Shown here piece by piece: positions 1 to 64,000 of a stretch of DNA of 64,000 nt. The stretch comes from Tetradesmus obliquus (lineage: Eukaryota > Chlorophyta > Chlorophyceae > Sphaeropleales > Scenedesmaceae): NCBI GenBank assembly GCA_030272155.1, contig CP126203.1, positions 3,658,001-3,722,000 of the forward strand, in the 5' to 3' direction. Position numbers and translations under genes: made by a program. The notes below the pieces were generated by a model. It saw only the letters and a program-made list of their open reading frames with translations, was not told the origin of the DNA and did no database searches. Numbering within the stretch: the first letter of the stretch is position 1; each line of letters begins with the position of its first letter.

Positions 1-561
1 GCACTGGTGTCACTGCCTGCGTCACTTGGGCAGCTGCAGCAGCTGAAAACGCTCAGCATCCGCAGCTGCCAGGGTTTGAAGACCCTACCTGAGTCACTAG
101 GCGATTTACAGCTCCTGCAAGTGCTGGATTTGCAGGACTGTTATAACTTAGCAGCACTGCCGCAGTCCTGCAGCCGATTGAGCAGCTTGCATACGCTGCA
201 GATTGGCGGCACGAGCATTGCAACAGCAGAGGATGATGAAGTAGGGTTGTTCCAGAGCTTGGTAGGGCTGTTTAGGCATGGCTGTGTTGAGGGTAGCCGG
301 CCAGGAAGCAAGCAGCAAGGCAGGGAGGAGGTGCAGCAGCGGATGCAGCAAATCTTGCAGCTGCAGGAAACCAAGCAGCAACAGCAGCGGCAGCAGCTGC
401 AGCGGCAGCAGCAGAGAGGCAGCTGGCTGCAGGAGGGTGTGTGGTGTGGTGTAGGGGTGCAGCGCAGCAGTGTGCTGCTGGTGGCAGCTGCAGCCAGCAG
501 CCTCCTTGCGACCGTAGTGTTGCTGAAAGCAGCATGCAGGCAGCAGAGCAGCCAAAGATGA
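1..561 (+). CDS. Leucine-rich repeat protein, C-terminal part
   Basis: The frame is already open at the first base, so the 5' part lies outside the window. About three plant-type LRR units of roughly 24 residues are visible (LPASLGQLQQLKTLSIRSC, then LPESLGDLQLLQVLDLQDC, then a weaker third). A Gln-rich stretch follows, then a hydrophobic alanine/leucine/valine helix close to the C-terminus (SSVLLVAAAASSLLATVVLL) with a short basic tail. This suggests a membrane-anchored LRR protein or, if the helix is not inserted, a soluble one. LRRs are protein-interaction scaffolds; no kinase, NB-ARC or other catalytic domain is present in the visible part, so the role is unknown. The stop is TGA. Family assignment is secure; function is not. 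Confidence 0.75.
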   Translation, partial: ALVSLPASLGQLQQLKTLSIRSCQGLKTLPESLGDLQLLQVLDLQDCYNLAALPQSCSRLSSLHTLQIGGTSIATAEDDEVGLFQSLVGLFRHGCVEGSRPGSKQQGREEVQQRMQQILQLQETKQQQQRQQLQRQQQRGSWLQEGVWCGVGVQRSSVLLVAAAASSLLATVVLLKAACRQQSSQR

Positions 562-904
562 TGCCATTGTTGATCTTAGGTAACGTACGCTTGCGCATCG
601 ACACTGCGTGACACAGCATCCTGGTTTTGCGCAGTGCCGTGCTGCAGCTGCTTGCAGGTACCACGTGGGAGGATTGGTGGGTAGCAGGTTGAGTGCAGGT
701 CGGTCGTTGCCTACCACGTGTCAGCTGCGCTGTAGCCGCTTCAGTGGCACATTGAGCAGCCTTTTTAAAGTGCAGCAAGCACAGTTGGTTTTAACCAAGA
801 CAACATGACCAGCAAGCTTTCAGTGACCTTCCGCGACGAGCAGTCGCACCACCAGCTTTTTTACCCGCCAAATCGCAGCAAATCCCACCGAAAAAAGTTG
901 CGAA

Positions 905-2132
905 ATGTCCAGCAGCATGTACAACATCATTCCAGGGGTTTCGCAGTTCAAGTCCGCCTTCCAGGCTGTGTGTGGGGACCTGGACGGGGCGAAGCAGACG
1001 CAGGAGGAGTTTTCGAAGGGATCTCCGGTCGTTTCGCAGATGCGTTCCGCTGTTGAGGTGGTCATGGGGGACACTGAAGCTGCCCGCGACACCCATATGT
1101 CTCAGAAACGTGCTGAAGAAGGCAGCAGAGACAGTCCCTGTCGTGGGCCACGTGGCTGCAGCAGTGCACTACGCCAAGGGTGACAAGTGAGTGCAGCTGG
1201 TGATCCGCACATTCATCTTGACATCATCAAAAAATGCCTTTAGCGGGCAGCTCTTGGAACAACTGAACAACAATTGCTTTGACAACTGCTGCAACAGATG
1301 CTGCTGCAGTGCCAGAAGGCGAGCAAGCACCCATGTACGCATGCTGCATATGCAGCAGCTAGGCGGGCAGCCACAGGCATCCTAGCCCGCAGCTGTGAAC
1401 TGTGTCACCTTGGTATGCTGCACCCTTTGTTTACCTACTGGGTACACCTGCTAGTAGCAGCCGCTTTGGCTCACACCGTGCCTGTGTGTTGCTGCTGTAC
1501 ACCGCGCCACTGCCACCGCACCATGCACTGCTGCAGAGAGAAAGCCAAGAGTGCTTGGCACAGCTCCAGCAAGACCGCAGGTGTGGTGGGCACAGCGCTG
1601 CCACTGGCAATCATCTGCCCTCCTGCAGCGGCTCCTGCAGCCTATGGGGCAGCACTTGCCTATGATGCTAGCCATTCCGCAGTCAGCGGGCACAAAAAGG
1701 GGCTAGTCGCAGCATATGGACGCATCCTGAAAGGCGAGAGCAATCCTGGAGAGGTTCATGATGTGCTGTTTGGGCTGGGGTCCATGGGCGCAGGCGTGGC
1801 ACTCGCTGAGACAGGAGCAGTAACAACGTCAGCAGCAGCAACAGGAGCCGATGCCGCTGCAGCCGCAGCTGCAGTGGAGACCACCAGGGCAGCAGTGGGG
1901 TTGCAGCTGATGCAGCAGCGGGTGCTGCAGCTGAGCAGCAGTCGCTGCTGCAGGAGGCAGCAGCAGCTGCCAGCCAAGAGGCTGCAGGTGCAGCTGACAC
2001 AGCTGGTCAAAGGACCACGATGCAAGGGGGCTTGCAACGATGGCAGGACAGGCTGTCGCAAAGAAGGTTGTCACGTCTGTGAGCTACGCGTCAGCTGGCA
2101 AGCAGGGAGTCACAAGCATGAAGGGGGTGTAA
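905..2132 (+). CDS. Conserved eukaryotic protein of unknown function, frame interrupted
   Basis: Two internally repeated segments open the protein: GVSQFKSAFQAVCGDLDGA followed by PVVSQMRSAVEVVMGDTEAA, then PVVGHVAAAVHYAKGDK. I recall this repeat from uncharacterised proteins of algae and other eukaryotes; no function is known to me. Exon 1 is 905-1188 and exon 2 starts at 1537 after a CTGCAG acceptor. The phase across the intron agrees and gives GDKEKAKSAW, followed by a Gly/Ala-rich hydrophobic segment (KTAGVVGTALPLAIICPP) and VAAYGRILKGESNPGE. Two frame changes are needed, one between about 1085 and 1105 and one or two after about 1890. The C-terminus probably ends at the TAA at 2130. Either the gene is decaying or the assembly has small indels. 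I could not find a splice solution that avoids the first break. Confidence 0.45.
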
Positions 2133-3138
2133 TGTACTGCTGCTGCTGCAGGTGTGTTGCATGCACAGCATATGATTGACATGCATGACAGCACCATACC
2201 AGTAGTAGCCTGCATGCTTGTGCAGCAATGGCGCTGCAGCAGGAGCTCCTGCATCCCAGTATGTGGTATATGGTTAGTGTTTAAGGCTGCTGCATATTTT
2301 GATTGTCTGTTGTACAGTTGGCAAGCGCAACGTGTAAGAGAGTGAACTGCGACATTTTGCCCCCTGTCCACCTGATTCTCTGCAGTTGCATCAGTATAAT
2401 CATGATTGTAAATTCTATGTGCAACAAGCACTGGCCAAGTATCACTGATGGGTCGGACCCAATTTTGGATGCTGCTGTAGTCAGCACCTTAAGCGAAATG
2501 CCTTTGTGCTCAAGTGCATGTACATGCACCCCCAGTTCTGTGCAAGGTCCTGAAGGCTCGTGCTTCTTGTATTAGGCTGTACTTACATTAGTAAAGGAAT
2601 GGTAGTTGGGTTTGCAGCGAGTGTTTGTGTGTTGCCTGAGCTAGGAACAGAGAGCAGTGTTGTGCTGTCCTGTCCCTACTAGTTGGCAACCAAGCTAAAA
2701 GCATTTGGCCGCATCTGGCCCTTGCTTGTCTGGTTCAGCCTCTGTGCTGGGCCATGCCGGTTTGCAGGTCACCTCTGGTGGTTTAAGACTGTCAAGCGAC
2801 CTCGCTTGATTGATTTGTGGTCTTTCTGCTGGAAACACGTGTAATTGATTATGTGACATTCCACCGTTGGAATGCAGTGCTCTAGCTTGCTGTATGGAAT
2901 CACCGCTGGCATGCAGCTTTGGCAGATCCGCCACAGCTGTACAATAAAATGACCTCTGCATGCCATAACTGTACAGCCCAAACGGTTTGTGCAGCGCTGC
3001 AGCAGATGGACTGCAAGGCGAATTGCACTGCAGTGCTGGCAGCAAACTGCAGGCAACCACACACCCTGCAGTGGCTGTTTGCAGCCACGAAGCTGTAAAA
3101 TGTGCTGCGGCAAAAGAGTGCCCACAGTATCATGCAGC
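2133..3138. other. Stretch without a supported gene
   Basis: Only short overlapping frames occur here, with no recognisable domain. A TGTAA pentamer near 2333 could end the transcript of the gene upstream. Confidence 0.4.
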
Positions 3139-3297
3139 GCTGTTGACACATCAAATTACCGCCTGGTCATCGCCCCACAGCCAACGGGTAGATTTACAGA
3201 ACCTTTGCTGCACTGGCAGCTAGGCAGCACTGCCATACTGTCAGCAGCTGCAGCTGCCATGGTTGTGTCACTGCTGCTGTACAAAACTTTACAATGA
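3139..3297 (+). CDS. Possible last exon of a tail-anchored protein
   Basis: After a weak acceptor (TCATGCAG) there is a short open frame with SNYRLVIAPQPTGRFTEP and then a clear hydrophobic helix (STAILSAAAAAMVVSLLLY) ending KTLQ and TGA. This looks like a tail-anchor. No upstream exon is recognisable, and the segment overlaps the likely 3' end of the minus-strand DUF1769 transcript (TGTAA at 3289-3293). It may therefore be chance. Treat as a weak candidate. Confidence 0.2.
   Translation, partial: AVDTSNYRLVIAPQPTGRFTEPLLHWQLGSTAILSAAAAAMVVSLLLYKTLQ
3289..3293 (-). terminator. Candidate TGTAA polyadenylation signal of the DUF1769 gene
   Basis: TGTAA on the minus strand, about 255 nt past the stop of the DUF1769 gene. 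TGTAA is the usual chlorophyte poly(A) element; the pentamer is short, so a chance match is possible. Confidence 0.35.
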
Positions 3298-3482
3298 CAT
3301 GTACACCACACTCACCCAACCCTGCTGCTCCTGCATATCTTGCAAGCTCAAGGCTTGAGCTCTAGCACTCATCCCATTGGGCCTTCAACAACTGTGCACT
3401 CACTATACAACTCTACATCACTGCAGCTGCTGCCTGCTTCCCCTGCTTCTGCTGCTGCTGCTGCTGCTCCTGCTGCTGCTTC

Positions 3483-3521
<39 letters not shown>

Positions 3522-3547
3522 TGCTGCTGCTGCTGCTGCTGCTACTG

Positions 3548-3699
3548 CTACTGCTTGCGGCCCAGCAGCTGCCGCAGGCCTGTGCCCAGCTTGCTCAACC
3601 GCTCGCTCAGCTGCTGCACTGCCGCGTGGCCCTCGGTGTTTTCTGCGTACAGCAGCCGCTCGTGCCACACCAGCATGCTGAACAGGTGCTCCTTGGCCT

Positions 3700-3763
<64 letters not shown>

Positions 3764-6530
3764 GTTTGTGATTCAGCTGGGAGTCAGCTTCCAGCAGCAT
3801 ACGTCACTCTCTGCTGAGCAGAGTGTTTGTATGTGTGTGAGCACATACATTGCATGGCTTTGTGTAAGCTACATCCAGTCTGCCGCCAACCAGCAGTTTG
3901 CATCGAAACTTTGTGTTTACAAAGCTGCCCTCGCTGAGCTGCCCACGCTGAGCGTGGCATTGAATCAAACTTAAAACCCAGCAGGAACCCCTCAAAAACA
4001 CGCCCCTCATCTCACCTTTGTGTCATACACAGTCAGCTGCAGCGGCTGCCCGTTCAGTGCTGCTGCAAGGTCAACGTTCACAAAGCCGCCCACGCTGAGC
4101 TTGTAGCTTGAAAAGTCGATCAGGTGCTGCCAGATGTGGAAGGTGTACACGTGCTGCGTGTCCAGCAGCAGGCTATCCAGGTTCTTGGGCGTGTCACACC
4201 ACTTGCGGCGCTTGTGCGGGCACAGCGGCGCGTCTGCAGGGATCAGCCAGATACAGATGCAAAGTGATACAAGTGCCAGCAGCTCAATACACATCGCACA
4301 AGCAGCTGCAATCATGGCCAATCACATACTCACGCTTGAAATCCCCCGGCTCCACTCACAGTTTTTTGGCAGGCAGGGCGGGGCTGAGCAGACGCATGCC
4401 CTCCTGCGTTTCTGCTAGCTTTGTCTCCCTGCCTAGCTCAGCAATTTAACACCCCCTGACATAACACACTGCTGCTTGATTACATCAACCAGAGCTGTGC
4501 GGCTTGCCACGCAACCACAGCAAAGCAACCGCAGTTCCAGAAGAGCTACTCACTGTGCTTGTCAACCAGGGCAGGGCTGAGCAGCTGCATGTCTTCCTGC
4601 GCCTCTGCTAGCTTTGCCTTGCTGCCTGGCTCAGCACTTGTAGCTAAATCCACGCTGCAACCACAGCACACAACAGCACGTTCATTTCCACTTCGAAATG
4701 CCGTTGCTGCCACCACACCACAGCAGGCTGCAGAACCTCAGACTTGGAACTCCACAGCAGGAACAGCCATATCAGTCAAAAACACTCACTGTGCTTGTCA
4801 GCCAGGGCCGGGCTGAGCAGCCGCATGTCCTCCTGCGCCTCTGCTAGCTGCGGCTCGCTGCCTGGCTTGCTCACGTTGACCAGCTGGCAGGCCGCCAGCA
4901 GCGGGTTCATGAAGTAGGGCAGCGCAGCGTACGCGTCCACCTGTGTGCTGCTGCTGAAGACCTTGGCTGCTGCTGTCATGACAAGCTCGCCCACCCAAGG
5001 CGGGGCATTGCCTGGCTTGACAAACTCCTGGCCCATGCACAGGCTGCTTGCAGGAACGGGGCGCTTGAAGCGGCCCTGCAGGAAACACCATGAGTTATGC
5101 GGGATTATAAGGCGGGCAGCAGGGAAAAACACCAGGCTTTCAAACTCCTGGCCGATGCACAGGCACTGGGCGCTTGAAGCGGCCCTGCAGGGACAGTTGT
5201 TGGGTTTGCATGACACGCCAGTTGGCAGGCGGCCAAGCAGCAATCAAGGGTTTGATGCATGACCTGGAGGGGCGTTACAGCTGGCTGCTGCTGACCTGGC
5301 ACACGACCTTCTGCTTCTATGCTAGTACATGTTATCAAGAGCTGGCTGCTGTTACTGCTGACAATGCACATGCTCTGGAATGGTGTCACAGTCATCTGCT
5401 GCTGCTGCTGCTGCCCAGTCACATGACGTGTTGCTGCTGACCTGGTGCATGACCTGCTGCTGACTGGCAGTGACCAAGCAACACAAATGTCACAGCTTGC
5501 TGCTGCTGCTGCTGCTGGCATGGCACATGATCGGACAGAGGCGCTTCTCGCTCATAAACAGAAGCTGCTGAATACACCACAGCAACCTTCCAACCCGCTG
5601 CTGCTGCCGTTGCTGCGCACCTGGCACATGATCTGGAAGAAGCGCTTCTTGCCCTCAAACAGCCGCTGCTGGCTGTTGGGCAGGCCCTTGAGGTGGATCT
5701 CCATGATGCCCTCGAAGAAGGCAGAGTTGATGGTCACGGGGCCCTGGTTGATGGGGATCTCGTGCTGAGGGTCTTTGCAGTTGTCGATGGTCTGCGGTTT
5801 GGAGGGTTTTGAGAGAGATCGGGGATTACAGGGGGCAGGGGTGCATGGTGTGAATGATTACAGGGGGCAGGGGTGCATGGTGTGAATGATTACAGGGGGC
5901 AGGGGTGCACGGTGTGAATGATTACAGGGGGCAGGGGTGCATGGTGTGAATGAGCAGCAGGGGGCAGGGGTGCATGGTGTGAATGATTACAGGGGGCAGG
6001 GGTGCATGGTGTGAATGATTACAGGGGGCAGGGGTGCATGGTGTGAATGATTACAGGGGGCAGGGGTGCATGGTGTGAATGATTACAGGGGGCAGGGGTG
6101 CATGGTGTGAATGATTACAGGGGGCAGGGGTGCATGGTGTGAATGAGCAGCAGGAGATAATGAGACGACAATATCGAAGCAGCGCAGCAGTTGAGGATGT
6201 CAAGATAACAGCAGGTAACAGGCAGCTGCCAAAGCATGCTGCGCAGCACTGCTGCTGTGAGGGCTGTGCCATCATCAGCTTGCTGCAGCTCACCTGGGCC
6301 TCAACCATTGGATTTGCGGATACAATCACGGGATAAGTTGAAGACTTGAGGATCTTTTCGTGGGATGGCATGGCGGGCTTGTGCCATGGGTGCACCTCTC
6401 CTGGCGCGCACTCGAAGCCACCAGCACACAGCTCGAAGCCAGGCGACGGCTGCTGTTTAGATGATGAACTGAGAGAATGTTTTGTGTGGGCGTCGTGTGT
6501 GGGTGGTAGTATCTCCGCTGTGCAGACCAT
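3548..6530 (-). CDS. DUF1769 (UPF0590-type) protein, five exons
   Basis: Exons 6530-6294, 5791-5621, 5075-4790, 4233-4016 and 3697-3548 join in phase to 353 aa. The core matches my memory of the fungal/plant DUF1769 family: VIVSANPMVEAQ, then GLPNSQQRLFEGKKRFFQ (about residues 115-132), GRFKRPVPASSLCMGQEF, CQLVNVSKPGSEP, VYTFHIWQHLIDFSSYKL and the near-terminal LVWHERLL. Molecular function of the family is not established. The start codon is the first Met of exon 1. Intron 1 holds a 32-bp minisatellite (5825-6146). Intron 4 ends in a long CTG tract (sense strand) directly abutting the CAG acceptor at 3698. Introns also hold partial copies of exon 3 at both edges (4372-4441, 4562-4640, 5145-5190) and of the exon 2 donor edge (near 5410-5545). 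Expression and localisation cannot be read from the sequence. Confidence 0.88.
3701..3762 (+). repeat. (CAG)n tract at a 3' splice site (CTG on the sense strand)
   Basis: About 20 uninterrupted CAG units. On the coding strand of the DUF1769 gene this reads CTG and runs into the CAG acceptor of the last exon. Confidence 0.95.
4372..4640 (-). repeat. Two exon-edge echoes of DUF1769 exon 3 (donor side)
   Basis: Segments at about 4372-4441 and 4562-4640 are diverged copies of the last 70-80 bp of exon 3 (4794-4880), which encodes LAEAQEDMRLLSPALADKH. All three share GGGCTGAGCAG followed by the CTTCCTGCG/CCTCCTGCG core. They lie in the intron downstream of the exon and are not needed for the reading frame. 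Confidence 0.8.
5825..6146. repeat. 32-bp minisatellite, about 10 copies, in an intron
   Basis: Head-to-tail units with the core GGGGGCAGGGGTGCATGGTG, almost identical to one another; one unit near 5951 starts AGCAGC instead of ATTACA. The array lies in intron 1 of the DUF1769 gene. No spacers, so it is not a CRISPR array. Confidence 0.95.
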
Positions 6531-8343
6531 GGTGTTGGCGCGCCTGCTGTGCGCTGTGGCTGCTGCGATGAACGCGTAGAGTGCTTGCCGAAGTTATGCA
6601 GCAGCTAAACGTCGATTGTACAGTTGAAATGGTGGACGTATAGCGTGCGATGGTGAGGGTGAAGCAGCAGCACGAACAGGGCCTGCAGCTGCTGATGGAC
6701 GAAGGGGCGATGGCGCAGGGGATAGGGGAGGGAGAGGGCGCACACGCAGCAGGAAGCGTGGATGGAACAAATAAGACAGCGTTGAAGCAAATAGGTGATG
6801 ATTTGACTGCAGCGCTCACTCATGTATCTGCTCCTGGGCCCTCAAGAACAGTTCGGTCTCAGCGCGCCATGTTCATAGCGCGATGCTATGCACACCTCAA
6901 GGAAGCCTCTAGATAATTGTTTGTGCTAGCGACTTCTTATTCGGTGCAAGCAAGCTTGCGTGGCAGGCAGTACTACACACCACGCACCACGCTCGCTGAT
7001 GTCGTGCGTGTGCTGCTATTTGCCATCGGAATACGCCCTGTCGCGGTCACAACAGTCAGAACACATGGTTCCCCACAGACATACATATTGAAACGTGGCT
7101 GCAAGGCAGGGCATCTACAATTGCAGTGTGCACCATGTGGCTGTGCAGCCAAAGCATGCACACACACCTGGTCTCAACAAGCACCAACCAAACTCTGTGT
7201 CTGCTGTCTCTATGAAGCCAAAAAATCTCAACTTTGGCAATGCAGCATGCACCCCTATGGACAAACCCGCAGCTGTGTTTCGCGGCCGTCAAACTGGATC
7301 ACTGAAGCTGCTTCAGTGGGGCCCACGTGCATGCGTTCAACTGTATCGTGTGCCAGAGCTGCAATAGGAAGGTGCCCAACGCATGTATGGAACGCACGCA
7401 TGGAGCGCTGGCATGGAACGCGTCGCTCCATGCAATCTGTGAATCTTGCCCATGCTATAGCCAGGATGCATTCAGCCGCGCTTGACACACCTCAGATCAC
7501 GGCACATCAAAGAACACCGCGGCATCGCGACATATCTTTTTTATTGCTGGAGGTACAGTTGTACTTGCAGCAGACAGACAGTGCTGCAAGTGGAGCAACA
7601 GTACTCGTGTTACTGCAAACCACTGCTGCTGCCGCCTCTCTTGCTGCCGCAATGCTACACAGTTTGACACAAGTCATCTACATCTACACAAGAACAACAA
7701 AGACTGTACAGTAAAACAACAGCAGCCTCAAGCTGCGTAGGACGCCACATATCACGGCCAACACACTAGGAGCACCCGCACAGACGCTTCAGTACTGCTT
7801 TCCTTAGCAATGCACGTCAGGCGTGGCAGTGGATGCACGTGCCAAATAGCATGATGTCAGCATGCAGAGCAACATCTGCTGCAGCATCATTTTGAACACA
7901 GAAAAAGGTTTCAAACAGCTGGCCTCAACACCTTGCTTTGCTTGAGGCAAAGGTGATGCAGCAGTCCATACAGCGTGATAGCTAGGCTGGCTGCTGCCAC
8001 AAGTTGTGGCCCACAACAAACCCAGCCTTGCTGCTCCTGCAGCTCTGACAGTCCTTGGTCTGCTGGCGGCATCAGCGATGAAGGCATGCGCTCAGCAGAG
8101 AACTGCCCTGGTGCTCTCTTCGCTCAGAATGCTGCGCAACAGACGCAGCTGCTGGCTGCAGCTAGCTGCAGCGCTCTGTCCCCAACTTGCCATTGGCAAG
8201 TTAAAGCATCGCCTGCTGTAGAACTGCCCCGGTGTAATCCTCGATCAGAATGCTGCCCAGGAGGCGCAGCTGCTGGCTGCAGCTAGCTGCAATAAGCTGC
8301 CCCTCACTCGCCACCGGCAACATACAGCATGGCCTGTTGTAGC
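6531..8343. other. Stretch without a supported gene
   Basis: Open frames exist on the plus strand at 6650-6916 and 6917-7714, the second starting only at a non-ATG codon, but neither shows a domain, a plausible exon structure or a hydrophobic pattern. Two related segments of about 120 bp (8097-8220 and 8221-8340) form a tandem duplication next to the 3' end of the matrix-protein gene. Confidence 0.4.
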
Positions 8344-8558
8344 CTAAGGCACCATGCAGCTTGCGCAGTAGTGCGTCTCAGCACAACCTGCAGTGCAAAC
8401 GCAAGCACAGCGGCAAGCAACAAAGGAAACAGCGGAGGATCAGATTGGAAAACGGCCCTGGCGCACATGCAGCTGCGTGTGTTGCATAGCATGCTTGCAG
8501 GACCACCGGAAGCACAGTGGTGGCGCACACCTGCGCAGTCAGCTGACAAACAAAGCCA

Positions 8559-8592
<34 letters not shown>

Positions 8593-11500
8593 GGCAGCTC
8601 ACCTGCGCAGTCAGCTGCACTGCTTGCACCCTCAGAGAAGGTGGTGTAACCAGCGGGGCATGGTGTGCAGGGCGCCCCCATGTTGAACAGAGCGTCATAG
8701 CTGCCTGCGCTGTAGCTGCCCTTGGGACATACGCGGCAGTTGGGGCCGGCGGGACCTCCGTACCTGCGAAAGTGACAGCGGCAGCAGCAGCAGCAGCAGT
8801 GAGAGCTTATGTGTAGCTGTAGCATACGCGGCAGTTGGGACCGGCCGGGCCTCCGTACATGCACATGTAACAGCGACACAGCATCAGCAGGAGCATCACT
8901 GGGCGCTTGAAATGCATGAACTTGGACGACTGCATCCAGCACGTGACACAAGCACTGTTGTGGGCCTTTCGGGAAATGCACACTGCACTGCATGCACACC
9001 ATACACATATGACTGCACATCATTTGCATGTATACACGCAGGTGTAGTAAACGCATGTCGGGACAGCCGGCACAGGTGAACTACACCTGTGCGTATACAT
9101 CAAATAATTATGCATCGATATGTGGATTGTTGTGTACTATGCCTGTGCATAATATGCAATTTGCCGCGTAGGGCACTCAAACCGCGGGACATGTGGCGCT
9201 GACACACATGCTGCCCTGCACACACATGACACACATATACATGCATTACACATGCATGCTTATACAGAAACATATGATAAACATGTTTGGATAGCCAGCC
9301 GCGTATTGCGCTGCATGATGGCACTCACCCGGCAGGGCACGTGGCGCTGACACACATGCTGCCTTGCAGCGTAGGGTTGGCACAGTCCAGCAGAGGGTTC
9401 AGCGCCTGCAGATTAGCCAGTGTAATGTCAAACCGCGCAGCCAAACCCTCGCAGCGCTCATTCCTAGCTGTTTCAAAGCTGCCATAGCTGTAGCAGATCG
9501 GCACGCCTGCAGGATCACTGTACTGCCGCAGCCGCCTTGCAGGAAGCGTGTTGTACTGCCGCTTGATGTACTGCTGCTGCAGCCGCCGGCGGCTGTGCTG
9601 CCTGTTGTAGTGCTGCAGCCGATGAGCAGTGTACTGCTGCTGCAGCCGCCTCTTGCCGGCTGCAGGGACTGCCTGTGAGGAGACACTGGCAGCTGCACGG
9701 CAGCAGCACACACAGAGGCGGGAGCGGAAGTTTCACAACACATGCAGATGCGCGTTTTTGACGCTCAACAGCGGTTTCTTGCTGTATGTAGTTGCGCTGG
9801 CACCCTCCAAGCTGTTCATGTCCTTCACTGCCACTTGCAGGGTTCGGGGCTTCAGGTGTACAAACTTCACACAGGAAGAAGCAGTGGCTAGAAATGCATC
9901 AACAGGCACCCCACTGCATGCTGGCTTACCAATGGATAGAACTTCAACGCTGCCATCTGTTCCTGCGAGTGCTGCCGTGGCTGCTGCCTTGCCCGCGCCG
10001 TTTACAGCGCTTGCATAGTTGTTGAAGGTAGAAGCCAGCTCCTGCACAGCTGTTGTGTTTGTGGGGTCATTGACGGAGGCGCTGATATTGTAGGCTGCTG
10101 TGGTGGTGGCACCAGGTACCTGAAGAGGCAGAAAATGAAGCCAAGCAACAGGACAAGTGAGTAGTAGGCGTCGCTGCATGAAGTGCATTTGGTGGCAGGG
10201 TGGGTGTTGTTCTGCTGCTGGAGGCATTGCTGCCGCTGTTGTATAGAGTTCTGACAAGCAGCCACAACAAGATATCCGCTGAAAGGGCAGAGAGCTTGCA
10301 GGACAACACAAGAGCTATGAGCCCTGTCATTGTAGCATCGAGTAACCCTCGCGTACCCGAGCTGTCCCGTCCCCTGCAAGCCTTGCTGCTACAACTCTTG
10401 TCTCTGAGGCTCCTGTCAGCAAAATAAAAAAGGGACTGGATCACAACTCACATCGGCGCATTCGCCAGCTGCCACATCGACCATGTCCTGCAGGTAAGGT
10501 GAGCCCACCATGTCCAGCAGCTGGCTGGTGACGCTGGCTGCAAGTGACTGGCCCACAGCAGCGCTGCAGGCGCCAGCCGCCACCACCTGCACCGACAGCA
10601 GCGGCAGCTCTACAGCTTCAGCCGAGCTAGGGCTTGGGCTGGGGCTGGGTGACACTTCAGGGCTGGGTGACACTTCGGGGCTGGGTGACGGGCTGGGTGA
10701 CACTTCGGGGCTGGGCGACACCTCGGGGCTGGGTGATGGGCTGGGTGACACCTCGGGGCTGGCTGACACCTCGGGGCTGGGTGACACCTCAGGGCTGGGT
10801 GACACCTCAGGGCTGGGGCTGGGTGACACCTCAGGGCTGGGTGACACCTCAGGGCTGGGGCTGGGTGACACCTCAGGGCTGGGTGATGGACTGGGTGACA
10901 CCTCGGGGCTGGCACTCGGTGACGGGCTGGGTGACACCTCAGGGCTTGTGCTGGGGCTGGGTGATTCGGTCACCGCAGGCAGCGGTGACGACATTGCGGG
11001 TGGGGTGCCAGCCAGCATTGCTGCCAGGCCTCCGGGGGGAAGCGGCAGGCAGGAGCGGCACACGTAGCCAGCAGAGCACACTGCAGGGCAAGACATGTGC
11101 ATTGCACTAAACTATCAGTCAAAGACCAGTGAGATCATGATTAATAGCCATTGTGATATGCAAACGGGCAGTTGCAGTGTATATGCGGTGTGCAGCATGT
11201 GGCTTCAAACACGGGTGACACAGACAGCTTGCAGGTGAACGCTGCACTGTGGATCAATGTGGGCTTGCAAGCCTCCATTGTCAAAATTTTCAAAATTTTG
11301 GGCAATGCCGACAACGGCAAGAGCAGCTGCAGCAATGCACGGCCCCTTCACTGCAGCAGCAGCAGCAACTCACTTGAGCATGCAGCAGCACTCGTAGCAC
11401 CTGGCGAGTTGGTCTCAAAGCCAGCGGGGCACTGACTACACCTCGGCTCCAAAAGCTCCGCAGTAGCACCAGGCGAGTAGTAGCCAATCGCACACAGCTG

Positions 11501-12405
11501 GCAGAACTGCCCACCCCTACCGGGGGCACATTTGCAAGCCCCTGACATCAGTTGATACCTTGGTGTGCTGCATTTGACACACACGGATGCTGCTGTATCT
11601 GTGCACAGCAGGCAGCCACGAGAGCAGTTGCTGCTGCGGGTTTGGCCGAAGACTTGTGCTGCGTAGTCGTAATCAGCGCCGGGCCGCACTGCTGCTGGGC
11701 TTGCGGGTGTAGGTGCTGCCAAGGGGGTTGGTGATGTTGCTGCTGCTGGGGCTGCTGGCGCGTCAATTGGCTCGCTGTAGATTACAGCAGCTGCAGCAGT
11801 AACAGCAGGAGTAGCAGCAGCAGCAGCAGCAGGCATAAGCAGGGTCACATCAGCGGTGCAAGTGCTGCGCAGGGGCAGGGGTGTCTGGTACTGCACATCT
11901 AGCTGCACTTCCCAATGCAAGCAGTTGGCTGCACATGACTTGCTGAAGTAACAGCTGTTGCCAGAGGCACCACAGTAACACACAGCTGCCAGAGCAACAA
12001 TGAACATGCCACTTTAATCCGCTTGTAAAACACTCAACAGACGCCTGCAGAAACAACAGCAGCACCACCCAGACCATAGCTTACATGCACCAAGGGCCGT
12101 GACGTTGGCCGGCAGCGCTGCTGTTGTCGCTGCGGGCAGCGCATTTGCAGCATTAATGCCTCGAGCAAAGCTGTTGAAGGCAGGTGTCAGCTGCTCCACC
12201 AGTGCTGCATTGCCCAAGGAGTCCTCTGCAATCATGGCTGTGAGGCTGTACACTGCGTCCTTGGCTGAGGCGTTGGTGGCTGAAGGCGCCTGCAACAACA
12301 GCAGCGCAGCAGCGGTGTATCAGGTGAGTTGAGTACAGGATTCACAGAATCAGGTTGTACACTGCGTCATTTGCTGAGGCGTTGGTGGCAGAGGGTGCCT
12401 GCGAT

Positions 12406-12445
<40 letters not shown>

Positions 12446-13573
12446 GCGGCGAAGAATCAGGTGAGCTGACTACAGCAGCTCTTGCCAGCCTACATGTGCC
12501 ACACTGCGAATGTGCTGCAGAGATAACCAGTGACGCTTCCAAGATATAAGATATGTCAATTTGAACTTACTGCCCAGGAATCTTTCAAGCTTTCAGGTGT
12601 TTTGAGACGCGCTTCCGAGTCTTCCCTATACTTGCATCCAATCCTGCTCCACAGGTTTCCGACCCCACCACAACACGAAAGCTCACAATTGCCTGGGAAG
12701 CAGCAGATCCAGCCATGCAAGCACCATGTCAGCGCAGCGCACCTCTGTGCAGGAGTCAGCAACCACGTTGATGGCGGCAGCCGCATCCGCAGCAGCAGCA
12801 GCAGCAGGCGCCAGCAGAGCTAGCTGTGCCCGTGTGCTGTTGGCTAGCAGGGCTTGCACGCCTGCATCACATGGGCCTGTGGTTGTCACTTCTAGCTCAA
12901 TGAAAGGCGCATTGCTGGAGGCGTTAGCAGCAGCAGCAGCAGGAGCTGGCGCCGGGCTGGGGCTGGGGCTGACAGCATCTGGGCTGGGCGATGGATTGGG
13001 TGATGGGCTGGATTCTGGCAGCGCTGGAGATGGGGAAGCAGCAGCAACTGTTGTTGCTGTGCTACCTGTCAGTGCGTCATTCACCACGCTGGCGGCTGCA
13101 GGTGGAAGATGACAGCAGGGACGTTGCACAGCAGCAGCAGCAGCAGCAGCCGCAGCAGCAGGAGCAGCAGCAGCAGCACAAATGCTTAGGCGAATACATC
13201 AGAGTACCAGTCCTGCCAAAATGAGCTAGCAACAGATACAGCTGTCCACAATCTATCTTGGCACATGTTGGATGGGCATGTGTGGAATCGCCAGCTGTAT
13301 AGCTGAGCAACCATTCCCCACCCCGCATCAACGGCTCAGCACAAGTGCCAAAACCACAAAGCCTCTCACCAGCAACAGTCAGGGTGGTGCCGCTGTTGGT
13401 CGCAGCAGCCACAGCAGCAACTGTGTTTGGCAGCGCGGCGTTGACAGGCTGGCTGTTGATTGTGAAAGAGACTTCGTTGAAGGTTTCCATCACATCTTGG
13501 GCCAGCACACCGTCAGTGATGCCCACTGTGTCAACTGTAATGCCATACTGGGAACCCACACCGCCCGGCTTCT

Positions 13574-13642
<69 letters not shown>

Positions 13643-14345
13643 GAAATTTGGATGAATCTAGTCGCAAAGAGCAGTGCGGACTGTGTCCACGGCTTTGCGG
13701 TAATGAGATCCCACACCACCCAGCTTCTGCAAATTTGGCATAGCGCATAGCCAGCAGCAAAGGTCATGGGTGTGATGTGGCAAACATAGCAGACGGAGCA
13801 AAAATCGGAGGCAACATGGGCGCAATCTGCTGCTGCTGCTGCTGCTGCTGTGTCTTTGCCTCAGCCTCAGCACATGTTCAGCCATGTTTCAACACCTGCC
13901 TGATCTGGAAAAACCGTCCACTCACCGGCAAGCACAGGCCCTGCACCACCCGCACATTGCCCTGCGCTGCTGCTGCCACCTTGGACACCACCTCCACCTT
14001 CACACTGTCAAGCAGCACATCATACAGTGCTGCATCACAGGGCGAGTTGGTTGTCAGGATCAGCGCAATCACTGGCTTGGCAACGCCGGCAGGCGTGGGT
14101 GGTCCTGCTGCTGCTGTTACTGCCGGTACTGCTGTTGTTGCTGCTGGGAGGGTGGCTTCAGGGCTGGGGCTGGGAATAGGACTAGGGGAGATGATGCTGT
14201 CAGCAGCTGGTGATGGTGATGGTGATGGAGATGTCAGAGTGGCTGCAGCTGGCTCTGCTGGAGCTGACAGCTGTACTGTCTCGCTGGCCAGGCTCGCAGC
14301 TGCAGCAGCAGCAGCAGCAGGAGGAGCAGCAGCAGCAGCAGGTGG

Positions 14346-14390
<45 letters not shown>

Positions 14391-17300
14391 GTGAGGGACA
14401 GGTGCAGCAGGCAGCGCCGACAGTAGCGCTGCGACGTGAGCGCTTTGCACAAATGCAGAAGTGCATGCAGGGTGTGATGATCACTCCAATTCAAGGCAGC
14501 AAAATGCATGCTGTCAAGTAGCTGCATAAAAGCAGCCAAGATAGATTGCAGGCAGCAAGGCACCTCACACAGTCAGCTGCCAGCAGCAACTCACTTGCAC
14601 TCTGCACAATTGCAGCATTGCCGACTGTCGACAGGCCGGTAGCAACCGCAGGCATCACTGCTGGCAGTCCCCGGCTGTTCACATCACTTGCTAGCCCCAT
14701 GTACGCTGCTGTGAGCTGTTGCAGCGCTGTGCTGTTGGTGGTGTCGCGAGCAACCACCTTCAGGCTGTATGTAGCAGAGCCTGCTGCTGCTGCTGCTGCT
14801 GCTGGGGATGGGGATGGGCTGGAGAGAGTGTCTGTTGAGGGTGATGGTGAGGGTGAGGGTGATGGGCTGTCAAGCAGGGATGATGGGGAAGGCAACGGAC
14901 TGGGCAGATCCGGGGATGGAGATGGGCTGTCCAGTGCAGGTGATGGGGAGGGGCTTGGAGAGGGGCTGGGCACTTCAGGTGACGGTGCGGGGGATGGGCT
15001 AGCAAGCTCTGGTGATGGTGATGGTGATGGTGATGGTGATGGAGAAGGGCTGTCGAGCAGCGGCGATGGTGATGGTGAAGGGCTGGGGCTTGCACTCAGG
15101 TCAATGACCTGGCGCAGCAGCCGGCCCCACTGCCTGGAGCTGCGCTGCTGCTGCTGTTGCAGCCTGCGGCCCGTAACAGGCGCCTGCATGCGCAGCGCAG
15201 ACATGTGGCGGCAGTTGAGAAGCCAGAGCAGCAGCAAGCAGATACAAATTGCGTGTATGTGCACTCCGAACACAGCGACATGTTCTGTTCAGGGACCGAT
15301 GCAACATTTACAAAGCTACCCCCGCGCGCACAATACGAATCACACTGCTGACCATGGAATGTGTCATAACACAAAAGCAACCCCTACCTCCGTACAGGTG
15401 CCTGCCACAACATCAACTAGCCCTGCATTGTCAGGGCCCGCCCTTGCTGCAGCCTCTGCCAGCAGAGTAGACCTCAGCACATCCATCACTGCAGGGTTAC
15501 AGCCGCCGCCAGCTGTTGTCACTGCAAGTGCCACCTCAGGCTTTGTCACCGTCACTAGTGACGGGCTGGGTGACACCTCTGGGCTGGGTGTCACCTCTGG
15601 GCTGGGACTAGGTGACTCAGCACTAGGGCTGGGGCTGGGGCTGGGTGACACCTCAGGGCTGGCACTAGGGCTGGGGCTGGGGTCTGGTGACGCTGAGGGT
15701 GGGGGTGACACGGCTGGTGACACCTCTGGTGACGGCGACAGTGACGGGGAGGGTGTCTCGGGTGACACTGTCACTTCCACATCTTCGTCATAGATGCTTG
15801 CAGCTGCAGCACGTGGCAGTACACAGGCATGACGATGTTGCCTACGCAAACACACCACAGCACCTGTAAAGATATTTTAGAAGGGTGACAATTCGTCACA
15901 CCAGCACAGTGTAGGTGCTGCTGGTGCTTTGCTGTATCCTTTCACATTGCACACTGATCCTAGCCAGCTGCTGACCAGACACTTCCTGCAAGTACACAAG
16001 CTCTGCAGTAGGAATAACACTACAACCAAATTGTCCAAGCTGTCCGCGCTGCACTGCCATGGCAACTCACTTGCAAACACCACCTTGGTGTCGCTTGGCA
16101 GCGCTGTCAGGATCGGTGCCGGCAGCGTCTTGGATCCAAACACTTCGGTGACAACGCTGCGCAGCACTGGCTCAATCTGTTGGATGAGTGCAGGCCTGCG
16201 GGCTGACTCAGCAAGGGTGACAGCCACACTGTATGTGGCCTCTGTTGATCCAGATGACGACGGCGCCTGCAGTTCCACAATGTATACAGACCAGCAAGGC
16301 AGTGTTGAGTGGAAGCTGGTATTGCTGTTGGGAACATTCCCAACAGATCAATCTGTGTTGCTGGAGGTGGATAGGTGGCGTAAAGGCAGGTCGACTATGC
16401 ATGCCTTTGAGAGGTGTGCCCCCATCCATCTGCAGCAGGCTACAGTGTTCTGGCAGCCCAATTGCATGCACACCATGATCAGAGCCTGACAACCGCCACG
16501 TTGGCTCTGAACATCACACTGCTGGACAGCACAACAAACTACACAGCTGTCCACGTTGCACATGCACCAATAATCAGTGCACTCATTTGGCAAGATCAAC
16601 ACTGTCAATGGCCAGGCATCTCATCTTTCAGCATGTTTAAGTGAGCAATCTCAAGCATTCAGCAATTGCAAGAAGCAGCTCCTGCAATTCTGTCAACTCT
16701 CACCTCTGAGCAGCCGTCACCCTTTGCGGTGATGACATCAGCAGCAGCTGCACCAACCGCAGCAGTAACTCGGCTCTGCAGTTGTAACTTGGCAGTGGCA
16801 ACGAGTGACTCCATGTAACCTGGGTTGCAGGCACCCGTGGTGACAACATCCAGCGAGATGGTCGGCACGCTGATTGTTATGTTTGTTGCTACTGCTGTTG
16901 CTGCTGGAAGTGGGGATGCCAGGCTAGGGCTGGGTGACACCTCTGGGCTGGGTGACGGACTGGGTGACACCTCGGGGCTGGGTGATGGGCTGGGTGACTC
17001 CTCAGGGCTGGCACTAGGGCTGGGTGACACCTCAGGGCTGGGTGATGGGCTGGGGTAGGGCAGAAGCATCACATCAGCAGCAGGGATGGAGCTGAGTGAA
17101 AACTCTGGGCTGGGGCTAGAGCTTGGGCTGGGTGACTCAGCACTAGGACTAGGGCTGGGGCTTGGTGACACCTCAGGGCTGGCACTGGGGCTGGGGCTGG
17201 GTGACGGGCTGGGTGACACTTCTGGGCTGGGTGATGGGCTGGGGCTGGGGCTGGGTGACGGGCTGGGTGACACCTCTGGGCTGGGTGATGGTGAAGGCGA

Positions 17301-17560
17301 TAGGCTGGGGCTGGGTGACACCTCAGGGCTGGGGCTGGGTGACACCTCAGGGCTGGGGCTGGGTGACACCTCAGGGCTGGGGCTGGGTGACACCTCAGGG
17401 CTGGGGCTGGGTGACACCTCAGGGCTGGGGCTGGATGACATCTCAGGGCTGGGCGGCGGACTGGGTGATGATAATGGTGATGGGCTGGGGCTTGGGCTAG
17501 GGCTGGGTGACACTGCCAGAGCTGGTGATGGCGATGGCGAGGGTGACGCCTGCAAGAGCG

Positions 17561-17596
<36 letters not shown>

Positions 17597-19303
17597 GTGA
17601 TGTTTGACAATGAAAGAGGCGATGGAGTCAGTGTTACAGCACGTCTACCAAGAACTGCAACCAAGATGGCAGCGGGCACATGAATTTGCTTTGTTTCAGC
17701 TGCTGCTTGGCAGCCGTTGCATGCACACTGCGGCTGAGAGCAGGGGAGATATTGTTGAACAATACCTACCACAGGTACATGGCGAGCTGCATGCTGTCTT
17801 ACAGAAACTATGAGCAAATGCTACTGTTGAGTGGTGCTTCACAAGCGTCTCACGCTGCTCCACAAACACCCCACGCTGCCTCAGTCTGTTGCTGTCCGCC
17901 AGCAATTCTAGCGCAAGCCTGACACGGACGCGCTGCTGCACCAGCTGCTGCTGATGATCACGCGGCTGCAAAGTATGTGCTTGCAACATGTGCCGCTCAG
18001 CCCCCACCTGGCCCCATGTGAAGCATGGGTGTGAACTATTGCTGGGAGGTATGTGTGTGATTCACTGCTGTGAACTATGGTTGTAAGTTCTGTGCAGATC
18101 AGCCCACCTGTCCCCATGTTATGGCCTGGGCGCTCCCAGGCACCCATACGCCCTGCGTCACTGCTCCGCTCTGACCGTGCGTTGCACTGACACGCAGCAC
18201 CGCTGCTGCTGCCGCCGCCGGCACCTCGACAGCTGCGATGCCTCCTTCGTTTGTGGTTGCATTCAGCACGCCGGCTGGGGCGCCTGTCGCTGCATCTGTC
18301 AAGCTGAATGTCACCAGCTCATTTGAAATCGGCGCTCCAGCTTGCGTTAGATTAGCAACCACCATTGCGGCTGATCCAGCCGCAACTGCTGCTGCTGGAA
18401 TCGACAGCAGCAGCGTATCAGGCCCTGCTGGCCTGCACTGCCAAAAGTGGTCGTCATGACGCCTGCAGATCGCGCCCGCCGGGCAGCAGTAACCCTGCCA
18501 GGGGATTACTGTCGCGCAGCGCTGACCTGGCTGGCTGGCTGCCACGTCAGCGTAGCACACCTGGCCGCCACACTGCCCCCACAGCTGCAGCTGCTTGCAG
18601 CCCTCGGGGCCTGTGGCTGTTGGCACTGCAAGTGAGCCTGCGGAGTGACATAAATGACAATAACAATAACAGTGCAGGGTTATAGTTGCAAGGGAGGAAG
18701 GAAGACAGCAGCTGCGAGCTGTGTGTTGTCTGCCTCGTCTGACGCGTCTGCTGCCCTGTCTTCTTTGCGCCTTTAGGTATGTCTCATCGCATGACCGTGC
18801 TACTGGACTGCTGCGCCTGCGTGATCAGCCCGCTTGGAGCGCAAGGAACCTTCGGCCAGGGGCGCTTCCAGTCCAGCATTGCTTGCAGGTGCGCAGTTGT
18901 GCATTTACCATGCCTGAAACTGTCATTTTAACACCCACCGGCTCAGGACCCAGCAGGACCACCACACTGGATGCATTAACAAGCACAGGCAGAGCTGCAA
19001 TAAGCAGACTATGATGCTTCAAACATTACTTGGGCAAAACTCAGTTTCCTGCAGGATGCATGACTCACCGTCAACTGGCTGCACACACACTTGGGTGCCC
19101 TGTGCCAGTGGCTTGCTGCAATCCAGCCCAGGATTCAGCTGCAGCAGGCTGCCCTGCTGAAGGCGATAGAAGCCCGAGAGCGCATCGCATGTCACTGTAA
19201 TGTTCAAGTTGTGCTGGAAATACCTGCCGCATGCACCTGCGGCTTGGCCTGCGTCGCCAGGTGCGAGCAGCAGCAGAAGCAGCAGACAAAGTGTAAGCAG
19301 CAT
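8344..19303 (-). CDS. Large secreted wall/matrix glycoprotein: LysM, CBM1-like, Big_1-like, Ser-Pro linkers, cysteine-rich modules
   Basis: Sixteen exons join in phase to about 2009 aa: 19303-19069, 18625-18108, 17549-16704, 16266-16071, 15803-15388, 15183-14595, 14428-13926, 13571-13370, 13095-12743, 12289-12085, 11985-11374, 11080-10452, 10119-9930, 9659-9329, 8763-8603, 8387-8344. Order: signal peptide (MLLTLCLLLLLLLAPGDA); LysM-like (GSLLQLNPGLDCSKPL); CBM1-like (LWGQCGG, YCCPAGAIC, FWQC); Big_1-like Ig fold (NELVTFSLTDAATGAPAGVL). Then five pairs of a domain B (TTGPCD-type, ending CTEV) and a domain A (YSVAVTLAES-type), joined by SPSPSPEVSP linkers likely to be hydroxyproline-glycosylated; a GCC2/GCC3-like cysteine-rich exon (CSQCPAGFETNSPGATSAA); a second LysM-like exon; and a final GCC2/GCC3-like exon (CTPCPAGYTTFSEGASSAA). 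LysM and CBM1 point to polysaccharide binding outside the cell. An alternative last exon in another frame would add a hydrophobic helix (PLFPLLLAAVLAFALQVVL), but its phase does not fit. The start could also be the upstream Met at 19366. Confidence 0.85.
8524..8870 (-). repeat. Echoes of both edges of a GCC2/GCC3-like exon
   Basis: 8822-8870 repeats the acceptor edge of exon 15 (8727-8763, GGTACGGAGG side) together with flanking intron. 8524-8547 repeats its donor edge (8595-8620), separated by a CTG tract. Both copies keep the splice-site-like sequence but are not used in the in-phase model. Confidence 0.75.
9180..9222 (-). repeat. Echo of the donor edge of the second LysM exon
   Basis: The core GTGGCGCTGACACACATGCT occurs both here and in the exon end at 9341-9360. 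The copy sits about 150 bp downstream in the following intron. Confidence 0.75.
12345..12443 (-). repeat. Echo of a domain-A exon start followed by a CTG tract
   Basis: 12350-12402 repeats the first 50 bp of exon 10 (12245-12289, encoding APSATNASAKDAVYSL) with about ten differences. It is bordered upstream on the sense strand by a CTG tract (12406-12443). Confidence 0.8.
13573..13640 (+). repeat. (CAG)n tract at a 3' splice site (CTG on the sense strand)
   Basis: About 22 pure units ending exactly at the CAG acceptor of exon 8 of the matrix gene. A degenerate echo of that exon start lies beyond it at about 13700-13735. Confidence 0.95.
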
Positions 19304-19356
19304 GGGCAGCACCACAGCTTGCGTGATGCGATCTACGTGTTGACCAAAAATTAATC

Positions 19357-19366
19357 CATATATCAT
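19357..19366 (-). promoter_or_regulatory. TATA-like element upstream of the matrix-protein gene
   Basis: The minus strand reads GATATATGG about 55-60 nt before the Met at 19303. A TATA element here would favour that Met over the in-frame Met at 19366, which overlaps the element. Weak, because A/T hexamers are common. Confidence 0.25.
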
Positions 19367-20882
19367 GCAGATATTGCGCGGTTGTCATGCACTACCCGGG
19401 GGGAGGCAGGGTCACTTGCGCACACCGCACTTCCTGGTTACCCTCTGTTCAACAACTTCGATCCACCCCCTAAAGCAAATACATACCTTTTACTGCCGGC
19501 AAGCATGCGCACATAGCCAGCAGCAGAGCCACACAGCCCGCTTGCTTTGCTTTCATCTTTCGCGCGGTCCAGATGCAGCCCTTTGCCAGTGGAGTTTTCT
19601 ATTTATCAGTACGCTAACATGCTTGTGTAAACGGCGTACAAGAAGACTTCGGGTTCGTAGGTCGGACTGTTTGATGCGATGGTTGCGCCTGGGCTCCGTT
19701 TGAGGCAACAACTTGCCCTTAAGCGTGTTGAAACAGCTCAAACAATCATTTCCACCGTCGTAAAGCATGGAGTAACCTGCATAATTTGGTCACCGACGGT
19801 CCCAAACCCTGCACCGCGCCAAGACAGTTGGCATAAAACGAAGTCGGTGCAGTAGCACAAGCTCGCGATCAATCCCAGACATCATTCACTGACCACACAT
19901 GCATGCGCTGAGGGCACCTGCCTGGCTGTCTTTATCAAGCATCGCGTGCTGGTAGGCAGAGCAATCACATCAAGCACGTGCCATGTGCACAAGGCATCAT
20001 GCCGGGCAGCAGCAGGGCACATCGGGCCTGAGAGCAAGCTCGCGTCAGCACAACTGCAGCTTCCTGTCACCTGCTAACACAACATCTTCATATCACTAAT
20101 TAAACCACAGCAATAATGATGATGATGATGATGCCATTGACTCCGCGCCCTGCCAGCAGTAGCAGCCCTGCTTCACAGGGAGCACATACTTTCCACCCCC
20201 TCTTACTGCTGCTCAACAGGCCGACTGACACTGAACCCTGAACCCGTGCCACAAAACCTCCGTCACCTAACCCCTGCCACCATACCCCGCCTCTAAACTA
20301 ACAACTGGCAGGAGCCGTTGAACCCATGCAGTTTTCTAGGACTGTGCTACAGCGCCCTTGACAGCGATGATAGTGAGCAGGACCAATCCAAACATGCGCT
20401 ACTCTGACCGCACAACTGCCAGATCAGGGCTCAGCCCAAAGCCACCCAAGCAGCAGTGTGCCTGCTTCATATCCAAGCAGAACCAATGACATACAACGCC
20501 CAATGCAGCTCAGCTGGTGCAACACAAACCCAGCACCCAAGACTGTCAGACCCCATCGCACACCCAAGCCTGTCAGACCCCATCCGCAGAAGCAGCGGCC
20601 CGAGGGGGGAGGTGGCTTGCAGCGAACGCGTTTGGGAACACTGATGCCTCCACGACACAATCTCTGCATGGTGGCAACGCTGCTTGCAACCAAAGGAATT
20701 CACAGATGACGTGACAAAGCAATACGAGCGCTGATAAACAACATTCACAGCAGCCATTGAAACCCATGCCATGAGCCACGATTGCATACTTTTTGTACCT
20801 CTATTGGCTGGTTGCCTGGCAGTACTCTCCGTCGTTTGCCCGACACACACTGCAAGGCGTCAAGTACCACGCATTCAACCGC
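19367..20882. other. Intergenic stretch, no supported gene
   Basis: Between the matrix-protein start and the methyltransferase 3' end. I see only short frames without domain features and a small GAT-type microsatellite near 20115. Confidence 0.5.
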
Positions 20883-21062
20883 CATGCACATGACTGCTGC
20901 AATGCACATGACTGCTGCAATGCACATGACTGCTGCAATGCACATGACTGCTGCAATGCACATGACTGCTGCAATGCACATGACTGCTGCAATGCACATG
21001 ACTGCTGCAATGCACATGACTGCTGCAATGCACATGACTGCTGCAATGCACATGACTGCTGC
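20883..21062. repeat. 18-bp tandem repeat, 10 copies
   Basis: Perfect or nearly perfect units ATGCACATGACTGCTGCA. As 18 is a multiple of three, several frames stay open through the array on both strands (for example MHMTAA repeated), which explains the long but meaningless frames here. Confidence 0.97.
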
Positions 21063-21254
21063 GAAGGGGTAGGTAAGATACTGCCTGCCGCCGGCGCGCA
21101 GGGCAAACCAGGTGCAGGCTTCTCTCCGCAGCGACCGCAGCAACCACAAGGATGATAGACGCACAGTTGCATGCTCACCGTGCTGCCACAAAGCAGGCAA
21201 CACACCTTTTCTATAAGAAAAGAGGCATCAAGCCACAACGCCGTGCATCATACA

Positions 21255-21259
21255 TTACA
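21255..21259 (-). terminator. Candidate TGTAA polyadenylation signal of the arsenite methyltransferase gene
   Basis: TGTAA on the minus strand about 105 nt after the stop codon, at the usual chlorophyte distance. Confidence 0.4.
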
Positions 21260-21361
21260 TGGCCATGCTTCTCAGCAGCACCTGCTCACACCAACTGATC
21301 ATACCACCTGCCAACACCGCCTGCTCCTTGCAGCTGGTACAGATAGGGACATTCCCCTCCG

Positions 21362-24018
21362 TCAGCAGCACTTGCGCCCTGCACAGCAACCACCTGAGCT
21401 TGCTGCTGCTGCTGCTGCTGGCGCCTGTGCCTCCTCACTCTTTGCAGGTGCAGCGCAGCAGCCGTTTGCCGCAGTGCTAGGGGTAGCAGCAGCAGTGGTA
21501 GCAGTTGTTGCAGCAGGCGCAGGGGCGCAGCAGCTGCTGCTGGTGGGAGCCTTGGGGCCGCAGCAGCCGCCGGCAGCAGCAGCAGCAGGTGCCGGTGCTG
21601 CTTTTGGTGCACAGCAACTGCTTGTGGCCGCTGCTGCTGCTGGCTCTGCCTTGGGTGCACAGCAGCTGCTTGCTGCTGCTGCTGGCGCTGCTTTTGGTGC
21701 ACAACAGCTGCTTGTTGCTGCTGCTGGTGGTGCTGCTTTTGGTGCACAGCAGCTGCTTGTTGCTGCTGCTGCTGGCGCTGCTGTTGGTGCACAGCAGCTG
21801 CTGCCTGCTGCTGCTGATGGTGCTGCTTTTGGTGCACAGCAGCTGCTGCCTGCTGCTGCTGCTGTTGTTGCTGCTGGCTCTGCCTTGGGTGCACAGCAGC
21901 TGCCCCCTGCTGCTGCTGGCTTGCTCTTTGGTGGGCAGCAGCTGCTGCCGCTGCTGTTGCCGCTTGCTGCTGCCATTGCTGCAATGCTTACTGCGCTCAG
22001 CGTGCTGCTGCTGCTGCTGCTGCTGCTGCCGGCAAACTGCCCCAAGTGGCGTGACGTGTCCCCTGTCACTGTGAAATGAGGCTTTAGCCAAGAGCTCGAC
22101 AGCATGGCTGCTGTATTGCCTGACACAGCAACAGCTTGGCCCTTCTGGAAGCTGTGAGTAGCATCCAATGCATATGATGCTTCGCAGCCTGGCAGGGTGC
22201 CGTTGTAGGTTGCTGTCTGGCCGTAGTCCTCCTCTGGCAGGGGCTCCAGCTGACCTGGCAGCTTGAACAGCCTGCGCGCACAGAATGACAACAAATATAA
22301 CATGTTACAACATGATGTAACATATGTACAAACAAATGCTGTCTGGCCGTAATTTTCCTCTGGCAGGGGCTCCAGCTGACCTGGCAGCTTGAACAGCCTG
22401 AGCGCACGATAATAATAGTCATAACATGTACTTAAGGTATGAGGGACACACCTCACACGTTGCATGTCAGGAGTAAGCCCATTCTTAAGCATTGTGCAGC
22501 GCACGGGGCAGCTGCGACACCACGATAACAAATCCTGGCCCACTTCAACTTTTGAAACTCCACACCCTCAACCCTAAGCAGAACCCCACCTGAATGTGAT
22601 GCTGTAGAAGGCAGCCTCTCCAAGCAGGCTCTTGAGCTCATCATCATGCACCATCTTTCAACCCCAAAACCTAAACCCTTTCAACTTTTGTCCTTTCAAC
22701 CTCAATCTTGCAGAACCACACACCTGAAGGTGATGCTGTAGAAGGCAGCCTCTCCAAGTAAGCTCGTCAGCTCATCATCATGCACCGCAATTGGCGCCAC
22801 CTCCAGTACACGCGGGTCAGCAAAGCCCACGCTGTGTGCCAGTCGCAGGAAGTCATTCACTGCCAATGCCCCGCCCAGGCACTCGCCCAGCAACACCTCA
22901 TGGCTGCGGGCATTCTCAGGCAGCCGGCGGTCACAGTACACGTCTGCGGACAGCACGCATTCAGGGTGTTTAAGGTTTTGTCAAAATAAGTTTCTGGTGT
23001 AAGCAGCACTCGCCTAGCAGCACCCCATGGCTGTGGGCCTCAGCAGGCAGCCGCCGATCGCAGAACACGTCTGCATGCAACAGGCAAGCAAGCACACATC
23101 AAGGGTGTCGAGGTTTTGGCAGACAATTCTGTTTCGGGTGTAAGCAGCACTCGCCCAGCAGCACCTCATGGGCCCGAGCCTCAGCAGGCAGCCGCCGATC
23201 GTCTATATTTGAGCACTTATGGAACAGTGCACAAACAGCAAGCAGTCAGGACACAGCACAGCATTGTGAGGTGTAAAGTTGTGGGGGAGGACTGTGGGCT
23301 CCCAAGCAGGGGGCGTGCCTGTGCAGGCAGCTGCCCATTGCAGGTTCAGCTCGGCCAGCATACAGGTGACACATGGTCTCACAGACGACGCGATTCTGTA
23401 GATGCACAAGGTGCAGAAGCACATAGTGTCTACACAAACCTGAGAAATACACCTCTCCTCCATCCGCCAGGGCAGCGTATGCCTCCCGCAGCACAGCTGC
23501 CTTGTCAGCTGACCAGAACATCATAAAACTCACAACCAGCCACTCTAAAGCCTAATCTCCCTGACTCAAAACCGCACCTGAGAAGAAGACCTCTCCTCCA
23601 TCTGCCAGGGCAGCATATGCCTCCCGCAGCACCGCTGCCTTGTCAGCGCTCAGGTTGATCACGCAGTTGGAGATGATCAGGTCAATGCTGCCCGGGGTGA
23701 TGCCTGCAGCAGCCAGCTCCTCAATCCTGCCCTGCAGGGGACACAGCAGGATAATAAGGTAGGTATCCACCACAGCGGTAAAACCACTGTGCACAACCTG
23801 GAACCTTGGAATGCACACGCAGCTGCTGCTGCTGCTGCTGTGGCATTGCAAACATGCATATCCATAGCACCTCTTGTCAATCTGACGTGACCAGCCCTGC
23901 AGCCCACCTGCAGGAAGCGCATGTTGGGTGCTGCGTAGCCCAGCTGCTGCTGCCACGCCTCGCTGTGGCGCTGCGCCACCTGCAGCTGCGCAGGCGTCAT
24001 GTCAAGGCCTGGCAGCAT

Positions 24019-24059
<41 letters not shown>

Positions 24060-24117
24060 GGTAAGACATGCAGACATGCGCAGGCAGGCGTCATGTCCAG
24101 GCCTGCAAGTGGGAGGG

Positions 24118-24152
<35 letters not shown>

Positions 24153-25165
24153 AGCAAAGCATGTGCAAGCGCAGTCCACAGCACCAGTAGTGCTTGATGC
24201 TGCGCCTGCTGCTGCTGATGCTGCTGCTGTAGCAGACACTGCTGCGCTGTACATTTCGCTCCCAGCAGGGCGCATGCGCTGCAGCTGCTCTATGCTGATC
24301 TCGTGTCAGCGCTGCAAACGCCGCACCTGTCACAAAACCCTTCTCTCCAACCAGCGCAGCGCAGACATAACAGTCGCGCCCTGAGCCGCAGCCCAGGTCC
24401 AAAACCCTAAGCCCTGAGCCCTTAAGCCCTGCAGGAAAGGGCGAGCCGCAGCCGTAGTACTTCTGCACAATCTCCTGCGGCAGCTGCCGCAGTAGGGCTA
24501 GCACGTCTGCTGGAGGTGGCTTTGCTGTGCAGCATGCTGAGGTTTTGAGGTCGCTGCTGGCTTGGAGCGTCTGTGGGGTGTTGCGGAGAAAAGTGAAGGT
24601 GTTTCGTGCGGTTTTGGTGTGGTGGGTTTGGGGGGTGCGGGTGACAGCGGCGGACAGCAGGCAGGGCAGGGCAGGCAGCAGATGGTGTGGATGGCTGTGC
24701 TGGGTTGTGGTCAAGGCAGGATGCAGATGTGTGCTGCTGACAAGACTGGCTGAAATGTGCAGAACATATCATTAAATGCAACATATGGCTGTAGGTGGGT
24801 GCAGCAGCTACTACATGCAGCGTATGGCAGCTGCTGTGGCTCAACTTTTGCAGCTCTCTGCACTGCCAGCTGTCAGTGGGCCTGAAGGGTGACGTGCATC
24901 CCTCTGCTGTGCTGCAGGGTTCTACACGACTAAGATCGAAGCTCGAGGCGTAGGTCAGCTGCGATGCAAGCCTCCGGTGCCGGCATGCTGCACACGACCA
25001 GGTGCTGCTGGCTACTGCTGCTCTTGCTGCTGCTCTCGGCAGTCAGGCCTGACGCCTGATCAACGCGCAAGATATGCTTTTGCTCACCTCCCCGTAGTAT
25101 TTTGAAACACTGGCTCGCACAGCATCGGCCTCGCCCAGCTGAACGCCTGTGGTGACTTGAGACAT
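21362..25165 (-). CDS. arsM: Arsenite S-adenosylmethionine methyltransferase with a Cys-Cys repeat tail
   Basis: Exons 25165-25088, 24570-24327, 24008-23908, 23731-23578, 22943-22724 and 22271-21362 join in phase to 568 aa. The product should methylate As(III) using SAM. Seen: YYGE then SSDLKTSACC (Cys39/40), QKYYGCGSPFP (Cys67), SAM motif VLDLGCGSGRDCYV, GLDMTPAQLQVAQRH, LIISNCVINLSADK (Cys164) and LLGECLGGAL (Cys214). Spacings of 28 and 50 residues match those of the conserved cysteines (44, 72, 174, 224) in the algal enzyme from Cyanidioschyzon. The last exon continues through LPGCEASYALDATHSFQKG into a tail of about 210 residues with 13 Cys-Cys pairs, mostly SSCCAPKAAP units, ending GGCCAGRKCC. 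Other ArsM proteins usually end in one or two such pairs. Introns carry echoes of exons 3, 4, 5 and 6. An earlier in-frame Met exists at 25258. Confidence 0.93.
22322..22400 (-). repeat. Echo of the start of ArsM exon 6
   Basis: Copy of 22207-22271 (LFKLPGQLEPLPEE plus YGQT), including the AG acceptor side, in the intron upstream. It encodes LFKLPGQLEPLPEENYGQTA with few changes. Confidence 0.85.
22588..22660 (-). repeat. Echo of the donor edge of ArsM exon 5
   Basis: Copy of the final 65 bp of exon 5 (22724-22790), including the CAG/GTGGGG-type junction. The encoded SLLGEAAFYSITFR is unchanged. Confidence 0.85.
23000..23205 (-). repeat. Two echoes of the start of ArsM exon 5
   Basis: About 23005-23072 and 23145-23205 repeat the region 22875-22943 (RRLPENARSHEVLLGE) with intron flank; the unit spacing is about 140 bp. 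Copies read RRLPAEAHSHGVLLGE and RRLPAEARAHEVLLGE. Confidence 0.8.
23452..23524 (-). repeat. Echo of the donor edge of ArsM exon 4
   Basis: Encodes SADKAAVLREAYAALADGG then EVYFSG and a junction, against EVFFSG in exon 4 (23578-23650). Preceded by TCTGGTCAG, a possible acceptor. Confidence 0.85.
24019..24151 (-). repeat. CTG tracts and echo around ArsM exon 3 acceptor
   Basis: Two CAG tracts (24019-24058 and 24120-24151, CTG on the sense strand) flank a short copy of the exon 3 start (24075-24108). Confidence 0.85.
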
Positions 25166-25551
25166 CTCCGCGATTTCCTTGAGCACAGGAGGTAGACTGT
25201 GATGACGAACAAATTTACAAGCAAGATAATTCTTAGGGAGCTTGGACGTATCCCACACTATGTGTAAGCCGCAAATGCATGTGGTTTAGTAATCAGGCAA
25301 TAACAGCACAACAACGGTTACAAGCCTCACTGCCGTTCCAAAAACACAGCAAAATGTACCTGAACTTGCACGATGCACACTGGTACCACATAGCTGCTCG
25401 CTGCAGGGCAAGTGCAGCATTGTACTGCCTGCAGGCTGCAACAGCCAGCCTGACCACTTATATCCCTGCAGACCCATCCATCCCATCTCAGCCGTACGGC
25501 TGTGACCAAGTTACTTATACTAGACAGAAATAAACAACAGCTGCTCAACAA

Positions 25552-26414
25552 CTACCAGACTGCTGGCTGCATGCTGGCATCAGGTGATGGGGTAGGCACA
25601 AGCGCCAGCTTGCTGCTGCTGCCATGCCTCTTTGGCGAGCCACTGTGGCTCCTTGCACTGCCGCTGCTGCCAGCAGCAGCAGCAGCAGCAGGCCGCAGCA
25701 GTGCGCTGCCTGCAGCCCGGCGCCTGTTGGGAGACTCCCCGCCGGCGGCTGCGCCTGCTGCTGCTGTTGCTGCAGGGGGTGCTGCAGGAGGTGTTGCTGC
25801 TGCAGGGTCATCCTCAACCTTGAGCCCTGCAGCTGCTGCTGCCTTTGCTTCCCTGCCTGCAATAGTGCTATTCCTCATCCTTTCACTGCCAGCAGCAGCT
25901 GCGGCAGTGCCTGCTGCTGCTGCTGGCTCCGCAGCCACTGGTGTTGCAGGCCTCTCAGGCTGCTGCTCAGCTTGCTGCTGCCCCTGCTGCTGCTGCTGCT
26001 GAGTCCCCACAGCACCAGGTGATGGGCTGCTGCTGATGGTGTCAGTGCCCAGCAAGCTCGGTCCTACAGCAGCAGCAGCAGCAGCACCAGCAGCAGCCGT
26101 CACAGGCCTCAACCCCACTGCCGACTAAAGGCACGGCGACACCGATGCTGGCGCTGATTGTAAAAGGACGAATCTACACGGCTCCTGGGTTGATTGTATT
26201 GCTGGTCTTGCTGGTGGCACTAGAGCTAGCTGGAGGGGCAGCAGCAGCTGCTGCTGGTCAGGGTAGAGTGGTGCGGTGTGTTGCTGCCTCACCAGTGCTT
26301 GCTGCTGCCCCCTCAACGTGTGCTGCTGCTGCTGCTGGTCGTGCTGCTGCTGGTGCTAGCTCCGGTGATGTGGGGGAGCTGCCCCACTCCTGCACAAACT
26401 CTTTATCAACTGCT

Positions 26415-26447
<33 letters not shown>

Positions 26448-29058
26448 ACTGCACTGCTGCTGCTGCCAATGGGTTTCTCTCCACCCTGCTGCTGCTGCTG
26501 GCCGCGCTGGGTGTGGTGTGGTGTGAGTGCTGCTGCTGCTGAGGACAGGCCCTGCAGTCCTGCTGCCTGAGCAAAGTCATCTAAGAACCAGAGGCTGGCT
26601 TGCACATAGCCTGCACCACCAGACAAGTAGGACGCGTACCTGCAGCAAGCGGGTGCAAATCGAAGGGTGCAGAAACAGCAGCAGCAGCAGCAGCAGCAGC
26701 GGCAGCGGCGGCGGCGGCAATGCTGAGAATCATCACACTGCCGGTGAGCCAGCCCCGGATATGCAGGGAGAACGGCTCGACAAACTGTTGATGGATTTGA
26801 CTGCCTTGCTTTGAGCACTCACAGGCCGCCAGAAGCGCTTTGAACCGCCGTTACCTTTCATCTGTCTGCAACTGCTCCAAACAACATTCAAATGGGAACA
26901 TTCAAATGGAAACTTTGCAAGGGAGCCAACGAGAGGCTCTTTGAAAGGAAAGGGTTGCATTCTTACCGCAGCGCCTCAACAACCCAGCAACAACTCATCA
27001 ACAAACAACCCACCTGTTGACCAGAGGCTCCTCAAACGTGTGCAGCTTTGACAGCACCTGCCCGCTCACAGGCCGCCAGAACCTCTTTGCAGCCCACTCC
27101 CAGGCAGGGTTCCACATCAGCAGCTCAAACAGGCTCATCTCTTGGTGGTGGGCCGTTATAACGTCATCTGATCCCGGAATAACGTTAGTAACGCCCGCCG
27201 GCCGGCCGAAGGTGAGTGTGATGGTGGCGGGGGCCGGCAGCGGGAACCACCAGGTGGGGGGCAGCAGCTTGTAGGAGATGTTGAGGTTTAGCAGGATGAC
27301 GGCCCTGCAGGGTTTAGGTGCAAGAAAATCGGGGTTCAGGGGAGGCGATGATCAGCATATGGCGAAAAAGGGCTGTTAGGGACATGCTGCGGCTGCGGCA
27401 GTGTGCACTAGTGTGCATGCGATACCAATTGCAACACTCAGTTATAAGGCTACAGGATGATGCCAATTGATGTATTTCGCAGCATTTATTATTTGGTCGA
27501 AAGCCGGGCCTCACTTCTCAGGCGTGCTGGTGATCTCCAGCACCTCTGGCTTGAACTTTGCCAGCAGCTGCACAAACTCCATTGTCCCTAACCAATGCGT
27601 GAAACACTGTGTTACAGCTGTCTACAACCTCAATTATCAGGTGTGCTGGTTACATACAGCAAATCTGGCTTGAAGCTCGCCAGCAGCTGCATGTGATGAC
27701 TTACGTTGCAGCAAGATAGCACCTTGAGAGTCAGGTGCAAACGCTGTCATTGCACTCACTTGTTAGGTGTGCTGGTGATCTCCAGCACCTCTGGCTTGAA
27801 CTTGGCCAGGAGCTGCAGCCCCCGCAGCAGCTGCACAAACTGCTCCTGGCCTGACAGTGCCAGCGCTCCCTCGTTGAAGCTCACAGCCACATCAGGGGCG
27901 TAGTACTGCTGGCACGCCTGCTGCTGCAGCCTGGCAGGGTGGAATTGTGTGGTGTGACAAGCCACGTGGCAGCAAAGGCGGCGGTGTGAGTGGCGCGTGC
28001 GCATTCTGAGCGCCAAATCAATACAAGTGCGGTGTGTTTTGCTGTAGTGGTGCATGTGTGGAGTAGCAGCACAAACTGCACAAGCTGCTCCTGGCCTGCC
28101 AGTGCCAGTGCGGCCTTGTTGCGGCTCACAGCCACATCGGGAGCGATGTACTGCTGGCAGGCCTGCTGCTGCAGCCTGAAGCGACAAGTTGACAGCACAG
28201 CTGTTGTGGCAGAGGCAAAAGCGCAGTGTGCACCTGGGATTTACTCTATGAGATGGTGCTCACAGCCGCATCGGGAGCATAGTACTGCTGGCTGGCCTGC
28301 TGCTGCAGCCTGGCGAGGGTTAAGCAGCATGCATAACAGGCATGCAGCAAAGGTGGAAGAGCGTCAACAAGGCAGTTGCATGGCCGCAAGCTTAATCTGT
28401 GCAGTGCAATCGACGAGTATATGGTACGGCAGCAGCATGCAGAGTGCAGTGTGGTTGGTGCGACAGCTGCTGCTTGGCAGGTAACCATGTGTTATTTCTG
28501 TAACTGCTCTGCAAGGGGATAGGGAAATCACAACGCAGGATCCTGCTGTTGTTTTGTCTTTGCTGGGGGAGCTGCTATGATGCAGAAGGCAGGTGCCCAC
28601 CTGGCATCTCCATGGAAGAGGTTGTACAGCAGCATGCGCAGCGTGTCCTCAGTGAAGGTGGCGTTGCCTGCAGCAGCAGCGGCAGCAGCGGCAGCAGCAG
28701 CAGCAGCGGCAGTGGCGATGGCGGCATTCCCTGCGTCAGCGCGCGCGGTACAGCTGGTGCGCATTGCAGACTGCGTGGCTGGACAGGGTAGCGTAGTCGG
28801 GGCACGCTGGCGCAGCTGCGTGCACTCAACTGCACCGAAGCCACAACCATGTGGCACCTGCGGCGTTGTTGCCTGCAATGCTTCTCCGAGGTGGTTTGCA
28901 TTTTACTCGGCAGTAGCTTTGGTAGAGCGCTTACCTTGCTGGCCAGGAGCAGCAGCAGCAGCACCTGCAGCAGGCCCGGCAGCAGCAGCTGCAGCGGTCT
29001 GCAGCACTGCACTTGCCGCCTCCAGTGGCTTGGTGATCAGGCTGGCCAGGGAGTCCAT
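25552..29058 (-). CDS. NTF2/SnoaL-like fold protein with Ala/Ser-rich tail
   Basis: Exons 29058-28935, 28730-28601, 27930-27760, 27304-27014, 26639-26293 and 26063-25552 join in phase to 524 aa. The central part resembles SnoaL/NTF2-like (DUF2358-type) domains: DTLRMLLYNLFHGDARLQQQ, CQQYYAPDVAVSFNEGALAL, KFKPEVLEITSTPNK, AVILLNLNISYKLLPPTWWF then LPAPATITLTFG, and TAHHQEMSLFELLMWNP. These are a cone-shaped small-molecule-binding fold; the substrate is unknown. The C-terminal 250 residues are low-complexity Gln/Ala/Ser/Pro. An extra upstream exon is possible: 29453-29352 (LIRTETLETPSTNLTAAFV) has good splice sites and would join in phase with a 5' extended first exon (acceptor just before 29080), giving a longer and perhaps organelle-targeting N-terminus, but I found no start codon for it. 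Introns around exon 3 hold five echoes. Confidence 0.75.
27520..27690 (-). repeat. Two echoes of the donor edge of NTF2-like exon 3
   Basis: 27525-27580 and 27638-27692 copy 27765-27815 (KFKPEVLEITSTPN). The nearer one is more diverged. Confidence 0.8.
28080..28312 (-). repeat. Two echoes of the acceptor edge of NTF2-like exon 3
   Basis: 28080-28176 encodes RLQQQACQQYIAPDVAVS then RNKAALALAGQEQLVQF; 28258-28312 encodes RLQQQASQQYYAPDAAVS. Both match the exon start at 27930 and keep an AG acceptor. Confidence 0.85.
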
Positions 29059-29782
29059 GCTGCTGCTGCTGCTGCTGTTTCTGCTGTCGTGCTTTCAGGC
29101 GTGAGCGTGTGCCTCGAAGATGCTGTTGTGCTGTGCTCCTTAGTGGCCTCCTGTGGTGGGAGGAGAAGACAGCACATCAGCAGCTACCAACCGATTTTGA
29201 CAGCAGCTGCTTGCCTTTTGTACATGCAGGTGCCCAGAGGACTCTGGCAGTTGAATGCAGCTGTTTGCTGTTGCAGTGCTGCTGCTGCATGCTTCACAGC
29301 AGCAGTAGCAGGCAGCAGCAGCAGCACAGCTCAGTGTAAAGCGATTCTCACCGGTGGTCAGCGGCTTGGGTGACCCTCGAGTTTGTCTCAGATGAAACGA
29401 AGGCCGCAGTCAGGTTGGTGCTGGGCGTTTCGAGGGTTTCCGTGCGGATGAGCCTGCAAAAGCGCAAGCAGAGAGATTCGTTGAAGGGCAGTGCAGCTCC
29501 AGGGATCGGCATCACATGACGAACGTGCACAGCATCCATGCACGGACAATTAGGGTTTGGATGACAAACAACTTTGGAGACTTTAGAAGCGAGTGCATCA
29601 TACGTAACTCGCGACGTCCAAATTCCACTCCACACTGAGATTTCTGCACGATCTTTCTAAGGTTTCGAACCTGCCTGCTAACGTCGCCCTTTGAACGAGT
29701 ACGCCAGCAGCAGCTTCAAGTCTGTCGAAACGACCGCTAGCCTTCTAACGTCGCCCTGCCAGCAGCACCATCACCAGGCAGC
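29059..29782. promoter_or_regulatory. Divergent intergenic region between NTF2-like and 29783 genes
   Basis: Head-to-head arrangement with about 725 bp between start codons; must hold both promoters. Contains a possible extra minus-strand exon (29453-29352). No clear TATA element seen. A short repeat (ACGTCGCCCT) occurs twice at about 29682 and 29748. Confidence 0.4.
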
Positions 29783-32017
29783 ATGGCTGCAATCGCCACA
29801 ACAATCGTCAGCGACGAGCAAGTCCGACTGTTCCTGCACACCCTGCTGGGAGGCAGCACCTCAGCAGTAGCAAGCGCAACAGCAGCACCGGAGCAGGCAC
29901 CTGCAGGCTCAGCTGCACATTCAGACCCCACCACTACACCAGCAGCAGCAGCTAGCCCTTGGGTAGCAGGTACAGCAGCAGCAGCAACTCCCACTGAGAT
30001 TGCTGCAGCGCCAGTGGTGCCGCTGCGGCCGCACCCGCGCATTGATGCGGTGCATCCACTGGGTAAGGCTCGCAGTGCTGCTGCTGATGCTGAACAAGTT
30101 GCCAACATGACAAAACATGTGACGCCAGAGTGACAAATAGGATTTGTTCTGCTGCTGGTCAGGTGAGGCTCACAGTGCTGAGGAGCTGGAGCATGCGCTG
30201 AAGCTGTACAGGCAGCTGGTGGAAGGTGAGGGTTGCAGCACTTGCAATGACGTGCGAAAGATTTAGTTTCAAAGTTAGAGTGCCAATGCGTGTTGCAAGG
30301 TTGCTGGGGGCCAGCTCCAGCTGCAGGCGGTGCCTGGTGCTGCTGCTTGCACAGCGGCTGCTGCCGCCCACCACTGAATCACTTGTTGAGTTGCTGCTGC
30401 CTTCTAATCTGGTGGCCAGCCAAACTGCCGCCGCCACCACCGCTGCTGCTGCTGCTGCTGTTGCTGCCGTCCTCTGCCGTACCACCATGCACAGACGTCC
30501 GCCTAGACATCTCAGACGTGCTTGTTGGTCCTGACAAGGCACTTGTGACAGGCCACCAAGTCGTGAGCAGCCGCGTGGCAGCAGCGCTGGCAGCAGCAGC
30601 AGGCCGCCTGCTGGGGCTGCTGCCACCCAACATGAGCCATGCAGCGGGGGAGCTGCTGCCGGGGTTTACTGAGGCACGCGTGGCGACAACCATACAGCTG
30701 CGCTTCGGCAAGAATGACGCAGGTGAGCGGTTAAGGGAGCAGCTGTGGCTGTAGCTATGTACGTGTAAGTGTAATGTAAAGTGCTCGAGTGCGGTCATTT
30801 TACTGCTGAGTGGGTGCCTGGCTGAGGGTGCTGAGAGTCGTGGTCCATGCGGCCATGCACACATGTGAATTGATACCTAATGCATCGTTGCAACAGCGCC
30901 TGTTGTGCCAGACACCAGCTGTTCACACCTCAATCTTCATCTGCTGCATGTTTCTCACTGCTTCTGCAGGTGATCCGGTGGTGACCCAAATGGCCATTAA
31001 CTTCAACCTTCTGTCAGCACTGCTGCTGCTGCTGCTGCTGCTGCTCATAATTACCGTGTTGGTAACAATACAATACATCACACAACACACTTTTGGGACT
31101 GAACCCGACCCAGGCACTAGCCCAGCGAGCCGCTCTTCCGCTCATGGGGGATAGTGGTAATTGTACCCAGTCTTTCCTTCGTTGTTTGGGCGATCGAAAC
31201 CACCCGCGCAAGTCCGTCAATTCCATTCACTTTTTATCCCCAGCCACGGGCCATGGTCGCAACCAGCTGCTGTGTATCACCCCCAAGCCGCCCCTGCAGG
31301 CGACCCCGTGGTGACCCAGATGGCCATAAACTTCAACCTGCTGAGCGCGCTGCTGTCGCACCCGCCTACCCTGCTGCGTCTGGTACATTGCTACTGCCTG
31401 TTGTTGCCGCAGCAGGCGCCCCCGTGGTGACCCAGATTGCGATCAACTTCAACCTGATGTCATTGCTGCTGCCACACCTGCCCACCATGCCGCTGCTCAT
31501 GTCAAAACCCTGCTGCTGCATACTTGTCACCCCCCCTGCAGGCGCCCCCATGGTGACTTCAGAGGCCATCAACTTCAACCTGCTTCTAGAAGCAGATCTG
31601 CTGCCCATAATCGTGTTCATGTCGAGCAGTAGCAACTGACCTGCTGTTGCTGTGTCTCGTACTCTTGACACCGCCGCTGCAGGTGACCCTGTGGTGACCC
31701 AGATGGCCATCAACTTCAACCTGCTGTCAGCGCTGCTGCCACATCTCGCGCTGCACCCCTGGCAGCAGCAGGCGCTGCAGCAGCTGCAGCAGCCGCTGCT
31801 GAATGCATTTGTCAGTGCGGGATCACTGGCAGCAGTAGCAGAGGATGTGGGGACCAGCCTGGGGGCGAGTTGGAGGGCAGGTGCTGCTGTGCTGCAGGCG
31901 ACGGTTGGGAAGGTGTTCTCAGAGGTGTGGGGGCGCATGGCGGCGGCAGGGGAGTCGGCGGCGGCTGCGGCGGTGGAGCGGGTGGGGAGTGGCGACCTGA
32001 ATGGGGCACATGGATAG
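29783..32017 (+). CDS. Unrecognised protein with a repeated final-exon start
   Basis: Exons 29783-30062, 30163-30225, 30495-30722 and 31683-32017 join in phase to 301 aa. N-terminus MAAIATTIVSDEQVRLFLHT is followed by an Ala/Pro/Thr-rich linker, a short helix EELEHALKLYRQLVE, then DVRLDISDVLVGPDKALVTG, GELLPGFTEARVATTIQLRF and GDPVVTQMAINFNLLSALLP, and an Ala-rich helical end. The alternation of beta-like strands recalls an NTF2-like fold, as in the divergent neighbour, but I cannot confirm this. The start of the last exon exists in five tandem versions (acceptors at 30970, 31300, 31416, 31542 and 31683). The last is used here because only it runs on into a long frame; others could be alternative exons. 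A second copy of the 3' coding end lies at 32065-32130. Confidence 0.7.
30970..31682 (+). repeat. Four echoes of the start of the last exon (29783 gene)
   Basis: Each begins after an AG acceptor and encodes a version of GDPVVTQMAINFNLLSALL: DPVVTQMAINFNLLSALL, DPVVTQMAINFNLLSALL, APVVTQIAINFNLMSLLL and APMVTSEAINFNLLLEAD. Decreasing similarity to the final exon suggests different ages. Confidence 0.9.
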
Positions 32018-33275
32018 TGCATGGGCAGCAGCTTGTGCGAGCTTTTGCTGAAGTGAAGGCGCATGGGGCAGGGGAGTCGGCGGCTGCTGCGGCTGCGGTG
32101 GAGCGCGTGGGCAGTGGAGAGCTGAACGGTGGCACCGCTAGTGGCTTGTATGAGTCAGCATGTGTTGGAGTGTTGATCTAGCTTGGCAGTGTGCTGCAAC
32201 CTCTTTCTGAGTCAATGGGGCGGTGGAAGGGGTGGCGGATGGGGGGTCGGCTAGCGATTTTGAGATTGTGGCAGCTGCTACTGAGAAGGCAGTACTGGCC
32301 AGTAGCTGCCACTGCAGCAACGGATCTGTGTGACTGCACCTGTCAGGTGTGGGGCAAACTCTGGTGGCAGTATCAACAGCATCATGCTGCAGGCTGCTGA
32401 TACTGTTTTGGCGCTGCCAGCACAGTGTGCCTGCACAGCTTGGAATGCGTGACAACAGGCGCGTCACGGTGATTGTTTGGCTGCTTGATGCAGTGTGAAG
32501 TGTCCACCTGCATATGCATGCTGCACCTACAGCTGGGGTTGTACAGTTGCAGTATGCATATAAGCATATTACTGTACAGCTACTGCGGAGCTGCCCGTGC
32601 TGCATGCCAGCTGTGAGGTACAGGTAGCTGTAGCCCTGCGCAGATCTGGATGCACAGCAGCCAAGGCGATAGCGTCATCTCGCAAGAACCCAGTTGAGTT
32701 GATCTTGGCCTAGGCAGTGCGGCCTACTTAGGCTTAACGCTGACCTCACCCTGCACCATCAAGTCACCAAACAAGCCATGATTGCGGGATAACATCTCAT
32801 TACATGCTCCACTCAACCGAGGAGTGGGAACCCCATTCAGGAGCAAACAAGAGGCCAAGGGCTATGGGACTCTTTGCAATGATCAGTTATACGTGTAAAC
32901 AACACCGCACGCCTGTACACAGCGCAGCTACACCAGTGTACCACTGCACAAACTTGCAGGACACCACTACACGCCAGTACCTAAAACCAGCCACGTCAGC
33001 AACATATCACTATGGGTCACTGTCATTGTTGCAGTAATAAGCAGAATCACAGCATGATGACAGTGACGTCAGCAGCAGGTGGTGGCCAGATACTCCACAG
33101 CCATTTCAACATCACAGTTGCACTCTTGCAGCAGTCTTTGCACAGCAACTGTGTGATTGGATTGAACTCAGCAGCAGGTGGTGGCCAGGTGTTCCACTGC
33201 CAGTTCCACATCACAGATGCACTCTCGCACCACTGTAATGATAAATAATGTTACTGACGAGCAAAATGCACCCTG
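32018..33275. other. Stretch without a supported gene; echoes and a LINE scrap
   Basis: Holds a copy of the 3' end of the 29783 gene (32065-32130), a short LINE tail (about 32797-32852, minus) and, at 33066-33222, two copies of the UBA exon end. No independent gene seen. Confidence 0.5.
32797..32852 (-). mobile_element. Very short 5'-truncated LINE tail
   Basis: On the minus strand GCTCCTGAATGGGGTTCCCA is followed by CTCCTCGGTTGAGTGGAGCA and TGTAATGAG. This matches the 3' end of the larger copy at 54500-54734, which fixes its orientation. Only about 55 bp remain. Confidence 0.7.
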
Positions 33276-33449
33276 TCAGCAACAGGTGGTGGCCAGATAT
33301 TCAACTGCCATCTCAACATCACAGTTGCACTCCTGCAGCGCATCTACTGCTTTGCCCCTGCTGTAGCCCATCTCCAGCAGCTGAGCAACGCCAGCTTCAA
33401 GCGCTGCCTGCATCATCTCGCCTGCAGCAGCAGCAGCAGCAGTAGCAGT

Positions 33450-33494
<45 letters not shown>

Positions 33495-36400
33495 CAACAC
33501 ACGGCAGTAACTCAGTGCATCTCTTGTCTGTGCAAAGCAGCAATCTTTGCACAGCAGCAGCTGCGCCGCGCCAGCTTCAAGCGCTGCCTGCATCATCTCA
33601 CCTGCAGCAGCATCAGCAGCAGCAGCAGCACCACACAGCAGCAGCAGCAGGAGCAGCATCAGCAGCAGCTGGATGCAGAGCACAAAAACTCAACAGCACA
33701 TCAGTGCTGCCTGCATCATCTCACCCGCAGCAGCGGCAGCAGCAGCAGCAGACAGCACACAGCAGTAACTCAGTGCATCTTTCGTGTGTGCACAGCAGCA
33801 TTCTTTGCACAGCAGCAGCTGCGCCACGCCAGCCTCGAGTGCTGCCTGCATCATCTCACCTGCAGCAGCAGCAGCGCCACAGGAATGCAATTTGAATCCT
33901 GTCTTGTCAGTGCAAACAAAAAGCTGTATCATACTGGTGCCAGGAATTGCGTGCAACATTGCACAGCAACACTGCAAACGCACACCACAGCTCCTGCGGT
34001 CACCCGCAGCTATGTGTCTGCAACTCTTGCGCCAAGCAGAGCACTGGTTTGATGCAAGCGAAGAGCGCCTGTGTCAGGCCACCTTACAGCAGAGCACACA
34101 CCGCCATCGCGATTAGAGAGCAGCCAAACAGCCAAGCTTACTTATGTGGCTGCAGCTGCTGCCGCCCCCGCCCCTGCCACCGCTGGCGCCGCGCCGGCGC
34201 TGCTGCTGCTTGCGCAGGAAGGCTGCCTCACCATCTGCAGCTTCGTGCATGTCCTCGTCGCTGCCTGCTGCTGCTGCTTTGCTGCGTGGCCGCTTCTTTC
34301 CTGTGGGTGGCTTGCCACTTGCTGGAGGCCTGCAGTGCAGCAGAGCATCACGCGTACAATAGCATCAGCATTGTACCACGACTGATTAGCAAGAGGCTTG
34401 CTTTTTTCCTGTGTTGGACGTTTGCCACTGGCTGGAGGCCTGAAAGGCAGTAATCAGAGCAATTTGGTGATATGTGACAATTGTTTTCAATAAGCCAACA
34501 TAATCTTTCCCATAAGCCAGCATTAAAACACTTGTCTGGAAGCCTGCAAGGCAGCAGGCAGGGCAGGGTGTTGGGAAGATAGCAGTGCACTTGTGCAGCG
34601 TCGTGGTGCCTTGTGTTGTGCACAGCACAATGGAGCATAAGACCAGACCATGTGTTCACCCTGTTGTGGCTCATAGCATCTAAGATGGCGCCAGGACCCA
34701 CATGTAACTTCCCTCTCGCGTAAGCTGACTCACATGTGCAACAACATGTGCAGTGCCAGCGCACTATCATATGAAAAGAGTAACACAGCAGCAACAGAGC
34801 ACGCAAGGCTGTCACACATTCACAGCGAAGGCTGTGCTTGCTGGGGAAAATAATTTTCACATCTAATCACCTACTGACGCACCTGCTGCGTTTGCTGCTG
34901 CCAGCCTTGCTGCTGCTGCCGCTCTTAGAAGCACGCCCAGCTCCTGCTACTGCTGCTGTTCCTGTGCCTGCCTGCCGCACTGCCAAGTTGGCACTGCCGT
35001 TTTCAAAAGCAGCTGCGCTGCTGCACATTCCAGCAGGGTGTGACAAGCCCCGTGCCAGCCAACCCTGCTGCTGCTGCTGCTGCTGCTGATAAGTGAGCAG
35101 CGGAGCCAAGCAGGGGTGCTGCTGCACCGCCCTGCACAGGACCTGCTGCAGCTGCTGGTGCAGCGCACAAAGCAATAGCTGCTTCTGCTGCGTGGACAGC
35201 TGTTGCGCGTCACACTCTGCAGCAGCGGCGGCAAGCAGCAGAAGCAGCGATGGTAGTCATACAGCCTGATGCCAATGGCAGCACGCAATGCAGGGGCTGT
35301 GTGCAGATACTGTATATGCAGATACTGTACACTGCTTACTGATCCATGCAGTGACTGACTGACTGACCAAATCATAGTGATAGTAGGGAGCACTCCCTTG
35401 GCGACACTTAGAAGCATGTCAGCACTTACACAACGGACTGATAGGTGAGAAACGTATCGAATTGTTGCTGTCATGTGTTTGCACCCAGGCCCGCTGCTCA
35501 CCTAGTATGTTGATGTCTGGCGGCAGCGGCTCTGCTGCTGCTGCTGCAGCAAAGGGAGCTGCTCGTGCTGCCGCTAGCTCCTCGAGTGCTGCCTCCGCCT
35601 CCTGCTGCTGCTGTTCTGATAACCCATACCTGGATGCACAAGGGTACAGCAGGCACAGCAGCAGTGGCAGAAGAGTCAAGCCATGCAGCAGCACAGCAGT
35701 CTGTACATGGTTAGCAGCAGCTTGCTGTTCAATACAGTAGCAGCGCATCTGATGCACACATTTGGCACTTGAGATGCACAAGTAAGATGCACAGCTAGGT
35801 GGCTTGCCCTGCGCACTCTAGTTGCGCATGCTGACTAAAGCGCCCTCTGCCGTGCTGTTTCCCTCACTTTTCCTGTGCCTCCTGCTGCCACTGCAGCCGC
35901 ATCTCCTTGGTGGGGTTGGCTGCAGCCAGCAGCAGATGAAGGCAGCACAGCCGCAGCCACAGCGGCCGTCAGCCACCACGTTCCAGGTTGCTTTTCCTGG
36001 CAGCAGATGCAGCAGCCGGTACACTGCTGATGGTGCGGCTGTTACATCTGAACAGCTGCGCTGGTCAAACTGCTGCTCCTGTCCATGTGAAGCGTATCGC
36101 TGTACATGCTGATGCTCAGTGGCTGTCGACCATTGCTGCTGCTGCTGCGGTTGCGGCTCGTCAACTCACGTCCTGTCCAAATGACCAGGCCGTTCTTGCG
36201 GTGCGCGTCAAGCTTTGCTTCGTTGTCAGCGCGCACACGGTCCACATCCACGCGCAAGCCAGAGTATGCTGCAGCCATTGGGTGGAAGATGGACAGGCAG
36301 AAGCAGAAGTCAACAGTGACAATCATGGTGAGAGATCAACATCCACGCGCATGCAAGAGTATGCTGCAGCCACAGGTTGAAAGGTGGATGGCCAGAAGCA

Positions 36401-37003
36401 GATGTGGCAATCAACAATGGCACTTGTTGGAGCAGATATGACTTCTGTGCAAGGAAATCCAGCTGAAGAACCATCCTGATAATTAAACCTGCTGCTGTTA
36501 GCTAGTGTGCCAGGGTGCTGACGGACGATTAGCAGATGATTGATGGCTACTGTGACGCCGCGGTCCTACAAGGCTGGTGCACGCATGGCTGCTGCTGCTG
36601 CTGCTGCCAAGCAACAATGATTATAGAAGCTGCAGAGATGCGTCACCTGCTAGCGACTGTTGGCCCAGGAGTCGTTGCGTGCCCCCATTCAGCTGCTGAA
36701 TCATCTTGCCAGGCAGCAAGCCTGTTGCCTGGATCTGCAGCCACTGCCCCACCCCATACTTCATGAGGCACAGCTTGAGTATCAGCGACTCCTCCTTTGA
36801 CCAGCCCGGCGAAGGAGTGAAGTTCCACCTGCCAGATGACATACCCAGGAGGTAGCAGCAGAACATGCGTACTCAGCAGGGGCAGCAGTAGAGCAGGAGC
36901 TCAAGCACTGGCAGTGTCACTTGTGCTGGTTGGGTCAAGCAAACATCACAAGCGTAACTTACAAGGAAGCTGCATCGCCGATTTTGGGGCCTCGTTTGTC
37001 CAT
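33276..37003 (-). CDS. SANT/Myb-like domain plus UBA domain protein
   Basis: Exons 37003-36963, 36828-36647, 36268-36170, 35919-35868, 35629-35502, 35216-34883, 34329-34142 and 33421-33276 join in phase to 389 aa. After MDKRGPKIGDAAS comes a SANT-like helix-turn-helix (WNFTPSPGWSKEESLILKL, MKYGVGQWLQI, LLPGKMIQQLNGG), then VDVDRVRADNEAKLDAHRK, GPNPTKEMRLQWQQEAQEK and a helical ALHQQLQQVLCRAVQQHP part. A basic region (GKKRPRSK, RKQQQRRRGASGG) looks like a nuclear signal. The C-terminus is a UBA domain (VAQLLEMGYSRGKAVDALQE then VEMAVEYLATTC), which binds ubiquitin. This suggests a nuclear, chromatin- or ubiquitin-linked factor; the exact role is unknown. Introns contain echoes of exons 3, 7 and 8. 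Confidence 0.85.
33424..33492 (+). repeat. CAG tract next to the UBA exon acceptor
   Basis: CTG on the sense strand with a few CTA interruptions, ending at the CAG acceptor of the last SANT-UBA exon. Confidence 0.9.
33555..33867 (-). repeat. Three echoes of the UBA exon start
   Basis: Copies at about 33560-33606, 33702-33731 and 33825-33867 encode GEMMQAALEAGAAQLLL or GEMMQAALEAGVAQLLL, against GEMMQAALEAGVAQLLEMG in the exon (33375-33421). Each has its own Cys-Gln/His tail and CAG tract. Confidence 0.88.
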
Positions 37004-37339
37004 GCTGGCTGCCGATCACGGGCACACGAGCAGGGAGGCACGCAGTAGCACGACCGGATGTATAAGCATGGTTGCTCGTCTAGCGTCTCGTGTACAGTAA
37101 TCAAACAACACACATCCGTTTCTTGATTCTTTATCGCGTGGTCTGCTGAAAGGGAATGGCTGGGTTCAATTTTGAAAGTTGTCACTGACACATATTAAAG
37201 AACAACCAGGCGATCGCGTCCTAATTACGTTCCAGATGTTTGAAATGCCGTTTCAGCATTGAGTGCCATTTCCTCGCATCAGGGGTGCCGTTCTTGGCTC
37301 AAAAGTCTGTAACGAGTGCGGTCAGTTGATTCATTGGTC
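37004..37339. promoter_or_regulatory. Short divergent promoter region
   Basis: Only 336 bp separate the start codons of the SANT-UBA gene and the Gln-rich gene. A/T content is higher than in the flanks (for example TTTGAAAGTT, CATATTAAAG near 37190). Confidence 0.4.
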
Positions 37340-37942
37340 ATGTCCACCCTCAGACAAGCTGAACGTCAGTTGCAGCAAGATGCTCCTGATGCTGCTGTTG
37401 CCTTTCAGGTTGTTGCTGATGGCACAGTGTACTACACAGCAGCATCCGTTCCACCTCAGCGGCTACAGCCATGGCGCCGCAAGCCCAGCAGGCGCAGCAG
37501 GAGCAGCAAAAATCCCACCCCCAAGGAGATTGATGCCATGCTGCTCCAGGATGCCAAACAAGTTGTTGCTGATGGCACAGTATTCTACACAGCAGCATCC
37601 GCACCACCCCAGCAGCTACAGCCATGGCGCCGCAAGCCCAGCAGGCGCAGCAGGAGCAGCAAAAGTCCCACCCTCGAGGAGATAGATGCCATGCTGCTCC
37701 AGGATGCCAAGGCTGCAGAGTCTGACTTCCAACACGGGCCTGTCAATTGTCAGGGAGGGTGGCAGTTCCCGGCTGTCGCGCCGCAGTGCAAGCCACGTGG
37801 CATTCATGCCAAGCGGCTGGCCGCTGCCAAGCAAGCGCCAGCACAGCAGCAGCAGAAGCAAAAACAAGGGCAGCAGCAGCAATTACAAGGGCAGCAGCGC
37901 CAGCAGAAGCAGCAGCAGCAGCATCAGCAGCATCAGCAGCAC

Positions 37943-37979
<37 letters not shown>

Positions 37980-38457
37980 GGAGGAAGAGCAGGAAGCGCA
38001 GCAATGCAGATTTGGATTGGGACCTTGCTGAAGCAGATATGCTGCTGCAGGAAGATGCCGAAGTGCTGCGGCGAGCTGCGCACACATGCACAGATGCTGT
38101 GTTCCTGTGGCACGCCTCCTAGACCCAGGAGCCTATCAGTATCCAGCTGTTGTGCATTCGCTGCTGTGCAGCACTTCTGGGCATTGCTGTAGCTGGCAGT
38201 TTGATTCTTCCCAACACTGCTGCTTTGTTTGCTTCGCAGAGCTTGTTACCTTCAAAGGAGGGCGGCAGGTCCCCGACGTCACAGGCGCGCCAACCTGCAA
38301 GCCACGTGGCATCCACGCAAAGCGGCTGGCTGCTGCCAAGCTGGCAGCAGCACAGCCGCCGCCGCCGCCGCAGCAGCAGCAGCAGCAGCAACATGGCTTG
38401 AGGGGGCAACAGGCTGCTGCTGGTGCTGCTGCTACGGCTGCTGAGAGCACTGGCTAG
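37340..38457 (+). CDS. Basic Gln-rich protein with internal duplication
   Basis: Not recognised. From the Met at 37340 the frame stays open to 38122 and contains two nearly identical units of about 50 residues (VVADGTVYYTAASVPP, RKPSRRSRSSKNPTPKEID, AMLLQDAK). A conserved-looking segment CKPRGIHAKRLAAAK, a long Gln/His tract and RRKSRKRSNADLDWDLAEAD follow. A second exon after TTCGCAG (about 38240) starts ELVTFKGGRQVPDV and repeats CKPRGIHAKRLAAAKLAAA before ending TESTG-like and TAG at 38457. The sequence before the first unit (GTTGCCTTTCAG) is itself acceptor-like, so the first unit may be an echo rather than coding. Exon borders are uncertain. The basic character suggests nuclear or RNA/DNA binding, by inference only. 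Confidence 0.5.
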
Positions 38458-39337
38458 TGCGCGAGTGCTGCTGGGCTGTGGCTGTGCATATGACATACTT
38501 TTACATTTGCAGTCATGGCAGACTCATGGGCGGCAACTGCAAGTTGCAGTTGAACTGCAGTGGTTGTTTGTTTTTATGAAACTTCATTTGCCTCAAGTGC
38601 ATGAGACAACGGTCAGTGATTGATGTGGGGTCAGGCTATAGAGAGGGTGACCGTGTAACGTCGCCCAACAGCTGCAGGCATAGGAACTGTTGCTTCAACA
38701 GTGTGAGCGCGGGACACCTCTGGCACTGCAGATTGCCACAGATTCTGCATTTAGCGTGGTATGCACAACACCAAACACCACCAACTGAACACACTAGAAC
38801 ACTGCATACAATTAAAATCCACAAAGGATATGTTGCACTGGGCTGTGCGCCACAATGGTGCATGCCTGTGTGAACCGGGTGCCAGTGTCCCACAAACCCT
38901 ATGCCATGTCATGTGACAACAGACAAGCGTCTGCTGATTGTCAGGTTGCCTACAAGGCACAGTGTAACAGCACCCATGCCTTCATGCTCCTTAAATTATT
39001 CCTGCTGCAGGCTTATGCTCCATTGCCTCTCCTCCTCACCAAGTGCCCCAACTACACATTGATGCATCTGTGCAGCGCCCTCCTAGTCCTGCACAACTCT
39101 TGACATCATCCTGTGCGTTTCAAAACCCTATGATCTGTCAGCGATAACACTGCTGTTCCGTGCTATCCCGCCAGATCTTTGTGTGCTGCTTGAAAGCGGG
39201 TGTTCTCTTCTGCCTGGGCCGGTAGCAGCTACGCAACGGCTGGCGAAGCATCACGGCGATTAAAAAGGCATTGACACATAGTACTTGAGCAGTCAGACGA
39301 GCGTTCGGCCTCTGAAACCTGCTCCTCGCCAGCCAAG
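38458..39337. other. Intergenic, with candidate TGTAA at 38654-38658
   Basis: TGTAA lies about 200 nt past the stop of the Gln-rich gene and may end its transcript. An A/T-rich GATTAAAAAGG at about 39258, 80 nt before the MED6 start, may be a core promoter element. No gene seen. Confidence 0.4.
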
Positions 39338-42300
39338 ATGCAGCAGCAGCAGTTGCTACAGCAGCAGGGCCCTGCAGCTGGCCAGCAGCTGACTCTGGAC
39401 GACTCGCTCATCTACCAGCGATGGAACGACCCGCAGTATCCATACGACCCGCTGGACCGGACCACAGCGCTGCAGTACTTCGAGTTCAGCCCTTTCTATG
39501 ACCCTGACAGCAACAACTTTGCTGCAAGGCAGAGAGGGCTGGACCCTGCCAATGAGCAAGTGCTGCTGTGAGTAGCTCTGCTGAGGATGCTGATGTGTTC
39601 AGTAGCTGTGCTGAGGATGCTGACGCGTATCCTAAATGATGAGCTGGCAGTTGCCTCTGGAGGGCTGTGGTGCAGCTGCAAGTGTGCTTGTGTCTGCATG
39701 GTGTTAGTTGCACCTGGCCTGCCTGCAGCAGCATGGCCAAGACCATGTTGCGCTGAACACCAGCCTTCAGTTTGTATAGCTTGCAGTATGGTGTGTTGCA
39801 GTGCAAGCTTCGCTGCAACAAATCATACTGCAAGTTAGGCACACTGTATCTGAGTAGAAGTCACTGCCATACCCACCTGTGCCTTTCCTGCAAGCCACCA
39901 TGTCCCACTGGCCGATGGTGCATGGGATGCCACTTCAGCCTGCAATCACCATGACATTGACGCCACTTCTCACCTCCTGCACCCCCTGTGCTGCATGCAT
40001 GTGCTGTCCCTGCCTGCTCCTGTCCTTGCAGGCAATTGCCACCAACTTATTCTGAGTTCCAGCTTGCGCAGTGCTGGGAGCTGCACCTCTTCTTGCAGCC
40101 AGCATTTTTCCATGACCCAACCTCTCGCCTCATCACTTAACAAATATATCGCGCTCTGTACCTTCCTGCAGGCAAATGCCGCCAAATAACACCGAGTTCC
40201 AGCTTGCGCAGTGCAAGGAGCCGCATCTCTACCTGCATACATAATCCATTGACCCCACCTCTACCTCACCACTCTTTGACCTTTCCTGCTGCCTCGTTCC
40301 TGCAGGCAAATGCCGCCAAACAACACGGAATTCCAGCTCGCGCAGTGCAAGGAGCCGCATCTCTACGTGGTGCGCAAGCAGCGCCGCACCCCGCCAGCTA
40401 ACAAGGCTGAGGTGATGCAGTACTACTACATCCTGGGGCCGCAGCGATACACCTACCAAGCGCCTAGCCTGCATGCTGTGGTCAACGCGCGGCTGCGGCG
40501 CGCGATGCATCATGTCAGGGAGGGCTTCAATCGCTTCAAGGTGAGTCTGTGGTTGTTGAAGTGTGTGTAGATCATAGGGAATTCTGCTGACGCAGCATTT
40601 GCCCTTCAGAGGGCCCCATCTGCTGCAAGGTGAGCGTGGCGGAGCTGTGCACTTCCCAACAAGGCTGAGGTGATGCAGTACTACTACATCCTGGGGCCGC
40701 AGCGCTACACCTACCAAGCGCCTAGCCTGCACGCGGTTGTGAATGCGCGGCTGCGGCGCGCGATGCACCATGTCAGGGAGGGCTTCATCCGATTCAAGGT
40801 GAGCGTGATTCGCGTGTCAACTTCTTCTTGTGGTACTGCTTATTTAGCATTATGCCTGTGGGAGGGCTTCATCAGCTTTATGGTGCTTGAGCCAGGGCTT
40901 CGTACTCCCTTTTGAGGCCGAGGTGATGCAGTACTACTACATCCTGGGGCCGCAGCGCTACACCTATCAAGCGCCGAGCCTGCACGTGGTGGTGAATGCG
41001 CGGCTGCGGCGTGCGATGCACCACGTGAGGGAGGGCTTCAACCGCTTCAAGGTGAGCTTGAGGTGGCTGCCTTCTGCTTCCCGACCGCTGCTGCTGTTGT
41101 GGTGATGAATTGACCTTGCTCTCTGCCAAAAGTCAGTGTGAGCACCCGCCCTGCGTGATGATGCCGCAACTCGCTGCTGCTGCTGCTGTTGCTGCTGCCA
41201 GGTGGACCTGGCGCCACTGCCCAAGGTGCTGCGTGAGCGTTTGAGGGAGCAAGAGGCGCTGCATTTGCCTCACCTCGATGCCGCTGCTGCTGCTGCTGCT
41301 GCTGCTGCTTTCCAGGTGGACATCGCGCCGCTGCCCAAAGTGCTGCGCGAGCACCTTCGGGAGCAGGAGGCGCTGCAGCAGCGGCAGCTGGAGCGGCTTG
41401 CAGCAATGGACACAGACGAAGATGAAGCGGCAGCAGCAGCAGCAGATGGCGCTGCAAATGGTGTTGCCAATGGCGCTGCTGCAGCAGATAAGGGTGGGGT
41501 CGAGGCAGCAGCGGCGGCTGGGGGTGCTGCTGCTGCTGCTGCCAAGGCTGTGGCTGTGCCTGATGTGCTGAGTGACGCTGAGCAGGAGGCGTGGGTGAAG
41601 ACAGACAACATCATCATGGGCGTGCTGCGCAGGTGGGGCCTGCAGCTACCCAAGATTGTTACTAGTGTTATTGTGGACACCGATTGTTGTCATTGCCACA
41701 GTCATGCGCGTGCAGTGGAAATGACCAGGCGGCATGTGCATGCAGCCCCTGGCGGTGCTGACGGAGAGCGAGACACGGTATGGTGTGCATGTTGACTACG
41801 TTTGGAACGTGGCTGTGCAAGTTGTCTGGCTGTGGCAGCAGCGATGCCGACATGCTTGCACCAGCAAGCTGTGGTGATGAAGTAGCGTTGTAGCTCTGAT
41901 GTGTTGGTGTTTCTGCCATGTTTTAATGTTTGCAGGTACCCCCAGGCCCGGTTGCCCAAGACCAAGGCACAGCTTGAAGAGGAGCAGCAAGCCCAGCGGC
42001 AGCGAGAGGAGGCAGCACAGGCAGCAGCAAAGGCGGCCGCAGACGCAGCAGCGGCAGGCAAAGCAGCCAAGGAAGCAGCGGCAGCAGCAGCAGCGGCAGC
42101 TGCCGCGGTGCCGGTTCAGCCGGCAGCAGATGTAGGCGCGGCGCTGGCAGCAGCGGCAGCAGCGGAACGAACTGCAGAGGCAGCAGCAGGGCGTAGTGGC
42201 AAGGGCAAGCGGCAGCGCTCCCTAGGGTCTGCTGGTGGTGGTGTTGATGCCGCTGCTGCTGCCGCAGCAACAGCAGGTGGCAGCAAGGGGGCCAAGAGGG

Positions 42301-42725
42301 CCCGCGGCCTCACTCCTCCTCCTGCAGCAGCAGCAGCAGCAGGAGGAGGTGCTGCTGGCAGCCAAGGTAGCCTAGGAGCTAGGCCACAGCAGCAGCAGCA
42401 GCAGCTAGAGGCTCAGTACGGCATGGGGGCGCAGCAGCCAGCACAGTACATGGCGCAGCCTGTGCAGCAGCAGCAGCAGTACCCGCCACAGCAGCAGCAG
42501 CAGCAGCAGGTTGAGCAGGCAGGCTACCAGCAGTACCCTCCGCAGCACCCACTGCTGCAGCAGCCGCAGCGCCGGGCAGCAGCAGCGCCTGCTCCCAGTG
42601 CCTCGATGGGCGGCATGAGTGCTTCCCAGGGCGGCACTGCTGCTACAGCTGGCGGCACCAAAATGAAACTGAAACTGAACTTCAAGCTGAAGAAGCAGCT
42701 GCCTGGCGCAGGGCAGCAGCAGTAG
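39338..42725 (+). CDS. MED6: Mediator complex subunit 6
   Basis: Exons 39338-39567, 40306-40540, 41316-41632 and 41936-42725 join in phase to 523 aa. MED6 is a head-module subunit linking Mediator to RNA polymerase II. Seen: SLIYQRWNDPQYPYDPL, TALQYFEFSPFYDPDSNN, FQLAQCKEPHLYVVRKQRR, EVMQYYYILGPQRYTYQAPS, VVNARLRRAMHHVREGF; these match the family's WHD..FYD, RKQ, YYI..YQAP and SRV/AR helices. The C-terminal half is Ala/Gln-rich, longer than in animals or yeast, and ends KMKLKLNFKLKKQ. The piece of exon 2 from KAEVMQYY to the donor occurs twice more downstream, and a shorter exon 3 start occurs at 41202. A small alternative exon (PLAVLTESETR) before 41780 has good splice sites but the wrong incoming phase. 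Confidence 0.92.
40040..40240 (+). repeat. Two echoes of the start of MED6 exon 2
   Basis: Copies at about 40024-40085 and 40168-40230 follow CTTGCAG and CCTGCAG acceptors and match the beginning of exon 2 (MPPNNTEFQLAQCKEPHLY); they are shorter and more changed. Confidence 0.85.
40660..41049 (+). repeat. Two nearly full echoes of the second half of MED6 exon 2
   Basis: 40661-40798 and 40915-41050 repeat 40408-40540 through to a GTGAGC donor. They encode the same 44 or so residues, apart from N-to-I in the first and A-to-V in the second, while differing from the exon by about 8 and 11 synonymous changes. Confidence 0.95.
41202..41315 (+). repeat. Echo of MED6 exon 3 start between two CTG tracts
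   Basis: VDLAPLPKVLRERLREQEAL follows a CTG-rich acceptor; exon 3 proper (VDIAPLPKVLREHLREQEAL) follows a second CTG tract at 41283-41310. Confidence 0.92.
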
Positions 42726-43397
42726 CTGCTAGGCGGTGCTGCTTTCGGAAGAGGGCAGTAGTAGTCTTTCACTACAGCAGCCATGGGGTTTACTTGACAT
42801 GCGTTGCGTGGCTGGTTGCGTGAAATCTGAGCAGAGTGTGCGATGCTGTGTGATGTTTGACTCAATGCACTGACACGTGTTCTGTGCAGGCGTGCAGCCG
42901 ACGCAGCATGACGCTGCCATGTCTGTGACACGTAAGCAGCATTGTTCATATGCCAGCGCTTTCACAGCGCAGTGTGTTGTTGCAGGTGCGCTTGGCATTG
43001 GGGGGTTGCAAGTCAACCAAGTCAGCAGCTACAAGTCCATTGTAGAACAATCGTGTGTTGCCCTGTTGCTGTGCCGCTCTAGAAGCGTGTTGTTGGCGAG
43101 ATGCTAAGCTTCAATAAAACCTGCAGAGTGTCCTGAGTCTGGCTTGTGATTTAGAGCCTCGCTGGCAATGCCCCAGCAGCAGAACCACTGGGGCTCACTA
43201 GCCCCGAGAACCCTCGCCCCCATTTGCTGCTGTACAGCGACAGCAGCTGCAGCGTGCAATATCAGACAGTATTTCACGCCAAAGCAGGTGGTCCCTTCGC
43301 TCAGATCCTGTGGTTGGAGGCAGGCACTTGCTCCGTGCTACCCCGGTTGCAGCAAGCTTGCAAGACCACGGATCTTTTTTTTACTAGTTCGGTTACA

Positions 43398-43610
43398 ATG
43401 ACTATCAACCCCATCATCAAGCGCATCATCGTGGACCCGCACAGTGCAGGGGTGCCCAGCAATTCGCTGAAGCTCGTCAGCCTGCTCACCTTCGCAAGCT
43501 TCGTAGGTGCTGTGATTTACAGCAAGCACGTGGCACCACTAGCCATCGAGGACCGCATCAGGAAGGAGATGTTCAGCACTGCACCAGCAGCACCTTCATC
43601 AGGGCACTGA
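43398..43610 (+). CDS. Small single-pass membrane protein
   Basis: Single-exon frame of 70 aa: MTINPIIKRIIVDPHSAGVP, then NSLKLVSLLTFASFVGAVIY (one membrane segment) and a charged end IEDRIRKEMFSTAPAAPSSGH-like. Size and layout resemble small accessory subunits of mitochondrial membrane complexes, but I do not recognise it. The Met follows a short A/T-rich leader (GTTACAATG). Upstream in-frame Met at 43224 is less likely, since that extension is low-quality sequence. Confidence 0.6.
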   Translation: MTINPIIKRIIVDPHSAGVPSNSLKLVSLLTFASFVGAVIYSKHVAPLAIEDRIRKEMFSTAPAAPSSGH

Positions 43611-44706
43611 TGCTGCTTCCGTGGGGCTTCAACACCGCTTGGAGCACCCCTCGCGTCAGTGAAAGTACCTGATGTAGCTGGTGACAGCAGCACAAGCTGC
43701 AGCAGCAGCTGTAGCCGCAGCGCTGGGCAGCAACAGCAGCAGCTGGCGCAACAGCTGCACAGGACAGGGCAGCAACGCAGAGCAGTGTCCTGCAAGCGCA
43801 GTCAGCATGCTGATGGCATGCATTGAGAAGCTTGCAGCCCTTGAAGGTCTCAGCAGCTCAGATGTTTTGGCTGATGGTGATGCAGCGAGCATGCTGCGGG
43901 GCGTGCAATGCTTATGCGAGCTGGCTCTGGACTGGTTACAGCAGGACTGCCCAGTAGCTGCTGGTGTGGCTGTCGTGTATTAAGCAGGAAGGTGTTTGTC
44001 TTACTGTCTTGCGCGGAACCCAGCTGCTTTTAGAAAGCTGGCAGTATTCTGCTTTCCTGCGAGTGGCTGTGTGATCATACGGAAGCGCTGTGTGGCAGTT
44101 GGCACATCACTTGGATACCTGGCAGCACCACAGCCGCATGGTATGCTGCCAGGGCAGCTTGAGAACACAACAGCTTGGCAGTTGTATGCTGTATGTGGTT
44201 GGCCTCAGCTGCCGTGTTTTGTCAAGCAGCAGCTGTAGCAGCAGCTGCAGCAGCAATGTTGTTGCAAATGCAGTTGTGCTGTGCAAGTGCCGTGGTCCGC
44301 TTGGCAGGTCTTGCATCTGCTTCCAGTGCTGATTATTAAAGCAGGTGTGCTGGCAGCATATTACCACATGGCAGCAGCTGCTGATGCATTAAGCAGTGCT
44401 GCTGGCTTGCCAAAGACAGCAGTGTCTGCACGTATGTCTGCTGCATTGCGTGCAATCTGCCAGTGCAGCAATGTGTGCTGACTCGACGTGGCAGCTGCAC
44501 TCTTTGTGCATCCACAAGTGCATCTTGTGATTAGTGGCAAGTTCTTTGCACATCGGCAATGGCAGCCTCTTCTCAGGTTGATGGCTGTCGTCTGTGTGAC
44601 TGCCAATGACAGCTGCCTGCAGACCAATGTTCTTAGGACAATGGCGTTGCTGTTGCGGTTTTCTTCAACATTGTGCAATGCGGCATTGCCACCTGTGACA
44701 TTGTAA
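43611..44706 (+). other. Probable long 3' UTR or decayed coding sequence
   Basis: Three plus-strand frames look partly protein-like (43681-43983 with SMLMACIEKLAALEGLSSSD; 44281-44481; 44488-44706) but have no shared splice solution or domain. TGTAA at 44702-44706 could end a long transcript of the small membrane-protein gene. Confidence 0.35.
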
Positions 44707-45597
44707 CATGCCTATAACGTGGTGAAGCTGTCAGTGACTAAGTGTGCCGCACACACCGGGTGCCATCAGCTTCAGTGTTGCAAACAACTGTACACCAGTG
44801 TACGCAGCAGGCTTGTGTTAGGACAAAAACAACGGCTTCAAGTTATATTTGTTACACCAATCGAGCAGTCGGTGCAACAGGTTCTAGAGCCACAGATCTG
44901 GGCAGATACCAGTCATCAGCAGTAGCATGTGACTCATCAAGTGCTGAGTGCCAAATGTCAAAGTGGCATTGCTGGCACGGCGCTCGCAAACACCTGTCAG
45001 CCATGATGAGCATCGCATGATGATGAGCCACAACGCAATCATCATACGCTATGATAGCGTAGAACCTAACACACAAACCACAGAACTGCTGGCTGCTGGG
45101 GTCCATGCATTTGTGACTGCACAGAATGTGGACGCTTCATAACAAGCAGTTGATGATTGCTGCAGCGCAGTAGCTGCCAGCACAGCCACAGGCCCACGGA
45201 TGCAACATGGGCTGTACCCTTCTGAAGGGGTGCAGTCCCACCGCAGGCAGCAAGGCAGATAAGATCCACCAGCTGCACCTGTTAGCCTCAGCTGCGCTGC
45301 ACAGCAGCTCCGATGCAAATTGCAGCACGTGACTGACGTCATGACTGCACCTACATTGATGTGGTGCCCGGACCCACATGAACCCTCCGTCCTTCCCTTT
45401 TAGCACAGCATCAGCGGCACCAGGGTGTACATCTCGCCACTGGCTGCAGCTGCCGGCACCACACCATGATGCTGCCGCTGCCGCAGCTGTCATCGCGGCC
45501 ACTGCTGCCGCTGCAGCTGTTGCTGCTGCAGCTGTGCAGCAGCTCCAGAACAAAGCTGCTTCTAGTCACGGCGCTCCAAATGCCATGCTTACGCCAG
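44707..45597. other. Stretch without a supported gene
   Basis: Only short frames; Ala-rich reading at 45378-45659 is a by-product of GCT/GCC repeats. Confidence 0.45.
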
Positions 45598-45603
45598 CAG
45601 CTG

Positions 45604-45643
<40 letters not shown>

Positions 45644-45717
45644 GTCACTTCACCTCTGACTCGGTGAGCAGCACACGCCGGTTGACCACCGGGCCAAACT
45701 TGACGCGCTGCAGCTTG

Positions 45718-45754
<37 letters not shown>

Positions 45755-45837
45755 ACTGCTGTGTTACCTCATCTTTGACTCGGTGAACAGCACGCACCTG
45801 TTGGCCACTGGGTCAAACTTGACGCGCTGCAGCTTGC

Positions 45838-45881
<44 letters not shown>

Positions 45882-45882
45882 G
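45598..45882 (-). repeat. Two echoes of the bL33m last exon with CAG tracts
   Basis: Downstream of the stop, 45768-45838 and 45651-45720 repeat the last 70 bp of the gene. They encode KLQRVKFDPVANRCVLFTES and KLQRVKFGPVVNRRVLLTES, each with its own stop soon after, and each preceded on the sense strand by a pure CAG tract ending in an AG. Confidence 0.93.
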
Positions 45883-46468
45883 TTACTTCATCTTTGACTC
45901 GGTGAACAGCACGCGCCGGTTGACCACTGGGTCAAACTTAACACGCTGCAGCTTGTAGGGCACGTTGCGCGGGTTCTTCTTCGTGACGTAGAAGTAGCCC
46001 GTCTGAGCTGTGGAGACCTGTTTTGGGGTGAGCAGACATGGAGTACATGCGTGTAATAATCAGTACAGCGAGCCGCGTGACCTGCAGCTTGTTGCTGCTG
46101 CTTGGAGGAGTGAGGCCGGGTGGTTGTGGAGGCCGGCGGACTGCATGCGATTGGCTGAAAGAACACGTATGATACCTCCGAGCTGACAAGCAAAGACAAG
46201 CAGATGTGCGTGGCTGCATGACAAGCCTGCTGCACATGCTACACCTGCGCTCCGTGCTGTTGAATCCTGATGGCTGTTGCTGTGTGTGTGCACTTTTGTT
46301 ACACTGAAGGTCTGCAAGCAAGCCTCAGTGGTTCTTGAGCATTATTTTCACAAAGCTACTGCTGCAGCAGATGCTGCTGGCACTGCTGCTCTGCTACTGC
46401 CTCCAACACGCAAGCTGCACACCCACCAGTTTGATCAGGATCTGCCCTAGCTTTTTCTTGCCAGCCAT
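45883..46468 (-). CDS. MRPL33: Mitochondrial large-subunit ribosomal protein bL33m
   Basis: Two exons, 46468-46427 and 46017-45883, join in phase to 58 aa: MAGKKKLGQILIKL, then VSTAQTGYFYVTKKNPRNVP, YKLQRVKFDPVVNRRVLF and TESKMK. This is the full bL33 pattern (TGYFYVTKKNPR, KFDP.V.R.VLF.E.K). It lacks the four zinc-binding cysteines, as mitochondrial forms do, and has no extra targeting sequence, also usual for bL33m. The role is an rRNA-binding component of the 50S-type subunit. The last exon ends at TAA. Two tandem partial copies of it follow downstream, each capable of acting as an alternative 3' exon. Shares a 550-bp divergent region with the 47022 gene. Confidence 0.92.
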
Positions 46469-47021
46469 TACTAGTCTATGCTACGGCTGCTGTAATGACT
46501 TCGTTCCGCAGCTGCTGCCGCAGCCGCTGCTACTACTGCTGCCGCAGCTGCACAGTTTCCGCAGCTCCCACCGCTGCTGCTGCTACTGCTGCTGCTGCTG
46601 CTGCCACCACTGCTGCTGTCCTCCGGCTCCAGCTGCCTAACGCAGTATGCTCAGCAATTGGTATACGGCTTTATATCCGTGCAAACTGCTGTTATAAAAC
46701 TGGAAGCACTTGTCAGCAGTCTGACTTATTCTGGTGACAGCAGGCCAGGCGACAGGACAGCACACGGTACGTTGCAAGCTTCCCGGTCAAAACAGGTATG
46801 GTCAAACGGGCAGATCCTGATTCCATTTATCCGTTGCAGCGGGTGCTGGTGCTTACATAACATGCCATGACAAGGGCACAGGGGCCGAGGAGGTTTGGCG
46901 GGCACTGCCATTGCAACAGCATAAAGCCCGATTGGCCATGGTAAACTTTGTGATACTGATCATTTTGTGACTCCTGCACCGAGCAGTAGTAGATCGTGGA
47001 CAAATAATCGCTGAGGGCAGC
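46469..47021. promoter_or_regulatory. Divergent intergenic region
   Basis: Lies between the start codons of bL33m (minus) and the 47022 gene (plus). GCT-rich repeats at 46500-46620 sit close to the bL33m start. No clear core element. Confidence 0.35.
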
Positions 47022-49102
47022 ATGCCTAGCAAGCAGAGCAGCAGCGAATTTCTGCTACCCTGGGAGCAGCAAAATAGAAGGCAGAAGCGCAAGCAACAGC
47101 ACTCAGATAGCGCAGATGTCGTACAGTACGTCAAGTGAGTCCTAACCGGCTTGCATGCATACAGCCTGCTGCGGTTCCTTTCAATTGTAGTACTGCTCCT
47201 GTTGTAGTGCTTGCTTGCATGCATGCATCAACTGGCTGTTCCATGCATGCACGCATAACATAACACAATATCATCCTTGTATTTGCAGGTATGGCGCGGG
47301 AATCGCTGCAGGCATCACAGTTGTGGGCTGGATCAAGCGCAAAATCCAGGGCATTCCTGTGGTGGGCATTCTAGCAACGCCCTTCCTCTGTGAGTGGCTG
47401 GAAAAGGCAGCCGAACAATTGGCACCCGTAAAGAACTGGGTCTGAATTGCCTGGCGAGCCCGCCGCCTGCAGCAATGTTTTGGGCAGCAACATGTTTTGC
47501 TGCACAGCTGCTGCATGCATACGCAGCGCACATACATGCAGCATACATGCAGCATGTATGCACGCAGCACACATGTACGCAGTGTGCAGAGCACAAGACA
47601 GGCAGCAAGTGGCTTAGCCCCAGGTTTGACGTACTCACATCTGCACATCAACAATATCATGCGGTGCTTTTCACTTGTGTATGCTGCCGCAGGCCTGATG
47701 CTCACTGTATTGCTGGGCACCGCAGTTGGAGCAGCAGACTGTTCCCCTCACACTGCTCATGCTGGTATGCTGTTGACAGAGAGCGTTTGCTGTTGAACTG
47801 CTCTGCGTCGTATGCTGCTGCAGGCCTGATGCCCACTGTGCTGCTGGGCACTGCGGTTGGAGCAGCAGTTGTGTATGGCATAGATGAAGGCGACCCCATG
47901 GCGGCACAGAAGAAGGTACTGCCAAAGGTGCGACGCAGCAGCAGCAGCAGCAGCAGCAGTGTTACGCAGCAGCATGATGTAAGGCATAGACGAAGGTGAC
48001 CCCATGGCTGCACAAAAGAAAGTACTGCCAAAGCTGCGCAGCAGCAGCAGCAGCAGCTGCAGTGTTGTACGGGTCTGGGCCGATTTATCACTAGCGGCAG
48101 TGGTGCTTCAGTGCTCGCAGCTGCGCTGGAGTATTGATGCTGATCAACGGCAGCCACTCAGCAGCCACTCGGCACAGTAATTGAATCATAGTTAGAACAT
48201 GTAGCTGCATGCATGCTTTGGTATGCTACATCTGCACATCCACAGCCGCAACAGCGCAAATGATTGTGTCCCGCTTCTCTTCTTTTGTTGCAGGTGCACA
48301 AGCGGCTGAAGGCTGCCAGTACTGAAGTGGCAGCAGTAGCAACAGACCTGGGGCGCAGCCTCAAGGACATACACGGGCAGCACCTGGCAGCAGCAGAGAT
48401 GGCGGCACGCGAGGTGAGAAGCATGTGGCAGAGCTTATGGGGTTTCAGTGGTTATGGTTGTGGTTGTGGGTTTTGGGTTCAGTTTCAGGTGTTGTGTCCA
48501 TGGACATAAATGGGCAGCACCTGGCAGCAGCAGAGAAGGCAACGCGAGAGGTGAGAAGCATGCGGCATGGGTTTGGGGTTTCAGGACTTATGGTTTGGGG
48601 TTGTTTTGAAATGTTTCAGATGCTGCGACCATGTACAGACACGGGCAGCGCCTGGCAGCAGCAGAGATGGCAGCACGCGAGGTGAGCAGCATGTGGCAGC
48701 TGAAGTATTGTTGTCAACTTCAGCTGTAGACATGCATGTTGCTGTTTTGATAGGGTCTGCATTGCAGCTGCTGTTTGCTGTTTACAGATTGGGCAAAGTG
48801 ACGATGGATTTGCTTGCGCCCTGGACACTAGGTGTCATCAGCAATAGTCACGGGGATAAAATTGTGTCACATATTTGCAGCTTCATTTGCCATTGCTGTT
48901 TACACTTGCGCTGTTGCATCTGCCGTGGTGTTTGCTGCTGCCCTGTTATCCTGCAGGGCCAGGTAGCAATAGCACGCATGGCCTCAAGCTTAGACGCAGC
49001 AGCAGCAGAAGCAGAAGCCACGCTGGCACCAGCAGTAGAGCGGCATGTGAAGCTGGCCAAGAAGCAGCTGGATAGGCATGCAGGAGAATACAACGGCTGG
49101 CT

Positions 49103-49145
<43 letters not shown>

Positions 49146-49193
49146 GGCAGGAGCAGACAGTTGCTGCTGTCAGGCACCAGCAGTGACGGGTGA
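47022..49193 (+). CDS. Small membrane protein with coiled-coil C-terminus, unrecognised
   Basis: Exons 47022-47134, 47289-47389, 47824-47915, 48294-48413 and 48957-49193 join in phase to 220 aa. A basic N-terminus (NRRQKRKQQHSDS) is followed by two hydrophobic stretches, KYGAGIAAGITVVGWIKRKI and VVGILATPFLCLMPTVLLGT continuing into AVGAAVVYG. An Ala-rich amphipathic region follows (KRLKAASTEVAAVATDLGRS; HVKLAKKQLDRHAGEYNGW) that should form a coiled coil, then a polyglutamine run. I do not know the family; a structural or membrane-remodelling role would be a guess. Exon 3 has a copy at 47693 and another partial one near 47985; exon 4 has two copies of its donor edge (48500-48552 and 48640-48683). 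Confidence 0.75.
47693..48060 (+). repeat. Echoes of exon 3 edges of the 47022 gene
   Basis: 47693-47745 copies the exon start (LMLTVLLGTAVGAA) after CCGCAG; 47980-48040 copies its end (GIDEGDPMAAQKKVLPK) with the GTACTG junction. Confidence 0.88.
48495..48683 (+). repeat. Two echoes of the donor edge of exon 4 of the 47022 gene
   Basis: Both encode a version of DIHGQHLAAAEMAARE (INGQHLAAAEKATRE and a shorter one) and end in GAGGTGAG, the same donor as exon 4. Confidence 0.88.
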
Positions 49194-50151
49194 TACTGTT
49201 CGCTTTGCTGCAGCACTGGCAACAAGAGGCTTGCAAGTGTTGTGTTAGGGATGCAGTTGCTCCGTTGGATGGTGCTTGCACAAGGCAGCGCACTTTTATG
49301 GGACGGCAGTGACGTTGCTGTCACCATCCTCCTGTGTCAGGGTGTGCACCTGCTGTACTGAGCCGCCCATGGCAATTGCATAGCACATGTCCAGGACAGG
49401 CGTCGCCAGAACAGCTATGCTGCTGCAGCAGTGCAGCTGTTGTACCTCAGTTGTTTGGGTGGGGCTCAGGCAGTGCTTCGTGAACACATCCTGGCTTTGT
49501 GTAGAATTCGTCATTTTACACTCGACGTAGGCCTGACAGTGCGCTGTGATGTGCAGTGATTGTACATGTGGCAAATGGCATGGCAAGTGTGAATTGCAAA
49601 CGCCTGCCAGCGCCGGGGTAGTTGTTGACTTTGTATGTTGGCTGTGAAGATGTGACTGGTGCTTGCAGCCAGAGGAGCCTGTTGCGCATCATTAGTCATC
49701 GTTGTTGGTCAAGGAGAGGTGAAGGTTGACTTGACTGCTGAGTGATTGGGCTCGCCGATCCGGCAGACATCGAGCAGAGTGGTCTGGAGGATAACTCGCA
49801 AGACCATTGTGCGTGTAGCAGGTATCACCTGCTTCTTAAAGCTTTCTTGTCAGCAGCTGCTGGTTGGAGGCAAGCGTACTTTGCCGTGCGATGGCAGAGC
49901 GTGCGCACGTGAACTTGAATTGAAACGTAGACTGACGTACAGCTTAGCTTTCAGACCCATGAAAGCCCGCAACGCGCGTGTCACCAATGTCTAAGAACCC
50001 TACCCGCAGAAACTTGTCACTGAAGTTGTTCTCGGGGGCCCCACTGCATGTAGACTGCTGATAAGGGATCTACGAACAACTGAGACTGTAGATAGGTGTT
50101 GTGCATTGCATCAAACACGGTGGTTTGCCACACTCGTCAATTGAAGCAAGC
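49194..50151. other. Stretch without a supported gene
   Basis: Contains the 3' flank of the 47022 gene and the 5' region of the RNase III-like gene; no domain, repeat array or RNA gene seen. Confidence 0.5.
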
Positions 50152-50855
50152 ATGCGGTCGCTGCAAAGGGCAGCCCTTCTTACCAAAACATCAGCAGCCG
50201 ACTCAACATGCTATTTCACGCGCGCTCTCAGGCAAGACAAACCAACAGGTACTGCTGTCCCGCTCTGCTCACTGCATGGACATCCAGGCTGTGTTTGTGC
50301 TGATCCAGCAGCGTCGATCCTCTCTTATCTTTGTCTGCAGCTCGGACTGGCACTTTGAGACCCTCCAAAGGCACCTGCAGGGTCGCCGGGCTTTCAAGCA
50401 ACAGTAGCAGCAGCAGTTACCCGCCATCTGCTGTATCCTCGTCAGCAGGAGCTCCTGCAAAGCGTCAGCGGCTGAATCCTGCAGCAAATGGTTCAAACCA
50501 CAGCTTACCAAGTAGCAGCGGTCTTCTGCAGCTGCATGGCGGCGACAACAGCAGCTTGCAGCAGCTGCAGGAGTTTCTCGGGTATGAGTTCAGGAGGGAA
50601 GAGCTGCTGGCACAGGCCTGCACACACAGCGCCGACAAGCAGGTATGCTTCGCATTTAGCTGAAATCATCAGCAGCTTAGCGTGCCTTGATATCTCGGGT
50701 ACAGCTGCTTGTAGCCAGCCCATTTCAGCCAGTTAGTATTGCACAAGGGCTTGTCCACGGTGATGAGCCAGACCCGCTTGCCCTTGGCTTGCCTGTCACT
50801 CGCAGCTGCTGCTGCCACATGCATATCTTGCAGCTGCTGCTGCCATACACATAAC

Positions 50856-50886
<31 letters not shown>

Positions 50887-51676
50887 CGGCCTGCAGGCGC
50901 TGTCGTACCGCCAGCTTGCGTTTGTGGGCGATGCCGCGCTCTGGATGCTGTTTGCGCAGCACGCTTTCCACACCTTTGGGCAGCAGGAGGACCCAGTCAG
51001 GTGAGCGGCTGGGCATTCGCTTCAGATACGGGGACCATAAGGTGCAATAAGGTGCATTTCATCGGATTGCATTGTATTGTATTGCATAAGGTGCATTGTA
51101 TTGCATTGTATTGCAATGCATTGTTGTGCAATTGGTTTGCGCAGCATCCCTTCCACTGCTACGGGCTGCAGGAGAGCCCAGGTCAGGTGCGCGGCTGGCA
51201 ACTGCATCAAACCCAGCGTATTGATGTGCAGTACATTGTCATGCATGTGGTTTGCGCAGCACGCCTTCCACACATTTGGGCAACAGGAGCAGGAGGACTC
51301 AGTCAGGTGAGCAAGAACGAGGGCCAGAAATGTGTCAGGTTCAAAGCTGTGTGACTTGAGTGCATCTGTATGTGTAAATGTGTAGAGCCAACGCATCAGG
51401 GCTGCGCATTGGCTGGTACAGCCATCCTGCCCGCAACTGCGAAAATGTCTTATGTAGATTGAGATTGAGTGCGCACACAGCACGCGGCATAAGACCAATG
51501 TGTGCCATAGCACTACCTACTGCTGCTGTGCTGCTGCTAGCCGCCGCTCCTGCTTTTCTGAGTGTTGTATATTCTTCTGTGCAGCGGCGGCTGGCCTGCG
51601 CAGATGTCAGGGCTGCTCAGCCGTGCTAGCTGCGCAGCAACAGCCCGGCAGTGGGGCCTACAGGCCTACCTGCAGC

Positions 51677-51717
<41 letters not shown>

Positions 51718-51932
51718 GGCAGCGGCATGAACAACGGCCAGTGGTCAACAGATGCATTGGCTGAGATGTTTGAGGGCGTCATGGGGGCACTGCTGCTGGA
51801 CAGTGATTACAGCACAGTGCAGCAGCTGCTGCAGCCGTGGGTGGCGGAGTCGTTTGAGGCAGCAAGGGCAGCAAGTGCAGCAAAAGCGGCAGCAGCTGCC
51901 TCAACAGCAGCAGCTGTACATGATTGTGCGGT

Positions 51933-51997
<65 letters not shown>

Positions 51998-52878
51998 GCG
52001 TGCAGGGCGTGCAGGGTAGCAGCTGGGTGTGTGCAGCCACCAGCAGCAGCACTTGTGCTGAGCTAGAGCAGATGGTGCTGCTGCTGCAGGAGCATCTTTA
52101 CCAGCAATGCGGCTACTGCTTCCAGGACATGGGGTTGTTACACACCTGCAGTGAGCATCTTCTGCAACTGCTGTCTAGTGGCAGTAGCAACCCGCAAGCC
52201 GACAAGTGGCACTTCATAGGCTTCAGTCTGCTGCAGTTTGCAGCAGCGCAGCACGCTTATACAGAGCAGTGCGAGCCCCTGACAAGCAGCAGCATGTGGC
52301 AGCAGCTGCGGTGGCGGCAGCAGGGGCACGGCGTGGTTGCAGCTGCTGCTGCTGCATCTGACTCGATCAGCTGCAATACATTCAGTGAGGCAAGCAGCTT
52401 ACTCAGCTCAAACAGCAGTGACTTTGGCAGTTTCAGTGAGGATGCCTGCTGCAACAGGACTAGCAGCAGCAGCAGTAGCAGCAACCAGGTGCACCTGATG
52501 AGCAAGCAGATGGCCAACCTGACAAACCTACGCCACAGGTGGGAGGGGCGCTGACACATTGCTACTGCGCAGCATGCGTTACATGTATCGCACGACATCA
52601 CAAGCCTGTGCTCTGTGCATGTCTTTCTGTACGCCGCTGCATACTGCAGTACATTCACTTGCAGATGGTGACTGTGCCCAAACCTGTCGTTGTGTACATC
52701 TTCTGAGTGCACTGCTGTCGGTGCATGCAAGTAAATTGCCCTGCCAAACCCCTGCTGCTGCTGCTGCCGCAGGGCCAAAATGTGGCTGTGGCTAGGCCTG
52801 GACCCCTCCCCGCTGCTGCCGGCAGACAGCTACCTGCTCATTTCAAAGTGCAAGCTACAAAAGCAAGCCTGCCAAACC

Positions 52879-52944
<66 letters not shown>

Positions 52945-53234
52945 GCAGGGCCAAGATGTGGCTGTGGCTAGGCCTGGACCCCTCACCGCTGCTGCCAGTA
53001 GACAGCTACCTGCTTTCCTCAAAATGGAAGCTACAAAAAGCAGCTCTGGCCAGGTGCCTTGACCTACTGCTGGCAGCTGTTTATGTAGATGGAGGTATGC
53101 AGCCAGCAATGCACGTGCTGCAGCAGCTGCTGCAGCAGACGCCGCCCACTGGCCTATGCAAGGCGTGGATTCCCGGCTGGGCGCAGAAGAGTGGCAGCAG
53201 CTGGGGTGGAACGCTGTACCGTAAAGCGCGATAG
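50152..53234 (+). CDS. Tandem RNase III-domain protein with degenerate active sites
   Basis: Exons 50152-50248, 50341-50642, 50897-51000, 51585-52538 and 52949-53234 join in phase to 580 aa. The N-terminus (MRSLQRAALLTKTSAADS) has the basic, hydroxylated look of an organelle presequence. RNase III domain 1: LQEFLGYEFRREELLAQACT, SYRQLAFVGDAALWMLF, ATARQWGLQAYLQHS, DALAEMFEGVMGALLLD. The usual E in LEFLGD is Ala141, Asp145 is kept, the D in AD.FEA is Glu228, and Glu231 is kept. Domain 2: CFQDMGLLHTCSEHLLQLL, WHFIGFSLLQFAAAQHAY, LARCLDLLLAAVYVDGG; the E and D of its signature are His and Phe, so it should be inactive. No helicase, PAZ or clear dsRNA-binding domain. Two such domains without a helicase suggest either an organellar rRNA-processing or ribosome-structure role (as in mL44), or a reduced Dicer relative. 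Long Ser and Gln tracts lie in exon 4. Confidence 0.82.
51095..51310 (+). repeat. Two echoes of the donor edge of RNase III exon 3
   Basis: 51138-51190 and 51245-51308 copy 50950-51000 (FAQHAFHTFGQQEDPV). The second keeps the reading and a GTGAGC donor (AQHAFHTFGQQEQEDSV). A TTGCATTGTAT-type simple repeat fills the space before them. Confidence 0.85.
52735..52948 (+). repeat. Echo of the start of RNase III exon 5 and a 75-bp CTG tract
   Basis: 52772-52870 encodes AKMWLWLGLDPSPLLPADSY then LLISKCKLQKQA and matches the exon start at 52949. It is followed by about 25 CTG units (52871-52943) that end in the exon's CCGCAG acceptor. Confidence 0.92.
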
Positions 53235-54499
53235 CGCGGGTGTGATGCGGCGCAGCGTGGCCTCAGCATGCTGCTGCGGCGGCTCAGTAGCAAGGTGTAA
53301 ACGGACATATTGTTACGACTCCTGGATATCAAGACTGTACCAAGGTAAATGAACCTTCAAGCAATGCTGTGCCAGAGCGCACCCCGAGCACCAGGAGACT
53401 TTGCGCTTGTTAGAAGCTGTGCAACACAAACAGCAACACGGCCGGGACTAGCTGCTGCGCTGGCACTTGCCAGGGTGACAGCAGGCGCCCACAGCAGGCG
53501 GTGCTACCGTAGCATTGTAAATAAATGCATTTGCACAATGCAAAGCTGCATGCCCTCAGGGTTTGAGGTTCAAGCAAAGCTGGACCAGGAGACCGCCGCA
53601 CTGTGCTGAGCCCCAGCACTGCAGGATGATCGTGATGCGGTGTGCATAGCACGCGCCACAGACTTGCCCAAGCAGCCACAGTACCTTACCAAACAACCAG
53701 GACATACGCCCGCCAACACCAAACCCATGCTCCCGCCAACACCAGCAGTACACACCGCACGTCACATGCGCATTATGTGTGCCAGTCTGTTCACCCACAA
53801 GAACGATTCCTACCACTCACACACGTGCAAGGGACTCTTCTGATGGGCAAGTTTGTATGCATGCTGCAACTTGAAGGCAGTCCTGTCCCCTCTCCATATG
53901 CAATACCAAGCCCACATGTGTATCTCTGCTTGACTAACTGTAAGGCACAAGAGTGGTCAAGCACATGTACACATCACCAGACGGCTGGACTGCTTTCATG
54001 GAACAACATGCAATCCCTCTGTCAAGCAAGGAGTGCACATGCTGAACTCTCTGCTTGAGGAACTGCAGAAACACGAGGGCACGCATTGATGCGGTCAAAT
54101 ATACAACTTCTTGCATAGTCTGCTGTAAACTACTATACAAACAGTGCTGTAGCTGTACAGTTTGTCATGACAGCGATCCACCAGACGACCCAGCGGCTGT
54201 ACAGGAAGTGCATGAAGGCGCATGCATTTGGCGGATCACAGCATTCAGATGCGTGGATATACAAGTAAATGCTGGTGCATAGTTGAGGCATTAAGATGCA
54301 TGGTCACAGCATGCATACTATGTGGTGCCTGCTGGTACCAAAACAGGTCTGAGCACACATGTTCAACATGCTGTGCTGATTGCAGCGGTCAGTTGAGGCT
54401 GCAGCCGTTCGTGCATGAATGCGGATGAGAAAACAACAAAAAGGCAGATGCCTGCGCTTGAGCATGAACCCACAGTTGCAAACATCCTGCAAGGCATTG
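53235..54499. other. Intergenic, with candidate TGTAA at 53296-53300
   Basis: TGTAA lies 62 nt after the RNase III stop, a good chlorophyte poly(A) distance. The remainder shows only short frames. Confidence 0.45.
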
Positions 54500-54734
54500 T
54501 AACCTGATGCGGTGCCACCCGGACACTGATCCTGAGGTCCTTCTGTCCTGTCAGGCTATTGCTCAAGCTGTTTATGATGCTGATGAGTTTTTTTCTGCGA
54601 TTTCTTCTGACGGTTTGGACGATGATGAGTTGTTCTTCGATGTTTCCTCCCCCTATGAGCCTCTCGTTGGCTCCTGACTGGGGTTCCCACTCCTCGTTGA
54701 GTGGAGCATGTAATGTAATGTAATGTAATGTAAA
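54500..54734 (+). mobile_element. 5'-truncated non-LTR retrotransposon (LINE) 3' end
   Basis: The open frame PDTDPEVLLSCQAIAQAVY, DADEFFSAISSDGLDDDEL, FFDVSSPYEPLVGS and stop looks like the acidic end of a LINE ORF2 protein. A short 3' UTR follows (GGGGTTCCCACTCCTCGTTG) and then a (TGTAA)n-type tail at about 54712-54734, typical of LINEs with simple-repeat tails. Reverse transcriptase and endonuclease parts are absent, so it is a dead copy. The 5' border is not sharply visible. A second, shorter copy of the same 3' end is at 32797-32852. Confidence 0.75.
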
Positions 54735-55410
54735 AGCCATGCAATGAGCCATGTTGTCCTTCCAATGACGACAGCACCTGATCACAACCAGAAGCCTGCA
54801 CCACCACCAGCACCGCATGCATTGTGATAGCACTGCGCACAAGACTCGGGGCCCAACGCGCGACAAGCAGCAGATGTGAGTGATGCAGCGCGTAACATGT
54901 GACAAGCAGCAGACATACCACCAGTGTGGCACCAATGACGTTACTCTGCAGCTGCTCTGGTGACAACAATCTTCAAGTGATTGTTGCGCATTCGATCTGA
55001 AATGCTTAGTCCTGGTCCAACTGCTACTCAAACTTTACACAAACAACCTGGTTAGTCAAACCCTGGACCACCAACATCCGAAACAACAGCTACCCAGCTT
55101 TGCCTAGACGCAGCTAAACATGAAAGATGCAGCACCCGCTGGCGTCTCCTATCTCGCCACCTCTTCCTGGTCAAATCAGGTGCACTGAACCACAGTCTTT
55201 GCAGCAGTAGTAAACGGCACATCCCCAAAAACTCTGGATGCTGCTGTCATTCGAGACACCAAACAACAGCCATAGTATGGCATACCCACATTTTTGGCCA
55301 CCTTACTGGAGGCCCTGGATTGTGTAGCAGACAGTGATTTTTTTCTTCTGTTGCTGCTGCTGCTGCTGCTGCATGCTTCATCCAGAGCTAGCCTTGCTCA
55401 GCAATTCGCT
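54735..55410. other. Stretch without a supported gene
   Basis: No domain or repeat seen apart from short CTG runs near 55345. Confidence 0.45.
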
Positions 55411-55758
55411 GTTGCTGCACTGCACTGTGTCCCTTTCTTTCTGGACATAGCACTCTTGTTGCTGCACTGCACTGCACAAGTTGACGCTGCATGCGCTGTT
55501 GCTGCACTGCACTGTGTCCCTTTCTTTCTGGACATAGCACCCTTGTTGCTGCACTGCACTGCACAAGTCGACGCTGCATGCGCTGTTGCTGCACTGCACT
55601 GTGTCCCTTTCTTTCTGGACATAGCACCCTTGTTGCTGCACTGCACTGCACAAGTTGACGCTGCATGCGCTGTTGCTGCACTGCACTGTGTCCCTTTCTT
55701 TCTGGACATAGCACCCTTGTTGCTGCACTGCACTGCACAAGTCGACGCTGCATGCGCT
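55411..55758. repeat. 87-bp tandem repeat, four copies
   Basis: Units share GTGTCCCTTTCTTTCTGGAC and CTGCACTGCACTGCACAAG. The period is a multiple of three, so frames stay open on both strands, but the translations (ALHCVPFFLDIAPLLLHC) show no protein signal beyond repetition. Confidence 0.95.
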
Positions 55759-55975
55759 GCGCCGCTGCTGGCGTGTCACAGTGTTGGCTTGCTCGCACGC
55801 TTGAAGCATCCATGGTGCAAGCACCTGCACAAGACAGCAAGCATGGGAAACATTGTCAACTGATGCATCTGCCGCAGACATGTTCAGCTTGCACAAGCAC
55901 GCAATGATGTCAACCTGACTTGAAGTGCAGCTTCTGGCAGCCTCTGTGCATGGCTTTGGCGCCAGCCTGCTTGCA

Positions 55976-56335
55976 TCACTGCCTTACAGGCGACCAGGCT
56001 GCTCCTGAATAACTCAACACCATAAGGCCAGAGCAGCCCGCAATCCAGCTGAGACTGAAAACAAAGCAGCCCACTGGATTGAAAACCCCCGCCTGTACCA
56101 AGCGTGACCGGCCCAAAGCCTGAAGATCCGACTGCCATGACTAATGCAAAAGCATCCAGCAGCATTTGAAACCTAAACCCAAAACCCTAAACCCCACCTG
56201 TACACAAGTGTGACTGGCCCACAGCCCGGGACTGCAATCGTAAGAGCATAGTAGCCGGAAATGATGCCTAGGCACACCAGCGCGTACAGCAGCTGCACGT
56301 AGCGCCTGGCACACATCTCAACGCAGGCCTTGTCT

Positions 56336-56366
<31 letters not shown>

Positions 56367-57359
56367 GGCGTCAGCATCATGCTCACTAATCAGCAGAAGA
56401 TGTTGGCAGTGCAGAAGTCGGCTTGCTGCAGCACTGCAAGCTGGTAGCTTGTACCAATGCCGAACATGCTCAGATGACGTGTTACTAACAAGCATGCTGG
56501 TGTTATAACATGTGATGTTAGCAGTCACTCACCGCCTTCAGGTTTCTCCTGCAGGTAGACGTCCGGTCTCTGCTGATACTTCCCAAATGTCAGCATTGCC
56601 AGAATTGCTATGCACGGAAGAACCTGCAGTATTAGCAGCACAATGATACTCCAGCCATGCAGCCCCTTGGGTCTCCTGTACAGCAGAAATGGTGGCGAGT
56701 CCTCTCCTGCATTGGCATCCGACCTCTTTGAGCCCTCGCTGCGACCCTCAAAAACTTCACACTGTGAACTCTCCCTGGCCGCCTTGCCGTTCACCATGAA
56801 GTTTGCCGCCTCAGCGCAGTCGAGCGACACCGCCACGTCATCGCTGCTGCTCGTCACTGCTGCTGCTGCTGCTGCCGTGCCATATGCGCTGCTCGCACTA
56901 TCAATGCCCCGCCGGACCGGCAAACTCTGCGTCTGCCCGGCATGCAACCCGCAAGATTTAGCAGCGCTGCTGCTGCCACGTGCATTTGGTACCGCGTAGC
57001 TGTTGTCGAGCCTCATGCTGCTGCTGTTTGTTGGTGCATCAGTTGCCGCCACAGTTGCCGAGCCGCAGGTGTGGTTTTTGGTGAGCCAGTTTGTCACCCA
57101 ATGGCTGTCTACTTCTTCGTTTTGCACAGGAGCCCCTGGGCCCATGTCGTACAGCAGGTTGGTGGCGGTGTAGCTCATGGCTGCATTGCACAGACAGTGT
57201 CACAGCAAATCACTTATATCAACTTACGATAATATGTCTATAGTTTATACTCTGTACATACTCTTCTCTTCTCTTCTGATTGTAGGACATGCGTCCACCT
57301 TGTTGTGGCTCACACCGTCTCGAATGGTGCCAGAACCCGCATGCAACTATCCTCTTGTG

Positions 57360-57432
<73 letters not shown>

Positions 57433-57645
57433 GGCCTCACCTGTGACGGCCACGCTCAGCCAGAAGATGGTGGGTGGCATGTAGGTCACAAAGGCGCCAG
57501 CCACCAGCGTCTGCACTATGGTGTTGAGGAACTGGCCCAGGATCTGCGTGGCAGCAGCAGCAGCAGCATGCTTCAGCCTGAGCCTGCCATGTGCTGTACA
57601 GAGGGACCTGCTGCAAAAAAACATTGACGAACTGGCACAGGATCT

Positions 57646-57723
<78 letters not shown>

Positions 57724-59169
57724 TGGTTGTGTGGGCGGTTGAGGTTTGGCGTGCTTTCAACTCTGCTGTTGCTACTGGGGTTGCGGTGTGAAGCAGGCAT
57801 TATGTGCTTTACGTGCAAGGTAACAGACAGCATTGCAGTGCATGACCTGCTGCTGCTGCTGCCGCTGCCCCCCTGTGCCCTTGTCACCTGGCATGGAAAG
57901 ACCTTCATGTCCTGCGGCTGCCAGTCCTACAGCGCAGCCTAACTCATCATGTCTTGTGGTTGCCGTCCGCAAGATGACAGTCAACATACGATCACACTGT
58001 CATACTGTCACCTTGCATGTAAAGAACATCATGTCTTGTGGTTGCCAGTCTTCCGCCACTGCTGCCGGCGCCAGCTTGCGCCGCACAGCAAACAGGAAGG
58101 CCAAGTTGGAGCCGACAGTCAGCAGCGTGTAGATCAAGACCACCACAAACAGAACAAGTCCAGAGTACTGCAGCAGCACCAGCAGCAGCAGCAGCAGCAG
58201 CAACAGCATTTGAAGCAGCAGCAGCAGCAGCAGCAGCAGCAGATCAGGAATTGAGGCGGCAATGAGAAGCTGCTAGCATGAGCAACACATGTGGAGAGAG
58301 TTTGTTTGTGACACGCCGCATGCCTTGTATGCAACCGATGCGCAACCGTCATGTATTCAGCAAGACACCAGTCCTATAGTCCTATTGTTGACTATAGGAC
58401 AACCATAGTCTGGAGTTGTCTGGAAGCACTGCTGCAGTGAACGGTATTGAAGCATCATCTGGTGTCCATCCTCTTCAAATCCATTCTTATACACTTAGTG
58501 CGTAACACACTACACACCTCATGCGTTCGTCCTTTGACACTCACCGTTGACTTGACATCAAGGTCAGGGCGGCGCAGCCTCTGGTGCATCACGCCGCATC
58601 CCATGCTTGCACACGGCAGCACAATGACGCACTGCAGCAGCCGGTGCAGCAGCTGCTGCCGCTGGGGGTAGCCTTGCCGCACACAATACAGCCACTGCCG
58701 TACGGCCTGCTTCTCTCTTGTGCTTGGGGGTGGTAACCAGCGGGGCCTGTTGCCCCACTTTTGCACTGTGTGTGGTGACAGGTCGTCTTCTGCTGCGCTG
58801 CTGCTGCTGCTGCTGTTGCCGCTGATCCAGGGGAAGGGCGGCGAAAGGTACGGCTGAAAGGCAGGAGGAGCAGCAGCAATCAAGGTGCGGGTATAAACAG
58901 CAGTGGCAGCAACGTCAAGGCTGGTTTGGGAAAGGAAGAAATATTTTTATCGCGCGCAAGCCGCCGCCCCGCCGCAGCAGGTGCAGCACGCATGCCGATC
59001 ATAAAGATGGTCGTTGTCTTCTGCTGAGTAGTTTTAAGTGCCGCTGCAGCAGCATCCACAGCAGCAGCCTCACCTCCCAGTACACCAGCAGCAGCGCTGC
59101 CACTGCGCCCCAGAACAGGAAGTGCTCCACCACCTGCGCGTAGCCTGCAATGAACCTGATTGATACAAC

Positions 59170-59214
<45 letters not shown>

Positions 59215-60450
59215 CTTGTAGGTTGAGTAGCAGGCAGGCCGTCAGCTGCTAGTGCTCAGCTGCTGAGTCGGCAAGTGCCCATTGCACCTACTGAGCACTG
59301 CCAGCGACTGAACCAGACGTGTAGCTTGCACCCCCATGCAAACACAGCTCAGAAGAAAACCCACATGGTTATGCACATCTGCTCCTATGGCACGCAACCG
59401 ACATGTTTGCGCACACCTGCTCCCAGAGACAACACCCAGCATGTGAAAAGCTGCTACACATGGCATCATGCAGCTGACAGGCCTAGAGACATAGCTATCC
59501 ACGTTTGCTGCAACCCACTTTGCCAGCACATTAAGATGTTTTTTGGTGATACTGCTACATTATTCTGTGATCTCACATGGCCAGGTAGAAGGTGACCAGG
59601 TTCCTCCAGCTCGCACTGAACTTCTCCACCTGGTACAGCAGCCTGCAGCAGGCAGCAGCATAGCAGCAAGCACACACAGCAGCAAGCAGACGGCCAGGGC
59701 GTGAAACTGTCTCCACCTGGTACAGCAGCCTGCAGCAGCACACAGTGTAGCGGCACACAGCCAGGGCTAAGTTTGCAGCTCATCACAGTGTGCGACGCAG
59801 CTCATGTTTTGAAGTGTAACGTACAAGCGCTCAGCCACACAACTTTGCAGCACGCAGCACGCAGCACGCAGCACGCAGCACGCAGCCAGCGCATTACGCT
59901 TTCAGGTCAACGTTTTGTGCAACGCAGATCCCCTTTCTGTTTTGTAGCACACAACCGCCTCAGCCACACCACCTGCAGCACGCCGCGTGTTGGCAACGGG
60001 CAGCACACAGCAACAGCCACAGGACGCTGCAGCATGCAGCACACAGCACCACGTGCCATCAGCAGCCCAGTCGCTGTCACCTGTACCCTGTGTTGCACTG
60101 TGCTTTGTCAACGTGTGCTCCCTGCTATAAATCACAGTAGCACAAGCAGCAGTCACTACATGTCACCTGTAGCCTGTGTATTCGTCAAAGTCATCCGGCT
60201 GCGCACGCTGCCACACCTGGCCTCCCAAGCGCTCTGGCACACCTGCACGCCAGCAATCAGCAGCCGGCACAGCAGCACGTCAAGCAACCAATTTGCACAC
60301 TTGCACGTCCGAAATCAACAGCCGCCACAGCAGCAGACCTCCGTACGTCCGCGTCTTCAATCGGCAGCCAATATGGGGCAGACCTCCAATTTGCGGGAGG
60401 CAGCCTGCACATGTGCTGTACAGAGCCTCTGCCGGGCAGATCCATGCTCC
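55976..60450 (-). CDS. Multi-pass membrane protein, 5' end unresolved
   Basis: Seven 3' exons join in phase: 59144-59074, 58853-58545, 58167-58012, 57543-57441, 57180-56533, 56333-56198 and 56054-55976 (stop TGA). Membrane segments seen in order: FLFWGAVAALLLVYW; LLQCVIVLPCASMGCGVM; YSGLVLFVVVLIYTLLTVGS; LVAGAFVTYMPPTIFWLSVA; GWSIIVLLILQVLPCIAILA; YVQLLYALVCLGIISGYYAL; SWIAGCSGLMVLSY. Between the fourth and fifth is a long polar loop rich in Ser, Ala and Asp (SDDVAVSLDCAEAANFMVNG). I do not recognise the family; a channel or transporter is possible. Upstream, VEKFSASWRNLVTFYLAM (near 59580-59645) and LLLWRLLISDVQVCKL/LLCRLLIAGVQVCQSAWEA (60240-60345) look like further exons or their echoes, but I could not join them in phase. 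CTG tracts (sense) lie just upstream of four of the exons. Confidence 0.65.
57361..57428 (+). repeat. (CAG)n tract, intronic (CTG on the sense strand)
   Basis: About 22 units in the intron immediately after the exon 57543-57441 donor. Confidence 0.95.
57590..57720 (-). repeat. CTG tract and echo of a membrane-protein exon start
   Basis: About 27 CAG units (57640-57720 on plus; CTG on the sense strand) are followed on the sense strand by ATCCTGTGCCAGTTCGTCAA, a copy of the exon start ATCCTGGGCCAGTTCCTCAA at 57543. Confidence 0.93.
57800..57970 (-). repeat. Two echoes of the donor edge of a membrane-protein exon
   Basis: Around 57810-57925 and 57945-57965 the sequence repeats GACTGGCAACCACAAGACAT and flank of the exon end at 58012-58050. 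Confidence 0.7.
59169..59214 (+). repeat. (CAG)n tract, intronic (CTG on the sense strand)
   Basis: About 15 units, roughly 25 nt upstream of the exon that starts at 59144. Confidence 0.93.
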
Positions 60451-61812
60451 AAACCCTTCACAGCTGAACAGCAAGCTGGCTGGGACAAGCCTGCTGTGTG
60501 TTTAGAACCTATTTGAGGTAGCTTTTGCTACATTACTGCTCGTGCTGCCCATGACACAGTGGCACGAGTGCACTGAGCACATCTTGCAGCTGAGCAGCAT
60601 GGGAGGTTCCCAAGCACTGCCTTTTGGGCCTGGTCTGGAAAAAGCGTCGCAATGATGCATTCACGATGTCAACATAAAGTGGAGATAGTTCAAAAGATGA
60701 AGCTGCAAGCAGCTCAGCTGTTGGTCCGACATCGCCACCATGCTCAGCATTCCCAGTCTGCCGATATGTGCGGTCCTAAACCGACGCCTGCTCACCCATT
60801 GAACATGCACCACGCGCTACGTAGACTGTGATGGCGTGACTTCGTTGTATGCGCACAATAACCGAGCATCAGCAGAGCGGAAATCTCAAAGTTCACGGTA
60901 CCACCAACAAGCCGCTCTCAACCAGTTCTGCATCATACTCTGCCGATATGGCTATCTTTTATCAGATCGCAGTTACTATAAGGTTGGAAATGCTCTGCGT
61001 TTTCGCCCATTCGTGTCACCTGTTGTCAGTGTCACCCGACGGTGACAACCCTCCTGTTCAGCAGGAGTGCACCCCGGTTGCAGGGCATGGTAAGCCAGCA
61101 TAGAATCAGCCTGAGCTGTTGAATCTCTTAAACAACACTATAGTTGTCGCATGGGAGCTCTTTGGCACCGCCTGTGTTTGCACAACGCCTACATGCATCT
61201 GCATCAGCGCTGAGCTGGAAAGCCAGAACTGGCAGAGACACACAACGGCCAACGAGACGAAGCCAACCATATGGAACCAGTAATCATCCTGTGATCTGCA
61301 TCCAAGACCAAGACCTGTCCCTGTTGTGCTGGTTGGTTCTGCTTGCTTGCTTCCTTGGACCCTGCTTGCTCAGTACCCTAGCAAGGTTGCAGGCTAACGG
61401 GGCATGTAGCACTTTTGAAGCACCACTGCTATTGTAAATTTCATACCTTCAGCCAGTGCATGTGAAGAGCTTTTGAACACACAGCACCAGCTGGATATTG
61501 CTTGCTTGCTGCTGTTGCCTGGCCTGTGCCTGTACACACGCCCGTTTGCTGTCGTTGAAAACGCATAGATCTTCTAATTTCACCACAAAATCATGCCAGC
61601 TTGATCATGTTGAGGCCCTTCGTTCAGACACACTGTATCGGCAAGTGTTTCATGCGAATTCGAGCTGTAGGGCCGCATGTTTGTGCTTAAAAGATGCTAA
61701 GTCTAGTTTCTGGATCGATGCAGGTTCCTGCTGTAGCTACGCTCCCCTACTTCGGCGGTACCCGTCATTTGGCTCTCCAAGAGCTGCTCTCTGCAGGACT
61801 CAGGTGGCAGCC
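60451..61812. promoter_or_regulatory. Divergent intergenic region before IDI
   Basis: Should contain the 5' end of the membrane-protein gene (minus) and the IDI promoter (plus). No domain or clear core element seen; short frames only. Confidence 0.35.
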
Positions 61813-62858
61813 ATGGCTCCTCAGAAGTTGTCGACTTGGAAGGGTAATTCAGCTTTTCTTCGATCGGTTTGCAAGAACACAGCGGCCATGCAGTACATAC
61901 TCGCCAGCTTGACACCAGCAGCAGCAGAGGGCCCTCTGCTGCTGCCCTGCTTGCCAGCATGAGGACAACATCCTCACTCACAACAGTTCCCCATGCAGCA
62001 GCTTGGCATTCTCACGCTCACATACATCCTTAAACACCGCAGTGCTGGTTGCACTTGTCTTTTCCTCACAGCAGCATGTGCGCTTCGCTTCACCAGCACC
62101 AACACAACGCCCTGTACTTGAACTGGCCGTAGTGTGTTGAACACGGGCAGTAGTGTGTTTACCACAAACATGGTTGTGATGAGCTGACAATCATCTGCCT
62201 CACGTCGCTGCGCAACTGTGCTGCTGTTTGTTTGCTGCCAGCGCATGGCAGCCAGCAGGACTTCATGCAGCGGGACAACTGCATCATCGTGACAGAGGAT
62301 GACGCAGTGACAGGCACAGCAAACAAATATGACAGCCACAGGTGAGTTAAACTGAAGCCTCAGCAGCAGCAGCAGCAGGGGCAGCAGCAGCGCAGTTGGC
62401 AAATAACACAAAGTCACACCCAGTGTCTCTAGCACCAGCACTGGGCAACAGCACCAGCACCAGCGCAGCACGTGCGCCAGGGGCAGCATCTGCAGCAACC
62501 TGTGCGGCTTCCTGCAGCTGTGCTCGTGAGTGCTGCAGTACGGCTGCACCTCTTCCTCAAAACGCGTTGCTGCTGCTGCTGTTGCTGCTGTAGGTTCCTG
62601 CCTGAACAGCCGCGTGGGCTGCTGCACCGGGCCTTCAGCGTGTTCCTGTTCAACAGCGAAGGCAAGCTGCTGCTGCAGCAGCGGGCCACAGACAAGATCA
62701 CCTTCCCTGGTAAGCCAGGCAGCAGCGGCAGCAGCAGCAGCAGCAAAGATTTTTCCGATGGACTAGATCACTCTCCCTGGTGCACAAGGCACCAGCGCCA
62801 CCAGCAGCAGTGGCAGCAGCAGCAGCAGCGGCAGTGCGCAGCGCCTGTGGCATGTAGC

Positions 62859-62902
<44 letters not shown>

Positions 62903-64000
62903 ACAGCCACAGTCACCTTTCCTGTTGCACCTGCCTGCCTTACTTCTGCAGGCGTGTGGACCAACACGTGCAGGCAGCCACCCGCTGTACTGGCAGCAGC
63001 AACCAACATCTAAACTGCGGCAACGCCTGCTTGCCTGCCTGTTTCTTTCCTTCAGGCGTGTGGACCAACCCCTGCTGCAGCCACCCGCTCTACGGGCAGC
63101 AGCCAAACGAGCTGGACTGCTATTCCAATGCCTGTCTGCGTGCCTGTTCATGTTACCTGTGTTTGCAGGCGTGTGGACCAACACCTGCTGCAGCCACCCG
63201 CTCTACGGGCAGCAGCCAAACGAGCTGGACTGCTATTCCAATGCCTGTCTGCGTGCCTGTTCATGTAACCTGTGTTTGCAGGCGTGTGGACCAACACCTG
63301 CTGCAGCCACCCGCTCTACGGGCAGCAGCAAACCGAGCTGGACTGCTATTCCAATGCCTGTCTGCGTGCCTGTTCATGTTACCTGTGTTTGCAGGCGTGT
63401 GGACCAACACCTGCTGCAGCCACCCGCTCTACGGGCAGCAGCAAACCGAGCTGGACTGCTATTCCAACGCCTGCCTGCTTGCCTGTCCATGTTACCTGTC
63501 TTTGCAGGCGTGTGGACCAACACCTGCTGCAGCCACCCGCTCTATGGGCAGCAGCCAAACGAGCTGGATCCAGACGAAGCAATAGCAGACGCCAGCGTGC
63601 CTGGCGCCAAGGCAGCAGCAGTGCGCAAGCTGCAGCACGAGCTAGGCATCAGCCCGCAGCAGCTGCCGGCAGACAGGTTCAAGTTTCTGACGCGGCTGCA
63701 CTACTGCGCGGCTGACACGGACACGCACGGGCCGGATGCGGAGTGGGGCGAGCATGAGATCGATTACATCCTGCTCGCACAGGTGGGCTGCGGTTTTGGG
63801 GTTTGGCATGAATGGGGTTCGGTGTGGTTTTGTTTGTTATATCTGTTGTGCTGCGATCATCAGTCGCACCAGTGCCCGATGAGGAGTGGGGTGAGCATGA
63901 GATTGACTACAGGCAGCTGGCGCAGGTGGGGCTGTGTTGCAGTTTCAGTGTCTTCAAGTGTTGTTTGTGTGTGATGCGGTGTTGTGCTGGGACTATCTTA
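61813..64000 (+). CDS. IDI1: Isopentenyl-diphosphate delta-isomerase type I, 5' part
   Basis: Exons 61813-61843, 62242-62341, 62594-62709 and 63508-63782 join in phase; the gene continues beyond the window. The enzyme interconverts isopentenyl and dimethylallyl diphosphate, feeding carotenoid, sterol and phytol synthesis. Seen: MAPQKLSTWK, AHGSQQDFMQRDNCIIVTED, NKYDSHRFLPEQPRGLLHRA, FSVFLFNSEGKLLLQQRA, TDKITFPG, VWTNTCCSHPLYGQQPNELD (catalytic Cys), AAVRKLQHELGISPQQLPAD and EWGEHEIDYILLAQ (catalytic Glu). No long transit peptide precedes the conserved part. The intron before exon 4 contains five earlier versions of the exon 4 start, and 63862-63926 is an echo of its donor edge (DEEWGEHEIDY). 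The short exon 1 was chosen because only it gives a Met and the correct phase. Confidence 0.9.
62952..63507 (+). repeat. Five echoes of the IDI exon 4 start, the last four in a 113-bp array
   Basis: Acceptor-bearing copies begin at 62952, 63056, 63169, 63282 and 63395, with the real exon at 63508. From 63056 the period is exactly 113 bp, made of about 60 bp of exon (VWTNTCCSHPLYGQQPNELD) plus about 53 bp of intron ending TTTGCAG. The 62952 copy is older and diverged (VWTNTCRQPPAVLAATNI-like). Confidence 0.97.

Follow-up and report, generated by a model that had tools for sequence, protein, structure and literature searches.

Copies of exon edges recur within the adjacent introns in the genes of Tetradesmus obliquus. 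In 344 kb of the genome, 59 of 409 modelled introns (about one in seven) carry a same-strand copy of the adjacent exon edge, called an echo here. The echoes adjoin the parent edge, have a period of about 120 bp, are concentrated at exon/intron transitions and are depleted between genes. They are present in the window, i.e., the whole stretch of 64,000 nucleotides that was analyzed (source assembly: 104.66 Mb in 17 contigs), and extend to the other sampled parts of the genome. As a tentative explanation, which we prefer although it falls short of being probable, we propose a gene-associated tandem duplication of units of about 120 bp, which is tolerated at splice junctions and followed by exchange between the copies.

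The edge counts were drawn from eight sampled blocks (344 kb). The gene finder was trained on 264 kb and applied to 344 kb, which resulted in the 409 modelled introns; the gene models are its predictions from the sequence alone. A same-strand copy of a donor or acceptor edge inside its own intron was called an echo at a score of at least 36. An echo was present at 34 of the 398 donor and 34 of the 407 acceptor edges, which agrees with the original prediction that both edge types are copied, in one orientation and adjoining the parent exon. The controls were near zero, so that the echoes can be regarded as real: reverse-complemented edges gave one donor and no acceptor match, and edges compared with other introns gave none of either type (first 309 introns). 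Exon-interior 60-mers located more than 80 bp from an edge matched the adjacent intron in 3 of 1023 cases, and intergenic 60-mers matched the next 300 bp in 0.4% of 792. The claim therefore survives the count that had been suggested for its refutation, as edges score higher than exon interiors and intergenic DNA. Intron-interior windows repeat in 7.5% of 438 cases, which are partly the arrays themselves. Introns with an echo have a median length of 404 bp (n = 59), those without one of 248 bp (n = 350).

The echoes are spread unevenly over all eight blocks, with block C9 showing only one in 46 introns, at a donor edge. In the window alone, 13 of 79 introns and 7 of 15 multi-exon models contain echoes at a score of at least 36; the statement that nearly every multi-exon gene is affected was thus too strong. 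After masking of simple repeats, the self-comparison of the window yielded 107 same-strand and 10 inverted pairs less than 2 kb apart, and in six blocks (264 kb, at least 36 bits) no inverted pair was found at distances of 20-1000 bp. Same-strand repeats were recovered at every one of the eleven loci named in the original prediction, except that one sub-position, 13700, which adjoins a masked CAG run, was not found (Table 1). A cruder test counted the repeat clusters that have a copy across a modelled edge; in 264 kb it found 42 among 96 clusters where 29.8 were expected, while the window by itself was at the expected level (15 against 14.5).

Table 1. Exon-edge echoes and related repeats in the window.
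Feature	Position	Strand	Remark
Duc1 (DUF1769) gene, exon edge in three copies	4353..4867	-	Pfam Duc1, E 1.7e-49
Duc1 gene, acceptor echo	5011..5191	-	
Duc1 gene, donor echo	5521..5671	-	
'Matrix' gene, acceptor echo	8728..8862	-	period 95
'Matrix' gene, donor echo	9172..9368	-	period 148
'Matrix' gene, acceptor echo	12243..12400	-	period 109
Methyltransferase (ArsM-like) gene, acceptor echo	22211..22407	-	period 126; Methyltransf_31, E 9.2e-25
Methyltransferase (ArsM-like) gene, donor echo	22544..22786	-	period 134-136
Methyltransferase (ArsM-like) gene, acceptor echoes	22879..23201	-	
Methyltransferase (ArsM-like) gene, donor echo	23438..23647	-	period 138; intron side non-homologous
Three repeated copies at an uncertain gene edge	27509..27817	-	little or no gene in the gene models
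NTF2-like gene, exon-edge copies	27831..28320	-	name from the original prediction; without Pfam match
29783 gene, 3' part, five related copies	30941..31746	+	gene model uncertain; little or no gene in the gene models
UBA-domain gene, acceptor echoes	33375..33859	-	UBA, E 6e-07
Acceptor echo	36241..36405	-	period 95; intron half homologous too
MED6, two acceptor echoes	40005..40369	+	
MED6, exon stretch in three copies	40400..41064	+	modelled as in-phase exons; Med6, E 1.3e-37
bL33m gene, three copies	45648..45954	-	119 bp period; name from the original prediction, strand and name by eye; outside gene models (little or no gene)
47022 gene, acceptor and further echoes	47679..48032	+	
47022 gene, copies	48362..48699	+	137 bp period
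Three repeated copies upstream of RNase III domain exons	50942..51312	+	Ribonuclease_3, E 5.8e-08; little or no gene in the gene models
RNase III gene, repeat across modelled acceptor	52774..53038	+	176 bp period
Donor echo	57882..58050	-	period 124
Acceptor echo	59619..59738	-	period 87
IDI (NUDIX), array at the acceptor with five echoes preceding the true exon start (63508)	62932..63568	+	unit 113 bp; NUDIX, E 4.4e-12
IDI, donor echo	63731..63945	+	period 143

The copies are spaced by 120.3 bp (sd 15.6, n = 50), and 75 of 84 spacings between successive copies lie within 82-158 bp. A period of 80-165 bp was seen in 91 repeat clusters and one of 20-79 bp in eight; clusters and echoes with periods above 165 bp were excluded from the analyses of intron-half homology and extent of similarity. 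Minisatellites were rejected as a class, since the period is mostly 80-165 bp and tied to exon/intron transitions. Of the clusters with this period, 66 span exon and intron, about twice the 33.5 under random placement. For the 28 clusters aligned over at least 0.75 of a period, the corresponding values are 21 against 13.4 expected, with none in intergenic DNA (4.9 expected).

The simplest explanation would be plain neutral tandem duplication combined with a detection bias, in which copies at edges are merely easier to spot because one partner is conserved. It fits the class of echoes with clearly homologous intron halves (z of at least 5), in which the intron mismatches amount to 0.149 and the exon mismatches to 0.107. 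However, clusters of 80-165 bp period confined to introns (6 against 15.7 expected) or to intergenic DNA (3 against 19.3) are too few for it. Furthermore, simple neutral decay fails because the exon half of the echoes is about 90% identical to the parent while the similarity on the intron side stops near the splice site, in 25 of 38 echoes no further than 15 bp away from it (those with a match starting more than 2 bp from the edge excluded). With matches starting more than 6 bp from the edge excluded, the intron-side identity at 7-20 bp is 0.47 for acceptors (n = 28) and 0.40 for donors (n = 26). Third codon positions hold a share of 0.60 of the echo mismatches. A simulation of neutral duplication with equal detection misses both the identity and the share, giving 0.63-0.72 and 0.44-0.45, respectively; its indel rate was set uniformly to 0.15 per substitution, and a much higher rate in low-complexity introns would soften the rejection (0.03-0.11 gaps were counted per aligned intron site, a figure raised by mild gap costs). 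This explanation is therefore disfavoured and appears quite improbable. Three of these features had not been part of the original prediction: the spacing of about 120 bp, the scarcity in intergenic DNA and the abrupt end of similarity on the intron side of the splice site.

The same loss of similarity could point to copying that is anchored at the splice site, in which 25-75 bp of exon, counted from the splice site, are placed about 120 bp away while the intron side is left uncopied, either by template switching, by repair initiated at the edge CAG or by an RNA-templated event. The exon-side copied length of 24-75 bp is consistent with this, as are the many intron flanks which seem unrelated (z below 1 in 16 of 44 echoes, whose exon halves look no older; matches starting more than 6 bp from the edge again excluded) and three echoes in one intron of block C1, which have common exon boundaries and different spacers. 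On the other hand, 27 of 48 flanks retain some homology (p < 0.1), with z of at least 3 in 14 of 44 echoes, as would be expected from a tandem duplication, and in the young arrays the spacer was duplicated along with the exon part. These recent expansions are the IDI array, whose units are 97% alike, and an array in block C7 with units 98% alike, which begin at the acceptor CAG, the flank ahead of the first copy being different. As anchored copying also leaves the third-position excess without a reason, we consider it unlikely. Similarly doubtful is the wider idea that a junction-tied process, perhaps guided by RNA or transcription, repeatedly writes exon-edge copies of 25-75 bp at about 120 bp; introns would then keep an ongoing archive of earlier states of the adjoining exon edges.

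The echo mismatches fall on codon positions 1, 2 and 3 in 65, 67 and 195 cases, which corresponds to a rate of 18% at third positions against 6% at the other two (ratio 2.98, 2.37-3.78). Base composition was ruled out as the source of this excess, and so was CpG mutation, as the ratio is still about 3 outside CpG and CHG (0.126 against 0.040). Such an excess would be expected if all or many of the echoes serve, or once served, as alternative exons or splice sites and are maintained by selection. The retention of the acceptor AG in 27 of 34 echoes points in the same direction, as do the MED6 copies, which are compatible with in-phase exons of 120 and 156 bp. Against selection on the echoes, 18 of 19 indels are not multiples of three, the donor GT is retained in only 18 of 34 echoes, the period is a multiple of three in 18 and not in 50 of 68, and inspection by eye found no consistent second splice site. 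This reading is thus improbable as well, and echoes as a source of alternative exons are not supported as a general rule, with MED6 as the likely exception. The view that in-phase gene models require the echoes to be skipped agrees with IDI, but in MED6 the copies themselves permit an in-phase reading as exons.

Two further explanations can be set aside with more confidence. An artefact of assembly or haplotype joining is extremely unlikely, as had been suspected, because the copies differ in a codon-dependent pattern; moreover, they are always on the same strand and of one size scale, and they occur, although unevenly, in all eight sampled blocks. An introner, i.e., an inserted mobile intron-making element with the echo as its target duplication, gains some support from one spacer in an intron of block C1, which contains a dispersed element of 34-42 bp found at 29 places in the genome (none for a control pattern), and one of seven fetched copies of the element (L033) is likewise flanked by an echo on one side and the parent edge on the other. 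An Rfam search with seven loci carrying the element gave no match above the gathering score. The spacers, however, form no family, since only 12 of 50 match another of the 409 introns (E of at most 0.01), with several of these matches being weak or within one gene, and the echoes of 24-75 bp exceed the introner target duplications of 3-9 bp given in PMC9860276. An introner origin is therefore very improbable.

The duplication of units followed by exchange agrees with the original view of ongoing tandem duplication, which is still the best reading of the echoes, and with their continuous range from near-identical to strongly diverged. According to this model, genes of T. obliquus would keep gaining short tandem duplications of units of about 120 bp, which may arise when staggered breaks in transcribed DNA are repaired by end joining; fill-in and end joining at such breaks is a known origin of small tandem duplications (PMC8355091). 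The originally suggested seeding at CAG/CTG microhomology is not demonstrated by the few datable full-unit junctions, which extend 0-1 bp beyond whole periods. A duplication within an exon would survive mainly when the frame is kept; near-identical repeats have a period that is a multiple of three in four of four cases fully inside modelled exons and in two of three ending within 10 bp of an intron, whereas this applies to only 18 of 68 echo periods. Across a splice junction, a duplication would be nearly harmless, because the spliceosome can still use the copy joined to the rest of the exon, and the unused copy would persist as an intronic echo.

Exchange has to be added to the model because the simulation misses the intron-side identity and the third-position share. 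After the first duplication, unequal pairing of the exon-half copies would add or remove units, and the echo would therefore be refreshed from the selected parental exon, whereas the outer intron flank, outside the repeated unit, would decay beyond recognition. In support of the model, changes private to one echo show a mild third-position bias in arrays with at least two echoes (33, 28 and 51 at positions 1, 2 and 3), and parent-specific changes a strong one (5, 4 and 18). Since exchange alone lowers the third-position excess, the refreshing would probably draw in part on diverged alleles. Gene conversion as the cause of the excess was rejected, as it should lower the excess and the mismatches are not clustered. 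Repeated exchange, which we infer, would be expected to leave patchy mismatches within an echo, but no patchiness was detected in 51 pairs (39% of permutations were as patchy). The duplication model also leaves the unit size of about 120 bp without a cause.

Several known systems resemble the echoes in part. In the intron gain described for a potato RdRp gene (PMC4974935), a tandem duplication likewise extends over the acceptor edge and copies intron tail and exon head; that is one case, in which a new intron arose via a cryptic donor, whereas 59 of 409 introns are concerned here, at both edges, with repeated units of about 120 bp and with the echoes inside an existing intron. Intron gain of the AGGT type is also based on a short tandem duplication by splice sites, and according to PMC4974935 it should duplicate exonic sequence and yield an intron whose length equals the period. 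As intron length and period agree within 10 bp in none of 61 echoes, this type was rejected, and a role of the echoes as a source of new introns is not supported as a general rule. The small tandem duplications of PMC8355091 are likewise direct, tens of bp long and due to staggered-break repair; they concern human and mouse cells, with plants also stated, and the parts of that paper covered here give no link to exon edges. Introners (PMC9860276) are likewise a large-scale intron-changing process in algae, from which the echoes differ, as far as the covered parts of that paper describe it, in having no spacer family and no short target duplications.

Tandem exon duplication with mutually exclusive exons is a known kind of change, which the MED6 copies may resemble. 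Typical echoes are, in contrast, partial exons without a second splice site, and apart from MED6 they do not qualify as duplicated mutually exclusive exons, which would keep the frame and both splice sites (multiples of three in 18 of 68 periods and 1 of 19 indels). No report of exon-edge echoes, generally or in Sphaeropleales, was found in titles and abstract openings, with supplementary files and preprints outside the scope.

Proven recent intron-gain events are few, according to PMC4974935. The 59 of 409 introns contain dated intermediates that range from near identity to strong divergence, and the contrast between a parental exon under selection and a free echo supplies a clock; the origin, the size limit and the fate of edge duplications therefore become countable. 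The echoes are a source of competing splice sites and, as in MED6, of extra exons, and they call for caution when genes are predicted in genomes of this kind. If copying anchored at splice sites were true, it would be a new mutational process. Finally, local duplication at splice junctions could help to show how introns grow and change.

Among 409 internal introns modelled in 344 kb of the T. obliquus genome, 59 carry at least one echo, i.e., a same-strand partial copy of an exon edge inside the adjacent intron. Donor edges (34 of 398) and acceptor edges (34 of 407) are both copied; the reverse-complement control gave one copy, and exon-interior 60-mers recurred in the adjacent intron in 3 of 1023 cases. 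For the first 309 introns, 29 donor and 32 acceptor copies compare with none in either control using other introns. In the same comparison, repeats were found in 0.4% of 792 intergenic windows and for 3.3% of 665 exon interiors compared with the next exon stretch. Intron interiors repeated in the next intron stretch in 7.5% of 438 cases, which speaks against a strict edge-only rule, though the array units themselves are included in this figure. Echo frequency is uneven among the blocks, with 1 of 46 introns in the block from contig C9.

The original prediction that all copies share one orientation is supported: once simple repeats are masked, local pairs in the window number 107 on the same strand and 10 inverted, and in six blocks (264 kb) direct pairs at 60-500 bp are many, while no inverted pair was found at 20-1000 bp. 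CAG/CTG trinucleotide runs are very common across the window, 6.7% of which was masked as simple repeat.

The assembly comprises 104,662,953 bases on 17 contigs, with 56.3% GC in the window; for GCA_030272155.1, 104.70 Mb, 17 contigs and 56.5% GC are listed in PMC12571836. Gene models came from a purpose-written HMM trained on 264 kb (the window and five 40 kb blocks), which learned GTGAG-like donors and (C/T)TGCAG acceptors; two more 40 kb blocks, one with 2500 bases of N, extended the sample to 344 kb. In Pfam searches, spliced models of the named genes in the window matched Duc1, methyltransferase, UBA, Med6, NUDIX and Ribonuclease_3; the model at the supposed NTF2-like gene had no match. 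The bL33m locus is absent from the models. The names ArsM and IDI are taken over from the original prediction, the latter being consistent with a sequence motif.

Echoes lie 120.3 bp from their parent edge (sd 15.6, n = 50, those below 165 bp), and 75 of 84 spacings along chains lie at 82-158 bp. Exon halves of the repeated unit span 24-92 bp, the spacer (period minus exon half) is mostly 38-108 bp, and introns with an echo have a median length of 404, against 248 without. Among repeat clusters, the shortest period is 80-165 bp in 91 and 20-79 bp in 8. Clusters covering exon and intron number 66, against 33.5 under random placement, whereas exon-only (8 against 14.7), intron-only (6 against 15.7) and intergenic-only clusters (3 against 19.3) are depleted; introns that bear echo arrays account for three of the six intron-only clusters, and the bL33m locus for one of the three intergenic ones. 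Where the alignment covers 0.75 of the period or more (28 clusters, a subset not chosen by the exon half alone), exon-intron clusters again exceed expectation (21 against 13.4) and intergenic ones are missing (0 against 4.9), the intron-only deficit not being significant (1 against 2.8). When clusters were simply scored for a copy spanning a modelled edge, a cruder measure, 42 of 96 qualified against 29.8 expected; the window taken by itself showed no surplus (15 against 14.5). The scarcity between genes would suggest a link with transcription.

The two halves of the unit contrast sharply. In exon halves, 327 of 3282 sites, or about 10%, deviate from the parent edge. Simulated whole-unit copying with neutral decay left an identity of 0.63-0.72 at 7-20 bp on the intron side, where 0.47 and 0.40 were observed over a background of 0.27-0.28, and for 25 of 38 echoes prefix alignments on this side reach no further than 15 bp. 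Some homology of the intron half is kept in 27 of 48 echoes and is clear in 14 of 44, so at least part of the echoes are ordinary tandem duplications. In the remainder, the intron half apparently either disappeared much more quickly than its exon counterpart or was never copied.

Mismatches between parent and echo fall at codon positions 1, 2 and 3 in 65, 67 and 195 cases, a third-to-other ratio of 2.98 (2.37-3.78). The third-position share of 0.60 exceeds the 0.44-0.45 simulated for a neutral echo of a constrained parent, and the excess persists outside CpG and CHG contexts. The ratio is 2.37 with a homologous intron half and 3.66 without, a difference within error. Part of the divergence thus probably arose in a coding state, be it in the parent or, prior to copying, in another allele. 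Of 19 exon-half indels, 18 have lengths not divisible by three, and changes confined to individual echoes show only a mild position bias (33, 28, 51), so the echoes look mostly unconstrained at present. Echo periods are multiples of three in 18 of 68 cases, compared with 4 of 4 near-identical repeats wholly within modelled exons and 2 of 3 further repeats whose end lies 10 bp or less from an intron, which fits removal of the echo together with the intron.

We favour tandem duplication followed by exchange. The units of the IDI array (97% alike) and of an array at C7:3038985 (98% alike) start at the acceptor CAG, with a different flank ahead of the first unit; both arrays record whole units gained recently. 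Small tandem duplications are known to form by fill-in and end joining at staggered breaks (PMC8355091), which may be how the first ~120 bp duplication arises. Exchange would then renew exon halves from the parent, the outer flank of the array, never joining in, would decay, and diverged alleles, if they took part in the exchange, would contribute third-position differences. Patchy mismatches within echoes, whose absence counts against exchange, were not found.

Further repeats are listed in the table. The MED6 copies, whose differences are mostly synonymous by eye, are distinct from the usual echoes and are candidate alternative exons in the models. The dispersed element occurs at 29 places with at most 3 mismatches (control pattern: 0), and six of seven fetched copies lie inside modelled introns; the spacing of its five copies on contig C3 looks like that of large tandem segmental duplications.

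Repeats other than the typical echoes (bare coordinates are window positions)
Feature	Location	Description
MED6 3′ exon stretch	40400-41064	three copies, period 253-258 bp, each modelled as an in-phase exon with its own splice sites
Dispersed element, 34-42 bp	L007:3346-3379 (-), L033 (fetched loci) and 27 further places in the genome	core GTTGACAGAGANATTGCATTTTGCATGTAAGCGT
Five identical copies of the dispersed element	C3:2328689-2498207	spacings 34323, 48954, 51885 and 34323 bases
In-frame tandem repeat in modelled exon	55404-55759	87 bp x 4
In-frame tandem repeat in modelled exon	20884-21062	18 bp x 10
In-frame tandem repeat in modelled exon	37409-37710	153 bp x 2
In-frame tandem repeat in modelled exon	10642-10946	18/30 bp units of Ser-Pro type
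Minisatellite in modelled intron	5824-6154	32 bp, 97% matches
Another echo-like array	L036:47-543 (fetched locus)	62 nt stretch x 4 across exon edges

Two known kinds of intron gain were discarded. The AGGT model (tandem duplication) needs an intron as long as the period, seen in 0 of 61 echoes; introners, mobile intron-making elements, should form a dispersed family and leave short target duplications, but no such family emerged among 50 spacers, and the exon-side copies are too long for duplications of that kind. Literature searches, at the level of titles and abstract beginnings, turned up nothing resembling exon-edge echoes. In a potato gene, a tandem duplication has been described that spans the junction of intron and exon (PMC4974935). 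We rate the echoes of this alga as known in type and unusual in their density, their spacing and the sharp contrast between the two halves.
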